A stretch of DNA of 64,000 nt. Origin: Isoetes taiwanensis (lineage: Eukaryota; Streptophyta; Lycopodiopsida; Isoetales; Isoetaceae). Where the stretch lies: assembly GCA_021234155.1 (NCBI GenBank), contig JAJEKV010000051.1, positions 8,452,105 through 8,516,104 on the forward strand. The letters run 5' to 3'. This document shows positions 1 to 64,000 of the stretch, in pieces; the first letter of the stretch is position 1, and each line of letters begins with the position of its first letter. The notes beneath the pieces are model-generated. The model searched no databases. It was not told where the DNA came from and saw nothing but the letters and a program-made list of their open reading frames with translations. The position numbers and the translations under genes were made by a program.

Positions 1-420
1 CTAAATTTTGTTAGATTCTATATAGATTCCTTAGATTCTATAGATTTTCAAGGATTCTCAAAGATTTTATGAAGATGCACTTAGATCCTACTAGATTCTC
101 TATGATTCTCTTGAGATTCCCATAAATTCCCTAATTTTGTTAAGGTTCCTCTAGCCTCCTAAAGATCATCTCAAGATTCCTCTAGATTTCCCATATTTTC
201 TATGTAGATTCTCCTAGATTCCCTTAGATTCTATGAAGATTCTTCTACATTCTCAAAGGTTTTATAAAGATTCCTATAGAATCTCAAAGATTCCCTTGCG
301 ATTCTCATAGATTCCCAAAGATTCTCTTGAGCTTCCTTTAAATTTCAAAAATCTATGGAGATTCCCCTAGATTCTTTTAAATTCAAGATAGATTCCTAAA
401 ATTCTAAGTTTCCAAAAAGA
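1..420. repeat. AGATTC-rich degenerate repeat
   Basis: The stretch consists of many imperfect copies of AGATTC with spacers such as CCT, TCT or TTAG, every 10-20 bases. The same kind of sequence occurs at 15885-16115, 23650-23890 and 30380-30545, each time just to the right of a copy of the TATA module. This one therefore probably belongs to a module copy lying to the left of the window. It resembles the clustered subterminal repeats of some DNA transposons, which is inference. Confidence 0.75.
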
Positions 421-695
421 AACTTAGTATCAAGATCACATTAGCTCCAACTCATGAGGAACGATGCCAAAGCACCACCATTGGGAAGTTCTCACGAGAG
501 GAACCAATGGTGTGGGTCTCACCTTCATCCAGAACCCCCCATCGCAAGTTATAGAAAATTTTGAAGTCCGATTATAAAAAAGAAGCTTCCTAGAAAGTCC
601 ATCTATTAATGTTGGTGCCACCTCATTACCTTTTATTAAATAAGGGTGCCACCTCACCTCTTTTTAATAAAGAAATTGCAATTTAATAAAAAATT
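421..695. other. No gene; short repeat phrases
   Basis: No recognisable coding sequence. The phrase GTGCCACCTCA occurs twice near 612-660 and again near 901 inside the adjacent module, so this is probably part of the same repeat family. Confidence 0.5.
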
Positions 696-1110
696 TAATG
701 GTTAGGATTTTTCCTCCCCTTTTGATCCAACGGTTAAGATTGATTTGCACCAAAAAGCACCTTTTAAGGGACCTTCCTTGCATCTTCCCTTTAAAAATCA
801 AGGGCCAAGATTTCACACGCCTCATCAATTTTTCATGGATGGGGTGCATGGCCCATGCATGGCCCATGCATGCCCCCATCAAAAAAAAGGGCCATTTAAG
901 TGCCACCTCAAAAATTAGACGGATAGGATTAATCTCTACCCACATTCAACCCCCCATAGGACCCATCAAATAATTGTATATATATAAGAGATATATACAA
1001 GTTTTTGTACTATGAGGGGTTTACTGCAAGAGGTGTACTACAAAGGAATTTTGCAAATTCAACAGGCTGCAAAGACTTTATTAACCTGTTATTGTTTCTT
1101 TGAGTAGTTG
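696..1110 (-). promoter_or_regulatory. TATA module copy 1 (subtype A)
   Basis: First of six related copies in the window. From left to right it holds CCAACGGTTAAGATTGAT, a cluster of GCATGC/CATGCATG motifs at about 841-885, GACGGATAGGATTAATCTCTACCC, and the core TAATTGTATATATATA at 971-986 followed by ACAAGTTTTTGTACTATGAG. The flank to about 1110 is shared with the copy at 8.7 kb. Read on the minus strand the core gives a TATA box followed by a leader. Whether it works as a promoter is inference. The window ends before any gene it might serve can be judged. Confidence 0.6.
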
Positions 1111-3185
1111 TACTATGAGTAGTTGTACAATCAATGATTATAGGAGAACAATCTTCGCATAATAATTTCAGCAAAAAACGTGGTTAATTCATCCTCAAAT
1201 TGATCAGCATAATGTCCCTATATAGGAAAGCACAAAACCTTCTTATTTGGTTTTCTCTCTCTTTACTATTAAAAATGCGAATAATATGTACCTTTCCCTC
1301 ACATTTATGCATAGATATATTTTTTTGGATGGTCACATATACAATTCCACTTTCTCTCTCCCAACAGTTGTAGTTTTATATGTGTTTTGAATGCCTACCA
1401 AATTAAATATATCCATTGACAATCCCCAAGTACCCAAAGATCAAGAAATTATCGCGGCAACTTTTAAGCTATCCTTACTTTATGATATGAATATCATGTT
1501 CAAGCAAAACTATAATAGAATTAGCTCCTTCCCATTCCAATAAAAAAAAAGGAAGGAAGAAGAGACGCCTAAGCATGATGCATTGTTTCTTAGTTCTACA
1601 TCAATCAAATTCAACATCAATTTGAAGTAGCGTGCATGAAAAACATTTGTACAAATAATTTAGCAAGATAGAAGTAAAAGTCACTCCATTCAGCAAGGTT
1701 AAATTGAAAAGGCAAGCTAAAATTTGAATTAAACGGGAAGAGTCGAGCTATAGCCGAAGAAGCCAAAGTAAAAAATAGCATTTGATGCATGATGTCGAGA
1801 AAATACATGATAACAACATCCATGCAACCTACCAAGTAGTTCCACAACGTCTAATACTACACAAAGCCATGTTTTCTTACATGGTCATATTTAAACAAAT
1901 TCAAGTGTTGCGCATTTACTTAGTCGTCAATTGCTACCATTTGCTAGCATTCTAAATTAATTCAAGTGTTGCAATTGAATACGAAACCCAAAAGGCAATA
2001 GTGGTTGCGACTTTGCATTGCCACTAAAATCAAGGCCAATAGTGTTTCCTCGTTAGTTTTGAAGTGAAGTGCTTAGCTTAGTTTTCCATTGCTAGTAGCA
2101 GTCAATATGCTTGTGACTCATTCAAAGGGTAATGAAACAACAAGTCTTCACATGTGCGCCCACTGCACATGCAAACACACAACATGAAAATGATATCATA
2201 GAATTGGGGCAGTGTAGGCGACACCTCTTGAGTGTGTATTGGCAAATATGTTCGAGGTGTTTATTCACACTAATTGACCACACTAGTTCACACTAGTTGA
2301 GGTGCTTATTCATGGTGACTTAGTAAATGGATGTTAGCCAACTTGCATAACATTTTAGGTTATGTTGTGTTTCTGCATGATTTCAGCATGTGTCTTTCAG
2401 GCATGATGTTCAATAATTAAAGCATCTATGGTCCAAAGCATTGTGGAGTTAGTTTTATGCAATGTTGGAAGTAGAAATGCATAAATATCGTATCGATGTA
2501 TAAGGCAATCTTAAGAAAATAGTTGCCATCTGAAGGAGAACTTACGCAATCTCTTAAGTGGCAAGGTCAATGTGCATATGGAAACCGTGGATCGTCCAAC
2601 TATAAGTCCAGGTGGAACCGAAAAGGGAGGTAGGCTTTGCGTAAATATCTAGATTTTCAACTATAAGTCCGGTGGATCCGAAAGGGAGTGTCGACTTTGC
2701 AAAAATATCTAGATTTTCAAGTTCATGGTAGACATGCAATGGACTCGAAACTCAATAAGCATACCTATCGATGTGATAAAGAAATTTTTAATAAATCGCT
2801 AAAATTCCGGAGAATAGATCCTATTATTAATATGACCGGCTGGGGAGTAGTTCCATAATAGTCAATAGGCCTTTCCATATCAACAGTTGTCATCCAGGTG
2901 GCACCATATCAAAGAATATTAGTAAGTCGTTGGACTATGAACTTTGGATCTTAGTAACAACAAAACTGTATGGCGGTGATTCTCGAGACGTTTTTCCCCT
3001 TCCCAAAGGGCGTAAATATGACTAGTGGCGTAAATATTTCACATCAAATATGCAAAGCCAACACAAAGCTAATACAACCAATAAATTCCAATGAATTTGT
3101 TCTAGGCTTATTAAAGAGACTAATTTGTGCCAGTTATGGGCGAAATTGTAGCTCAACCAACTAAGCTGCTACTCGAAAGAATTGT
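1111..3185. other. Intergenic or intron-like, no gene seen
   Basis: AT-rich sequence with only short scattered reading frames and no protein motif I recognise. The only structure noted is the small tandem repeat at 2598-2718. Confidence 0.5.
2598..2718. repeat. Two-copy tandem repeat, 61-base period
   Basis: Two imperfect copies (2598-2657 and 2659-2718) begin AACTATAAGTCC and end AAATATCTAGATTTTC. They differ at about a dozen positions. Confidence 0.85.
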
Positions 3186-3188
3186 GGG

Positions 3189-3446
3189 ATGATATCATTT
3201 GGTCGGGCTAATAAACTTAATGTACAAGCAAGAAGAATCTGGTGGACTCCCATGTCTTTGGGTGTGAAGAAGTTCTTCCCTAGTACTGGAGAAGGTTCAA
3301 GCAAAGATACACCATGTCCTGAGATTACTAGATTGGCTGAAGTAGAAATTCTTGAAACTGATGAAGCAAATGCTGCCAGTGAGGAAGATGCTGACGAAAA
3401 TCTGATCATGCAACCCAACCAGGTTTATTTTATAGCCTCTACTTGA
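3189..3446 (+). CDS. Possible exon, unidentified acidic segment
   Basis: An 85-codon open frame whose second half is acidic (LAEVEILETDEANAASEED) and reads like coding sequence. A possible splice donor follows the codons for MQPNQ near 3420. No domain is recognised. It overlaps a frame of similar length on the other strand, and its neighbours on the minus strand are gene fragments. I treat it only as a possible exon relic; it may be chance. Confidence 0.2.
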   Translation: MISFGRANKLNVQARRIWWTPMSLGVKKFFPSTGEGSSKDTPCPEITRLAEVEILETDEANAASEEDADENLIMQPNQVYFIAST

Positions 3447-4038
3447 AGCTTGCTTTATGCATATTCAGCCTTGTTTTTCTGTTTAATATGTTTGTTGGTG
3501 AAGGGCGATAAGCTGAGTAAAATAACTGCTGGTAAGAGAATTAACAACCAAAAAAGAAAAGGCTAACCAGCTCACATGTTTCAAGTAGCAGTTCAACCAT
3601 ACCAGACCCACTAAAAACGATACACCCCAAATTTGCGGTAAGAGGCGAACTCTTTTCACCTAATCCATAAGAGGATGAGATCGTTCGCTTTCGCCGGGCG
3701 ATGTCAAACTCCCCAGAGACGTAAACACCAAGATTTGTGAGCTTAATGTCCAAACTGTATGCACCGCAAGAATCACAAACTCGATTTCATATCTTTGAAA
3801 TGAAGGCCTACCATTGATTGCATTTGCTTCTCTCCTAATAAGCTGCCATCGCCCACAGTTACGAATGCAAGATGCAGGATTATTCGCTCCTCAAATCTAA
3901 ATCATCTCCCTTGGAATTTGTACCCTCCCTTTGAAGGCTAAATAATCCGTAAGATCGGCTCTCACACATGGATCTTTCTTGCTCCACCGCAAAGAAGCAA
4001 CTCCCGGCTACAACATTTTAGATGCAAATTTTGAGTCT

Positions 4039-5246
4039 TTAAGGAATCATAAAATTGCAATTATTCTCAACAAAAGGACTACTATGGGCATTCTCTATAT
4101 ATATTGCATCCAATGCAGATATAGACAAACCTAAATGCATGGATTTGCAACCACTACATTCTGCATCTGAATTGTAAATGTGTAGAGCACCTATTTTCCT
4201 GACAGCTAAATTAACATTATGAAGAGGCACAGGTTCAAGACTATTGACATCCCAAAGGCTTGTCGCCTCCTCTTCTCCAACAACTAGCTTTCCTTCATTT
4301 CTCCATTGCAGTGGAGAACTGAAATCCATTTGCGTCACTGCTGTTATATCATATAAAGATATAACTTTGAGACCACTGCCCCAGATGCCAAAAGTGGACC
4401 ACATGCTATACCACCAGAGAGGGCAATCACCAAGATCGGTCCTCCTTGCCACCCACCGATGACATTGACTCGACAAATCGCTTTCGACAAACTGCCGCAA
4501 GGCATTACTACTCAACAAACTGCCGCAAGGCATTCCATCAGGAGATGATCTATCTTTCGAGGACAATGTGCCTTCTAGGCTAGTTGGTGTAGCGGGCCAT
4601 GGTTGAGACTCCGAATGGTAAGCGGCTATAGATTTATCATAAAAGTTACAAGAACAGAAAGCAGGATCAAGGGCACTTCTGCAAAGCGGCGACAACATAC
4701 TTGGTTGAACATCCATCCGTACAAGAGCCCCGACACGATCAACAGCCTTGCCATACATTAGCAAAGAGTCCATCGGGACCTTTATATTGTGTCTTCTCCG
4801 CAAAGACAATACATGTTTATGATGCAACAGATTGTTTGCTCCAGTGTTACAAATGGCGGCATCCTGAAAATAGGTCTCAATTTCTTCAACCATTATTGAA
4901 ACATTCTCATTTGTCATATTTCACATGAAACGCTTTGGCATTAAACAATTGTCAATAACCGGTAATTCATTTTCTCATTGCCTTTTGCATTGCTTTTAGC
5001 ATTGTTTAATCCTCGGTTAAAAGCATTCTCTCCATTAACTAGTCCTTGGTTAATTATCGCTCGATCTGGACTCACCTAGTTTTGTGCACATGAATTTCTC
5101 AATGCTAGAAAGTTTCATCTGAATGTCAGAAAGAATATCTTTTGAAGGATTGGCAACCTGAATTATTTCTCTAGTCTCCTTTAATTCTGCAGCCAACTGA
5201 TTGACCCTCCCTTCTAACAGAGCAAGCCTTTCTTGAAGTGAAGATG
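4039..5246 (-). pseudogene. KIN14B-interacting WD40-like protein fragment
   Basis: Two blocks on the minus strand appear to belong to one plant protein resembling KIN14B-interacting protein At4g14310 (transducin/WD40-like family). The upstream block, 5246 to 5076, reads as a coiled-coil exon containing ERLALLEGRVNQLAAELKET and ILSDIQMKLSSIEKF. It ends at a good splice donor, G|GTGAGT, at 5075. The second block, 4917 to 4039, is a 292-codon frame with FGIWGSGLKVISLYDITA, LQWRNEGKLVVGEEEATSLW and a Cys-rich end. The family assignment is from memory of the conserved central region and is not certain. The N-terminal part is missing: PPR debris starts just upstream at 5784. I interpret this as a truncated fragment and not a working gene. 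Confidence 0.5.
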
Positions 5247-5783
5247 AGATGTTCCTTAATCACTTCCAAAACCAATGCTAAGCCTACGAACAATAAAGAA
5301 TCTTTTTGCATCCATCATAACAGACAGTGCGGGATCTTTTTCTATAGGTAACAGTTAAGACAATCCCTTGAATACACATGTCAACCTAAAGGAAAAACAT
5401 GCATCTTTGTGGCTAGGCATAAAACAAATTTAAAAATCTTAGAAGCATCCAAAGTCCGTCTGCTTAACTATTTATCAGGAACCGATAACACATATTCACA
5501 CAAATACCTAGCATTGTTTAATCGGCGGCAAGATGGGCTTAATTAGAACTATCCCAAACCGCCCATGCTTATAAAAATACAACATCCGAAGGGGAATGGT
5601 CTGGACATGCAATGGCCTGAAGGACATGGCTTAATATTTGCCGACGAGAGAAAGATAGAGCACAAATTACAAAGGTTCAAGTCATCTTTAATTAGTGTAA
5701 CTACTATTAGCTCAGCGGCAAAGTTGCCAGAAAACATAAGAAAAATAACCATCTCTGAAAGGAAAAAGAATCTATAAGAACAC
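5247..5783. other. Spacer between two gene fragments
   Basis: No conserved coding motif recognised on either strand between the WD40-like fragment and the PPR fragment. The short open frames here overlap on both strands and look like chance. Confidence 0.4.
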
Positions 5784-6485
5784 TCAACAAATAGAAAACA
5801 TACCCGATAAAAACTTCGACCACCAATAATCTGTCCTTCCACCATTCCAGAATCTTTGCATACGTATAGATTTAATTGCTCGCATCCATGTCAATCCGAA
5901 GTTCATAACTAATGCACAACTTACGTGCATCATGTTGTGGATCCATTTATCTTGAGCTAAGGATCCCAACCAAGTACACACATCCATTACAGTCATGTAC
6001 GTTATCGTATTTGGTTGTGGTCCTGTAAGTTGCATTTGTTGAAAATGCTGAAAGGCCGCATCATAATAACCACAAAGTTTGTATGCTTGAATCAAGGCAG
6101 TCCATAAAACCACGTCTCGTATATCCATTTGGTAAAATCGCAACTCTGCACTCTGAATTTGTCCACCCTTACCATACAACGTTGTGAGACTGTTCCCCAG
6201 TTCAACATCTAGATTTAAATTGTCCTTCTTAATAAACTCATGTACCTTCTTAACTTGAACTATGGCTTCTGCATTACATTCAGGAGCAAGGCCAATCAAG
6301 ATCATTTGTTCTAATAATTGTAGAGCTTGGTGTAGGACCCATTCCTGGCATATGCAATGACAATGGTACTCCACGAAACAGAAACAGCATCCTTCTGAGG
6401 CATTTCATCAAACAATACGTGTGCCCCTACCAAGCATCCATAGTGGACATATGCAACCAACATTGTAGTCCATGAGACTACATTT
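5784..6485 (-). pseudogene. PLS-type PPR protein fragment
   Basis: Minus-strand reading from 6485 gives VVSWTTMLVAYVHYG, then LFDEMPQKDAV, an SWSTIVIAYARNG repeat, and then the 196-codon frame 6374-5784 with GNSLTTLYGKGGQIQSAE, RDVVLWTALIQAYKLCG and FQQMQLTGPQPNTITY. These are alternating P, L and S pentatricopeptide repeats, a family of plant organellar RNA-binding factors that is very large in ferns. No targeting peptide and no E or DYW end is visible. The frame shifts at about 6375, and after the TYMTVMDVCTWLGS motif the sequence drifts into non-PPR text. Only four or five repeats remain, so this is a fragment. The same strand carries rbcS upstream and a WD40-like fragment downstream. Confidence 0.8.
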
Positions 6486-7448
6486 CGATGAGACTACATT
6501 TCGATGAGAGGAACTGTATACAACACCATATCTCCTTCAAATACCTGGTCTGCCGTAATAACCTGCACACCACCACTTCATATCTTATGGCATGAACAGT
6601 TTTCCCATAGAAAATAGCATCTAGCCAATCTTGCTCACATCAAAATAGTTGAACGCAGATTCTAAAACCCAGCAAACAGAGAATGATTCTCCACCCAAGC
6701 ATAATATTTTGCACACGAATTTTGGCACATGTACTTGGTAATTCACACAACTATCTAGAGAACCAAACAAAAGTGGCATGCTTCCTTCCGGTTGCATTGC
6801 ATCTGTTGCGGCTTCGATCAATTATTCCATTCCCACTGTGGAAAGGCCTCCCCCAAGTAAACATATCAGAGAATGTTCTAAGTCAAAACAACAAGCACAA
6901 TCATAAGGGAATCGTGAAATGAAAACGGGTCCGATCCCGCACTCCACATGTTATACAAACCTTATATATTTAGTTCTTTGAAAAGCTTCAAACCCCAAAG
7001 CATTCAGTGGAAGGCGCCATAGTCAAAATGCATCAAGGAAAGCACATGCAAACATTTCCGGATTTACAAACAGAAGGAAACCGCCGCTTGGAAGCCCATA
7101 CCTTGGTAGTCGAAAAACCAATTTGGTTTCAATGCTCCAAGAGCAAATCGTCAATTCAAGATTATAAAACCTCCTGAACGCCAATGATCACTAGTTAATG
7201 CTATTGCTCAATCTCATTGCATGCATACCTTGAGAGTTTGACAAGGACATTAATGAGAACAATGCAAAAAAAAACACTTCCAACTTCAAGACATCTGCGC
7301 CTAGAAAGAGTTTGGATTTTTATTAAATTAAAACCATGGCATTAAAAATCTTGAAATTTATTGAAAATGGAAGCAGATGTTCATTGAACATTCATTTGCC
7401 ATGTTACATAAATTATGGTCAGAGCTTTTAGCACGGTAAAGAATCATA
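6486..7448. other. No gene recognised
   Basis: Lies between the PPR and rbcS relics. The imperfect local duplication GATGAGACTACATTTC occurs near 6475-6500. No protein motif is recognised. Confidence 0.4.
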
Positions 7449-8435
7449 CTATCTTCGTGTAGGCCTATGCACTATAGAGGCCACACATTGTGTCTGCTTT
7501 CTTGGTATCAAATCCAAGCATCCCGATATAGCAGTTAGGATAAACTTTTTGCATTCATCAATCTCTCTCAAGACCAAGGCGGGATCATTGCATCCAAACA
7601 TGGGAAGCTTCCACAAGGTCCAATAACGTCCATCGTAATAACCGTGCATCCTAGAATTCTCTCTCAATATATGCCCACCCTACAAAATATAACCTCATAA
7701 GAAAAAGTGAGTAGATCCCGGAATAGGCAACATATTTAAAATGCGTAATGATAATAAAAACTCATTTCTAAATTATAGATGGTGATCACGGCATTTCCAT
7801 ATTAGATCGATGACACAAAGATAGGACCAAGCAAACAAATAGATGTAGAGTTTTGCTAATCTAGCTGCGAGATCTTATGCCATCCACTAACCCAATGAAA
7901 AAGAAAACGCAACTTTCATCTCCCAATATTTATATTACCTTGTCAAACTCGAGACGGGGATCCGCCTTTGGAAATCATATAGTCAATCTCCTTCGAATAG
8001 AATCGAGGGAAGAAAGTGGAGGAACATAAGACAAAGTTTCAAATCTCGATTGGTGGCGGATTCACAATGCGCAGGAGGATCAACATAAAATGGGAACCAC
8101 GGAAAGAAAATGAAGAACCCGAAGCTCAAAAAGAAGAAATAAAACTTACCGCATGCATGTTTCGGCCACATTCTCGATGAGTTTTTTGCTTCAATCTGAG
8201 GGCTTTGAATTGAAATAAGATTTCCAGCAAAGGGATCTTACCGATGGGGACGATCTAAACGTGGAAGGAGATACAAATGAAGTGTTCACACCTCACGATC
8301 CGCACAGCCTCCACGCTAACCCATACCACAGGCCACGCCAAGAAATAACCGCCATAGCCCAAAAACAAAGGCAAGAGCTACCCAACCGCCATAGCCGCGG
8401 CTTCATCCGCAACCTACCAAAGACAATGGGCGGGG
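7449..8435 (-). pseudogene. rbcS: RuBisCO small subunit relic, three exons
   Basis: The small subunit of plastid RuBisCO. Exon 3 (7679-7449) encodes [11 protein letters not shown], then [17 protein letters not shown] and [15 protein letters not shown], ending at TAG; its acceptor is TTTTGTAG. Exon 2 (about 8068-7939) encodes RFETLSYVPPLS and KEIDYMISKG, then the WIP/LEFDK region, with donor GACAAG|GTAATA. The exon 2/3 boundary matches the usual plant rbcS intron site. Exon 1 (to donor 8150) reads as a Ser-rich transit peptide only if frames are switched, and its start is not fixed. Several single-base changes break the frame: one base short at AAAAAG near 7540, one extra at AAAGCAG near 7493, two short near 7955-7965, and more at the exon 2 start. 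Module copy 2 lies just upstream and would supply the TATA box. Either a decayed copy or unpolished sequence. Confidence 0.85.
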
Positions 8436-8800
8436 GCGGATGCGAGGCGATTTGGCGGGGGATTATTGGGGGTTTCAACGTGGGCCATCCGGATCCGAGA
8501 TGGACGGTCCAGATGAAATGCCCCAATTTCAAGGGCCGAGATTAAAAGCCCCAAAATAAGGGGGCTGCTTGGGGTGATTCGACGTGTCACTTTCTGGACC
8601 GTCCATCTCAGAGATGGACGGCCGAGATCAATCTCTACACCATGTTGGTAGACCAAATATAATTGTATATATATAAGGATATACAAGTTTTTGTACTATG
8701 AGGGGTTGTACTATAAGAGGTTGTACTAGGAGGGATTTTGCAAAGTCAACAGATTGCAAAGACTTTATTAACCTGTTACTATTTTTTTGAATGAGAAATT
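8436..8800 (-). promoter_or_regulatory. TATA module copy 2 (subtype B), upstream of rbcS
   Basis: It holds an imperfect AAAAGCCCC/GGGGGC inverted motif (8545-8570), the palindrome CCGTCCATCTC-A-GAGATGGACGG (about 8600-8622), CGAGATCAATCTCTACAC, and the core AATATAATTGTATATATATA at 8656-8675 followed by a direct-repeat tail of TTGTACTATGAGG type. Read on the minus strand the TATA core lies about 230 bases upstream of the rbcS exon 1 region, a plausible promoter distance. The right flank (to about 8795) matches module copy 1 closely and then diverges. Confidence 0.65.
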
Positions 8801-8824
8801 ATACCATGTGAAACCCAAATACAT

Positions 8825-8950
8825 AAACTTCAAACACTAAACCTGACAGTAACCTCTAAAATCTTAAACCCTTAAACCTAAACCAATGCTAGTAGTCAAT
8901 ACTTACTCTGACAGTAAATCTTAAGCCCCTTAACCTAAAACCCATGTATC
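8825..8950. repeat. Degenerate telomere-like stretch
   Basis: Several phrases of CCTAAA/CCTTAAAC type (for example TTAAACCCTTAAACCTAAAC at 8872-8891) resemble the plant telomere repeat CCCTAAA but are irregular. The stretch also holds an internal duplication around CTGACAGTAA. It may be chance AC-rich sequence. Confidence 0.3.
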
Positions 8951-11439
8951 AAAGGACATTACAGACCTTGGGAACCATAGATATTTACCTTAAGGATACT
9001 TAGTTCCAACCAATCAATATATATTGAACATGTAGATGGGCAAATTCTTGGTCAACAACCATAGCCAACTTGGATCAACCTCTCAAGTCAATCTCGCTAA
9101 GAACAATCTTCTTTACGCAAGGATGTTTGTTGAATGCCCTTAGAAAAAGTAGGCTACTAAAATAGCATACAGAAAGTGTGTGTACAAAATGGAATAAAAT
9201 AAAATGCACAGATAGTTTGAAGTGTTAGAGCCAAAGATTATTGTCGAGGAAACTTTAACTTGCATCCTTCTTTTTTTATATCAAGCATCCCAAGATTACA
9301 CTATGGCAATAAAAATCGGGCAGGAAGTTAAAGCCCAAGTACGAACTAGTAGTTTTGCATTGCTACCAAAGATGTGACATCCGACAGAAGGTCTATCATG
9401 CCAACTATTAGTGTTCTAAAGGATGAAAGAGTTTGTCTATACTTTAATCAAGAGTTTGTTAGGAATGTTTTATAATGTGATGGGACAACCTTATGAATTG
9501 GCAATAATTATAATGGTAGTTAAATGGCAGCTTCTTAACTCCTGATGTGAAATCTAGCTCTAAATAGAATGGATTGTGTAGAGTTTAGGATATTATTGCA
9601 TTAAGACGGTGGTAGTTTATCTATTTATTAGACTTTGGCTTTGTCGACGTGTGTAAATGTAATGGGTAGTCAACACGAATGTACTTGAAGCGAGATTAAA
9701 TAGATATGTGAAGATGTTGCAAATGTTTACACGTTTATAAATATGGTCAAAGGTTTATAAATATGGTCAAAGATCCAAGTAAACGATGAGCATAATATTA
9801 GACTATACTTGGGCTAATGGCCTTGCAAGATTTAATAGCCAAATCTTTTTACCATGCTTAAGAAGGTCTAAAGTTGAGTGTCAAAAATTAAGTTAGCAGA
9901 AGTCATCCTTCAGAGCTAGTAAAGTGGTTCAAAGCATCATAGCACTTGCAAGCATAAGTTTGAAGAAGACATTCAGTAGCTATTTCTGAAGCAGCATAAG
10001 CATTTAAAATGTACCTCCCTTTATTAATGAGATATATGTGCTAAGGAAATACAATTGATTATCTACCAGGATACAAAAAATCCCACTTTAGAATCTACTC
10101 AGGCGCATCAAATAAGCATGAGTGCCAAGCTTTCTTTGCCTCCATTTCTAGTGGGAACAACAGTCATATAAACAATAAGCGATTGGGCCCATTTCTAATG
10201 ATACACGCACATTGCACATTATATATAGAATGTGCATACTCATCTAGAACATTATCAATAGCGAATCTAATTTTCTTTCACCTATAGATTGTGGCAGATC
10301 TCCGCATTGCAAGCAAATCCTACAATAGTCCAAATAAAATGCACAAGATGTCTTGAGATGTTGCTGATGTCTTGCTATAATGGAACAATAGCTCAAAGAA
10401 AATCCTGCACAGGTCATCCACAACATGTTATTGGAGTATAAAGCAGGGTTTTTGAAATGAAAAATGATAGAGAGCCCTTACATTATGAGAGCTTTATCTT
10501 ATATACATAAATGGCAATACATTCCGGAACTAGTTATGCCATTCCGGAACAAAAACACCTTTGGATGTTGCGCCTCACCCTATTTTATCCAACATGGAAG
10601 GACTCAGTTGAAGACAAAGTTGCATTTAAAATGGACCTAGCAAAACAAATGTAAACAGCTTCGTTGATAGTGTCCATACCTTTAATATAATGCCTGACTC
10701 TTGACTCTGCATTATATGGCAAAATATAGGGAAGGTTCAGACATAATCCATTGACAAAACTATGTTTGACACTTTTATGTAAATATGTAGGGCCAACTTA
10801 CTCCCTTCCCATCACGGAAGCATCACTAGAAGAAATCTGGACATGGGTGTCAAGACTGCAATCTTCATAGCTTTAGTGATAGCTCGCATGCTTATGAAAG
10901 CATAAAGCAAGTCTGGAAATGGCCAATTTAACAACTTTCAAGTTACACACATGTTAAATCAAAAGCAAGCTTTCTTACCGAGTGCACCCTGATGTAAATG
11001 GGGAATTTGCCTTCTGAACGCATAAAATCTGGTTACGGACAAACAAAGAACATGGAGTCAATTAAAATCCAGAGCAAGATCTTAAACTAAAGAAACTAAA
11101 GGCTGGATTTGATGAATACCATAGAACCGAATAACTAAGCAACTGATAATGATCCAATGATCCAATCGTACAAATAAAATCTCAAAATTATGAAGAAATG
11201 GCAGATGTTGTTGCTTGCAACATAGGCACGATGAAATATACCCTCACCAGAGCTAGTTATAACAGCTCTTGAAGGCTCAACAAGCCATATTCCCAGGGAC
11301 ATATTTGTTTGCCATGTTCCTTGAGAAGAGCATGTGCTTCGTGTAATGCGGGTTATTTTAAGATGATGTTATGATATCTAGAAAGCAAAGCATTCAACTG
11401 GCCGTAACAAAATTTGTTGCAGCTGTAAAAAACCAAGTT
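8951..11439. other. Long gene-free stretch
   Basis: AT-rich, intron-like sequence with no recognised coding motif. A short phrase at about 9860-9885 (AAAGTTGAGTGTCAAAAATT) recurs in the tandem repeat at 30.6-31.1 kb, so at least part of this stretch derives from the repeat family seen there. Confidence 0.45.
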
Positions 11440-11980
11440 CAAGAGCGCATACCTGGTGGTTTGACTCATTCATGCTAAGCATTTGAAAAATGTATGCCAA
11501 ACAACATTTGTGGACTGACCAATGATCTTTCCAATACATGTTCTTGCACAGACAATAGATCTTTCATTTAGGAGTTATGGCCATATTTTTGCTCAACTGT
11601 AAAACTGTGGCAAGCAAAGACATTAGATCATTTGGCACTGTTTTAGCCCATTTATGCTAAGAATTTGAAAAATGGATGCCTAGCATCAATTGTGGATCTT
11701 CCAGTGACCTTTCCGCCGGATGTTCCTGTGCAGAAAATAGAGCTTTCATTTTGGAGTTATAACCATATTTCTACCCGACTGTAAAACTGTGACAACAAAG
11801 ACATTGCCTGATTTGGCACCGTTTTGGCCCATTTCTGCTAGGAATTTGGAAAATGGACGCCTAGCGTCAATTGTGGACCTTCCAGTGACCTTTCCAACGG
11901 ATGTTCTTGTGCATAAAACAGAGCTTCAATTTGGGAGTTATGGCCATGTTTCTAGTTGAGAAGTTACGGAAAGAGTCAAG
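11440..11980. repeat. Three-copy tandem repeat, about 181-base period
   Basis: Three diverged copies share GCTAAGNATTTGAAAAATG, a GTGACCTTTCC-type phrase, GAGCTTTCATTT and GGAGTTATGGCCAT. The anchor GCTAAG/GCTAGG falls at about 11475, 11655 and 11836. The copies differ by substitutions throughout, so the array is old. Confidence 0.85.
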
Positions 11981-12009
11981 CAAGCTCCAGCTAGAGATGG
12001 ATACATAAT

Positions 12010-12575
12010 TTAGAAAATGTACCTGTAGATTTCCTCCATGTTAGTAATATGCAAACGGCATGTAGAGCAGGGCCTGCAAAAACTAAGAAAGATAATAAGT
12101 AACCAAGGTAAATAATCAAGAGACAAGCAAAACTCTAATGGCGAACTAGGTCGGTTAACAAACCATAATGGAGCTGTCGCTGGTGCTCTGCTTCTGCATC
12201 TCTGTGCAATGCATCCATTCCAGCCCCATACAAAAATGAATCGCAAAAACACTCGGATATCCACATCAAGAGAATGGGAGACATGACATACTCAGCCATT
12301 CTAAACAAGAGGGAGGAGCCGGACTTGTAGGCCATTGCTTTCTGTACACAATCTTTGAGCATGCATAGGCTGCCATAGCAAAGAAATACGTGGATAACTG
12401 CAATGGGCAACATATGCATCTGATGAAATGCTTTGTTTATTGAAACCTTCCAGTAGCAACAGCCCGCAGATCTGTGTAAGCACATGTCTGCCCGTATGTT
12501 AGAATACACCGTTATTTTTCTCCATCCTTCTAGACAACCATCCAACAAAAACTGTGCTAAAATTCCATTCCACAA
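12010..12575 (-). other. Open minus-strand frames, unidentified
   Basis: Two overlapping frames (12575-12135 and 12264-12010) may be exon remnants. One contains FLYGAGMDALHRDAEAEHQRQ, which looks like real coding text, but I recognise no family. The orientation agrees with the other gene fragments of this part of the window. Confidence 0.25.
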
Positions 12576-12623
12576 AAGTTGGTCTTGACAGATACAAAAG
12601 AATAATGATTATTAAAAGTTGTA

Positions 12624-12743
12624 TAAGGGTAAGCTTTTTGGGATGCAATTCCCTGTTTGCCCGGTGGATGCTGCGACCGGCGGCAGCCGGGAGCAGCCCA
12701 CCGGAAGCAAACAGGGAATTGCAGACCAAAACGCTTACCCTTA
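12624..12743. repeat. 120-base near-perfect hairpin
   Basis: Nested arms pair almost end to end: TAAGGGTAAGC (12624-12634) with GCTTACCCTTA (12733-12743); TGCAATTCCCTGTTTGC (12644-12660) with its complement at 12707-12723; CCGGTGG (12661-12667) with CCACCGG (12698-12704); GCTGC (12670-12674) with GCAGC (12693-12697). About 40 base pairs close around a GC-rich loop of 18 bases. It may be a small foldback element or a microRNA-precursor-like hairpin. No target-site duplication is obvious. Confidence 0.85.
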
Positions 12744-12759
12744 CAATATCATAATTGGG

Positions 12760-13070
12760 GAGGCATTTTCTTCAATCAGGAGGCATTTTCTTCAATCAGG
12801 GAGCCTAGAACCAGATTTCAGAACCAGATTTCAGAATTTAAATCTTGTTAGATCGAAACATGGGGCTTCTGCACTGCCGAAACAGAGGATTCGAGGGGAT
12901 TTTGTGTGCAGAAATAGCGAATTCTTGAACGATTAAGAGCAAAAATATGGGCTTTCTATACTGCTGAAACAGGGGATTCTTGTGCAGGAGATTTATGTGT
13001 CGAAACAGGGGTTCTTGTGCAGGGGATTTTGTGTTCAAGCAGGCTTCTTGACCGGTTTCATGAGTGCAAA
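12760..13070. repeat. Short local repeats beside the hairpin
   Basis: GGAGGCATTTTCTTCAATCA is repeated twice (12760-12799), and AACCAGATTTCAGAA follows twice. From about 12855 to 13030 phrases of the types GAAACAGGGG, TTCTTGTGCAGG and GGGGATTTTGTG recur three or four times. This is local slippage-type repetition with no coding meaning recognised. Confidence 0.7.
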
Positions 13071-13410
13071 TTCTTGATGGCATCACCGGTTGAACCAGTA
13101 ACCCAGAATTTGTAGACCCAATTGTCATGCCGTGATATTGGCTGATGCCATGTGGCATCACAGAAATACACCACCGAAGAAAATGCCGACCCGATTATGA
13201 TATTGTTTTATGTCTTTAGATTTCAAAGCATCAGAGCTCCGACTAGCTAGAGAATTTCGGGTTGATAATATACTTTGTCATATTCGACATCAGTTCTTGA
13301 ATTGGACTGCTAAACCAGTAATATCTACATCGCTAAAAAGCACATGATATCCCAGCCTGGACTTCATCTTCGTAACCCTCTGAAAACACTTTGTCCCAAA
13401 ATGGCAATCA

Positions 13411-13845
13411 TCAAAGCTTACATTCATGGCAGGGCCAGCAAACCCTGTCCATCACAACCAAACAATGGAGCTTGTTTAAGGGTACAAAGCAAAAGGAATG
13501 GGCAGAACATCGGATAAGTTTAGTTGGCACGTTCGAAAAAATTGGAGGACAAAAATAATAAGATCCATACAATGCAGAAAGGTGTGCATTATTTTCACGT
13601 TTTTCTTTCGCTTTAAATGATTCCCTGGAGTAGGTACTGTCATTGCCTAGATTGTTGGCATAGACTAGTGAAATCAAAACTGTTACATCCAGTGTAAACC
13701 GCAGATCGGAGAGAAATGTCTCATTTAAAAGCCATTCATTATGCCAGCCTCCATGATAAAGAAAAGGAGGCATAACTCCAAGATGAAGGGGCACCTTTCC
13801 CGTATTCCATGCCCAGAGCTGAGCTGCTTTACAATCTATGTACAT
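13411..13845 (-). pseudogene. Glycosyltransferase-like exon fragment
   Basis: The 144-codon minus-strand frame begins with AAQLWAWNTGKVPLHLGVMP and continues with PPFLYHGGWHNEWLLNETF and LRFTLDVT. The W-(A)-W-N…PP-FLY-G-HN-W-(L/V)-(L/I)-N-E pattern is one I associate with plant nucleotide-diphospho-sugar transferase-like proteins; this is from memory and the exact family is not certain. The rest of the frame carries no motif I know. No start or splice site could be fixed. It is on the same strand as the other fragments of the region. Confidence 0.35.
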
Positions 13846-14740
13846 TGCTTCTTGCCATCCCTAACTACGTTACTACATAAATCAATTTAACAAAGACGTT
13901 TCCAAGAACTTGCACTTTATCTGAACAATAGAAGCAAGCCCAAACCAATGCCCAGTAATGAAGCAAGCAACTCCAACCCCACTGCTGGCGCTTGTAGAAT
14001 TTGAAGAGGTGCTATTAGCTATGCCAGTCGGTACACTACTTAAAGTTCCATTATTCCTACATACAACAACAATCTTACTTAGATGAGTACCGGCATTTTC
14101 CATAGCCTGGAGAAAAAAAAGACACAGCTCAGAGATTTAGCAGAATATACATCAAAAGTCTAAGCAGTTGAAAGAACCATTTAAATAGTCAAAATCAGAG
14201 CAAGAAAGGTGATATGAACCTTAAAGGTTTGGTCGAAAATCACACTTCTTAACTCCAAGGACGACCAGCAAATCATAAACCTTCAAATTTTTGACAAATT
14301 TTTTTATAAGCCTGGGCAGGTTAAATAGAGTTGATAAACGACATCTACGAAATATGGTGACGCTTCATATGACCCATCCCGCAAAAAGAAACAAACCGGT
14401 TACATGTGTACAGGGCATAACGTCCAAGAAAGTGGAAAAGCATGTTATGGTTCCTCAGAAAATCTCGAAAACCATAGTGTTATCCTCGACAATGCATTAT
14501 AAGAACCTTACATCAGTAGATGGCAGAGAGGTAATGGTGTTTCTTCGCCACAATAGCCTGTAAGACTTAAACAGGAATTCTCTCCTTCCCTTTGATGCAG
14601 ATGCCTTCTATTGGTAACCAAAATACAGAATTTTATAAGCACAGATAAAGCGCTTTGGCATGCACAGCATGCATTCCGAACACTATAGCTTAGCTCCATC
14701 ATATGGTCCGTCTGAATCCAGGTTAGAAGCAGATCGCGTA
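13846..14740. other. Mostly unidentified; one open frame
   Basis: A 73-codon minus-strand frame at 14103-13882 (HLSKIVVVCRNNGTLS, then a Ser/Thr-rich run) precedes the glycosyltransferase-like exon and could be an upstream exon of the same fragment. Nothing else is recognised. Confidence 0.25.
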
Positions 14741-15362
14741 ATTGAGTCACCAATAGCTCTCATTCAAGAAGCTAGCTGAAGGAGATCGGTGCAACCAAGC
14801 AAACGCGAGATCCGCGAGATCGGTGCAACCAAGCAAGGCGGGCAACCAAAGCACGGCCATATCAAAAGCTCGACGGATCCATAGCCAGAATCCAAGTAAA
14901 AAATGGCTCTGCTAGGGCATTGCCCAGAGAATCCTCGGAAACTACTTCGAAAATCTTGGAAAAATATATAGTAGATGCAATGTATCTGCAAAAGAAACAA
15001 CACATATCAGATAGAGCCGGATCAGAGCTCGATTCGATTCTGCATCTAAGTACCTTACCGGACTAGCAAGCCTTGGTTTGCCAAAACAAAATTGCAGAAA
15101 AACAGAGCTGCAGAGCAGATTTTAGCCCAAGCCCGCATACCGACCAAGCAAATCAGGCCATGCTTCAAATCCATCAAAACCAAATATCATGCCTTGATTG
15201 GCTAATAAGGCCTTCAATACGGCGTCCTCTGCCTCTGTAATGGAGTCGCCAATAGCTCTCATTCAAAGAAGCTAGCTGAAGGAGATCGGTGCAACCAAGT
15301 AAAGGCGAGATCGGTGCAACCAAGCAAGGCGGGCACCAAAGCACGGCCATATCAAAAGCTTC
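14741..15362. repeat. Duplicated segment, about 120 bases
   Basis: Two direct copies (about 14741-14870 and 15238-15362) share CCAATAGCTCTCATTCAA, GAAGCTAGCTGAAGGAGATC, GGTGCAACCAAG and CACGGCCATATCAAAAGCT. They differ by small indels and substitutions, with an intervening gap of about 370 bases. Confidence 0.85.
15120..15262 (-). CDS. Possible exon downstream of module copy 3
   Basis: Reading the minus strand from about 15262 gives an open frame with AIGDSITEAEDAVLKALLAN and FGFDGFEAWPDLLGRYAGLG. Composition is protein-like but I recognise no family. It lies 240-380 bases downstream of module copy 3 on the same strand, the position that rbcS has relative to copy 2. It overlaps one copy of the 120-base duplication, so it may not be intact. 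Confidence 0.25.
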
Positions 15363-15499
15363 GATCTACCGACAAAGGGAGAGAAAATTTTTCTTTTTTT
15401 TTCCTTGCCACTGGGCTACCTACATTAATTATAATAATGTGCCAACATTAAATATAATGCCAACAAATGCATTAACTTCAATGAGTTACTAATCGATGG

Positions 15500-15850
15500 C
15501 CAAGATGAAATCTTCAAATCCAACGGACCATATCAAAAGCCCCAATTCTTCAAATCCAAAGGTCCATATCAAAAGCCCCAAATAAGGGGCACCTTCCTTG
15601 CACCTTCCCTAAAAGAAATCAAGGGCCACGATTTCTCACGTGCCCGATCGACGGTTCAGGGATGGGGTGCATGCCCCCATGCATGCCCCATGCATGCCCC
15701 CATCAAATCCAAGGGCTATTGTCGCGACACCTCAGAAAATCGACGGCTGGGATGAATCTCTACATACACTCACCCCCCCATAGGACCCATAATATAATTG
15801 TATATATATAGTGATATATATATACAAGTATTTGTACTGTAAATGGGTGT
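15500..15850 (-). promoter_or_regulatory. TATA module copy 3 (subtype A)
   Basis: It holds AAAAGCCCCAAATAAGGGGC (inverted GCCCC/GGGGC), a CATGCATG cluster at about 15665-15710, ATCGACGGCTGGGATGAATC, CCCCCCATAGGACCCAT, and the core AATATAATTGTATATATATA (15791-15810) followed by GTGATATATATATACAAGTA. It matches copy 1 in the CATGC cluster and CATAGGACCCAT phrase, so it belongs to the same subtype. Confidence 0.65.
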
Positions 15851-15884
15851 TTGAGCTATGGGTTACGAAGATGGGGAAGAAAAA

Positions 15885-16115
15885 TCTAGGCTTAAATAGA
15901 TCAGTACCCCTAGATTTCCATAAAGGTTCCCTTAGATTCTCCTAGATTTTCAAATATTCTCTTGAGCTTCCCACAGATTCCCTAAGATTCTCTTGACATT
16001 TCTCTAGATTCCCAAGATTCTAGATTCTCCAAGATTCTACGTAGTTTCTCTTAGATTCTATGAAGATTCCCTTGCAAAACAAACCGACTGTGAACGATTC
16101 TCTAAGATCCCCTTG
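15885..16115. repeat. AGATTC-rich degenerate repeat
   Basis: Irregular AGATTC/AGATTT copies, as at 1-420, directly to the right of module copy 3. GCTTAAATAGATCAG at about 15890-15905 is shared with the tandem repeat at 30.6-31.1 kb. Confidence 0.75.
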
Positions 16116-16396
16116 GTTTTTCCTTGGTTTCTTCTACCTTGGTCAACCTTCGATCAAACCACAATCAACACTACAGTCAAACTCCCAACCCCATTCGTTT
16201 TAATTTCTTTCCCTTAAATTTTATTACCATTCACCTAGATTCTGTTAAGCTTCCCATAAGAATAAGCCATTTTGCTCTTCTCTCGTACCTTCATAGCCCA
16301 TTTTAGGGCATTTTGAAATATTGTAAAATACATGGATATTTTGATAAATAACATAGAACATAGGGAGATTTTTTAAATTTCCCTCTATATTTATCA

Positions 16397-16885
16397 CCAT
16401 CGACTTGTTAGAAAGGGTTATGCCTACGCTAATACATATTCCAGATGTATTGAAAGATTGACTTTATTGAAAGAACACTGAAAAACCCAAGCTTTTAATA
16501 TGCTTCATTTTATCATAAACTAAAGTTCAAGAACTTGTCATTACAAAGGCTAAACATACATTAAGTTGCAGCATCTTTGTCGTGTCAGTATTAAATGCTT
16601 CACAGTTGCACCACTCATTATGCGGTCATGTTCAATCTTGCTGCCAAATGTTTTGATCGCCCTCGACTTGTGTTGTGGGCATCAGTTATGGCACGTTAAA
16701 ATCCATTATGCTTACTCTAATCTCATATTCCAGATCTATTGAAAGGTTGTGTTTAATAAAGAACACCAAAAAAACCAAGTTTTTAATATGATTTATTTCG
16801 TCCATGATTATCATAAACTAAAGTTCAAGAACATGTCATTATAAATGCGAAACATATATTGAGTTGCAGCATCTTTGTCATAAAT
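16397..16885. repeat. Two-copy direct repeat, about 190-225 bases
   Basis: Copies at about 16397-16585 and 16660-16885 share ATATTCCAGATNTATTGAAA, CATAAACTAAAGTTCAAGAA and GAGTTGCAGCATCTTTGTC-type phrases. Identity is moderate, with indels. No gene is visible in this stretch. Confidence 0.8.
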
Positions 16886-16997
16886 GCAAGGAAAGACGAC
16901 GATTAAAATGCATACCCAACACACTTGCACAACCACATGTATATCAAATAAAATAAGTCGACATAAAGATTTTAGAAATGTTGTTTAACTCCGGTAA

Positions 16998-17460
16998 GGA
17001 GCTTCATGGTTCAAATAGGAATCCCAAGACTGTGTAACCAGCTCTCGCCCCGTTTTTATGATAAACACATCTCCACCCATAAGATCAATACTGTTGAAAA
17101 TGCTTTTCAAAGAAACTGATGTCTGGCCAGCACCAGTATCAACCAGAAATTGCTCTCCATTCAATTGAGTCCACTAAATTAGAGGAGTTAGAAGAGATGA
17201 TGGATGTATTATACAGCCAGAAGACCATTTGATCTCAAAAAACCTATAAATGCACTTCCTGTCCGCATCATATATGCCAGCCATAGAAGTGGTTGAATAT
17301 GCAAACAAAATGAATTTCATATTCTTATTCCATGTTGAGGTTAACATTGATATTGAGAATATCTCTTACCTTAGACCAGGAACTAGTATTCCCAAGACTG
17401 CGGGATGACATGAACAGTTGGCTTAATGCTACAGCAGATGCATTGTTATATGCAAGAGCC
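16998..17460 (-). CDS. Two terminal exons of an unidentified gene
   Basis: The minus strand holds an intact exon-like run at 17460-17371 (EALAYNNASAVALSQLFMSS, then RSLGNTSSWSK) that ends in the splice donor AAG|GTAAGA. A second run at 17165-16998 (WTQLNGEQFLVDTGAGQTSV, then GGDVFIIKTGRELV and DSYLNHEAPYRS) ends at TAA. Both are free of stops and read like real protein, among the least damaged in the window. I do not recognise the family. A frame at 17767-17558 (SAWRLKIRGASGQFLAQEL) could be an upstream exon. An acceptor for the last exon was not pinned down. Confidence 0.4.
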
Positions 17461-18010
17461 TCCTGAAATTTATACCGCTAAGTAATGCAACCAACATACT
17501 GAGCATAATCTGCATGGAGCATGTGCCAGTTAAGTCTCGACCTGCAATGAATAATAACTACATGCGTTTGGGTATTGCAATATCTAAGCTAATAGTTTCA
17601 AGAACCATGAAAAATTTGAAAACCCTGAGTTCCGCTGCAAAGTAGACATTCAATTCTTGTGCTAAGAATTGGCCTGATGCACCTCTAATTTTCAGGCGCC
17701 AGGCACTTGATGGCAAATTTGGCAAATACACAGTCTTACATGTGCATTGGTAAGCATTTATTTGCAAATAGCAATACTGATATCAAGTTTTTGCCTTAAA
17801 TGGCTATGGCAAAGACAGTGAGTAGATGCCTTGAACCATGGAGCTTGAGCAGTTGCCCTGACACATATGCATCCCCATATAACTCCTCTGCTGGATCTGT
17901 TGCCTTTGCAACAATTTAAAATTATGCTGCAACTAAGAATTCAATTCCACATGCATCTAGTAAAGCTCAGCCAATTGATCAAGTTTGACATTGCAAGGCA
18001 AAAAAAAATA

Positions 18011-18220
18011 CTATGCCTGGGGCAATGGCAAGAGGATATATTCCGGAGCAATCCAAATGGTTGCGATTTCACCTTTCTTCATAGATGCAACGGCCTTGTT
18101 TAAACTTGAGCTGGCTTGCTCTGTGACAATAACCTGCATTAGAATTATAATCATATGCAACATAGCCTTTTCGTGCGTGAACTTCAAGCCTGAATTCCAA
18201 TGTTTGCTACAATATGCCAT
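18011..18220 (-). pseudogene. FKBP-type peptidyl-prolyl isomerase fragment
   Basis: The frame contains SSLNKAVASMKKGEIATIWI followed by APEY. This matches the conserved region of multi-domain plant FKBP immunophilins (LDKA-V-TMKKGE-A-V-I-PEYAFG), which assist protein folding. The G after PEYAF is not found; the frame runs into other sequence after APEYILL. It is probably one exon end of a degraded copy. The next downstream exons on the same strand may or may not belong to it. Confidence 0.4.
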
Positions 18221-18833
18221 TCTGCGCTAAATCTAGATGTAACTGTAGCTTTTTATGCCTAATGCTGAAGGAACTGCATGCAAAAACTCACCTTTCAAAA
18301 GCTGTCCTCTTCTCCAACTCAGCTTCATACTTGACTGCATTGTAACAGTAATGAAAAATCAGTAATGCACCCTTGCTATAAAACCTGAGTTAAAATGAGC
18401 ATAGAACGTACAAACAACCTAGAACGAAATATAACTACAACAGCATGATGGCATAGTTGATCCCCTCAAATACTTCGATATAATGTAATGGCATTAATTT
18501 GCAGGCAATTCTAAATTAGGTTCAGAGGCCAAAAGAAGATCAATCGTCCAGAGCCCACAAAAAACCAACTAAACGTGATGAAATTTGAGAATTAGAAGGA
18601 AAAAGAGGAGTACTGAAGTAGATGTAGATAGTATATAAATGAACTTCAGTTCTTGGACATAGCTCTCAGCGAATATCGTTCACAAGTACTGCACATCTAG
18701 GGCTTAGTTTTGAAAACTGACCACTGATTTGAGCAATATACATGTCCAAAAAGATCTCGGAAATGTCGATCAAGTTCCAAGCAAACTTATATCATAAGTA
18801 TTTTCATATCATCAAACTAGGTATTAGACCTAG

Positions 18834-20210
18834 TTATGAAGAGCATACAGCAATTTTTCTGCCTCTAAGGAATCCTGCACGACCAAGAAGATCCACCATG
18901 CAATCCATATGCATTGCATTCACTTGGATGCCATGCCATTGTTTCATACTTCTGAAATACCACATACCCTCCTCCACTAATCCAGCATTACTGAATGCAG
19001 TAAGAATGCCAACAAATGCTACATCATCTGCTTTAATGGCATTATATTGCATTTCCTCAAACAAATACGCAGAACTCCCAGCCTCGCCAAACTGGCCATA
19101 TCCTCCAATCATTGTTGTCCATGAAATTATGTCGTGCTTTGGCATACAATTGAAGACTTTATATGCCTCCCACAAGTGCCCAGATTTAACATACATAAAC
19201 ATAAGGCTGTTCCCCACAACAATGTCAGTTTGGAGCTCACTCTCAAGAATATTTTCATGGAATGTCTGCTTTGTTCTGCAGTGCCAGTATGCCACACACC
19301 TTCAAGAGACTTAAAAACGTAACTTTGCTTGGCTCCCCTCCTTCAATTTGCAATGCATCATAATATTCAAAGGCGATGCCGCTTTTGTTGGTTTCAGCAT
19401 ATCCCTCAATCATTGCATTCCATGATACTATATCACGATTTGGCAGTCTGTTGAAGACTCTTTGTGCCTCCTCCAAGCTCTCACACTATGCATATAAATC
19501 CACAAGACCATACCCTAAGGTGATATCAGATTCTAAACCATCTGCGATAGTCCATGCATGGATACACCTTGCATGCCTAATAAATCATGCCGATCTTGTA
19601 GTACAAACTTGGTTTTTAAAAGTTTCTACCTGTAAGAAATGTGATCAAAGGTGATGCACTGTCTCGGCCAAAATATATGCACACTCTACTTGGCCAAACC
19701 TGAATGCTTTTCATTAAGGGTGCACAGGGTAGTATTTTTTCGCAGCTTCTAGACAATCCCAAGTGCAAGACATTCCCTTGGGGAAAACTGCAATATCGCC
19801 TGTCTCAAACTGAACATGCTCGCTAGCTCCATCTTTGTAAACCCCCACTTTGTATAATCAAGCAACAAGACCTTCCTTGATCATATTTCCATGGAAATTT
19901 ACTGGTTGTGTTGGATCATAAATTTACTAAATAGACACCATCAGCCGCTGTGTTGGATTGGATCACAATTTTCGAAATAGCCAAGTAATCATCACAAAGA
20001 ATGAGCAATTATAATGGTTATAATTTTCGAAATAATGAGCACGTATCTTCTTACCTACATACAGTGTGGCACATGCATCCATGAGGTTGAGAAAGCTTGC
20101 TTTGTCAATTACCAAGCCTTTGAGTTTCATATGATAAAGAAATTTAAACACTTCATTCCCTTAACCGCGTGTAGTATAGCTTTCAATGATTGTATTTCAT
20201 GTAATAACAC
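18834..20210 (-). pseudogene. PLS-type PPR protein fragment, several repeats
   Basis: Reading down from about 20210 in shifting frames gives NTIIESYTTRG, then FKFLYHMKLKGLVIDKASFL and NLMDACAT, then (19476) AQRVFNRLPNRDIVSWNAMI with EGYA, PSKVTFLSLLKVCG, and the longest block (19295-18834) GNSLMFMYVKSGHLWEAYKV, DIISWTTMIGGYGQFGEAG, DDVAFVGILTAFSNAGLVEE and MVDLLGRAGFL. These are consecutive P, L and S repeats running towards the C-terminal E region. Stops and frameshifts interrupt it at about 20165-20200, 19490-19660 and 19255. No E/DYW end is found. Intact members are organellar RNA-editing or processing factors; this copy cannot be functional as read. Confidence 0.85.
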
Positions 20211-20321
20211 AGAGTAAATTTAACAATAGTTGCCTAATCCAATAATTACTTGTCTGCCACTTACATGTGCTCCAGATCATGCTGCTTGCATGTGTTGCAA
20301 ACATGCTGAACAAATATATAC

Positions 20322-22060
20322 ACCTACAAATAGTGAGATGGAAAAGGCATTCACCTATGTGCAGATGGACTGATTGTGGCATTCTTGGAAAGGAGAAATT
20401 TTCTTCACGCCAAAAAACAAACAAATAAAGGACAAATAACCTGCGAAAAAGCCAGAGGCAATTTGAATCATTCAACAAAAGATGGCAATAGTAAGAGGAT
20501 CATGGCCAGGACTACATACCCATTGGCCCAAATATGCTTACCTTTCTGGCATATTATGAACTGAACTTCTGTCTCTTAACTGCAACTCTTAGCTGGTACC
20601 TATTATTGTGGAAAAGCTGCAACTTTACCTTTCACCATTTTGAAGCTTGTTGACTGGCTGTAAGAAATCTAACATAACTTTCAAATGCAAGCTCTATCTT
20701 CACAGCAAGAGTATCCATTGAAAAGATCAAGGGAAGACCTAAGAATATTGCTAGGGACACAAATTTCAGATTCCTACTGTAAATGGGCCAAACATGGCAA
20801 AATGCATTTGCTGTTCTAATTTTACAGCAGTGTAGAAAGAGAGCCATAACTTGAGCAAACAAACTCTGTTTCTCAAATATGAGCATGCGTTGAAAAGCTC
20901 AAAGAATGATCTACCAAAGTCGTTAGGTGCATATTTTTCAAATTCATTATGTAAACATGTCAAATGAACCAGAATGTCCAAGGCTTGCTTTCTGGCTGGC
21001 AGTAAGAACTTAAACATAACTTTCAAATGCAAACTCTATCTTTGCAGCAAGAGTATCCCTTGGAAAGATGAAGGGAAGACCTAAACATATTGCTAGGTGC
21101 ACAAGAAATTCAAAGCTGATATCACCGCACAAGAAGTTCATTCCCAAGAAATTCCAAGCTGATATCACCGCACAAGCAAAAAAAAAGTCACTAAAATGGA
21201 ACTGTCAGGAGAGATCTTGCGCTTGAAACTTGGAAAAAGCTTAGTTGTGAGCTACTTACTAGTTCCATCTCCAACAAGCAACAAATTAATCAGCTTCTTT
21301 TGTACATTCACTTGCCTACATATAAGGATTTGCTACTTTGTGGAAGCATTACAAACAAACCTACAAATAGTGAGATGGAAAAGGCATTCACCTATGTGCA
21401 GATGGACTGATTGTGGCATTCTTGGAAAGGAGAAATTTTCTCCACGCCAAAAAACAAACAAATAAAGGACAAATAACCTGCGAAAAAGCCAGAGGCAATT
21501 TGAATCATTCAACAAAAGATGGCAATAGTAAGAGGATCATGGCCTGGACTACATACCCATTGGCCCAAATATGCTTACCTTTCTGGCATATTATGAACTG
21601 AACTTCTGTCTCTTAACTGCAACTCTTAGCTGGTACCTATTATTGTGGAAAAAGCCGCAACTTTACCTTTCACCATTTTGAAGCTTGTTGACTGGCTGTA
21701 AGAAATCTAACATAACTTTCAAATGCAAGCTCTATCTTCACAGCAAGAGTATCCATTGAAAAGATCAAGGGAAGACCTAAGAATATTGCTAGGGACACAA
21801 ATTTCAGATTCCTACCGTAAATGGGCCAAACATGGCAAAATGCATTTGCTGTTCTAATTTTACAGCAGTGTAGAAAGAGAGCCATAACTTGAGCAAACAA
21901 ACTCTGTTTCTCAAATATGAGCATGCGTTGAAAAGCTCAAAGAATGATCTACCAAAGTCGTTAGGTGCATATTTTTCAAATTCATTATGTAAACATGTCA
22001 AATAAACCAGAATGTTTCTAAATCCAAGGCTTGCTTTTTGGCTGGCAGTAAGAACTTATC
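20322..22060. repeat. Tandem duplication, offset 1037 bases
   Basis: The segment at about 20322-21020 recurs at about 21359-22060 with only scattered differences (for example ATGGCCAGG against ATGGCCTGG and CTGTAAATG against CCGTAAATG), so the duplication is recent. Within each copy a weaker repeat is visible: the phrase with CATAACTTTCAAATGCAAGC, GCAAGAGTATCC and GGGAAGACCTAA occurs near 20670 and again near 21015. No protein family is recognised in it. Confidence 0.92.
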
Positions 22061-22980
22061 GTTTTCCTTGAAAGGAGATGCGGTCTCAATTTCTAATGCA
22101 AAGATGCTTAAGAACTTAAATGCACTTAAAAAAAGACAATGTGCATGCAATTGTGAACATCTATGGCAGAAGTTTCGATAACTGCTAGTCCGAATTATTT
22201 CTCTTAACATAAAATGTGACTGTAGCTATCAAATGCAGCAAGCTTTGAGTTGGTTACACGAAGCCATGAAAGATAGACATTAGTTAATGCTCAGAATCGC
22301 CAGTGCTGGTTTCCAAATTCGATAAAGTGCTGGCTCCTACCGACAGGCTTGCACATTATATTAGGCAGCTTGGACATGCTCGACATGCAATTTCAGATTT
22401 TATCTCACAATTCTAGTTGCACAGTCCAAAGGATTTGCTTAGCTTCTAGTTTGAACACATCGGTGACACTGATGAGCATGCACAAGCAGCAGAGAGGGAT
22501 CTGTGCTGGGATGATAATTTTGGGCCCTAAAGGAAAGCACTAATTGGATGGATTCATCACTAGATTGTGATAACGGTATATAAATGAAAGAGCACTCCAC
22601 TACTTCACACAAAGAAAATCTACACACAACCTGCAAGTTATTGCAACTGATTCAGAAACAAAACCTAGCCAAGAACAACCATACCTTATTTTGATTTCGA
22701 AATGCCAAGCAATTCGTCTGTTGTGCTTTCGATTCCGCTGCCAACCTGCACAATCGGCACCATTCATGTGTCACAACCAAGCCCATGCTACTTAGAAATG
22801 CATAATCTAGCCAGATGAGTAGTTCCCAGTATGGAATACATTAAAAAAGGCCACAGAGAGAATAATCTAGAAGCCTAGCTTCTTGCCTATAATACCCGTT
22901 GCTTACAGAACCAAAAGGCTGGCCCTTGGTTTTTGGGTGCAACACAGGCTATTAGCTGCAGTTCCGACCTGATCTAGGAG
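22061..22980. other. No gene recognised
   Basis: Between the duplication and the candidate first exon at 23.2 kb. Nothing coding is recognised. Confidence 0.4.
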
Positions 22981-22982
22981 AT

Positions 22983-23250
22983 CTAGGCATCCGATTCTAA
23001 TGAAACTCCTGAGGAACGAAATGGGCGGGGAGGATTCCGGCAAACGGATTTAGATGCATGCCAGAAGCCCTTTGCATACCAAATATTTGCAAAACTCCAA
23101 TTTTGCCACAAAGGCATTCGTAGAGTTGAAGCCAAAATCCAAGAATGCAAAGAAAAATCGGCTCTTTCTGAGAAAATCGGTTGCCAGCCTTCACTAGTTT
23201 GGATCCAACGTCCAGGACAGCCGCCTCTGTCGCCATACCCAACAAAGCTA
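22983..23250 (-). pseudogene. First-exon-like frame, ARP7-like start
   Basis: The frame from about 23245 begins MATEAAVLDVGSKLVKAG. This resembles the start of plant actin-related protein 7 (V-VDAGSKLLKAG), a nuclear subunit of chromatin-remodelling complexes; the similarity ends after KAG. The remainder (PIFLCILGFWLQLYECLCGK) is not actin-like and may be intron or unrelated sequence. It lies within 50 bases of module copy 4, which would be its upstream region on the minus strand. The assignment rests on about 18 residues only. Confidence 0.35.
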
Positions 23251-23274
23251 CTGCTAGAACAGTTTAGATTATCC

Positions 23275-23645
23275 TCAAATCCGACGGCCAATATGAAAAG
23301 CCCCAAATAAAGGGGGCTCGTGAAGAAGGCTCAGCTCCGGCGTGAGAACAGAGGATGAAAATTTGGGGCTTTTGTTGTGGGCCGTTCATCTCAGAGATGG
23401 ACGGCCGAGATCAATCTGTACCAACATTTTGGTACACCAACAATAGGGATGCTTGGGGAGTTACGAGGTGGCACCGTCTGGACCGTCCATCTCAGAGATG
23501 GACGGCCGAGATCAATCTCTACCAACATTTTGTGGCATCAATCTCTACATCATTTGTGGCATTGCCAACATTTGTGGCACTCAATATAATTGTATATATA
23601 TAGTGATATATATATACAAGTATTTGTACTATGCAGGAGTGTACG
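23275..23645 (-). promoter_or_regulatory. TATA module copy 4 (subtype B)
   Basis: It holds AAAAGCCCCAAATAAAGGGG, CTCCGGCGTGAGAAC (also near 30115 in the exon beside copy 5), two copies of CATCTCAGAGATGGACGGCC each followed by GAGATCAATCT and TACCAACATTTT, a GGTACACCAA phrase, and the core AATATAATTGTATATATATA (23583-23602) followed by GTGATATATATATACAAGTA. The inner block (palindrome plus leader) is itself duplicated with a period of about 100 bases. Confidence 0.65.
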
Positions 23646-23649
23646 AAAT

Positions 23650-23890
23650 CGAATGTACATACATAGGTTCTCTAAGAATCTATTAGGATTCTCCAGGATA
23701 CTGTGAGTATTCCTTAAGATTATATAAAGATCCATTCCAAAGCACACCCAATGTGAATGATATACCTAGGTGGAGTGTATGAAGTTGATTTGTCATTGTG
23801 TGTCAAGCCATTCATGCAAAATTTGATAAAATTCTATGAATTCCCCTCAATTACCTTAAGATCTCTCTTTATTCTAAAAGAGTCTATAGA
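23650..23890. repeat. AGATTC/GGATTCTCC-type degenerate repeat
   Basis: Irregular copies of GATTCTC, AAGATT and AGATC to the right of module copy 4, as found beside copies 3 and 5. It is shorter and less regular than at 1-420. Confidence 0.55.
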
Positions 23891-24540
23891 GATGAGATTT
23901 CTTTTCAATGAACATGTGCAGATGTGAAGATTTGACTTCTCCAATTCTTGGCAAAACTACACGAAAAAACAATGTCAAAATGCAACATTCGATATGCACA
24001 AATGCTTTGGTAGCTTTCTTCTAGATTTTCAGGCACACACTGAGTGGCTTATCATTATGTAAATCATGATAGTTGTTTTTGGTTTTTGGATGCTAACATT
24101 AGCAGTCTGAAATTTTTAAGATAGCTTCAAGAGTCCATAAACACGCTAAATGCATAATATTACATGAACTTAGAGGCTCTAAAACTCGTTGGCATTGCTT
24201 TGGCAGAGTCTTATGACCTTATCTGATTATTAACCACTAATTCATCGTTTTATCTGATTATTGACATGTATATAGCCAAGCTTTTAGCAGGACCCTGCAA
24301 AGGCAGTATTTATGACTCGTATTTGGGGAAGCTTTTCCTTAGATGAGATGGAATTTCAGCCAACTCATTCCCATTCACTCGTTCCCATTCACTCATCTAG
24401 TTAGGGGGTGTCATAGAAACGATAAGTTCGGAATCACAATCAATTCCTTTCTCAAATCCGACTACAGCTGCACAAGCTTTTCTTGCATGTTGTAAATTAT
24501 CTACAAAGAAAAAGAACCCTAGAATAGTTCACTGCATTAA
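23891..24540. other. No gene recognised
   Basis: Intron-like AT-rich sequence. Nothing is recognised except a short direct repeat (CCATTCACTCGTTCCCATTC) near 24370. Confidence 0.4.
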
Positions 24541-24542
24541 TC

Positions 24543-24741
24543 TTAATAGCTACTCCACCTACGGACGTCAACCGAAAGGGGCATGATTCATATATTCATC
24601 AACCTAAAGGGGCATGATTCATATATTCCATTGAGCGTCGTCCTTAATAGCTACTCCACCTATGAACGTCAACCTAAAGGGGCATGATTCATATATTCGT
24701 CAACCTAAAGGGGCATGATTCATATATTCCATTGAGCATCC
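24543..24741. repeat. Two 100-base tandem copies with internal repeats
   Basis: Each copy starts TTAATAGCTACTCCACC and ends CATTGAGC. Inside each are two copies of AAAGGGGCATGATTCATATA, giving four in all. The two large copies differ at a few positions only. Confidence 0.92.
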
Positions 24742-25159
24742 GTTGGAGGCAGGTTAAAAAAATTGGCATGTTATTGGGGTTCAAACATGCTTATGCATTT
24801 AGAGGATCAGTACATTTTAAATGGAATTCTAGATCGAGTTGCGAGCCATCTGCATGTCCATCCATTTTTCAAGTTCTACATGTTTCTGTTAAAATAGGGA
24901 TAACATTAATTCTCTTCTTTTCGTTTGTTCTCTGGATCAAAGAAAGGGCTTCTATTTACATTCATCTTTCAGTTACCAGATTGGCATTGAAGCTAGGATT
25001 CTTACACTTTTTGCTGGAATATTATGTGGCAATATCTTTACATATGAATTTCAGCATAACAAAACTATACAGTACCTTTCATTTGCAGAATTACGTTATG
25101 TAGCATAGAGCACACCATAAGATATACTATAGCTTCAGATTGTGAAACGGTCGCAAATA
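24742..25159. other. Open frame of no recognised family
   Basis: A plus-strand frame (24684-25103) is open for 139 codons and is hydrophobic, but it starts inside the tandem repeat and has no motif I recognise. I regard it as chance. Confidence 0.3.
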
Positions 25160-25850
25160 TATTCACACTTTTTGTTTTAAGAAACAAAAGAGCAGGCCTG
25201 GCCCTTATTTTGTTTCTAAAAGGGCTATCAGTTTTAAGCTCGAAAGTCCTTCAAGGATTTTTTATTCTTTAGCACTAACAAAGTTCGTCATCAACAAAAA
25301 CCTAGTTTGAATTGCTACATGTGGTCATTTGAATATGCATATGCAATTGGAGACCCATGATATGGTGAATGTTATTGAGAACCCATATAGATGGTCATGC
25401 AAGGATGTGTATTGCTCTCACCAGAGCCACACCATAAGATATACTATAGCTTCATATTGCAAAAATTCACACTTTTTGGAAACAAAAAAATATATTCACA
25501 CTTTTTGTTTTAAGAAACAGTTCTAAAAGTCCTTCTTAGCACTAACAAAGTTCATCATCAACAAAAAACCTAGTTTATTTTGTTTCTGGTCATTTGAAAA
25601 AGCAATTGGAGACCCATGATATGGTGAATGTTAAGAGCACCCATAAAGTCCTTCAAGGATTTTTATTCTTTAGCACTAACAAAGTTCATCATCAACAAAA
25701 AAACCTAGTTTGAATTGATGTCCCATGTGGTCATTTGAATATGCATATGCAATTGGAGACCCATGATATGGTGAATGTTATTGAAAAGCACCCATATAGA
25801 TGGTCATGCAAGGATGTGTATTGCATCTTCTCACGAGCCAAATGCACCAT
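25160..25850. repeat. Local repeat cluster, three copies
   Basis: The phrase CAATTGGAGACCCATGATAT with GGTGAATGTTA occurs at about 25345, 25604 and 25752. TTTTTATTCTTTAGCACTAA and TCATCATCAACAAAAA also recur three times. The copies are rearranged and partly truncated relative to one another, so the cluster has a mosaic structure. Confidence 0.88.
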
Positions 25851-27385
25851 CGCTATGACTAAACACCAAAGCACCCATTATTCGCGTCTTGTGTTGATGT
25901 CCCATGCCCCTCAAGGTGCATTCATGTGTTGCTAAATAAAGGGGACTACATTGTTCCTTTCCTTTAATGCTTCAACTTTGTACTTGGAACAAGAAAGAAA
26001 GTGGAAAAAAAAAAAGGAAAATATTGGAAATGGTCTCCTAGGGCATCCAAGCCCACGCCGAGGGCATCTCGATGTCCCCGATTATAATTGTAAAGGTTTG
26101 GCTAGCATACCTAGCGGCAAAAAAAACCCAATAAAATTTTCTTTTTGGGGACAACACAAATGCTTTTTCGCCGGGATCAAATATTTTGCATCTTGTGCAT
26201 GAAATTTTATTCCATGCCCTCGACAAGATGCATGCATTTGTTGCTGCATAGGAAGATGCTCCCAGGGCATCCAAGCTGAGGGATCTCTGTACTATAATTT
26301 AGCTGTCATAATTCTGGCAACTTTATGGTTTTGCTTAAATTTATATACAGACTCTGCCCCTTATCACCTAATGCACAAAAAGTAGAGCTTTCTTCTGTAA
26401 GTTATGGCAATCTCTTCCTAACTGATTGATAAAAAAAGGCTTTCCTGAATCATCTCTAGTGGATGTCAATCTCAACAACTTCAAAAACGTCACCAAACCC
26501 CAGACACATCAAGGAAAAGAAGTTACCCCAGTATCAAGGAACACCAAGGAGAAAAGACCAGGTATCGCAGATCACTTACCTCTGCTATGTTTGCTCACTT
26601 CCAAAAATTAAAAGATTCTGAAAATGTTACCTCACCCTTTTGTCTTGCTTGTTCATGTATTTGTCGCACCAACACCAAAATAATGCTCTCAATAATCTAG
26701 AGCTTCCTTTGCGACTCCAACTCCATCATTCACAACACATTAGGAGGAACCAGAAATGCTAACTTTGAATGTCCTAAATCCAGATACCATAAACCTTCAT
26801 GATAAATTCCATGGCTACGTACTGCAATCAGAATGATAGATTAAGTAATTCCCAATCTACAACCATATCCCGCACATTTGAAAACTGAATGACAAAACCA
26901 TAAATGTCTAGAAATGGTCAGCCAAAAGCAAGCACCAATCTGCTTGCAGCCTCAAGTAAGCATTTGTTGGCTCCTTGCTATGAGAATAGACTGTCTATGC
27001 TGCATATGAGATAGTATCTCAGATACACATTTTGTTAAGAACCGCAATAGATTGCCAAAGTTTGCAATAAATAATTTTAAGCGCATCCACAATGGCCACA
27101 TCTTGATCATGTCCACATTTAATCACTTTTGAATGGATGGGAATGCCCTTTGCTAGAAAACCTCCCAAGCTAGAAAACCTCCCAAGCATCTTGAGAGGTT
27201 TAGACTACAGCAGCTTATTATGCTATGAAACAATAAAAAATGACCAAACATGAGCATGGGTATTGCCTAAAGATGCTACGCAGACTCAAATTTTAGCTGC
27301 TACTAGGATCAAATTAGGAAAAATCGACTATGTTCTTTTCTGGCAACGAATTACTAATGTGCTTTACAACACAGGCCAGAGAACC
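25851..27385. other. No gene recognised
   Basis: Gene-free stretch. The phrase GGGCATCCAAGC appears at both ends of a 240-base segment (about 26040 and 26266). TAGAAAACCTCCCAAGC is repeated back to back near 27157-27190. Confidence 0.4.
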
Positions 27386-27458
27386 TCACGGACCAGAAAT
27401 GATGAAACTGCTGCCACATAAATGATGGTCATTTGCCAGGACCCCAAGAGATAGGACT

Positions 27459-27707
27459 TCAAAATCTGCAACTGATGCATGCAATTTTAATGTGGAGACA
27501 AAGCAAAGCACAAAGAAATCTAACCTGCACTCCATGCCGTTGAAGAACCTCACAAAGAACCTGCTGATGGAGTGCTTCTTGCAGTAAATAAAAGAATGTT
27601 GTTGCAACCTTTGTCCGTGATAATCTGGCGCAGCCAGAGGAAATCACTGGAAAAGGTGTTTTTTCTTGTCCGAGATTGCACATGGCAAAGTGAGGCACCA
27701 AATTCAC
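27459..27707 (-). CDS. Possible exon, family uncertain
   Basis: Minus-strand frame with ARLSRTKVATTFFYLLQEAL and HQQVLCEVLQRHGVQ, followed by a possible donor (CAG|GTTAGA). The RTK-A---FF--L pattern recalls the C-terminal winged-helix part of kleisin (RAD21/REC8-type) cohesin subunits, which bind the SMC1 head, but the match is weak and from memory. No neighbouring exon was identified. Confidence 0.25.
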   Translation of the reverse strand: MNLVPHFAMCNLGQEKTPFPVISSGCARLSRTKVATTFFYLLQEALHQQVLCEVLQRHGVQVRFLCALLCLHIKIACISCRF

Positions 27708-28012
27708 AATCTAATGGGGATGCAACCTAATTGCCCTTATCGAGCCACAGCCATTGACAGAGCCACAATTATCAATCAATAAATGCAGAAGACTTCCTTC
27801 AAATCCTTTAATTGACGAGAATAGACATGGCATGGGCAGAACAGCACTTTGGATCAATTAGGGACTGAATCAGTTCAAAGTTACGCAGCACTGCATGTAG
27901 ATCTAGAAGCCCTGCTAGTTTGAGCAGGCCTACATGCTAACTTATCTGCATTTTTTCATATTATTAGACTACTCAGTTATGAAATACAAAACATGTGCTT
28001 GTATATCTATTT

Positions 28013-28512
28013 TCCAAAACAAACCTTGTCAATTAGATCCGGTGGAGGAACTTGTCTCATTTGAGAATTTGCAAGAAGAAGACTAAATGCTCGCTTTGAT
28101 TTTTAACATTTTTCTTCTGGAGATGGAAAATAAGCACGTCAAATTGCAAAATAATGGCAAATAATGCCATTCCAGTAAATATGCAGGGGCTTCCTAAGCT
28201 CGCCAACACTTTGCAAGGAGGCCACAGCTATCGGCACCTATAGTAGACATGTCTCCATTACAATTACCTGCAAATCGGAAGCTTCCACAACATATAGTTC
28301 TCACATGCATAGAAAAGCCTAAGGTACCTCCATTTGATCCCAAGTTTAAAGATTTTGCTTAGAAGAATAGAAGTGAGTTATGTTTCCAAAACAAACCTTG
28401 TCAATTAGATCCGGTGGAGGAACCTGTCTCATTTGAGAATTTGCAAGAAGAAGACTAAATGCTCACTTTGATTTTTAACATTTTTCTTCTAAAGATGCAA
28501 AATAAGCACGTA
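28013..28512. repeat. Two-copy direct repeat, about 150 bases
   Basis: TTTCCAAAACAAACCTTGTC with ATCCGGTGGAGGAAC and the following 100 bases occur at about 28013-28140 and 28384-28510. The copies are highly similar. CACCTATAGTAGACATGTCT near 28237 recurs at 28521, extending the duplication with a gap. Confidence 0.88.
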
Positions 28513-29730
28513 AGGAGGCCACCTATAGTAGACATGTCTCCAGCTGAGTAACATGAGTTGATCAGGACTCTTAAGGCAGCAAGCTGTAACTGAATATCAA
28601 AGCCCATAAGGCAGGTCCTGCAACAATATGCTTCCATGAGGTGTTTAAAATGGCAATCATCTGAAGCTGCATTAGGCAATACATGCATTAGAATGATAAA
28701 AATGACGACTCAAGAATTGCAAACGAACCCATCATAGCCTAACATTACCCCAGTGCTTTGAATATAGAACTCACAACATAACACATGCAAAGCAGACCTT
28801 TAAAACTCACACCATAACATGTCCATTTGGGAGTCAGCCTTTATATAGCTTAGCATGTCCACCACTTCCCACTGGATTATTTGCCAAATGATTCACTCTG
28901 AAGATATTCTTTGCGGAAAGATATTCTTTTGCGGCCATTCATTACCTTTGACAACAAGATGCAAAATGATAGGGAAGAACTCGAGATAAAACATGCAAAT
29001 TTGTGCATATCTTACATCCTAATTTCTCTTCATTCAAAAATAAAGACATGAATTGCAATGGCCGCATCCTTTGTATTCTCGCTTCTAGTAGATCGATGCT
29101 CAAAATGACAAAATCCATCTTATGCTTATGAAAATCAAATAGAAACATTAATCGAGAAATGCGTAATAGCCGTATAAAAATCAACCAGTGACATCGTCAC
29201 TTGGGAGAACTCCCCGGCTACTTTGAGATGTAATGTTTGGGTCTCGACTCATAAAGAAAACGAAAAAGAAAAATCCCTTCCATAACTCGCCATAGTCGCT
29301 ACCATCAGCCGCCAATGCAAGCAAATAAACGTAATAGAATTAAAGGAAGACTTTTACACGCCCTCTCATTATAGAGCAGAGCTCCAATTCCGTCATATTT
29401 GGCCCAGATTTAAAATTACCATAAAGAACCGATCACGAGCAAGAGTCTTGATCAACATTTCCTTTCCAATTGCGTAAAACGAAATGCTAATAAGAACAGA
29501 GCGATTGAACAAAGATTTAGTACATAAATAGGAGCAAATGCAGGAATAATTCTAGATCGGTAATCGCCTCGTAACAAAATTGTTCGCCATGAAACCAAAG
29601 GGTAACTTAGAAAGCAATGCTAAACCAACCTCAACATTATGCTCATCCCAACGAAGGATTCCCCTCTAACTCGAAATGTGGAGCAAAGGCACGGTCCTTT
29701 TGATTGAGAAAATCCTAAGGACCGATAGGA
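28513..29730. other. No gene recognised
   Basis: Nothing coding is recognised in this stretch. TATTCTTTGCGGAAAGATATTC near 28905 is a small local duplication. Confidence 0.4.
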
Positions 29731-30168
29731 TCAGATATTCGATTCTTTCAAGGGTTTTAGAGCTTGCTTTCTATCTCGCCTTCCAACTCCAAGAATAACC
29801 GACATTTCTAAGGAAGCAAAACCGCGGGTCTTCTTCATCGTCGGACGCTCTAGCTCTTCTATAGCCGCACGTAATAGATCGAAAGAGGAGCAAGGTTCTA
29901 ACAAAATCGTTTCTTCTAGGATTTTTGCGGACCACGGATGAACTGTGAAGAAGGCGGCAAGATAGGCGCCAAATTCAACCATTTTTGCGCCAATATTTGC
30001 GCAGATCGTCACATCGCTAAAATGAGGAGCCATCGAACGGTAAGCGAAACTCCAATGGCGCCCACATTGCCGCCATAATACGTAATAATCTAAGAAATCC
30101 AAGTTTCGAGCTCGCTCCGGCGTGAGAACGAGGAGGATTTCAATTTGGCGCTTTAGGATCAATCGCAA
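29731..30168 (-). CDS. 145-codon frame downstream of module copy 5
   Basis: One of the longest uninterrupted frames beside a module. It begins MRLILKRQIEILLVLTPERA and includes YYVLWRQCGRHWSFAYRSM and EELERPTMKKTRGFASLEM, ending KPLKESNI. It has no signal peptide, repeat or domain I recognise. It starts within 20 bases of the module, so part of its 5' end may be module sequence (the LTPERA codons overlap the CTCCGGCGTGAGAAC phrase shared with copy 4). It may be a first exon or a chance frame. Confidence 0.3.
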   Translation of the reverse strand: MRLILKRQIEILLVLTPERARNLDFLDYYVLWRQCGRHWSFAYRSMAPHFSDVTICANIGAKMVEFGAYLAAFFTVHPWSAKILEETILLEPCSSFDLLRAAIEELERPTMKKTRGFASLEMSVILGVGRRDRKQALKPLKESNI

Positions 30169-30375
30169 ATCTAATTGCCGAAAACAAAAGCCCCAAATAA
30201 AGGGGCTCCAAATCTAACGGTCGAAAATAAAAGCCCCAAATAAAGGGGCTTTCGGTGGTGGCGAACGCGGGCCGGCCCAGATCGGAGATGGACGGCCGTG
30301 ATTCAAAGATCTACATTCAATATAATTGTATATATATACAGTATGTGTACTATAAGGGGTGTACTGGAGACGAAA
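30169..30375 (-). promoter_or_regulatory. TATA module copy 5 (short, mixed)
   Basis: Two copies of AAAAGCCCCAAATAAAGGGG (about 30187 and 30231), GGGCCGGCCCAGATCGGAGA with TGGACGGCCGTGATTCAAAG, and the core AATATAATTGTATATATATA (30319-30338) followed by CAGTATGTGTACTATAAGGG. It is shorter than the other copies and has only a half palindrome. Confidence 0.6.
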
Positions 30376-30379
30376 TACG

Positions 30380-30545
30380 CACGTAAGTTTCTATAAGATT
30401 TTTAAGTTTATCAAAGATTCCATTAAGACTATCCAATATTTTGGGAATATTCTTTAAGATTCTTCGAGAGTTTCTAGAGATATATTAACATTCCCCAAGC
30501 TACTGGAGTATTCCTTAAGATTATTCAAAAAATCATTGCAAACCA
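30380..30545. repeat. AGATTC/AAGATT-type degenerate repeat
   Basis: Irregular AGATT, AAGATT and ATTCC units to the right of module copy 5, matching the arrangement beside copies 3 and 4. Confidence 0.55.
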
Positions 30546-30580
30546 CACCCTCCCTTAAGATCCCTACAAAACAATGCCAA

Positions 30581-31095
30581 AATACGCCCTACACGCTTCA
30601 AGTTTCTAGCAATGCGTAACCTCAACTCAAGGGCTAACACCTTTTTACTACCAACTATCAAGGGAGCACATGGCTTAACGGTTATTGGCGTGATTGTCGC
30701 CAAATTTTCAACTTATTCTGCAAGTCGTAGTATTGTCACCAAATTCTCAAAATATTGTGAAAGTGAAATTTGAGCTTAAATAGATCAAGATTCAAAGTTG
30801 AGTGTCAAAAATTAAGTTAGAAGAAGTCAATACGCCCCGCACATTTTAAGTTTTCGGCAATGCGGAACCTCAACTTAAGAGCTAAGACCTTTTTATTACC
30901 AACTTTCAAGGGAGAACATGGTCAAAGAAGTTATTATGATTGTCGCCAAATTTTCAAATTATTCTGCATCTTGTAGTATTGTCACCAAATTCTCAAATTA
31001 TTCTGCAATTGTCATCTGAAAGTGAATTTTGAGCTTAAATAGGTCAGTATCTAAAGTTGAGTGTCAAAAATTAAGTTCGAAGAAGTCAATATAAT
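30581..31095. repeat. Two-copy tandem repeat, about 248-base period
   Basis: Each copy starts AATACGCCC(C/T)(A/G)CAC and includes CTTTTTA(C/T)TACCAACT, GATTGTCGCCAAATTTTCAA and GTATTGTCACCAAATTCTCA, ending GTTGAGTGTCAAAAATTAAG. The end phrase is also found alone at about 9865, and GCTTAAATAGATCAG at about 15890. These are parts of the repeat family that accompanies the modules. Confidence 0.88.
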
Positions 31096-34000
31096 AGTGG
31101 AAGTTGGATTGATCAACAATGCCATATATAGATTTATATAATTGTCTACTAGTCATTTAACAATCTATAACAAGTAATCATTGGTAAATCTCAAAATTCT
31201 ATTTGCTTACATCGAATATCATAATCCACTAATTTATTGCTATCACAGGGTGAATCCAAAAGTGTGTCTTTTAATTTTACCTTCTCAATTATCTCAATTG
31301 TCCTGACAAATGGGAGTATGCATCTAGACCAAAGTCACAAAGTTTTCAATTAAATCCCTCGCCTAATAGCCATTCGATTCCTAATTCAAAAAGCATATAG
31401 AATATTGGGGACGTAGAAGTTTAGGAAAGTTTACGAAAAGTCGCAACATAATATACATTGGTGTTCTCAAAAGACATATACTTTGAATCTCTATGGTAAC
31501 AATGTCTCAATCTCTATGATAAACCCAAAAGCATTAGCAAGAACCACAAAGATTATTGTAGCACATTCGAGTACATATATTTAATGGCCCCCAACCATCA
31601 ATAATATGAAGAGCAAACCCTATAGTAGACATGCTTGCTAATACTAATTTGATTAAAATAAGGGTACTATGCAGCGCACAAACCCTACACAAACAATGCA
31701 CAAAAAAATCCACAAATAACCTTGCAATCAAGGACTCGTTATTATTTGACTTATTTGAACCACTCTAGCAAAGGTGGCTATCTTTCATGCTAATACATGA
31801 AGTTACTCAAATCAAGAACGTAAGTTATTATATGCTTTTAAGCTAGCTCTTTCTCTCATTATTTAAGATCTAAAAGAAAATCTTTTCTTTTGTTTTGCAC
31901 CACCGTGTATTATTCCATAATCGCATTGTGTACAATTCATGACATTCAATGTCAAAACTAAAATAAAGTTCTTATCGACATCAAAAAGAGCTGCAGGGTT
32001 TGTACACAAGCTTGATTTCCAAAGTTAAGTCAAGCGTACCACAACAAAAACCACCATGAGAGCCCTTGCAATTGCTAAAAATTCAAGGGAGACTCGATAG
32101 TTGCAAAAAGGCCATCTTGAAGGGCTTCTCTGCGAGAACATTATACCTTTTACAGCTGGTGGATTAGTGAATCACCAAATTTTGATGTCTGGACATAAAC
32201 TTCAGTAGCCTACATTTTTTTTTGTCTTCAAAGCTATGCCGAAATTAGATGTGGGTCTTCTTGCCATGAAAAACATATAAGCCAAGTTAAACAGGCCAAG
32301 TTTTGTGCTTCCTTTAGCAACCATCTTTCCATGGCGTTCTTTAGATCAATTAAATTCAGTGATTCCCACAATAGACACCATAAGTGCATTTAGTGGCTAT
32401 CCCCATAGAGTTCTATTCAGATTTAGTTGCATTGCTAGAAACAAAAAAACGAGAGATAGCTGATAAAATACCATGTGTATCCACACTTCAGATCTATATA
32501 AACTTGTCTATTTATACCAGCATTTGGTGGGAGGCAAGAATATTTTTTGCAAGTAACAATTTTTTTTGCATGCTTACTATATTGTGGCAAATTTTAAACC
32601 TCAATTGCGATGTATCTAAGATATAAGGAAATTGTGATGTATCCAAGATATAGAACCTCAAGTTTGTCAAATCATAAGTCCAAACATAGAATTGTAAGTC
32701 CGATTGATTGTCTCAATTTAGAAGGGTTGACTCTGATAGAATTTTGAATTTAACTGATAGAGATTGTATCATCGACTCTAAACACATAAAAAGTTATCGA
32801 ATCAAAGAGGACATTTGAAAATGCTTAAACATTTATCCATTGTCAACCTTGTTCCTGAGGTAATTTGTAACTCACCTTTTAAAGTGAAACCATGCCATTG
32901 CATTAGGTCTGCACTGGCTTTGCATTGGGTCCTAATCTGCAAAATGAATGACTATGAAAAATAAACATTGCCCTAATGCTACAATCTCTTTGCTATATTA
33001 AACTCCATTCAAGCAAAGATGCACTTATCTAACACTAGCTTTGAGCAAAGGACAAGTTACTTTTCATCTATTATAAAGTGATCTTAGAACATGGCCATTG
33101 AATCCATATCATGACTTCACAATCTGCTCCCACCCATATAAGAATATGACATGTTCAACAAGGAAAATGTCACAAGACGTTCAACTGTCGTTCAAATAAT
33201 AAACACGACCACCTATCTGCATGCACTAGAGTGACATAGGAATAAATATCGGAGATAATCAGAACCAAGCAATAAATAAATCATTTGTGTAATCGATGTT
33301 CGTGAAATATGCCTCATTCATTTTGACTTGGTCTTGGCATGTCAAATCAACTGTACAACCAGATGCTTCAAGATACTCAAGAACGTAACTTACTATGCCT
33401 AAGTCTTGGGTATCATCAACAGAACGTAAGTCTTGATTGTGCTGCTCATACCCTTGCACTAGTATTCCATCAAACAATATCTTCAACTGTCAATTCATAA
33501 AAGATCACACATCTCTATTTCATTGCTTCCTACCTTATAACTAGAATAGCTTCAAAAAGCTTGAAAATGCAGCACCGAAGATCCATCATACTCAGAAGTT
33601 TCTGAATGGCCAAGAAAGGACTATTGTTTCATCATAAAAAAACAATTGTGCTCCTGCAAACCGCAAGTAAAAAGACCATCAGATTCCATGGATAAAATAC
33701 ACAAAGAAATCACTAGTGGCTTGGATATGGCTGCACAATATCTTCTTGCCCATTTGGGAGTAATAGTGTGTAAGAGCGCGACTTTACTACGCAATAAGTC
33801 ATCACAGGGCCATTAAGCACATCTTAATTGAGGCTATAATTAAAAGTTTGGGAGCTGTCTAATTCTGCCTTTCAAATCCAAGAGTGCATTGTCCTCTCGG
33901 AGCAATTATCGTAATTACTATACCATTCTCATTTTCTCGTGTCATATGACATGGCCGAGGTAAACCTGTCGACTGGTTTTACTTCATGAGGAGGTGGCTG

Positions 34001-34376
34001 CAGACCCAAATTGGCTCGTAGTATATAAAAAGCTAGGCTGGTGGCAAAAAGTTGCATTGGTCGCTAGTAAACATTGCCCACTTTGGCAGCACTAGATGTT
34101 AATGAAGCATTTTACATTCCATCATGATATTATAAGTATGCTAATTCTATTTACATAAATATTTCGGCATTACACTATGTATACACAACATTTAGCAAAA
34201 AAACTTCTTCCAAAATCCTCAAACCGTTTCAAATGCTAAACTTAAAAGGTCACCAGTATAAAGGATTATCATTTTGCCTCTTTCTAGATCAAGATGTATT
34301 TGGTAGATAGTAAGCAAGATCATGCATAACATTCCACCGGGTGTCAAATTGCAAGTTGAACATCAAATTTGTGCCC
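31096..34376. other. Long gene-free stretch
   Basis: AT-rich, intron-like. A minus-strand frame at 33486-33259 (VSYVLEYLEASGCTVDLTCQ) is protein-like but unidentified. Nothing else is recognised. Confidence 0.4.
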
Positions 34377-34625
34377 TCACGGAACCATCCAATGCATCCA
34401 AGCATATGATTTATGCAAAGTTAAGATGTTGCCGTTGAGCTCCATTTCTCTAGAAACCTTGAGCATCTCTTCGCAATGGTTTCGGAGGGCATAATTACTA
34501 ACCATTGATGGTCCATGAGACTGCATTTTGCTTGGGCAGCCTGTCAAATATTCCCCGTGTTTCCTTCGTAATTCCACATTTACCATAAGTAGTCACAACG
34601 CCATGTACCAAAGGTGACGTCTGAG
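34377..34625 (-). pseudogene. PPR fragment
   Basis: Reading from about 34620 gives VHGVVTTYGKCGITKETRGI, then FDRLPKQNAVSWTING, and after a frame change NYALRNHCEEMLKVSREMEL. This is part of two consecutive PPR repeats (the Y-KCG… and …VSW--I signature). At least one frameshift separates the two halves. It is the third PPR relic in the window, again on the minus strand. Confidence 0.6.
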
Positions 34626-37440
34626 GTAAAAACATTCTAGAGAACAAACCATGACTAAAAAAGTCTAGGGCTTTGTTAGGGCAAGCAAACGGTCACTTCT
34701 ATGTCTACCATTAGAGACACGAAGTCTTCGCACTGAATGGATTTGTGAAATACATTTAAGGCACGCGTTTGAAAGCATGATTTACATTAATCGACAAGCA
34801 TGATACATAGACCGATAGAATTTAACTAACCATCAAAACCTAGACAATCAATGATTGGAATCATAAGGGCATTTGTAACGGTACCGCTACCACAGCAAGG
34901 GAACACATTCCAGAATATGGAAAAATAGCCCGACCTTACAAACATCGAGATGTCTAGACTTGCAAAATGCAAACCTTTGGGTGCCGTTCCTCGCGATGCG
35001 GGCAAAACCAAATAGCTCGCCTAATGAACTTAAAGCTATGCCAATAGGGAAAGGATGGGACAATCCACAAATAGATTCAAGAGCACCCTTACCGCCAAGA
35101 ATAGCATAAAGTTCGGCGCTGGCAATCGGTGAATTCCGGGCCAGAGCTGACCAAGCCATGTCTTTGTGGTCGATGAAGCCAATCAATCAACTCCGCCATA
35201 AGCTCCAAAGATATTTGGGCTCACGGAACTCTGATCCAAACAAACTAGAAATGGAGATGCCATACAAAGCGGATGTTTACGGCATTAAGGCCAGGTTGCA
35301 TCTTTGGGCATTAGTAACATGTTAGTTGAAGAAAGGTCCCGTAAGTAAGGGAAATTAACAGGTTGACTTTCTAATCCAGCTTAACGTTGTTTCAAGTAGT
35401 TTCAAAATTTTAACATGCAACCGCTCAAACTCCATGTTAAAGACATCATGGACGCCGATGTCCACATGAAAGACAATATGTGGCGCACTGAAAAAGTGCA
35501 AAATAAATCCTAGTGGAGTAGAGCTATTGGATGCCTCTACCTGGTTAGAAAAGAAACCGCTATAATCTACACTCAACATAACTCTCGATGGAGCTTATTT
35601 GTCCCGACCATGATACACTCAAACTCATATACCATGTTGCGTGATAATTCACAATGTTCTTTCTTTGTATATAGCATAATCAAGAGTTCCGTGGGACCTT
35701 GATTCTAACTATATTTCCAACTTTGTATAACGAAGATCTGAAACAACAAAGAATGCGAGATCCAAAGATGCATGTATGCAACCCGAGAAGCAAAAGGTAA
35801 TGATTTGCAATCCTCTAACAATAATCGCAATTCTCTAATATCATTTGATACACCCTATGTTTGTCTCCATACCCCGTTACATTCAACCAGCCACCACCGA
35901 TTTGCTTAATTTGTGGTAGATCTTAACTAAAGATTTCTCCTTCTTCAATGTTAAACCTAGCATCAAATGTTTTTCACCAAGAAGGTCGCAGATAACTGAA
36001 ATCTCACTTCTTTGTGGGAAAGTATTCACATCATTTTCACGTTTTGGATCCTCCAAAGCCCTATTATCCTATATAATAGATAATTCATCTAACCTTGTCT
36101 GAGGTATTCATAAACCATTTGCTCGCGACCTTTGCTTTTAAAGGTGCATTTGCATGTCCCGCTGTATCATGAACATAACGCATAAATTAGTAGCAAAGTC
36201 CATTCATAACATCATACCTAGCAAAAGATGTAGAAGTATATTATTCACCCATCGGCTGGTATGAAGGTTTTCGATATAATGATGCGACTCATTTGAATAA
36301 ATGCATTCCGCAAAAATCCACTTTGTCACGAGGGAATGAAGCCGTGCAAAAATTATTCTGGCCTGTCACATGCAATTGGGCTGACAACATCATCCTTGGC
36401 ATATCGTGTTGACCTTCTCAATTCACAGTTAGTGGTACATGTGAGATTGGCATGATGAGGCCTGATTGAAGGGCACATATCCACAAAAATTCCAAACTGC
36501 TTGCATAGCTCCAAACAGTAACTCCTTTCAAAAGCTCCACGATGCATCTGCAATAACAAAAACACCACGAAAATTCAGACAGGTTGCATAGTTCCCTACA
36601 TGTTGCAGAATCGCTTGAAGACTGGTTGATCTATCTAAAACTACCTGCTTTAGAGACTGGTAGGTGAAGACGCAGCTAAGGCAGACAATATGCTCAGTTT
36701 AAGGTATCTCAGTTATTAAACAAAATCTATTCCTGAATGGCAAAAATTTGATTTATATACAAATTCACAAAACTGTCAAAGATGCTTAAACTTTGTGTTC
36801 TTTAACCTGGATCTAAAGCACTGATGAGAATGAAAAAGCATAAATATGCTGCTTACCGTCAATTTTGTCTAGTGTTTCCTTTTTGCTAGTAAGAAATTTC
36901 CCCATGATTCCTGAACTACACCTGTTATTAGGTTCAGTAACTACACCAGAGATGGCGTAATAGAATGATTACCACCTGAATATAGAGCATGGTTCAAATG
37001 GGCTTCCGCCGCTGCAACATTAAGATGGTTTAACAATGCAAATTTCAACTTAACATTTAACTAATTGGTAAAGTAAATAGCACCTTCCAGGTGTAGCCAT
37101 TCTCTTTACAGACGAAAATATTCTCCTGTAGCTAGATCTGGTTAAGTTGAGCTAACTCCAGAATAATGATAAAACTCCTAACGGAAATGAAGACAGCGAG
37201 TGCGCTTTTATTGCTTGCTAATAAAATACCCCTGTTTCGCGGAAAAGATTAAACACACCTTTTGTTGGAATGCGCAAGCAAGGCGCAAGATTCCGTGAAG
37301 TAGGGGAGAAAGCGAGCAAACATAGAGATTTTTTACAAGCATTCTGCAGGGAAACCCTAGAATATGCGATTACCGATCTCCATGACACCCAAACTAACGT
37401 TTCACTAAAATCTCTCAGATGGCTGATTTAACAAAAAACG
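34626..37440. other. Unidentified open frames only
   Basis: Frames at 35186-34887 (MAWSALARNSPIASAELYAI), 35579-35355 and 36568-36353 (RGAFERSYCLELCKQFGIFV) are on the minus strand and could be exon or PPR relics, but none has a motif that fixes a family. The remainder is intron-like. Confidence 0.3.
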
Positions 37441-37690
37441 ATGCATGCGATTAGGGCTAAGCTACTCTACACAAAATGCATTTATTTGCCTCACAAAATT
37501 CGTCCACCTTGGGATGCTAATGGCTCCGTTCTCGAGACACCGGAAATCCCCACCGCCATTAGCTATGAACTTGGTGATGATCTTTGCATGGAAGCCAAAT
37601 TTTGTCTATTCGCGGAATACGATAAATAAGAAGAAAGATAAGGAAATCGTGACATCAATTTTAGTACCCGTTGTTGCCTTCAAGCTTTCT

Positions 37691-38041
37691 CTAAACGAAA
37701 TGAGGGCGGCAGCTTTTGCTCTGGCCGCATACAAAGGACCATTTAAAGGCATAGAAGCTACTGGCTCCATATCTGAAACCACGGAGTGATTGAAGACCTA
37801 CACTAACATATTTCGGAGATGCAAAGGCCTTCACATTTCTAACACAATGAAGAACCCTCCCGAATGAAGAGCTCAAAAATCCGCTTTTTTTTTTCTTCCT
37901 TACTCTTTCCTCGAGAGGACCGGCTATGGCGGACCTCCCAATTGTGGCTCGAAATAACACTCTAGCAAATAATCGCACAAGGAAAGAGAGGCAAACCAAG
38001 TGTTCCCCGTTCTCCTCACGCCAATTCACAATAATTAGCAA
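37691..38041 (-). CDS. Possible first exon downstream of module copy 6
   Basis: Two overlapping readings are possible on the minus strand. One is a 116-codon frame that starts MLIIVNWREENGEHLVC. The other, in a different frame near 37790-37690, reads MEPVASMPLNGPLYAARAKA followed by AALISFRESLKATTG and looks more like real protein. Neither is recognised. The position is 340-690 bases downstream of module copy 6, like the exons beside the other modules. Confidence 0.25.
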   Translation of the reverse strand: MLIIVNWREENGEHLVCLSFLVRLFARVLFRATIGRSAIAGPLEERVRKKKKSGFLSSSFGRVLHCVRNVKAFASPKYVSVGLQSLRGFRYGASSFYAFKWSFVCGQSKSCRPHFV

Positions 38042-38379
38042 TTAAATGCCTTGCCACACTGGCATCACCGCACGTCATAAAAATTGGCATCTTTGATCCC
38101 CTTCCATTGTTGTAGCCCTTCTCGGACTTTCTAGCCCCTCACCCTATTCCATAGGCGGGGCGTGGGCAACAACCTTGTCGACACTTAGACCACTCGAACT
38201 CCTCCTATTTAATTCCCTTATCAACGTATACAAACCTTTTATGGACCTAAAATAGACCTTTAGATATAATAAATGCCCCTAACCTAAATTCACAAGGCTT
38301 TATCTCATCCATCGATCTCACACACCTGCCAACCCAAGCAATGACACCTCAAGCTCCACCCACAATTGAATGACCTTTT

Positions 38380-38900
38380 CATTAACGACCAAGATCAAAT
38401 CCCTAAATTCGATGGCCGAGATCAATAGCCCTAAATAAGGGGCCTTTGTATGAACGGCCAAGATCAAACCCCTAAATTCAAGGGCCTAGATCAAAAGCCC
38501 CAAATAAGGGGCCATTTATGGTGGCATTTAATATCATTGACTTTTTATGGATGGCCTAGATCAAATCCCTAAAACCGATGGTCAGATTAAAAGCCCCAAA
38601 TGAGGGGGGGATGCTTGGGGTGTTAATGAGGTGAAAGAAATGCGGGCCGTTCATCTCGAGAGATGGACGGCCGAGATCAATCTCTACCAAAATTTTGGTA
38701 CACCAATAAGAGGGATGCTTTGGGGAGTTACGAGGTGGCATCACCGGACCGGTCCATCTTTGAGATGGGCCTACCGAGATCAATCTCTACCAACATTTTG
38801 TGGCATCAATCTCTACACCATTTTGTATGCTCGCCAACATTTGTGGCACCCAATATAATTGTATATATATAAGGATATATATATATGTATATATAGCTAT
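38380..38900 (-). promoter_or_regulatory. TATA module copy 6 (subtype B, extended)
   Basis: The longest copy. GGCCNAGATCAA occurs several times from 38385 to 38570 with AAAAGCCCCAAATAAGGGGC at about 38490. Then come GGGCCGTTCATCTCGAGAGA with TGGACGGCCGAGATCAATCT, a second diverged leader at 38755-38800, CCAACATTTGTGGCACC, and the core AATATAATTGTATATATATA (38852-38871) followed by AGGATATATATATATGTATA. No AGATTC repeat follows. No further copy is found to the right, so this is the end of the series within the window. Confidence 0.65.
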
Positions 38901-41084
38901 AAATCAGAAGCATAGCTAAAAGACAATCCTTTGCAAAATTAAACTAAACTAATCCGAAAGCATTTAAAAAGGTACTAACCTTGCAAAAGCTCTTGAATGA
39001 ACTGCTGGTTTTGTCTGAGCAAGGGAATCAACGCCCGGAAAGCCGCTGAAAGAAAGAATTAGAATCTGGCTGCTGCTTATGACCAAGTTTGATATAACAA
39101 AACTGTGCAAATGCTGATTTTCAGTCCTTGCAAATGCAAATGCAAGTTCGAGGCAGTTTATTCAGTCCTGTACCATGGACAACATTTTATAAAGGAAGAC
39201 AATCAACATAAAGGAAGACAATCAACATAACAGGTCCAGCCTATGTTGGCAGTCAATATGACCGGTATAGTCTGACATATATCTCGTCCAATGCCAAAAC
39301 ACACCTCTGCAAACTTGAGAACAGCAAAGCATACTCCAAAAGCTTACCAAATTCGAGGCTTTTAACTATATCAAAATTAAAGTGCGTCTAATTCATACGC
39401 CGGGCTTCACTTTTTTATTTCACATATTATTTGGCAGTTATTATGCCAAATCACATTTTGCAGCCATTCTTCTGAATTATGAAACCACGGTGAATCTGCA
39501 CTATATGTTGAAGAATTTCAAGCAAATGTAATGCTAAATCTTATTTGGTCAACACTGTGGGACGTCCTAACATATTTCTAACAGGAATCTTTCCTTAATT
39601 CCTGCATATGCCTATTAAAAAAGCTTTACCTTTTAGGAAAGAATGCATAGGTCTACAACTGTCCTTAACAGCCACACTTTTTTGTCTTTATTTTAAGATC
39701 AATGTGACTTTAAGATCTGTTAATCTTTATCCAATATAATTAAGCTTAGCATGCATTATTTATGGAGCATAGCTGTCCAAAGCATGATAGAAGAATGATA
39801 GAACAAACTTGCAATGTATATTTAGCAAATGCTCTAAACCAAGGTATCATCAACATGTATAAACAGATTGAAAACTCCAATAGATTGCACATGACATAGG
39901 TGAGAGTTTGCAAATCAAGTTTGAAGCAGTTGAACGTGCCTTTGTCCACTTGGATTTTGAAAGCACACATAAGCCAGAGCATGAAAGCAAAGATTGTGTT
40001 TGATAATTAGTTCATTGCCTCATAGAATAGAAACAATTTGGAGGCCCCGATATGGAGAGTGGTAGCTACAAATAGAGTGGTAGCTGCAAATACAAGGAAG
40101 CTACTAAAAAGGACAAAGGCAGCCAAGAGAATAGACAGGATTTCCATGCTGCAGAATTGGGCTCGAAAGGATTTCAATAACTAAAGTCAAGTGTTCTGCT
40201 CACAAAGCACCGAAAAACGCCAAAAGCGGATATAATGTTTTGCAATGAAAGATTGGTCCAGAACACTAAAAACCAGCATGTAATTGGGATGAGAAGCCTG
40301 AGCTCAGAAAGGAGCTGAAAGATGCAAATGCCAAGAAAGGAGCTGAAAGATGCAAGATGCAAACCTTTTCCTTGCACAAAACCCCAGCCAAACCCTGCAG
40401 ACCGCCCAAAGATTCGCAAGCAAGTGAGCTATTTGCAAGTGAATCATTGTTGAAAATAAGGATCTACTCTAACTTCAGCCCGATGGAATCAGCTGCCCAA
40501 TGGCAGGACCAGAAGATCAACCACAGTTGGGTGGGTTATCAATGGACTACAGGGAACATCTTATTTTTTAAATACGATTCCATAAGAAACAATTTATCAG
40601 ACTGAGTCGAAACCTCCTCTATGAGTCGAAACCTCCTCTTCCTGCTCCTGCACTGGAGTTACAAAGGATACAATGAACAGCTCGAAAGGATAACCTTCTT
40701 CAGAGTGCAAAGAGAATAGGAAGAACATACACAATAACCCGGAAGATGGGCGCCAGCTCCTTTGCAACGAATTTACCCTTAGCTTCGATTCCAGAAGCTA
40801 AACATGCAGCTGCAAGCCTGAAAAAAAAAAAAAACAATCGTAATGTAACAAATATCTTGCATCATAGTTTGCATTCCAAGCATTCAAGGCCAATGCTAGA
40901 TGAGGAAACAATCGTAGATGAGGAAGCACTGAGGCGCTGATGAAGATGAAAACTTCGTAGCTGAGTAGTGAAGAATCGTAGGAACCCGGGAAGACTTCAT
41001 CGAGGTGCTGCTCTTGATGGCTAGTTTGAAAATTGCATTCAATGCCGGCAACCAGGATGTCGCAAGGGGAACGCAGACGGGAAG
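38901..41084. other. No gene recognised
   Basis: Intron-like. The segment TAAAGGAAGACAATCAACA is repeated near 39193-39230, and TATGAGTCGAAACCTCCTCT near 40610-40640. A few short open frames near 40.8-41.2 kb overlap on both strands and are not convincing. Confidence 0.4.
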
Positions 41085-41118
41085 GGAACGCCGCATGCGT
41101 CTGTACATGCGGCGTTCC
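41085..41118. repeat. Perfect 13-base-pair hairpin
   Basis: GGAACGCCGCATG (41085-41097) and CATGCGGCGTTCC (41106-41118) are perfectly complementary with an 8-base loop. It is GC-rich in a less GC-rich setting. Confidence 0.9.
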
Positions 41119-41273
41119 GGGCTTGAAAACCAAAGCCCTACCAAAATAAAAAAAGAAGATAAGCAAAATGAAAGGTGCCCGGAAGCCTCAACATACGATC
41201 TAGGCCGTAGAATAGGCGGATCTGACGACTGTGGTAGTCCAGGGTGCAACCTTGCCAAATAATCGCCTATTAT

Positions 41274-41297
41274 GGGATCTCCATAATAAGAGATCCC
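41274..41297. repeat. 8-base-pair hairpin
   Basis: GGGATCTC and GAGATCCC are complementary around an 8-base AT-rich loop. The two hairpins at 41.1 and 41.3 kb could mark the edge of a small element; this is inference. Confidence 0.7.
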
Positions 41298-41299
41298 TT

Positions 41300-42564
41300 A
41301 AGAAATTGCCCTTTAATAAGAGACAGAAATACAGCATGAATGGAAGCAAAGACATATGCATGTGATTAAGAAAAAAGAAAGAAACTAAAAGCTGGCCCCT
41401 ATCTACGTTTGTTCACTCAACCTTTGAAGCATTGGTTTTCTACAAATCACTAAAACATAGTCTCCTTCTTGCTGTTTTATCCTCAACTACATTTTATAAC
41501 CTTTTACCATTTCATTTACACAAAAACCAAGACATCTGAGGGTCATTTTAGAACTATGGACCAATACAGGAGAAACAATGCAGGAAAAAGGAGAAACAAT
41601 ATAGAAGAAACATATGTTAACTGGGTCATTTGTTTCCTTAGAAAGTAAAGGAATAGAATCATGTTCAGACCTTACATGTTTAGCAAAAGTAAACATGTCC
41701 ATGAATATATCATGAATAACCAGTTTTGCACTAATGATAGTTGGTACTGCAGTACAACATGTCCTCTACAATCTCAAGTTTATTTCCTACTTAAAGTTAT
41801 AAAAAGTGACATAGCATAAGTATTTCTGGCTTTTATAGGGATTCTAGGACTAACCTTAAATGTAGAGAAAGAGTAGAAGGAGATGCGGAATATATCCAAC
41901 AGGTTAAACCATCCTGCCAAATTAGAATTCAAATGCATTAAGACACTCAAACGTTTATACACACTTTGGCATCAGGGCAACGCAGAACATTGACCAAGTC
42001 AGATGCCAAGCACATGCAAACAGCCTGTTGTTTTATTTCATAGAATTGAAATCGCATGCAAAAACATCTGTGAAAAGACAACATAAACACTATTATGTGA
42101 AATACGTACAGCATGCAATTCTATCAATTTGTGATCATATTAGACAGTCACTTTTACCAGTCAAGAGAAGAAATAATGCACATGTGGCATTAGACAGCAC
42201 TGTGGTATTGGGCCATTTCAATCACATTTAGCAGCGTTATCTTCAATATTTTCAAACGTTAAAACCCCTAAGTTCAAATCATATTGCAAGATTTGGCTGT
42301 TCATTGCCTGGTTTTTCTTCTATGCAGTAGTGGTCATTATGGTGGATTTTTTGCATGTGTTGTGCTATTGCCTATATTTATTAGTGAGATGCTATCTTTT
42401 TATAGCATCTCTGAGATGCCATTGTGCAAAATATGGAGCAAAGGAAGCTTCATTGTATCAAGGTAACTCTCATGGACATAGCTTTGGCAATCCACGGTTT
42501 GGTTAATTTTTGGGATAAGGATGCATGATCTAGCCTGCTTCTACAATGGTATAGAGACATTTAT
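41300..42564. other. No gene recognised
   Basis: Nothing is recognised apart from the near repeat GGAGAAACAATGCAGGAAAA/GGAGAAACAATATAGAAGAA at about 41568-41600. Confidence 0.4.
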
Positions 42565-43293
42565 AATGGTCAACAAAATTTGGACTTATTCAGATTTAAT
42601 AGATAACACTTCAAGAACGCCATTATAAGAATATATGTATTGTGTGATTCTTCTTGATTGTTATAATTTTTATAAGTTTATCTTTAAATTAAAACTATAA
42701 TGGTTATCAAAGAATAAACTTGATTTTCAAACTAATTTTAATTTGAATCTATTTAGAATTAGACATTTCAAGAATATAAAAATTTCAATTTTTATTGATT
42801 TAACAGATTCAAGATTTAGCAATCATGATAATTAAATGAAATCTGATGGTTTGATAAGCAATTGACTTAAAATTATTATTAGAATTTCACAATTTACAAA
42901 CTTTTACACTTTTAAAAATACTTTAAAGGAAGGTTTTAGGTTGAAATTAATTAAATGATATAAAGTTATTGGTTTAATAATAACTATTAAATAATTTATT
43001 ATTGATGAAATAAAAATATTTTAATCAAACATAAACGTAATTATTTAATTAATTTCAATGTAAAACTTTCTTTAAATATTTTTAAAAAAATAGCATTTTA
43101 ATTATACAGGGTTATCTTAGATAAAATTTTAATTCTAAATAGATGGAACCAAGAATTAGTTTAGAAAGCAACTTCAAAACTTTGGTAAGTATCATATTTT
43201 TTTTCTAAAGATAAACAGAACAAATTATTAAAATCAATAAAAGATAAAAATACATTTATTAGATTTGAATAAGTCCAAATTTTATTAAATATG
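42565..43293. mobile_element. AT-rich terminal-inverted-repeat element, copy 1
   Basis: About 730 bases and very AT-rich. The left end AACAAAATTTGGACTTATTC (from about 42572) and the complement of the right end (about 43261-43293) match over about 27 bases. No coding sequence. It is over 90% identical to the second copy 1.55 kb away. It has the features of a non-autonomous DNA transposon. No clear target duplication was found; the right flanks of both copies read GTCAT. Confidence 0.7.
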
Positions 43294-43342
43294 TCATATT
43301 TTGGAATGGGCGATTGGAAATAAAAAATATATTATTGCCTCG

Positions 43343-43596
43343 TGCCTAGATTTTTGCTACTCGTTTTTCCTTCTTCGCCAAACAAATGACAACTTCATTC
43401 GTTAATTTTAATCAATCATTGAGTTGAGGGATATTGGTTAAATTTACTAACCTTCTTCAACACATGTCTTGTTAGATTTTTGCTACTCATTTTTCCTTCT
43501 TCGCGAAACAAATGACAACCACATTCATTAATTTTAATCAATCATTGAGTTGAGGGTATTGATTAAATTTACTAACCTTCTTCAACACATATCCAA
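43343..43596. repeat. Two-copy tandem repeat, about 125-base period
   Basis: TAGATTTTTGCTACTC, TTTTTCCTTCTTCGC, ATTTTAATCAATCATTGAGT and TACTAACCTTCTTCAACACA occur twice in tandem with few differences. It lies between the two AT-rich elements. Confidence 0.9.
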
Positions 43597-44112
43597 GTAT
43601 TTTTTGGTAAAATCCAATAGTAGATAAGATAGTAAATAACAAACACATATAAATAAGTATAAAACTATATTCAGAGAAGGTCCTAATCAAGAGGACTCGT
43701 TAACAAAATAATTTAATGTTTTTTCAAACTGATGCCCTTATTTTCAAGGATCCTCATTTTTTTGCCCTTTTATGGTGAAGGGCAAATTTTTTTGTTGCCC
43801 TTATAAATAATGGCTCGTAAGAAAATCCCCTTAAGCCTTATAAGTTAATCACTGTTGGTTAATCGATGCCCGCATCCCGGAGTATCTTCAACCACTTATT
43901 GAATTTGATATAATCAAAGAGGTTGCTTATCCGGTTGCTTATAATTATGAATGCTTAAGAGAATATCATTGCTGGTATTGATAAATTTATTGCAGGTGAC
44001 TATTTCTAATTTATGAGTTGGGTCTAATCTAAGTCGGAACTCTTTTTCTAATGGTCGGAACCTTTTTCTACAGAGTAGAGAACTACAGAATAGGGAACAA
44101 ACCATTTTATAC

Positions 44113-44851
44113 CATATTCAACAAAATTTGGACTTATTCATATTTAATAGATAACAATTCAAGAACGTCATTATAAGAATATATGCATTGTGTGATTCTT
44201 CTTGATTGTTATAATTTTTATAAGTTTATCTTTAAATTAAAACTATAATGGTTATCAAAGAATAAACTTGATTTTCAAACTAATTTTTATTTGAATCTAT
44301 TTAGAATTAGACATTTCAAGAATATAAAAATTTCAATTTTTATTGATTTAACAGATTCAAGATTTAGCAATCATGATAATTAAATGAAATCTGATGGTTT
44401 GATAAGCAATTGACTTAAAACTATTATTAGAATTTCATAATTTACAAACTTTTACACTTTTAAAAATACTCTAAGGAAGGTTTTAGTATGAAATTAATTA
44501 AATGATATAAAGTTATTGGTTTTATAATAACTATTAAATAATTTATTATTGATGAAATAAAAATATTTTAATCAAACATAAACGTAATCATTTAATTAAT
44601 TTTAATGTAAAACTTTCTTTAAATATTTTTAAAAAAATAGCATTTTAATTATACAGGGTTATCTTAGATGAAAATTTAATTCTAAATAGATGGAACCAAG
44701 AATTAGTTTAGAAAGCAACTTTAAAACTTTAGTAAGTATCATATTTTTTTTTCTAAAGATAAACAGAACAAAATATTAAAATCAATAAAAGATAAAAATA
44801 CATTTATTAGATTTGAACAAGTCCAAATTTTGTTAAATATGTCATGGTGGT
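44113..44851. mobile_element. AT-rich terminal-inverted-repeat element, copy 2
   Basis: The ends CATATTCAACAAAATTTGGA and, reverse-complemented, CATATTTAACAAAATTTGGA pair over about 35 bases. The interior follows copy 1 closely. The two copies are in direct orientation with 820 bases between them, which would also suit a duplication of the whole segment. They lack TG…CA ends, so they are not typical long terminal repeats. Confidence 0.72.
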
Positions 44852-45080
44852 TGCATTTCCAACAGTCTCAGAATCTTATGGTGTCCTCCACACTTACTAT
44901 TTATAATCATGTTCAGAGCTTACATCTTTAGCAAAAGCTTACATATTGAAGATAAGAATAGTAGAATACTGTGAAAAAAGAAAGAAAAAAAAATGCAGGG
45001 AGCGCTGTCCAGCTTCATCAATGGTTTGTTTGCTGTAGGTTATGGCGCTGTTATGGCACTAGGTTATGGCGATGTAGGTT

Positions 45081-46160
45081 ATGGCGCATGCTGTAGTTTG
45101 CGGAAGAGGAGTGATCGGAGCTTGCACTGCCTATTTTTTGGCACAGAAGGGAGTGAAAGTTACAATCGTGGAGAAATGCGAGGTGGCGTGTGGAGCATCT
45201 GGAAAATCAGGTGGGTTTTTGGCATTAGATTGGTGTGATCAAAGCCCCGTAGGGGATCTTGCAAGGGCCAGTTTCAATTTGCATGAAAAACTTGCCGCAT
45301 AGCTTGACGGGGAGCAACGCTATGGCTATCACCGTCTCCACACTATGAGTGTAACGGTAGATGAGGCCAATCAGAGATCCGGCCATTCTTCATTGCCCTC
45401 TTGGGTGGACGGACCCCCAAAAAGCTCATTAGCATTGGCAATCCTAAAACAATCTAGCGAGGTTCATCCGTGTCTCTTCACAAACACAATTGTGAATTTT
45501 TCCAGAGAAAATATGGTATGCAAGTGATGCATGGAGAAGTGCGACAAGTTAGGGTTGATCCCCGCACAAGGTAAAGTGGTCGGAGTTGTTGTGGATGGAA
45601 ATCTTATCGCAAACCAATTTGGTGGTAATAGCTCGGGTCCGTGGTCTAGTAGGAATATCAAGCTTGTTTCGGATGTTACAACTATTTTCGCACTTAAAGC
45701 CCATAGCATAGTTCAAGGTCCTTTAGATGAACATGCCATAACGAATCATGCACTCTTTTACGGGAAATATCGAGCGATGGAAGGAGAAACTATGGATCAG
45801 GAGATATACCCAAAACCCCTCTTGGGAGAGGTCTACATATGTGGAATATCAGAAAAGGTTGAACTTCCTTTGTCTGCATCTCAAGTTGAACCAAGGAAGG
45901 AGTGTAGTCTTAAGTTACAACAGATTGCAGCCACAGTTTCAAGTCAGCTTGCAGGAGCAACTTTGCAGAACGAGCAGGCTTGCTTTCTGCCTCTAACAGA
46001 TGATAACCAACCCCTAATTGGCAAGATTCCAAATGGTGAAGGTGCATATATTGCTACCGGTCAAGCTGTTGGGGAATACTCAATGCTGCTGCTACTGGAG
46101 CCTCCCTATGTTGGGGAATACTCAATGCTCCTGCTCAATGCTCAATACTCAAAGTGTTGA
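45081..46160 (+). pseudogene. Intronless FAD-dependent oxidoreductase copy
   Basis: It reads along one strand without introns: MAHAVVCGRGVIGACTAYFL (Rossmann GxGxxG, here GRGVIG, for FAD binding), VTIVEKCEVACGASGKSGGF, then after breaks VNFSRENM, GKVVGVVVDGNLI, GPWSS, ISEKVELPLSASQVEPRKEC and LPLTDDNQPLIGKI with GEGAYIATG. This order fits the plant FAD-dependent oxidoreductase family related to DAO/TDA3-type enzymes (At5g48440-like). Frames shift or stop at about 45302, 45420-45530, 45640 and 46060. Near the 3' end the CWGILNA region is present twice, in another frame (46060-46135). The lack of introns and the decay suggest a retrocopy; no poly(A) trace was found. Confidence 0.8.
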
Positions 46161-46460
46161 AGCCGATGGTGGATTTCCTCCAATATCTGCCGAAGATGAG
46201 GAAATGATGAAGAAAATGCAGAACTTGTAAATGCAGAAGTATTTCCAGAAAGTGCAAATGGCTAGTGCATATGGTGATGGCTGGTCTAATCTGATGTATA
46301 CGCTTAAGTGCTAGGCTGAGTGTCTGTCAGATCTAGATAATAGAGTGTGGGTATGCTGCTAGTTTAAAGATGCTAGTACCATAATATGTATGTAGTAAAG
46401 GACAAAATGTTTTGAAGTTGTATCTTTGATGGATACTTACATGCTGACAATACTTGACCC

Positions 46461-46685
46461 GCGTTAGAGTGGCTTTGCCCCGTCTATCCTAGTGTATGCT
46501 GTTAGAGTGGCACAGCCCCAGCAGCCTTGGGCACGACGGTGTGGTTCTATCCCCGGTGCCAAACGTAAGTTGTTAGAGCGGCTTGGCCCCATCAACTTAC
46601 GTCAATATATAGGACGGCTAGAGCGGCTATGCCCCGTCAGTTCCTATCAAACCACAAGCTGTTAGAGTGGCTTAGCCCCATCAGC
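46461..46685. repeat. Five dispersed hairpins with a shared loop
   Basis: Five copies of a motif TTAGAG(C/T)GGC--NGCCCC start at 46463, 46502, 46573, 46619 and 46662. Each copy is flanked by arms: the third has a perfect 10-base-pair stem (ACGTAAGTTG at 46563-46572 with its complement at 46593-46602), the fourth pairs ATAGGA with TCCTAT, and the second and fifth pair GCTG with CAGC. The first has only a weak stem. The stem sequences differ between copies while the loop is conserved. The loop itself contains GGC…GCC. Confidence 0.8.
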
Positions 46686-46849
46686 ATTCAATGTGAACAA
46701 AAATGAATACTAATTATAGCAAATACTGGAGATCTACTTGAAAGTTGAGTCAACTGAATTCAAAGATTGGCAGCAAAGGTGTATAAAGAGTTGGATATAC
46801 ATAATGATCTCAGTCAATATTATGATCCCAGTTTTTTTCTTCCGGAAGC

Positions 46850-48235
46850 AGCGAATGAAATAACAGAATGAAATAACAAGACAAAGTAGACAAGCCGGCC
46901 GAATGCGTAAGAAGTGCAACCTGTAAATGCACTTCTTGGATGGGGAATTGGAGCAGAGAGCAATTGAAGGAGGTCTTGGACGGGGAGGTAGCTATTTCTA
47001 TCAGCCATGGTCATGGTAAAGAATGGAATAGAAGACGGGAGAAATAAGGAGAAAGTAGAGATGCAGACATATTTAAGATCGAGAAAGAGAGGCACACCCT
47101 TGATTCCGAACAGTTGAAAGGAAAATCTAGCAGTTTGGATACAGAACGAGATCACAGATAGAAAATGGGAAAAGCAGGAGGGAATCCTTAGGCAGTGGCA
47201 CAGACAGGAATTTAAAGTAAGGACAAATACGCCACTGACAATCATGATCCTCGAAACAGGGCAAAAACCAATGGAGGTGAGAGCATGGGAGAGAACCATA
47301 AGGTACCTGATCAAGGACAATGCAGGAGACATTCAAGGGAAATTGTCCAGGATTGCAATTACCGAATCAACAAAATCACACATCCTCACAGGCAGTGGAT
47401 GGTTTAAAGATGTGGCAAATTGAACCAGAGAAATGGGATTAAACTTGAGCGACCTAATAAAGGAAGGGCAGTGGAATGAGGAGTGGGCAGACAGAGCCAC
47501 AAGAACGTGGCTGCAAAGGCACACAGGACCCAAAACAGCCTGGCTCATGCAAGTTTTCAACCCAGGTCAGCAAATAGGACACCAGATGTATCGGGATAAC
47601 ATACTGGGAAAAACTAGAAGAGACACTCTGGCTAGATTCAGGATGGGAAGTCATAATCTAAGAATCGAAAAAGACAGGTGGAGAGGAATAGACAAGGAGG
47701 ACAGGATATGCAGAATCTGTGACAGTGGGAGAGTAGAGGATGAGAATCACATGATTAACAATTGCCCGATTTATGGAGACATCAGAGACAAATACAGAAA
47801 CATAAGATTGGGGGAACCGGTCTACATTCTGATGACAATAACAGAATCGCTTCGGGATTTAGCAGACGCGATCCAGAGAATGTTGACCAGACATAAAGAA
47901 GTACACAGTGAAAGAGGGTTCCTAATATGATCCGTACAAAAGCGGGTCGTAAAACCCCATACAAATTGTTCAGTTAAAAGCTGATTGATAACGACGCATC
48001 ACTGCACGGCCACGAAGCCGAGGTAAAGCGGGATGCTGGTATTAATAGAAAAAAGTCAGCCTTCAGAAAAGGCTACATCATAACAACGTGATGTGCTAGT
48101 AGCGCCCTTTTTCGGGAGCTCGCCCATGCTACACAAGTCCAGGGGCCTCGCGGCACAAGGGACATTAATGTATTCTATTCTATTCTATTCTATTCTATTC
48201 TATTCTATTCTATTCTATTCTATTCTATTCTATTC
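46850..48235 (+). mobile_element. 5'-truncated LINE with microsatellite tail
   Basis: The plus strand holds the C-terminal part of a non-LTR retrotransposon ORF2. After an interrupted upstream part (TDRKWEKQEGILRQWHRQEF, then LTIMILETGQKPMEVRAWER), an open frame at 47433-47930 encodes WADRATRTWLQRHTGPKTAW and the zinc-knuckle RICRICDSGRVEDENHMINN followed by CPIYGDIRDKY (C-x2-C…H…C). The reverse transcriptase and endonuclease parts are absent. A 240-base 3' untranslated region follows, containing a small AGCCTTC/GAAAAGGCT stem, then (TATTC)13. Stops break the upstream frame, so it cannot move on its own. The left end of the element is not fixed. Confidence 0.85.
48171..48235 (+). repeat. (TATTC)13 microsatellite, LINE tail
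   Basis: Thirteen perfect TATTC units directly follow the LINE 3' untranslated region. They take the place of a poly(A) tail, as in some LINE clades that end in short tandem repeats. Confidence 0.97.
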
Positions 48236-48419
48236 AATGAGATCAGATCTGATTTGAATTTAAAGGAAGTAGAACACTTACCCTACACCTGGACAGAAAG
48301 TAGAAGCAGATACGAAGAAACAAAAGACACAGTATGTCGGCGAGTCGTGTATCCTCCTAATTGTTTTTCTTTTTTCCTTCTTCCAATTGTTTTTTTCTTA
48401 CCACGGGGCACCCTTACAA

Positions 48420-48560
48420 TCATACCTTTTCAGCCAAAATTATGCCCCCTTGCGCATTCTGGGCCATCAGATGGAAAACCAAAACATGCAATGATCTAGG
48501 CCGTCGATTGGGGTGGAGGAACAGACACACGCCATAGTTTTATAATACAGGATTACATCC
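48420..48560 (-). promoter_or_regulatory. TATA and GGCCGTCGAT leader-like region
   Basis: It holds GGGCCATCAGATGG, GATCTAGGCCGTCGATTGGG, ACAGACACACGCCATAGTTT and TATAATACAGG. The same order (GGCCGTCG…ACAGACGCCACGGTTTTATAATATAAGA) is found at 55255-55415 next to the peroxidase-like exon. Read on the minus strand it gives TATTATAAAAC and then a leader. No gene was identified to its left. Confidence 0.4.
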
Positions 48561-49514
48561 AAATAGTTATAATTTTTTTGTTGCAATAGTAAAAAACATC
48601 AGATTCAATCTTTTTTGTTATATTTATGTAAAGGACTAAGACTCAACAAACATACCTCCAAATTCTTTATGTCCTCTGTAATTGTACAGAAAAGTAAAGG
48701 TTTTTTGAAATCAAACCGCTGTCTGTAGTGGATCATTTTGGAACTTTGAATTTGCAGCCAACAAAGCATCAACCATAAGAGAACCCATCTGCATACATCA
48801 AGAAATAGAAAATCTAGGTTAAGATTGAATTGCTTAACAATCTACATTTTTAAATGCAATCCTAAATCTGCAAAATGACAATCATATTAGTCAATACAAA
48901 ATTAGTACCTTATATCATAGCACTCATCAGCATTCTTTAACATGGCAGAACTGATATCAAAGCATATGAATGCTTTGAGTTAGTAGAAACAGCTAAATAC
49001 ACACTTATAGCCATGGTAACAGCATAATTGATAATCTCCCATCATCCTGGATTTATGATTGAAGACAAAGGATAAGGAGTACGGATCACTATTGCCATAG
49101 AAGCTTATCTATAGAGCGTTGAAAGTACAAATAGACATGCCTGAGCTGTCAAGTATCATTTACAATATATACTTCCATGTATCATTTATAATGCATAATC
49201 ATTCTTATTCATGCTTACAGCCACAATGTCGTGTTCCTTCCAACATCCGGTTGCATGTTGCGGTATTATTACAGGAAAGAGATTACTCAAATATTATAGA
49301 ATAAGCGTCATTGAAATTGATAAAGGTAATTACCTATTTACTGCCTGGGTACATTTTCTTTCCGATTTTACCAGCAATAAAGCACATCTTTCAATTTACT
49401 GCCTGGCACAATTTCTTCCAGGGTTTCCCAACAACAAAGTACATCTTTCAATTTGTGCATGCACGTTAGGAATTTATGCCACGAGAGACGTTATTTGTCT
49501 AACTTACATGAACT
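48561..49514. other. No gene recognised
   Basis: Intron-like. CACATCTTTCAATTTACTGC at about 49383 and ACATCTTTCAATTTGTGC at about 49441 form a local repeat. Exon-like sequence begins near 49515. Confidence 0.4.
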
Positions 49515-49877
49515 TTGTTGATGGATGGAGAACCAAAGCATGTTCCTAACCTGGATGCACACTTGAAAGTTTATAATAATGAGGACCTAAGCCACTTGGT
49601 AGAAATGCTTCAGTCTAGCTCTGTGTCTTTACAAAAAGAAGCTCTTGGAAAGTTGATGTTGCTTGCCAGGAAAAAATCAATGGAAAGAGCTATTTTTGGT
49701 GCATACAGCTCCATAATAGATTGAACAATTTTTTATATAATTCGTCATAATAAATAACAATAATATTATTGTTATTTATTATACAATATTAGATAGTAAA
49801 TATTCTGGATATCGAAGATAGATGAATAAGATAATCTATGTACCATCTTTTTCTTTCAGAAAAGGAAGATACTGTGA

Positions 49878-50171
<294 letters not shown>

Positions 50172-50180
50172 TAAACCTGT

Positions 50181-50319
50181 TCCCAGAAAAAAGAAAGATG
50201 GAACGCCGTAAATCTACAATAGGTATGTTTATTTCTCAATGATACATGAAAATTGAGGAGAGCTTATACATACTGGTGCAATGAAGGCACTTATTTGTAC
50301 TGCTCCGGAACCAAGGATA
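50181..50319. repeat. 139-base direct repeat, left copy
   Basis: TCCCAGAAAAAAGAAAGATG to GGAACCAAGGAT. It recurs at 54113-54251 with about 90% identity, most differences being A/G or C/T. This copy abuts the (AAGG)6 end of the LINE. Confidence 0.92.
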
Positions 50320-50320
50320 G

Positions 50321-50344
50321 AAGGAAGGAAGGAAGGAAGGAAGG
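50321..50344 (-). repeat. (AAGG)6 microsatellite, LINE tail
   Basis: Six AAGG units on the plus strand (CCTT as read in the LINE direction) lie between the LINE 3' end and the left 139-base repeat. Confidence 0.95.
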
Positions 50345-53300
50345 TATTTTTATCGTCCACGGAGACCAATCGGTCTATGGGACCCAATACAAAAGCGCAG
50401 CAAGCGGATTACTACCCGGATTAAAACCCCCACCAAGGGTTTTCGAGGAAAAATCAGCGGCAAAATCACCACCGACAAAAACCGTTCCAATATACAAAAT
50501 GCAAAACACACAAAATATATACACTTATACACCAAGACCCGTAGTGCCCGACGGGCGCAGCCAGTGGGGCAAAGGTAAGCTTCGAGATCAAATACCTCGA
50601 ATGTACGACCCTAGAGCATGTACTGACGGCGTGTTCATCAACAAATGTAGGGGCAAGTCCGGCCGTACTAAAGGAGCGTATTTGGCCCGGATCTGACTGA
50701 ATGCTGGGCAACTCTGGAAAGTGTGAGACTCATCCTCAATGGCACCCGTTTGACAGCACTGACAGAGCATGTCCTGGCGGGGCTCCCCAATCCACCTGCC
50801 CGTCTCGATGCGAAGATGGTGGGCACCTGTGCGAATGGAGGCAATGAGTATGCACTTTTTCAGGGGCAGCTGGGAACACAGGTAGAGCTACGGGCCCCGG
50901 GCTAACACGGGGTTGATATGCTCCTTGTAATGGGCCGTTTTGGCCTGCTCTAGAGCGGCGGGGTCCCAGAGCTTGCCAAGGAAGCAAGCGTCCAGGTACT
51001 CCCCGCAGTACATCGCCACGATCGGCCTCTCAGGTGTCCACCGACTTTTGTCCTCCCGCGACGTTCCATCTGGCAAACCATCGTCTCTCTTACCCCTCCA
51101 ACAGGCCCCGAGCGGCCAAGGGCCCATTGCCACAAAGTAAGCAGTGCGAGGCCGAGCATCACCCATATTAACCACTTTCTGAAAATAGCGATGTGTCTAT
51201 CAAGGGCTGCCACAAGCGGCAAGAATCCGGTTCCTGCGGCGTAATTTGATAGGGGACTGAAGGTTTCACCCCAAGTGCCCGTGCCAAAAATGCCTCTCGC
51301 ACTGCTCCAAGTCATTCCAGGTCACCAAAGAGACGTAGGGCCCCAAACCTTGACCGTCATGTGAAGGGACAGCTGGAGCCGGCCCAAACAGATGTGGACC
51401 CGATGGCCCCAATCATAGAGCTCGCACGTGATTTGTTGTTACGCATGGCATAAAGCGCTTTCCGGCCTGCTTTGTCACCCGCAAGTGGATGGGCGCCCCA
51501 ACGAGCGAGGAGGGAACTCCACCCTAGGTACTTGTAGGTGGGCGGACCTCCACGGGTTGTCCCCGATATGTGAGTGAAAGAGGCGTGGGATGGCGTGAAG
51601 AGGATATGAGAACCACCGGTCTTGGCGATTCACGCATTACATAATGCGTAGCCCACGTAATATGTCTAGGGCATCGGATGAGATCGCATAGCGGGGGTGT
51701 AAGCGGAAGGTCAACATCATCCGCATAGATGAGTGGCGGATGACATGTGCAAAAGCTGTATGCCATCCCCATGCTCGATAAGCCGGGGCTCTAAGCGATC
51801 AATGTAGAGACCAAAAGTGTTGGTGAGAGGGGCAGCCCGCGGACCCGATACCTACCGGTGAATGCTTGGCCCGCCGGCATCCCGCCAAAACAACTCTCAT
51901 ACAGCACGTATATGGCATTTTGCATGTGCAGCGGCAGCCCCAGCTTGACGCAGTCTAGCCCATAGCTTTTCCCGGGGGACCGTATCAAAAGCCTTCGCGA
52001 AGTCCACAAAGCAGCAATACAAGTCCCCGCCGATGGTTCAGGCTGTCTTCAATCGGTGCCCGCAGTGTAAAAGATATGGTCAATCATTGAGTGGCGTGGT
52101 CTAAAGCCTCGCTTGTGTGGGCTCGCACATCCGCCGCCTCCGCCCACGGGTCAACCGCCGCTCAAGAATGCCAGCCAGCGGTTTGGCAAACACCGAAGGC
52201 CCGACCATGATCGCCCTGGTGGTCGGACGAAGGTGGGTCGCCCGCCTTTGTGAATGGGGACAACCCCTTTGTGGTCCATTGTGGGAAAACCTTCCGCAAT
52301 GCTCGCTGAACAGATAGTGAGGATCGCACCGGCTGCCCGGCCCATTGAGTAACTTCGGCACCAAGATACCATCGAGGTCAGCTGCCTTCCCATTAGCCAA
52401 AAGTTGCAGGCCCTCCACAACATCCTCCTCCGCGAGAACCAATGGGGGGCCATCCAGGGGTATGGGCGACGCATCCTGGTGGGTCATAGAGCCGCCGCAA
52501 ATCGTTCCCCATTGCGGTGTGATGTCCCCTGAGACCGGGCTGGCCTTGAAGCACTCAGCGCCAAAAGGTTCGAAGATGAGTGTCTAGCGGCCGAACATCT
52601 CGGCCGCGCCTTTGTCTCCTTCGGATGGGCACTGGAGGTACCAGCCTGGCCTTTGCGTTCTTTACACTCCGGGTTATGCGGAAATGTTGTTGTCCCTGGA
52701 TCGGGGAGGGAGGGGGCCAACTGTCCGCACAATCCGGCGCATTCCGTAATAGTCTTTACAGATGCATCCGCTCTAGTGTGGGGGGTCGCAAACCGCCGTT
52801 GTGGCGTCCATGAGCATCTTACAGTAGTCCTTTGCTCATAATCTAGTGGCCCGAGGATGGCGAGGGTTGGCATAGTGGGGGTTACGGCGGCTTGCTAAAC
52901 CATGTCCAAATAAAGTGGGAGGTGATCGCAGTCGACCTCCTCATCCCAACCGTCGGGTGCCCACCCGTAAACGCATCGATGAGATGCATATGTTTAGCAG
53001 CCTACGAGCACATAGTCCACCACACTAGACCCTCCCCGATTGTCCCGTCTGCGCAGTGCACTTGGTGAAGCGGGGCCATCGCGGGAGGGCATTGCAAATT
53101 ATCAAGTCAAAAATACCACATAGCAGAGCAACACCGCCAAAGCGAAAGTGATCAGGGTCGCCATCCGATCCTCGTGGCCGTTGTTGTGTCTGCGGGACGG
53201 CTGCGCAGGACATCGTCACCGGGGGGTCAAGTCTCATGGGCTGCTCTACTCTGTCCAGGTGCATTGAAATCCCCTCGAAGGACGATCCTACCCAACTGCA

Positions 53301-53965
53301 GGCCGCTATATGTCATCATATAGATCGACATAAGGGTCCATCCTATCCGCATCGGAGTGGCTGCGATAGAAGGTGCTCTCTGCGTGAGGGAAATAACAGG
53401 CGGCCAGAAAAAGAGTTGCCACTGGTATTATGCACACAACCCACAAGTACCGGTTGTGTCTGTCTGTCTTCTAGAGGGTAACCGAATGTGCCAAGGTTAT
53501 CCGGTAATAGCAAGCAACCCCACCATGACCCCTTTGTCCTGTACAGGTATTGAAGACTGAGAAATGTTGGTAACCCGGCAGATCAGGTAGCCTATGTCCA
53601 GCATGCTCCAATGTCTCCATGGGAAGGATGAGATCCATATCGGCTACCACGGAGTTGAGACTGTCCCCCTTCTGCCAAGGGAAGCCTCGACAATTCCATG
53701 AGACCACCCGGAGGCACAATTCCTATTTGTCAGCAGTCGTGGTATGCGCAGCCTGAGTCGCGGGGGGAGGACGGGACGCAGAGGCTGAGTGAGAAGTAGA
53801 TGGAGCGGAGGCAGCATGTGGCTGAGAGGGCGTGGGTCGTGAGGGAGCAGGAGTAGGAGCAGGAGAAGGGGGGGCTGTGGTAGGAGAAGCAGAAGCAGGG
53901 CCACGTTATGCGAATAGTAGATCAACTTCATGGAGGACCTTAACGAAGACAACAATGTCGGAATT
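50321..53965 (-). mobile_element. Nearly full-length decayed LINE
   Basis: A non-LTR retrotransposon read on the minus strand. N-terminal Leu/Pro-rich stretch (53955-53720); endonuclease start VVSWNCRGFPWQKG with the LPMETLEHAG region (53719-53471); reverse transcriptase pieces EEDVVEGLQLLANGKAADLD (about 52430-52380), FVDFAKAFDTV (motif A, about 52000) and PPLIYADDVDLP (catalytic YADD, about 51720); C-terminal CQCCQTGAIEDESHTFQSCP (zinc knuckle, about 50760-50700); then about 250 bases of 3' untranslated region ending GTGGACGATAAAAATAC and, as read on the plus strand, (AAGG)6. The frame is broken many times, so it is inactive. It is markedly GC-richer than its surroundings. The DF-KAFDTVPREKLW pattern points away from the classical plant L1 type; clade uncertain. 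Confidence 0.9.
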
Positions 53966-54112
53966 GGTCGGGTGCAGTAAATTTCTTAGTGGACAACCTT
54001 AGCAATGGCATTTCAGAACCAAAGCAAAATGCAGCTGCAACTCTATTTAGCCTGTCATCTAAGGCTCTACGGGTGCAACAAACCCTTTAGTTGAATTGGT
54101 AAGAAGTGGAAC

Positions 54113-54251
54113 TCCCAAAAAAAAGAAAGATGGAATGCCGTAAATCTACAATAGATATGTTTAATTTCTCAATGATACATGAAAATTGAGGAAAGCTTAT
54201 ACGTGCTGGTGCAGTGAAGACACTTATTTGTATTGCGTAGGAACCAAGGAT
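54113..54251. repeat. 139-base direct repeat, right copy
   Basis: Right copy of the repeat at 50181-50319. About 150 bases of armadillo coding text (53966-54112) lie between the LINE 5' end and this copy, so it is not directly next to the LINE as an ordinary target duplication would be. Confidence 0.92.
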
Positions 54252-54704
54252 GGGAATTTCAATAGTAGATCAAGCACTTTCTCTTTTGCTATAGTCTGTC
54301 AGGCATAACTGAAGGCAGGTCAGCCATCAAAGGGAAAAGAAAACGCAGCGGCCGTTATATTGAAAGTAGGTGGAGCAGTCCTAGAATCAATTTCTTACCA
54401 GACCCACCATCTTGCGTCTTTACATAACCTCCAAATTCATAAAGAGCCCTGCCCTATTTCTTGAAAGAGTAAACTACATCCATGGCAGTTATAGTCTTGC
54501 AATGGGCATGCTCAAAATAAGCGGCAGCATCACGAATGGCATCTACTTAGTCTCTACATAGATGAGCCCGCTGATTCTTTTGACATGATACAATGTTAGG
54601 ACACTCTTTCTCAACTCCAAACACCTAATGGAGAAGTTCTTCTCAGATTCAGTCTCTGCTTTGACAGATTTTAAAGAATGCAATAGTATTGATGCATCAC
54701 AACC

Positions 54705-54914
54705 CTATGATATAGAACATCCGTCAATCAATATAAATATATGCAGCATAGAAAATGCCCAACAAATAGAGTAATGCAAACAAAAAGTTGATACAGAAGA
54801 AGAGCAGCAGGGGCAGTTGGATCGAACACACGATTTTGCTGGTGTTCTTCTTGCAATATTCTCAGCATCAAGGCAAGTATCAGCATAAAAGCCATGCCTC
54901 AATCCATTTGCCAT
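54705..54914 (-). pseudogene. Class III peroxidase first-exon fragment
   Basis: Minus-strand reading gives ANGLRHGFYADTCLDAENIA, matching the mature N-terminus of secreted plant class III peroxidases (L-GFY---CP-AE-IVR), which carry heme and act on phenolics in the cell wall. In a shifted frame VFDPTAPAALL follows (family: DPT-APALLRL-FHDCFV). The Pro after the first Cys is Leu, the distal FHDCFV motif is not found, and the frame shifts near 54835. A TATA and leader region lies about 500 bases upstream (55255-55415). Only this exon is present; downstream exons are not found. Confidence 0.65.
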
Positions 54915-55254
54915 CGCGCCATAGCTCTAGCAGCTGATCCATGCAAACAATATAAACAACATTTTGCCTCTTTCTCATTATGCAATTTCGTTGTGAGGCT
55001 TGTGCTTGTGGGCAATATATAACATCTTGGGGAATCATTGTCGAATAATTGGGTAGAGGTTTTGCCTTTTGAAATCAAGAAAATGGATTAGATCACCAGA
55101 ATGCGGATAGAGTCTTGCGTTTTAGGCCTGCCGGCCAATCGTTCAACACGGCATAAAAATTGCATTTATCATCAAAATCCTCAAGTTTGCACGAACGGCG
55201 GCAATATTTGGCAAAGATTATTAGACATCGCAACCTTTCGTTTGGGGACACACG

Positions 55255-55415
55255 GATACCTAACATGCCATATGGCACAATCTAAGCCATCGATCAAGGC
55301 GAAGGGACAAACAGACAAATCTGGGCCGTCGGACGAGGCAGAGGGATATTGGGACAATCTCGCCCGTCGATCAGGCAGACAGACAGACGCCACGGTTTTA
55401 TAATATAAGAAGATT
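55255..55415 (-). promoter_or_regulatory. TATA and leader region upstream of the peroxidase fragment
   Basis: Minus-strand reading: TCTTATATTATAAAAC, GTCTGTCTGTCTGCC, GATCGACGGGCGAGATTGTC and CGTCCGACGGCCCAGATTTG, then GATCGATGGCTTAGATTGTG. The CGACGG-C-AGAT unit is thus present three times, about 45 bases apart. The same kind of unit is found in the six modules and at 48.4-48.6 kb. Confidence 0.45.
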
Positions 55416-56164
55416 TGACAGGAGAAGAAGTCGATAGAAGTCGTATTTAATTAAAGTGGGTCTCATTCCATTTCCACTTTTTTTCGGAACCCTGTTATTT
55501 TACACAAAAAGGAGCACCCCGACCCGAAAACTGTCCATAATTCGAATTTTTGTCTGTTAGTGTGCATCCAAGCTTTCTTCCAGTTTTCTCGGATAGCGAG
55601 TCGAGAACAAGAACAATGCAACTCAAACATAGGAATTTCATTACAGATTGAAACCAAAGTTCTAGTTGAAAAAGATTCTTAGTTGAACATTTTGGCTCTA
55701 TTTTCTTAGGTGGGTAGACAAGAGATCACAAATTCCAACAAAAATTAAGCAAATTGTTTACTTAATCACCAAAAAATACTAGTTTTGAGATACCTTATAT
55801 TTATAAATGGGCTCATTACAATATATATTACAGTGGGTGAAGAGACCATAGTGGTCGTATGGGCACAATGATTACACCCTGTTCACACATGAACCACCTA
55901 GTGCAAAGGGCGCGCGGAGCTCTCTCCAAGTCACGGAGCAACTCTCAGATGATAGAAATTTGTATGGCATGGGCCACGTGCTTGTATGTCCAACTGATGT
56001 CACCACCCGCTTCTCGGCACCTTTCTTCAATGAACTATGTACTATCTTATCGAGATAAGGACTGCAAAAGACAAAATCAAGTTAGTCAAGTGATGCTACA
56101 GGCAAAAAAATAAAATAAAACACAGTTCTTAGGGCCATTTTTGGAAAATACTGAGGGCACGAGA

Positions 56165-56519
56165 GCCTTTCGACTTCAGCGAGTCGAGAAAGGCGACTCA
56201 AAGGGAAAAACACAAGGTCAAAAGACCTTTCGACTCATGAGTCGAGAAAGGCGATTCAAAGCTTAAAACGCGGGTTTTAGGGTCGGGAGGCCTTTCTCGA
56301 CTTCGAAGTCGAGAAAAACAAAGCTTAAAAACGCAGGTTTTAGGGGTCAGAAGGCCTTTCTCGACTCGCGAGTCGAGAAAGGCAACTCAAAGCGAAAAAT
56401 GCAGGTTTTAGGGGTCTGAAGGCCTTTCTCCACTCGCGAGTCGAGAAAGGCAGCTCAAAGCGAAAAACACAGGTTTTAGGGGTCAGAAGGCCTTTCTCGA
56501 CTCGCGAGTCGAGAAAGGC
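56165..56519. repeat. Array of six palindromes, 61-68-base period
   Basis: Copies start at 56165, 56226, 56290, 56354, 56422 and 56490. The full form is a perfect 30-base palindrome with half-site GCCTTTCTCGACTCG (56354-56383 and 56490-56519); the copy at 56422 has one mismatch and the first three are diverged, with different centres (TCAGCGA, CATG, TTCGAA). Between them is a conserved 38-base spacer with ACTCAAAGCGAAAAA, CAGGTTTTAGGGGTC and AGAAG. The spacers are nearly identical, so this is not a CRISPR array. Confidence 0.95.
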
Positions 56520-56529
56520 AGCTCATAGT

Positions 56530-57300
56530 AAAAAAAGGCAATTTCAAGGGCCAGAGATATTTTTGTGGAGCATCATTTTATCTATCTGTCCATCTAATTT
56601 TCCACCATAGTTTATTATTCTATCACACCATAGTTTATTGTTTTTCTCACAGCACATTAGTATTTAGCACACATTAGTATTTAACAATTGTTTTTATACT
56701 AGCACACATTAGTATTAGCACACATTAGCATTTTTATACTAGCACACCTTAATTAGCACACATTAGTACTTTATACTACCACAATTTCATAATACACGCA
56801 TTAGCATACTAGCACACGGTCCATACAAAGCAATATATAGTTATATATAGTATATAGTATAGCATACTAGCACATGGTCCATGCAAAGCAATATATAGTA
56901 TAGCCATGCATCATTTCCTTTGAAATAAAGTGAACTAATTTAAAGTATACTATAATCTTGTATAAGCCAACTTTTTATCTTAGACATAAGAATTATATGC
57001 CTAGCACCTCTAAGGTCAACATAAGGTGTAAAATATGATTAGACAACCCATTAACCTTAGAAAAATAACCCATTAACTTTAGAAAAATAACCCATTGGCC
57101 ACGCTATATCCGTATTTTTTTTTTCTTACGTACACTCTATTATTCCGCTTTTTTCTCTCAGTATTTGGCTTTTTTTTTCTCCCACCTCTTAAGTTCGAAA
57201 TTTGAAATTGAAAAAGGGGGAGATTTTTGAAATTTGAAATTGAAAAGGGGGGGAGATTTGGTACGTACCTTTTGAGAAGAAGAAATTTGGTACACTTACG
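56530..57300. other. AT-rich interior with TAGCACACATTAGTA-type repeats
   Basis: Phrases of TAGCACACATTAGTATT recur five or six times at 56645-56810, and CTAGCACA(C/T)GGTCCAT at about 56812 and 56868. No gene. Confidence 0.7.
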
Positions 57301-58730
57301 AAATCGTGGCTGGCTATGGCGAACTCTCAAGATCCTGGCTATGGCATGGAAGCGGAGCTGTGCTATCCAAGAACCATTTCCTTTCACCTGCTGCGTTGCA
57401 TAAGATCTATCGTTGAATCCGTGATTCGTATTCCAAAGCCAAGGGAACCAGTTTTGCACTGCATAAGAAGCTCGGAAGCCAGATTTCCAGAGCCGGATTT
57501 CCTGAGCTGAGCCAGATTTCCAGAGCCGGATTTCCAGAGCAAGATGCGAGATGTGGAGTCCAGGTTTACAGAGCGGAGTCAGAGGCAAAGCCGGATTTCC
57601 AAGCCCTTTCTTCATCTGGCATCGTATCAGAAGAGCAACTGCCGGTTTCAAAATACCCTGTTGTGGCAGCATAGAGTATGAAAGAATTCCGATCTGTTGG
57701 TAAAACTGCCCGATCTGTTGTGGCAGCATAGAGTCTGATTGAAAAATGTGAAAGGGAGATCAGAAACAGGGGAATTACCTGAGGATTTTTAAGCGAAAAG
57801 GAGAAGCATAGTCCAGTGGAGCTGCGCCTTAGGCACCGCGCAACCACTGCCGGATCCATATCGCATATGAATATATGCGAGGTTGAAGAAGAGCAAGCTT
57901 ATATTAGGAAATCCAGCAATTTATTGTAGAGCAAGATCCTTCGTTTATGATTCGAAAGTGCATGAGCAAATTCAAATTTTGAATTCCATCTACCCATTTT
58001 GTATTTCCTTTTGTGCTTTCTCTCGCAACTTCTTGGTCGATCCATGGCTTCCCTTTTAATCCTATCATGCTACAGATGTGGGCTTTGGATTCCTGATGTA
58101 AAATCATTTTGAGAAACTACAGAAAACACAGCCGTTTGATGGATCGATTGCTTTTGATGCCTGCAGAAAACACAGCAAGAAAACACAAGAGCAGAGTTCC
58201 ATGGCGTGCTCTGTATCTGGCCTTACGACCATCAATTTAGCCACAGGTATGCCTCCTTATTCCCCTTTCTCTCATCACAGCATAATCTATTTGCATTCTT
58301 TGATTTGCAGGCATGTTTGTGGAGGCTCCTATTGATCGGATCATTCCGCATCTCACCCATTCCACATCTTTTCAAAGAAAATTTGGCCCTGCCTTCCATA
58401 GCCTCGCCCTGCCTTCGGCTATTCTGATGGATCAGAAGACCCACCATCTCTGCAAGATGGTGCCGGAAGTGCTCCCTCATGAAGCCCTTTAAACAAACAC
58501 AGCCATCTCCAGCTCTTAAGAGCCCTCTTTTCCTTTGGGCGGAAGAAAAAACGGCACAGATCGACGAATTTGCCATAACTCTGTCGTTGCTTCAAAAAAA
58601 ATTCCGGATTTGGATTTGGATTTGGATTTGGATTTGGATTTGGATTTGGATCGCCTCCTCTTCTTCTGGATTCGGCGCCTCCAGATCTGTAGTATCGGGA
58701 ATACTGGAGCCGCCATAGCATGTTCCTGGG
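57300..58730 (-). other. GC-richer, exon-like text without a recognised protein
   Basis: Several minus-strand frames (57859-57566 beginning MDPAVVARCLRRSSTGLCFS; 58576-58232; 58107-57904) and short repeats of GCCGGATTTCCAGAGC type (57480-57540) and of GATCTGTTGTGGCAGCATAG type (about 57650-57735). The composition differs from the AT-rich surroundings. It might be a captured 5' gene region, but no domain is recognised. Confidence 0.3.
58606..58651. repeat. (GGATTT)n microsatellite
   Basis: More than seven uninterrupted GGATTT units. Confidence 0.97.
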
Positions 58731-58893
58731 AAACAGCTGATTCAGCTTCAGAAGCTTTGTCTGCAGACTTATTATCTACCTCAGTTACTTGTTTTCTACC
58801 TCTGCTGAGTTACTTGTTTTCTACCTTGCTACTATTTATTTCTTTTTCTTATTATTTAGGTTCATTTTGGCCTTGCGTTTTTTGGGCCTTATG

Positions 58894-58919
58894 CCTTCTC
58901 GACTTGTGAGTCGAGAAGG
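58894..58919. repeat. Single palindrome related to the array
   Basis: CCTTCTCGACT (58894-58904) and AGTCGAGAAGG (58909-58919) pair around TGTG. It is clearly related to the array half-site at 56354 and lies about 600 bases from the right end of the 4.08-kb element. Confidence 0.9.
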
Positions 58920-59065
58920 TTGAGAATAATAGTATTTAATTTAATAGTTAATACTAGTATTTCATTTTTTTTAAATAATATTTAATTTTTATTTTTAATA
59001 TGAGATTTAATTTCTTTCTTTAATTTATAATATTTAGTTTTTATTTATTTATTTTTTTTTAAGGG

Positions 59066-59180
59066 GAGATCCTCTCTCCTCCTAACTCTCCTTGCCCCTA
59101 ACCCTCCCCCCTTTGCCCAGTCTTCCCCATCTTCTCCTTCCCTCCCTCCCTCCCTCCCTCCCTCCCTTCTTTTGCCCCTT

Positions 59181-59216
<36 letters not shown>

Positions 59217-59395
59217 CTCTCTCCCTCCCCACTTTTCTCTCGTGGCCTCTCTCCCCCCCTGCCTTTCCTACCTCTCCCTCCCTCCCTCCTCCCTCTCCCT
59301 ATTCCTTTGCCTCCCTCCCTTCGTCCCCCCTCCCTTTCATCTTCCCTTCCTTCCTACCATTTTTTTTCCACCGTCTCCCTTTCTTTTCTCAGATT
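59066..59395. repeat. Long polypyrimidine tract
   Basis: About 330 bases almost entirely C and T, including (CCCT)n at 59138-59167 and (CT)14 at 59186-59213. Pro/Ser/Leu-rich frames here are artefacts of composition. Confidence 0.9.
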
Positions 59396-59848
59396 ATTCT
59401 TTGTAAATGTTATTGTAGTCAAGCATTCAATTCAAAAAAAAAAAAAGTATGAGTCCCATTTTCAGTCTGAGTCCCAAATTTCGAGATTTGACCCACTTTA
59501 ATTAAATACGACTTATAGTAGAATTTCTTACTGCTGGATCTCTATTATGGTGCAAGGAAAGAAGGCATCCTTTCCTTCTACTGCTGGCATATACAGCCTA
59601 TAAGCAAACTCAGATCTGATAGAGTAAAATTAGATATGATAGAGCAAAGCAGTTTAAAAGAGTCTTTTGTACTTTAGATATGATAGAACAAAATGAATTT
59701 AAAAGAGTCTTTCGTACTTCAGATATGATAGAACAAAACGAATTTAAAAGAGTCTTTTGTATTTCTGATCACCTGCATCAGTACGAAAAGAAGATGCTTA
59801 GTGTGGTCCCAACTGACATTGCCAATGCAAATTCATATAAGAAACAAT

Positions 59849-60212
59849 GCATTTAACACATTTAAATTAAAATCCCCCTTAAACCCCCTTTGGTTTGGGT
59901 GCATATTCACACGGAGGGTTACTCCGGGCAACGTTAGCTGTCGGATTGGCATATTTGCCCTTTATTCCAAGATCTGGACCGTATATAGCGATCCTCATTT
60001 GTGGGGTATGCATGTACAAATTTTTGTATACTGTATATTAAAGTTTGTAAAATACTATAAGGTTTGAGAGAATGTACTTAATGGTGTTAATTTTGTACAT
60101 GTATTGTAAATATATTTTTGGGGCTCTCGCTGCCCTAACGTAACCCCGTGTAAATATGCACCCAAACCAAAGGGGGTTTAAGGGGGATTTTAATTTAAAT
60201 GTGTTAAATGCA
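59849..60212. mobile_element. 364-base element with 66-base inverted repeats
   Basis: The left arm (59849-59914: TGCATTTAACACATTTAAAT, then CCCCCTTAAACCCCC and TTTGGTTTGGGTGCATATT) and right arm (60147-60212) are complementary with about one mismatch (TTCACACGG against TTTACACGG). The interior is about 230 bases. No coding sequence. It fits a miniature inverted-repeat transposon. The exact ends and target duplication could not be fixed. Confidence 0.88.
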
Positions 60213-60274
60213 ATGGTTTATGTTAATAATGTTAATGGTAGTTGTGTGTTGATTGTTATATTAAAAAAAAATTT

Positions 60275-60289
60275 GGGCCCTTCGGGCCC
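60275..60289. repeat. GGGCCC-TTC-GGGCCC hairpin
   Basis: A perfect 6-base-pair stem with a 3-base loop in AT-rich sequence, preceded by A9 and followed by TAACTAAAG. It may be a chance palindrome or a terminator-like stem at an element end. Confidence 0.7.
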
Positions 60290-61233
60290 TAACTAAAGCA
60301 AACATAGGTAAACTTTATGGGCCAGTTAGCCTGTTTATGTAAGTATGTAAGTGCCAAGAAATATACAAATAGGAGTTTTAATTCCATATCGACATGCATT
60401 TTACAAAGATCAGCAAATAGGACCATCTTTGTATCTTACGTCTTTGTATCTTTTGTCCGTAAAAATGGAGTGGCCTTCCAATATGACGGAGTCGTTCAGT
60501 TAAAGAATTAGATTCTGCAACAATCTGTGTACCGAATGTAAAGCTTTTTTTTTTCTAGTAAAAAGCACCAAGAACTGAATAAACATTTGTTTGAACACCA
60601 CATCACGCTTCTTAAGAGATAAATTCCAAAAGCTAAGCTTTAGGAGGACTTGCAATTCCCTTATGAGTATATCTGCTTGACCCGAACATAAGCGAGGCAT
60701 ATTTCAAAGTCTGCACGGCTGCTGTTTACAAAAAAACATGTGAGCCTTTCAAATATGTTACAGAGATATCATCCAACACAAGATTTAGCTTCCTTGTCAA
60801 AAAACATATTCTCATGCAACATATTCTCTTGCAATCAAGACATCCAACCTGTCTTTTCTGCTTCATTTTGTGCTTGAACTTCAAAATCCCCTCAATAGAA
60901 TGAGGAATCAGGTTGAATAGGGCAAGAGATAGCCCATTTTCATGCAATCAGGGCACGCATACAAAATTGTCCTAAATCAAATATTTTATAGCTTCCACTG
61001 CATTCTTTGCAAGACACAAATATTATGCCGTGATAACATTAGAGGCCTTTGTGGATGTGTCTCTAGGGAGGCCAACAAGCATCTCCTGCAAAATAAAATC
61101 ATCATTCAGCAGTTGCATCTCGTCTACTCTTAAGAAAAACATGGTGTCTACAAATCCATTTGGAAACATCTCTATGCCGCGCTTATACCAGCAGACAAGA
61201 TTGCAAACTCAAAACTGGCAATCCGTCCTCCTC
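60290..61233. other. No gene recognised
   Basis: Lies downstream of the HECT relic's stop codon (minus strand). No motif is recognised; it could include the 3' untranslated region of that gene. Confidence 0.4.
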
Positions 61234-61973
61234 TTAACCAAAGCCAAATCCTTCACTTGCTTCGTGGATAGCTAAAAACAAACGTTCTTGCAATTGTTCT
61301 TTTGAAGAGTACTCAGGCAAATCGAGCTGGTTAAAACTATCATTGAAAATAAGGGCGACTTCGTAAACATGCTTGCACTTATTTATAAAAAGCTACAGGC
61401 ATTTTATTAATAACACAACATTACTATGTATGTGCAGAGGGTAAACGCTCGGGAGCTCCATATACCTTGTGTATCTGGAATCTCTGAGGACCAGAAATAC
61501 CTTGCAAAGCTCTGAATCCTTCCAACGGCACCTAAGTTCATAAAAAAGAAAGAGGGTATAAAGAAACATTCTTAGGTAATAAATTCAAGAGACTAAAGGT
61601 ACCTTTGATGTGCCAGTTATGAACTGAAGAAGTTGAGCCATGTCTTCTTTATTAAAACCTTGAACAACATCCCAAAACCACTGGACGACGGGCGTCTTTT
61701 TGTGTAGCCAGTATACTCAGTATTGGCGTTGAGGTCCTCGACTGCAAAGGACAAACATTTCTCAATCCGTATGCATAAACAGTTCCAACTAATAAGCCAC
61801 TAATAAGCAGTTCCAACTCCTTATCATTGAAAATTCCAATCAACTCTCTAGAGACCAATTCATTGAATCCTTCAAGAAAGGAGTTGATTTGATACATGTT
61901 CATGCTTGTTTTCTGCAGTGACGTGAACGTTACGACCCCATGGATGAGCTCATAGTCGGTTCTCTTCACAACC
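61234..61973 (-). pseudogene. UPL1/UPL2-like HECT ligase, C-terminal exons
   Basis: The C-lobe of a plant HECT E3 ubiquitin ligase, read in four blocks. (1) To 61973, after acceptor TTTTATTTTAG: DYELIHG, then in a shifted frame QINSFLEGFNEL and RELIGIFNDKELELLISGL. (2) 61741-61603: DLNANTEYTGYT, WDVVQGFNKEDMAQLLQF and TGTSK, donor AAG|GTACCT. (3) From 61531: [20 protein letters not shown] and [15 protein letters not shown]. (4) 61345-61234: FNQLDLPEYSSKEQLQERLF and AIHEASEGFGFG, then TAA. The catalytic TCFNQ stretch is split or altered: THT is followed by TAG, and FNQ restarts 90 bases later without the Cys codon. The DLVAEHRL part before QIN is also missing. Together with the frameshifts this points to a pseudogene. 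Confidence 0.85.
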
Positions 61974-62770
61974 CTAAAATAAAAATACAGAACCCTTAGC
62001 ACCTGCATACCTGACAGGAGAGAATGCTTCAGCTAACTCTAAAATACCCTAAAGTGAAACATCTCGATGCTTGCATGTATGGCTTATTAAAAAGAAATAG
62101 AAGAATAAAAATAAAAGAGGGTAAACCATTGGGGATATGGAATTTAGACAATAAAAATGCGGAGTACACTCTAGATATACTGATTAGTATGCCTCGTGTA
62201 ATACGCCCATGAAATCATATGAAAACCATGCCAAAAAGCGTATAAAATCACAAAAAAAACCCCTGTTATAATGCTACATATTCATATAAGAAACACGCAT
62301 CTGAAATTGTTGCAATTACTTATGCTCAATTGAAAAGAAGGAACGAGTTGCTAGTTCCCTCTTTAAGGAGGTTTCCAAAGATCTACTACCTGTTAAACAT
62401 AAGAGGAGGTCAAACTATGGGAAGCTTCAGAATCTGAGTAGCAAGCTTTGTAGTAAGCTGTAACTGCAATTCAAACCTGTTTATAGAGTACAAAACAAAT
62501 ACTACAGCTCATAACCTTCTAAGATCTAAGAGATCCATCGTGACTTATCTTCTACACTCTAAATCTCCATTAAAACACACCAAAAACATCCTCTCTTGTC
62601 ACGATGGTCCACCATAGCTCATATTCTAGATTCCAAATCTCACATTATAACCCATCTTTCCCACCGAAGATGTCCCACTGAAGATGCTGGATGCCGCTAC
62701 TTCTGCCGGACCTGAAAATGACACAGGTAAGTATAAGCCCTAATCTAGAGATAAGGTTTTCTACAACTGT
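61974..62770. other. No upstream HECT exons seen
   Basis: The minus-strand sequence upstream of the HECT exon shows no further recognisable HECT coding text, so the gene is 5'-truncated or has a long intron here. Confidence 0.4.
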
Positions 62771-62774
62771 GCTG

Positions 62775-62865
62775 GCATATCAGACATAGGGATATTTTGA
62801 TAATTTAAAGAAATACAGGGATATTTTGATAATTTAAACAAAATACAAGGGTATTTTCATAAATT
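62775..62865. repeat. Three-copy tandem repeat, about 35-base period
   Basis: AGGGATATTTTGATAATTTA with AA-AAATAC occurs twice, and a diverged third copy (AGGGTATTTTCATAAATTG) follows. Confidence 0.9.
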
Positions 62866-62924
62866 GCCCTTTTTTATTTAGCAGGGTTGCCTAACCCCCC
62901 CTGCCCACTTTCCGGCGTTTCTAG

Positions 62925-63020
62925 TTATGCCACGTGTCGTGACACACCAGCAAAAATTATTGCAGGCCGTTAGATCTCCAATATTTTGCATCGACGGCCT
63001 GTAAAATTAGAAAATACCCT
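62925..63020 (+). promoter_or_regulatory. G-box and CGACGGCC inverted motif
   Basis: GCCACGTGTCGTGACAC contains a CACGTG G-box. It is followed by GGCCGTTAGATC and, inverted 25 bases later, ATCGACGGCC. It lies 85-180 bases upstream of the start at 63105. The GGCCGT-AGATC unit is the one seen in the modules of the first 39 kb. Confidence 0.4.
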
Positions 63021-63104
63021 GAAAATCTGGTTGCCTTCCTTTGCGCAGCTAAATTCCCTCTTCCGACCTTCCCTCCTCTGTTTCTGCTTTCTCGAATTCG
63101 ATGG

Positions 63105-63239
63105 ATGGAGAGGGCGACGAACTTGAAACTGCCAGTTTACTCCATAAAATATCTTGTTGATGTCGGCAATATCTCCGCAGAGGTACTCTCACAAACCCTT
63201 CTAGAGGTAGCCAAGCTTCGGCAAGCTTGGGCTCGGTAA
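63105..63239 (+). CDS. Short open frame, unidentified
   Basis: Reads MERATNLKLPVYSIKYLVDV, then GNISAEVLSQTLLEVAKLRQ, to a stop at 63237. It may instead be a first exon, since GCAGAG|GTACTC at about 63180 offers a donor. An alternative start lies four bases upstream at 63101 in another frame (MDGEGDELETASLLHK). It is preceded by a pyrimidine-rich leader and the G-box region. I do not recognise a family. Confidence 0.4.
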   Translation: MERATNLKLPVYSIKYLVDVGNISAEVLSQTLLEVAKLRQAWAR

Positions 63240-64000
63240 TCTTGTGGCAATGGAATAGGGCGGACCCTAAGCTCCAATAGAAGCATAGTTTTTCTTTGGG
63301 ATTTTGTAGATTCTTGGACCGTAACTCTCTGCCTTGACCTCTCCAAGAGATCTATTTCATATGTCATGATGGTTTATTTTTATTGTATGTTTTGGCGTTA
63401 CTTTCTTAAATCATTCTTACGTCCTAATATTTCTTGAGTTTGGCTATGGGTTATGCGATGGTTTTTCGGCGGTTTGGCATTTACAACTTATCTTTATCTT
63501 GAGCATGATCTTCGTAGTCCCAAAGCTAGATCTTGTCTTTATAAGTTTCAAGACTATTTTCTTGTCTATATAGATTTAGATTCGACATCAAAAGGTTTGC
63601 AAAGTTTGCGAAGAAATCTTGGCCACTTGAGGTCTACTCATTTAAAATCTTAACCCGAGTGCTAGCTCTTAAAAGAGCTTAGATGTTACTAACAACTTAT
63701 TTGTATTGAAGCATGTTCAATTGACATGATGGTTGGCTTCGATCATAATTTTATTACGGTGAGCAGATTGTTATTAAAGGGGAAAATGAGAACAAAGGGA
63801 ACTACTGGGGGCTTTAATTTGACATATTCTATTTAAGAAGTGCGAAACATCGGTGAGTTCCAAGAAAGATCCTTTACATACAAAGACATAGCAAAGCATA
63901 ATTGATTTATTTTCATGGCTTCAAGCCGAAAAACAAACAGGACCATGAGCATTTTCGAAGGCTAAGCTCCGTTCTTGGAGTAAAAACGTGCAAGGTTTTT
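63240..64000. other. No gene recognised
   Basis: If the frame at 63105 is a first exon, this could be its intron. A plus-strand frame at 63453-63653 (RSPKARSCLYKFQDYFLVYI) is unidentified. Confidence 0.35.

Follow-up and report, generated by a model that had tools for sequence, protein, structure and literature searches.

Coates in 2010 reportedly described a Helitron-like superfamily whose insertions disrupt (GAAA)n microsatellites in Lepidoptera. According to the excerpted text of PMC5148889, Helitrons start with TC and insert between A and T, and self-insertion is discussed in that excerpt for non-canonical FoHeli elements. In the part of PMC4486113 that describes them, MuTAnT elements are mostly 200-300 bp long, have long inverted repeats and produce 9-bp duplications, and closely spaced tandem insertions are proposed as a capture route for Pack-CACTA and Pack-TIR elements in an extract of PMC13317346.

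This study provides evidence that the six TATA-core modules in the window, i.e., the whole 64-kb stretch of Isoetes taiwanensis DNA that was analysed, are the junctions of head-to-tail non-autonomous DNA transposons carrying plant gene fragments, and we give this reading a probability of roughly 0.8. At each junction, one mobile element probably ends where the following one begins, 3' end against 5' end, and the units themselves are almost certainly mobile elements. The features on which this reading is built are collected in Table 1.

Table 1. Elements, array border and recognised gene fragments in the window.
Feature	Coordinates	Strand	Defining evidence
E6, whole element, 8537 bp	30339..38875	-	TCCT + core at 38875-38852 (5' end)
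E5, whole element, 6722 bp	23617..30338	-	5' core abutting the E6 3' end, no TC motif
E4, whole element, 7782 bp	15825..23606	-	TCAC + core at 23606-23583; 3' end ...AAATACTTG at 15825
E3, whole element, 7131 bp	8684..15814	-	TCAC + core at 15814-15791
E2, whole element, 7682 bp	998..8679	-	TCCT + core at 8679-8656
E1, first part only	1..991	-	TCTCT + core at 991-967
TA-rich flank, right border of array	38876..38895	.	sequence
rbcS C-terminal exon fragment inside E2	7452..7679	-	PF00101 (RuBisCO_small) 5.5e-13, profile 39-97 of 97
At4g14310 propeller-like fragment inside E2	4042..4920	-	PF25465 1.1e-24, profile 44-109 of 285
PPR fragment inside E2	5787..6493	-	two frames, 5787-6404 and 6314-6493
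PPR fragment inside E4	18837..19485	-	two frames, 18837-19301 and 19258-19485

Six cores and the junctions of the array

A pattern search of the window located the core AATATAATTGTATATATATA without mismatch at 8656, 15791, 23583, 30319 and 38852, and a sixth copy with two mismatches at 967-986, the one placed at 971 in the preliminary description. All six copies lie on the plus strand, neighbouring cores are 6.7-8.5 kb apart, and 100 shuffles gave a mean of 0.04 core matches; the six same-strand cores are genuine and beyond chance. No core copy was found at 39-64 kb in a search allowing up to 4 mismatches, and the arrangement reported in the preliminary description is confirmed. The minus-strand core matches with 3 mismatches, at 15815 and 23607, both fall within facing 3' ends.

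Five elements lie complete within the window and a sixth is partly included, all arranged head to tail with one element per inter-junction interval, and most junctions are bridged by short (TA)n. The 3' end of E6 at 30339 reads CATACTG, one T short of the usual form, and is directly abutted by the 5' core of E5, which is without the TC motif. E1 has its 3' end some 755 bases beyond the left edge of the window (locus L081), a further element-like unit is situated left of the window array, and head-to-tail stacking was observed in locus L068 as well as left of the window.

Copies, termini and target site

Full-length copies, which were sought for E4 and E6 among the five whole window elements, were found for both. 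The E4 copy on contig C56 (L061) has 99.63% identity over 7838 aligned bases and the E6 copy on contig C11 (L062) 94.16% over 8665 aligned bases, with a 3' end that reads CATACTTG. In both cases the homology ends at the same termini as in the window, and the four pairs traced to full length, namely those of the two window elements and two other pairs, have the same second end. Further, E2 has long partial relatives on other contigs, where the best matches to its segment 4039-8560 reach 94% (query 266-4522) and 96% (1502-4522), and its interior recurs elsewhere as mosaics.

Genome-wide, the 5' core pattern gave 1,229 matches (612+617) against 15 (9+6) for the reversed pattern, and the 3' end gave 1,288 (626+662) against 0 (0+0) for the reversed control. 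Homology among 66 copies begins at the core, its start lying within -40 to +19 in 691 of 849 colinear pairs. The usual 5' end is TC(N)2-3 TATATATATACAATTATATT, and the usual 3' end is ...CTCATAGTACAAATACTTG. The TC motif is tied to the downstream subfamily in 46 of the 66 5' ends, while 9 are without the motif and 11 are ambiguous; among the pre-core bases, TCTAT goes with subfamily b (10/10), TCTCT with c (6/7), TCACC with d (3/3), and TCCT and TCAC with a (19/20 and 5/6, respectively). Because of this association with the downstream subfamily, the TC(N) motif can be assigned to the element itself.

For the element on contig C261, two related uninterrupted loci, which bound its TC 5' end, show plain (TA)n at the insertion point, which lies between A and T, its exact base being ambiguous inside (TA)n. 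With the element start taken at TC, the nine flanking bases differ (left CATGGTATA, right TATATATAT), and therefore this one site carries no 9-bp target duplication. CTTG is present in 33/33 collected 3' ends, partly because the collecting pattern required it, and E6 has CTG; the elements do not have the CTRR 3' end of canonical Helitrons. A consistent hairpin 10-12 nt before the 3' end was not found among the 33 ends, one 3' end type (2/33) having a 7-bp stem with a shuffle frequency of 0.01. The ends are thus partly Helitron-like, with a TC start and an A|T target but without CTRR or a consistent hairpin.

A cut-and-paste element of the Tc1/mariner type, which would duplicate TA and have inverted ends that are short and imperfect (TATATACAA.TAT), would account for the likeness, about 16/18 bases by eye, between the 5' head TATATATACAATTATATT and the reverse-complemented 3' end TATATATACAAGTATTTG, and the C261 site is compatible with a TA or TATA duplication, which is indistinguishable inside (TA)n. 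However, TA repeat makes up most of the likeness of the ends, the TC(N) motif, which belongs to the element on the strength of its subfamily association, falls outside the supposed inverted end, and 3' ends with CAAAAACTTG fit more poorly; we regard this class as unlikely.

Neither a transposase nor a Rep-helicase was found in the frames scanned from the window and the fetched loci, many frames being pooled into single Pfam scans. An RVT_1 match in a frame of locus L069 (0.00094, below the cut-off) was set aside, the frame lying beyond the element 3' end. Helitron_like_N (PF14214) is abundant in the genome, with 1813 candidates of which 150 were scored, and in a distance comparison on shared contigs that used 100 of the 1,229 5' cores and 100 of the 1,288 3' ends, none of the 150 matches listed lay within 10 kb of a listed end, the nearest being at 53 kb. 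These element ends were also absent from three Helitron loci, of which two are 94% alike.

The genome also contains the MULE transposase PF10551, with 1021 candidates of which 150 were scored; 0 of the 150 matches listed came closer than 10 kb to a listed end, the nearest being at 36 kb, in a comparison of low power. This result bears on the idea that the units are Mutator-like elements targeting TA microsatellites and carrying gene fragments, in the manner of MuTAnT, which shares (TA)n targeting (PMC4486113, in the relevant extract), or of Pack-MULEs, which carry gene fragments (PMC13317346, likewise in extract). Together with the absence of a 9-bp duplication at the one site examined and with no long terminal inverted repeat being seen, it makes a Mutator-like origin improbable.

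Gene-fragment cargo

Gene-fragment cargo is present in several elements of the family. Of the five whole elements in the window, E2 and E4 contain recognised gene fragments, all on the module-ward strand, and this cargo consists of partial, degraded pieces of ordinary plant genes. The rbcS piece had been described as a candidate first exon, a label that does not hold given its match to the C-terminal part of the profile; it keeps the 3' splice site of its intron (by eye), and 5 of its 6 closest relatives contain a stop codon. An ARP7-like start had also been proposed, and no actin/ARP family was detected among 109 minus-strand frames of at least 55 aa in 1-40000.

Spliced (cDNA) copies were considered as the form of the cargo and rejected. 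Gaps of about 80 bases in E2 relatives had looked like introns; they look like deletions because the two joints checked were without GT...AG and one was bounded by a direct repeat, and the rbcS piece, as noted, retains a splice site of its intron. In the first 1.2 kb of 60 copies, frames of at least 70 aa numbered 111 module-ward vs 78 reverse, and in six larger loci frames of at least 72 aa were near-equal (68 vs 66), so that frame counts alone do not establish polarity. A PLD_C match was observed on the reverse strand; it may sit inside an element and would then oppose a strict orientation rule.

The preliminary description had put forward a promoter module in front of genes. A common core promoter that recombination had placed before unrelated functioning genes would suit the TATA-rich element head and the recognised gene pieces of the window array, which lie on the strand read away from that head, but it is highly improbable, since homology continues across whole units of 6.7-8.5 kb up to a second fixed end, the modules being best read as joined 3' and 5' transposon termini, and since the cargo is degraded and the E2 interior mosaic. 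Its other proposal, a mobile repeat in a single orientation with unrelated gene pieces behind it, is supported, as is its view that simple tandem gene duplication is inadequate. It had set against itself the case of transposon termini with no link to genes; the first half of that case holds on the present reading of the modules as transposon termini, and a link to genes is present in the form of cargo.

Array growth and comparison with known systems

If the modules are transposon junctions, a typical element bounded by these ends would be placed between A and T in (TA)n, and the array would grow through fresh insertions into the (TA)n next to elements already in place. The mobilising enzyme would be supplied in trans, its most likely type, at about even odds, being a Helitron-like rolling-circle enzyme.

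Growth by self-insertion into a terminal (TA)5 was tried and rejected. It predicts that doubled-TC 5' ends should have a far 3' end directly abutting TATATATATACAATT, and this prediction failed in both judgeable loci (L078 and L079), where different TA-rich sequence comes after the 3' end. Locus L077 had no 3' end, and L080 offered a poor candidate with 6 mismatches. The E6/E5 pair is also unfit for self-insertion, as the TC motif that E5 is missing is absent, by eye, from the outer side of E6. Among 60 fetched 5' ends, the neighbours were head-to-tail in 20 cases vs head-to-head in 8 (p 0.036), a bias that is weak because separate patterns served to detect the two kinds of neighbour and the 60 ends were picked non-randomly from 100 listed.

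Should the transposon reading be true, a lycophyte genome carries a family of more than 1000 ends that copies and reshuffles host-gene pieces, with activity recent enough for a 99.6% identical 7.8 kb pair. The family would then give rise both to chimeric genes and to false gene models, an example of the latter being the degraded rbcS exon that resembled a gene in the window. With its constant landing site and its elements stacked head to tail, the mechanism would be open to direct testing.

As for the described systems, the maize non-autonomous gene-carrying Helitrons are alike in their TC start, A|T target and several gene fragments per element (PMC5148889 and PMC13317346, each in extract). 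The elements studied here differ from them in having CTTG rather than CTRR and no consistent 3' hairpin, in having (TA)n as the target at the observed sites, and in having no Rep-helicase linked to them. The Helitron2-type FoHelis of Fusarium oxysporum share non-CTRR 3' ends and a T/A-containing target, whereas the asymmetric inverted repeats of their own, the hairpins at one or both ends and the Rep-helicase given in the excerpt of PMC5148889 were not seen here. MuTAnT, TAFT and Micron elements are alike in inserting into (TA)n microsatellites (PMC4486113, in extract); unlike MuTAnTs, the present elements are 6.7-8.5 kb long, carry gene fragments and, at the single site compared, are not flanked by a 9-bp duplication. 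Pack-CACTA and Pack-TIR elements resemble them in a cargo of gene fragments (PMC13317346, in extract). Pack-CACTA differs in its CACTA-type ends, which were not seen here. The Helitron-like superfamily of Lepidoptera is similar in its microsatellite insertion and different in its repeat and its host. We tentatively raise, as a rather doubtful possibility, that the Isoetes elements form a separate lycophyte lineage of gene-capturing elements, with TC...CTTG ends, no 3' hairpin, an enzyme not linked to them, (TA)n landing pads and head-to-tail mosaics, whose TATA heads could drive chimeric transcripts.

Homology around the repeated core

The preliminary description had reported six same-orientation copies of a TATA-rich core, and this claim was borne out: the window has the core in exact form at five positions and with two mismatches at a sixth, all on a single strand, spaced 6.7–8.5 kb apart and with 0 past 39 kb, while the shuffled window gave a mean of 0.04 matches. 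The alignment of ~500 bases around the six cores showed invariant columns at the core and patchy similarity elsewhere. Across the whole genome (1,658,258,908 bases, 1110 contigs), the core with at most one mismatch gave 612 + 617 matches, against 9 + 6 for the backwards-read pattern used as a control.

For the comparison of core copies, 60 of the 100 exact copies listed were fetched at 1800 bases each and combined with the six window copies. Colinear homology was observed in 849 of the 2145 pairs; its start falls within -40 to +19 relative to the core in 691 of them, and it ends 50–499 bases downstream in 690 (sooner in 140, beyond 500 in 19). Nine pairs were homologous over at least 1178 bases, reaching the limit of the fetched sequence; in eight of these the homology begins at most 44 bases before the core, the exception (L042/L043) also extending upstream. 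Because the homology starts at the core and extends far downstream in the long pairs, the head, namely the TATA-rich 5' terminus, is more than a local motif: it marks a boundary.

Four long-homology pairs were traced across 10 kb, and a second fixed end stopped the homology in all four: the window element E4 and its copy on contig C56 (99.63% over 7838 aligned bases), E6 and its copy on contig C11 (94.16% over 8665 aligned bases), and two pairs of loci elsewhere in the genome, L063/L064 (93.3% over 8256 plus 95.2% over 1662) and L065/L066 (94.6% over 6996). This 3' end reads ...CATAGTACAAATACTTG or a near variant, followed by (TA)n or the next head, and the pattern CTCATAGTACAAATACTTGTATATA with at most two mismatches gave 626 + 662 genomic matches, against 0 + 0 for the control.

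In the window, the 3' end lies immediately upstream of the following element's 5' end, and therefore the segments between junctions are elements. At locus L081, the 3' end of E1 was found ~755 bases beyond the left edge of the window; past it come a diverged head and, ~1.8 kb further on, another 3' end. Therefore, at least seven units are stacked. Successive units at L068 (contig C140) are likewise joined head to tail. Short elements of ~1.4–1.7 kb sharing their ends with the long ones were also seen, at L068 (6675–8088 of the reverse complement) and as E1. At ~6345 of the reverse complement of another locus, L078, mutually inverted TATCCT-type motifs flank one element.

Elements and other features of the window
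Feature	Position	Strand	Description
E1	1-991	minus	element, part
E2	998-8679	minus	whole element
E3	8684-15814	minus	whole element
181-base unit	11433-11954		~2.7 repeats, inside E3
E4	15825-23606	minus	whole element
1.04 kb duplication	20322-21949		direct, ~99% alike, inside E4
E5	23617-30338	minus	whole element
E6	30339-38875	minus	whole element
1.55 kb duplication	42570-44845		direct, in A+T-rich DNA right of the array
G+C-rich stretch	50001-54000		G+C 52-56% vs mostly near 35-43% in the rest of the window
68-base tandem repeat	56216-56525		with palindrome around ACTCGCGAGT
Candidate HECT-domain exon	61652-62032	minus	barely above the Pfam cut-off

Termini and the (TA)n target

The bases before the core (TCCT, TCAC, TCACC, TCTCT or TCTAT) track the downstream subfamily and are present in 46 of the 66 5' ends, with 11 ends ambiguous and 9 carrying none of these motifs, which are mostly preceded by TA-rich DNA. 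An insertion on contig C261 (L053/L069) reads CCATGGTATA, element, (TA)n TCCC, and two related uninterrupted loci read CCATTG(TA)n TCCC and CCATGG(TA)n TCCC, matching its joined flanks at 83% and 78%. From this comparison, the element runs TC...CTTG, inserted between A and T within (TA)n. A 9-bp target duplication was absent at C261, the single site compared, and a duplication of TA or TATA is indistinguishable inside (TA)n. The CTTG terminus was present in 33 of 33 collected 3' ends, partly owing to the collecting pattern, and the E6 end, outside that set, reads CTG. No consistent 3' hairpin was found among these 33 ends; one 3'-end type (2/33) has a 7-bp stem.

Gene-fragment cargo

Among the 109 minus-strand frames of at least 55 aa in 1–40000, Pfam matches comprised PPR families (4, in E2 and E4), an At4g14310-type propeller (1) and RuBisCO_small (1). 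An SVM_signal match at 0.0091 was taken as chance, as was DM at 0.0067, the sole match among 108 plus-strand frames. Of the five whole elements, two carry recognised cargo, invariably on the module-ward strand (read away from the head), and no frame was recognised in the scan of E3, E5 and E6.

The rbcS piece covers RuBisCO_small profile positions 39–97 of 97. Genome-wide, 21 protein matches to it were obtained: the piece itself, six at 65–75% identity, of which five contain a stop, seven at 51–53% and seven weaker. The seven stop-free matches at 51–53% are likely true genes; such genes cluster at C1057:6739819-6838053 and C1109:6898-36680. Pieces of the E2 interior recur in varied combinations on many contigs (at least 68 matches, from 40 scored of 563 candidates).

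When the 60 copies were scanned over their initial 1.2 kb, malic enzyme was matched by one of 111 module-ward frames and nothing by the 78 reverse frames. In six larger loci, the 56 module-ward frames scanned gave GRAS (within the L065 element) and an E+ motif (L067). The 47 reverse frames gave PLD_C and also a weak RVT_1, the latter lying outside the L069 element; 12 of 68 module-ward and 19 of 66 reverse frames, mostly outside elements, were omitted. No transposase or Rep-helicase was identified among the frames scanned in the window, the 60 copies and the six larger loci.

Proposed array growth and closest precedents

Whole units are found at several places; their ends are fixed, they land in (TA)n and they carry gene-fragment cargo. 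An enzyme acting in trans would move the units, and a new insertion would land in (TA)n beside an earlier unit, so that the array would grow. The neighbours of heads were arranged head to tail in 20 cases vs 8, a preference that hints weakly at growth by adjacent insertion. A more specific self-insertion model of array growth failed its test.

Helitron_like_N is abundant in the Isoetes genome. Helitron was not found in the available parts of two Isoetes papers (PMC8566536, PMC10541799), and the partly covered literature on Helitrons of Isoetes/Selaginella, or with TA dinucleotides, microsatellites, repeats or arrays, yielded no description of the element family. Like Helitrons, the Isoetes elements start with TC, insert between A and T and carry multi-gene cargo, but they differ in having neither CTRR nor a consistent 3' hairpin. 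As far as the available parts of these reports extend, the closest precedents are the MuTAnT-type TA-microsatellite elements for the target (PMC4486113) and the non-canonical Fusarium Helitrons for the odd ends (PMC5148889).
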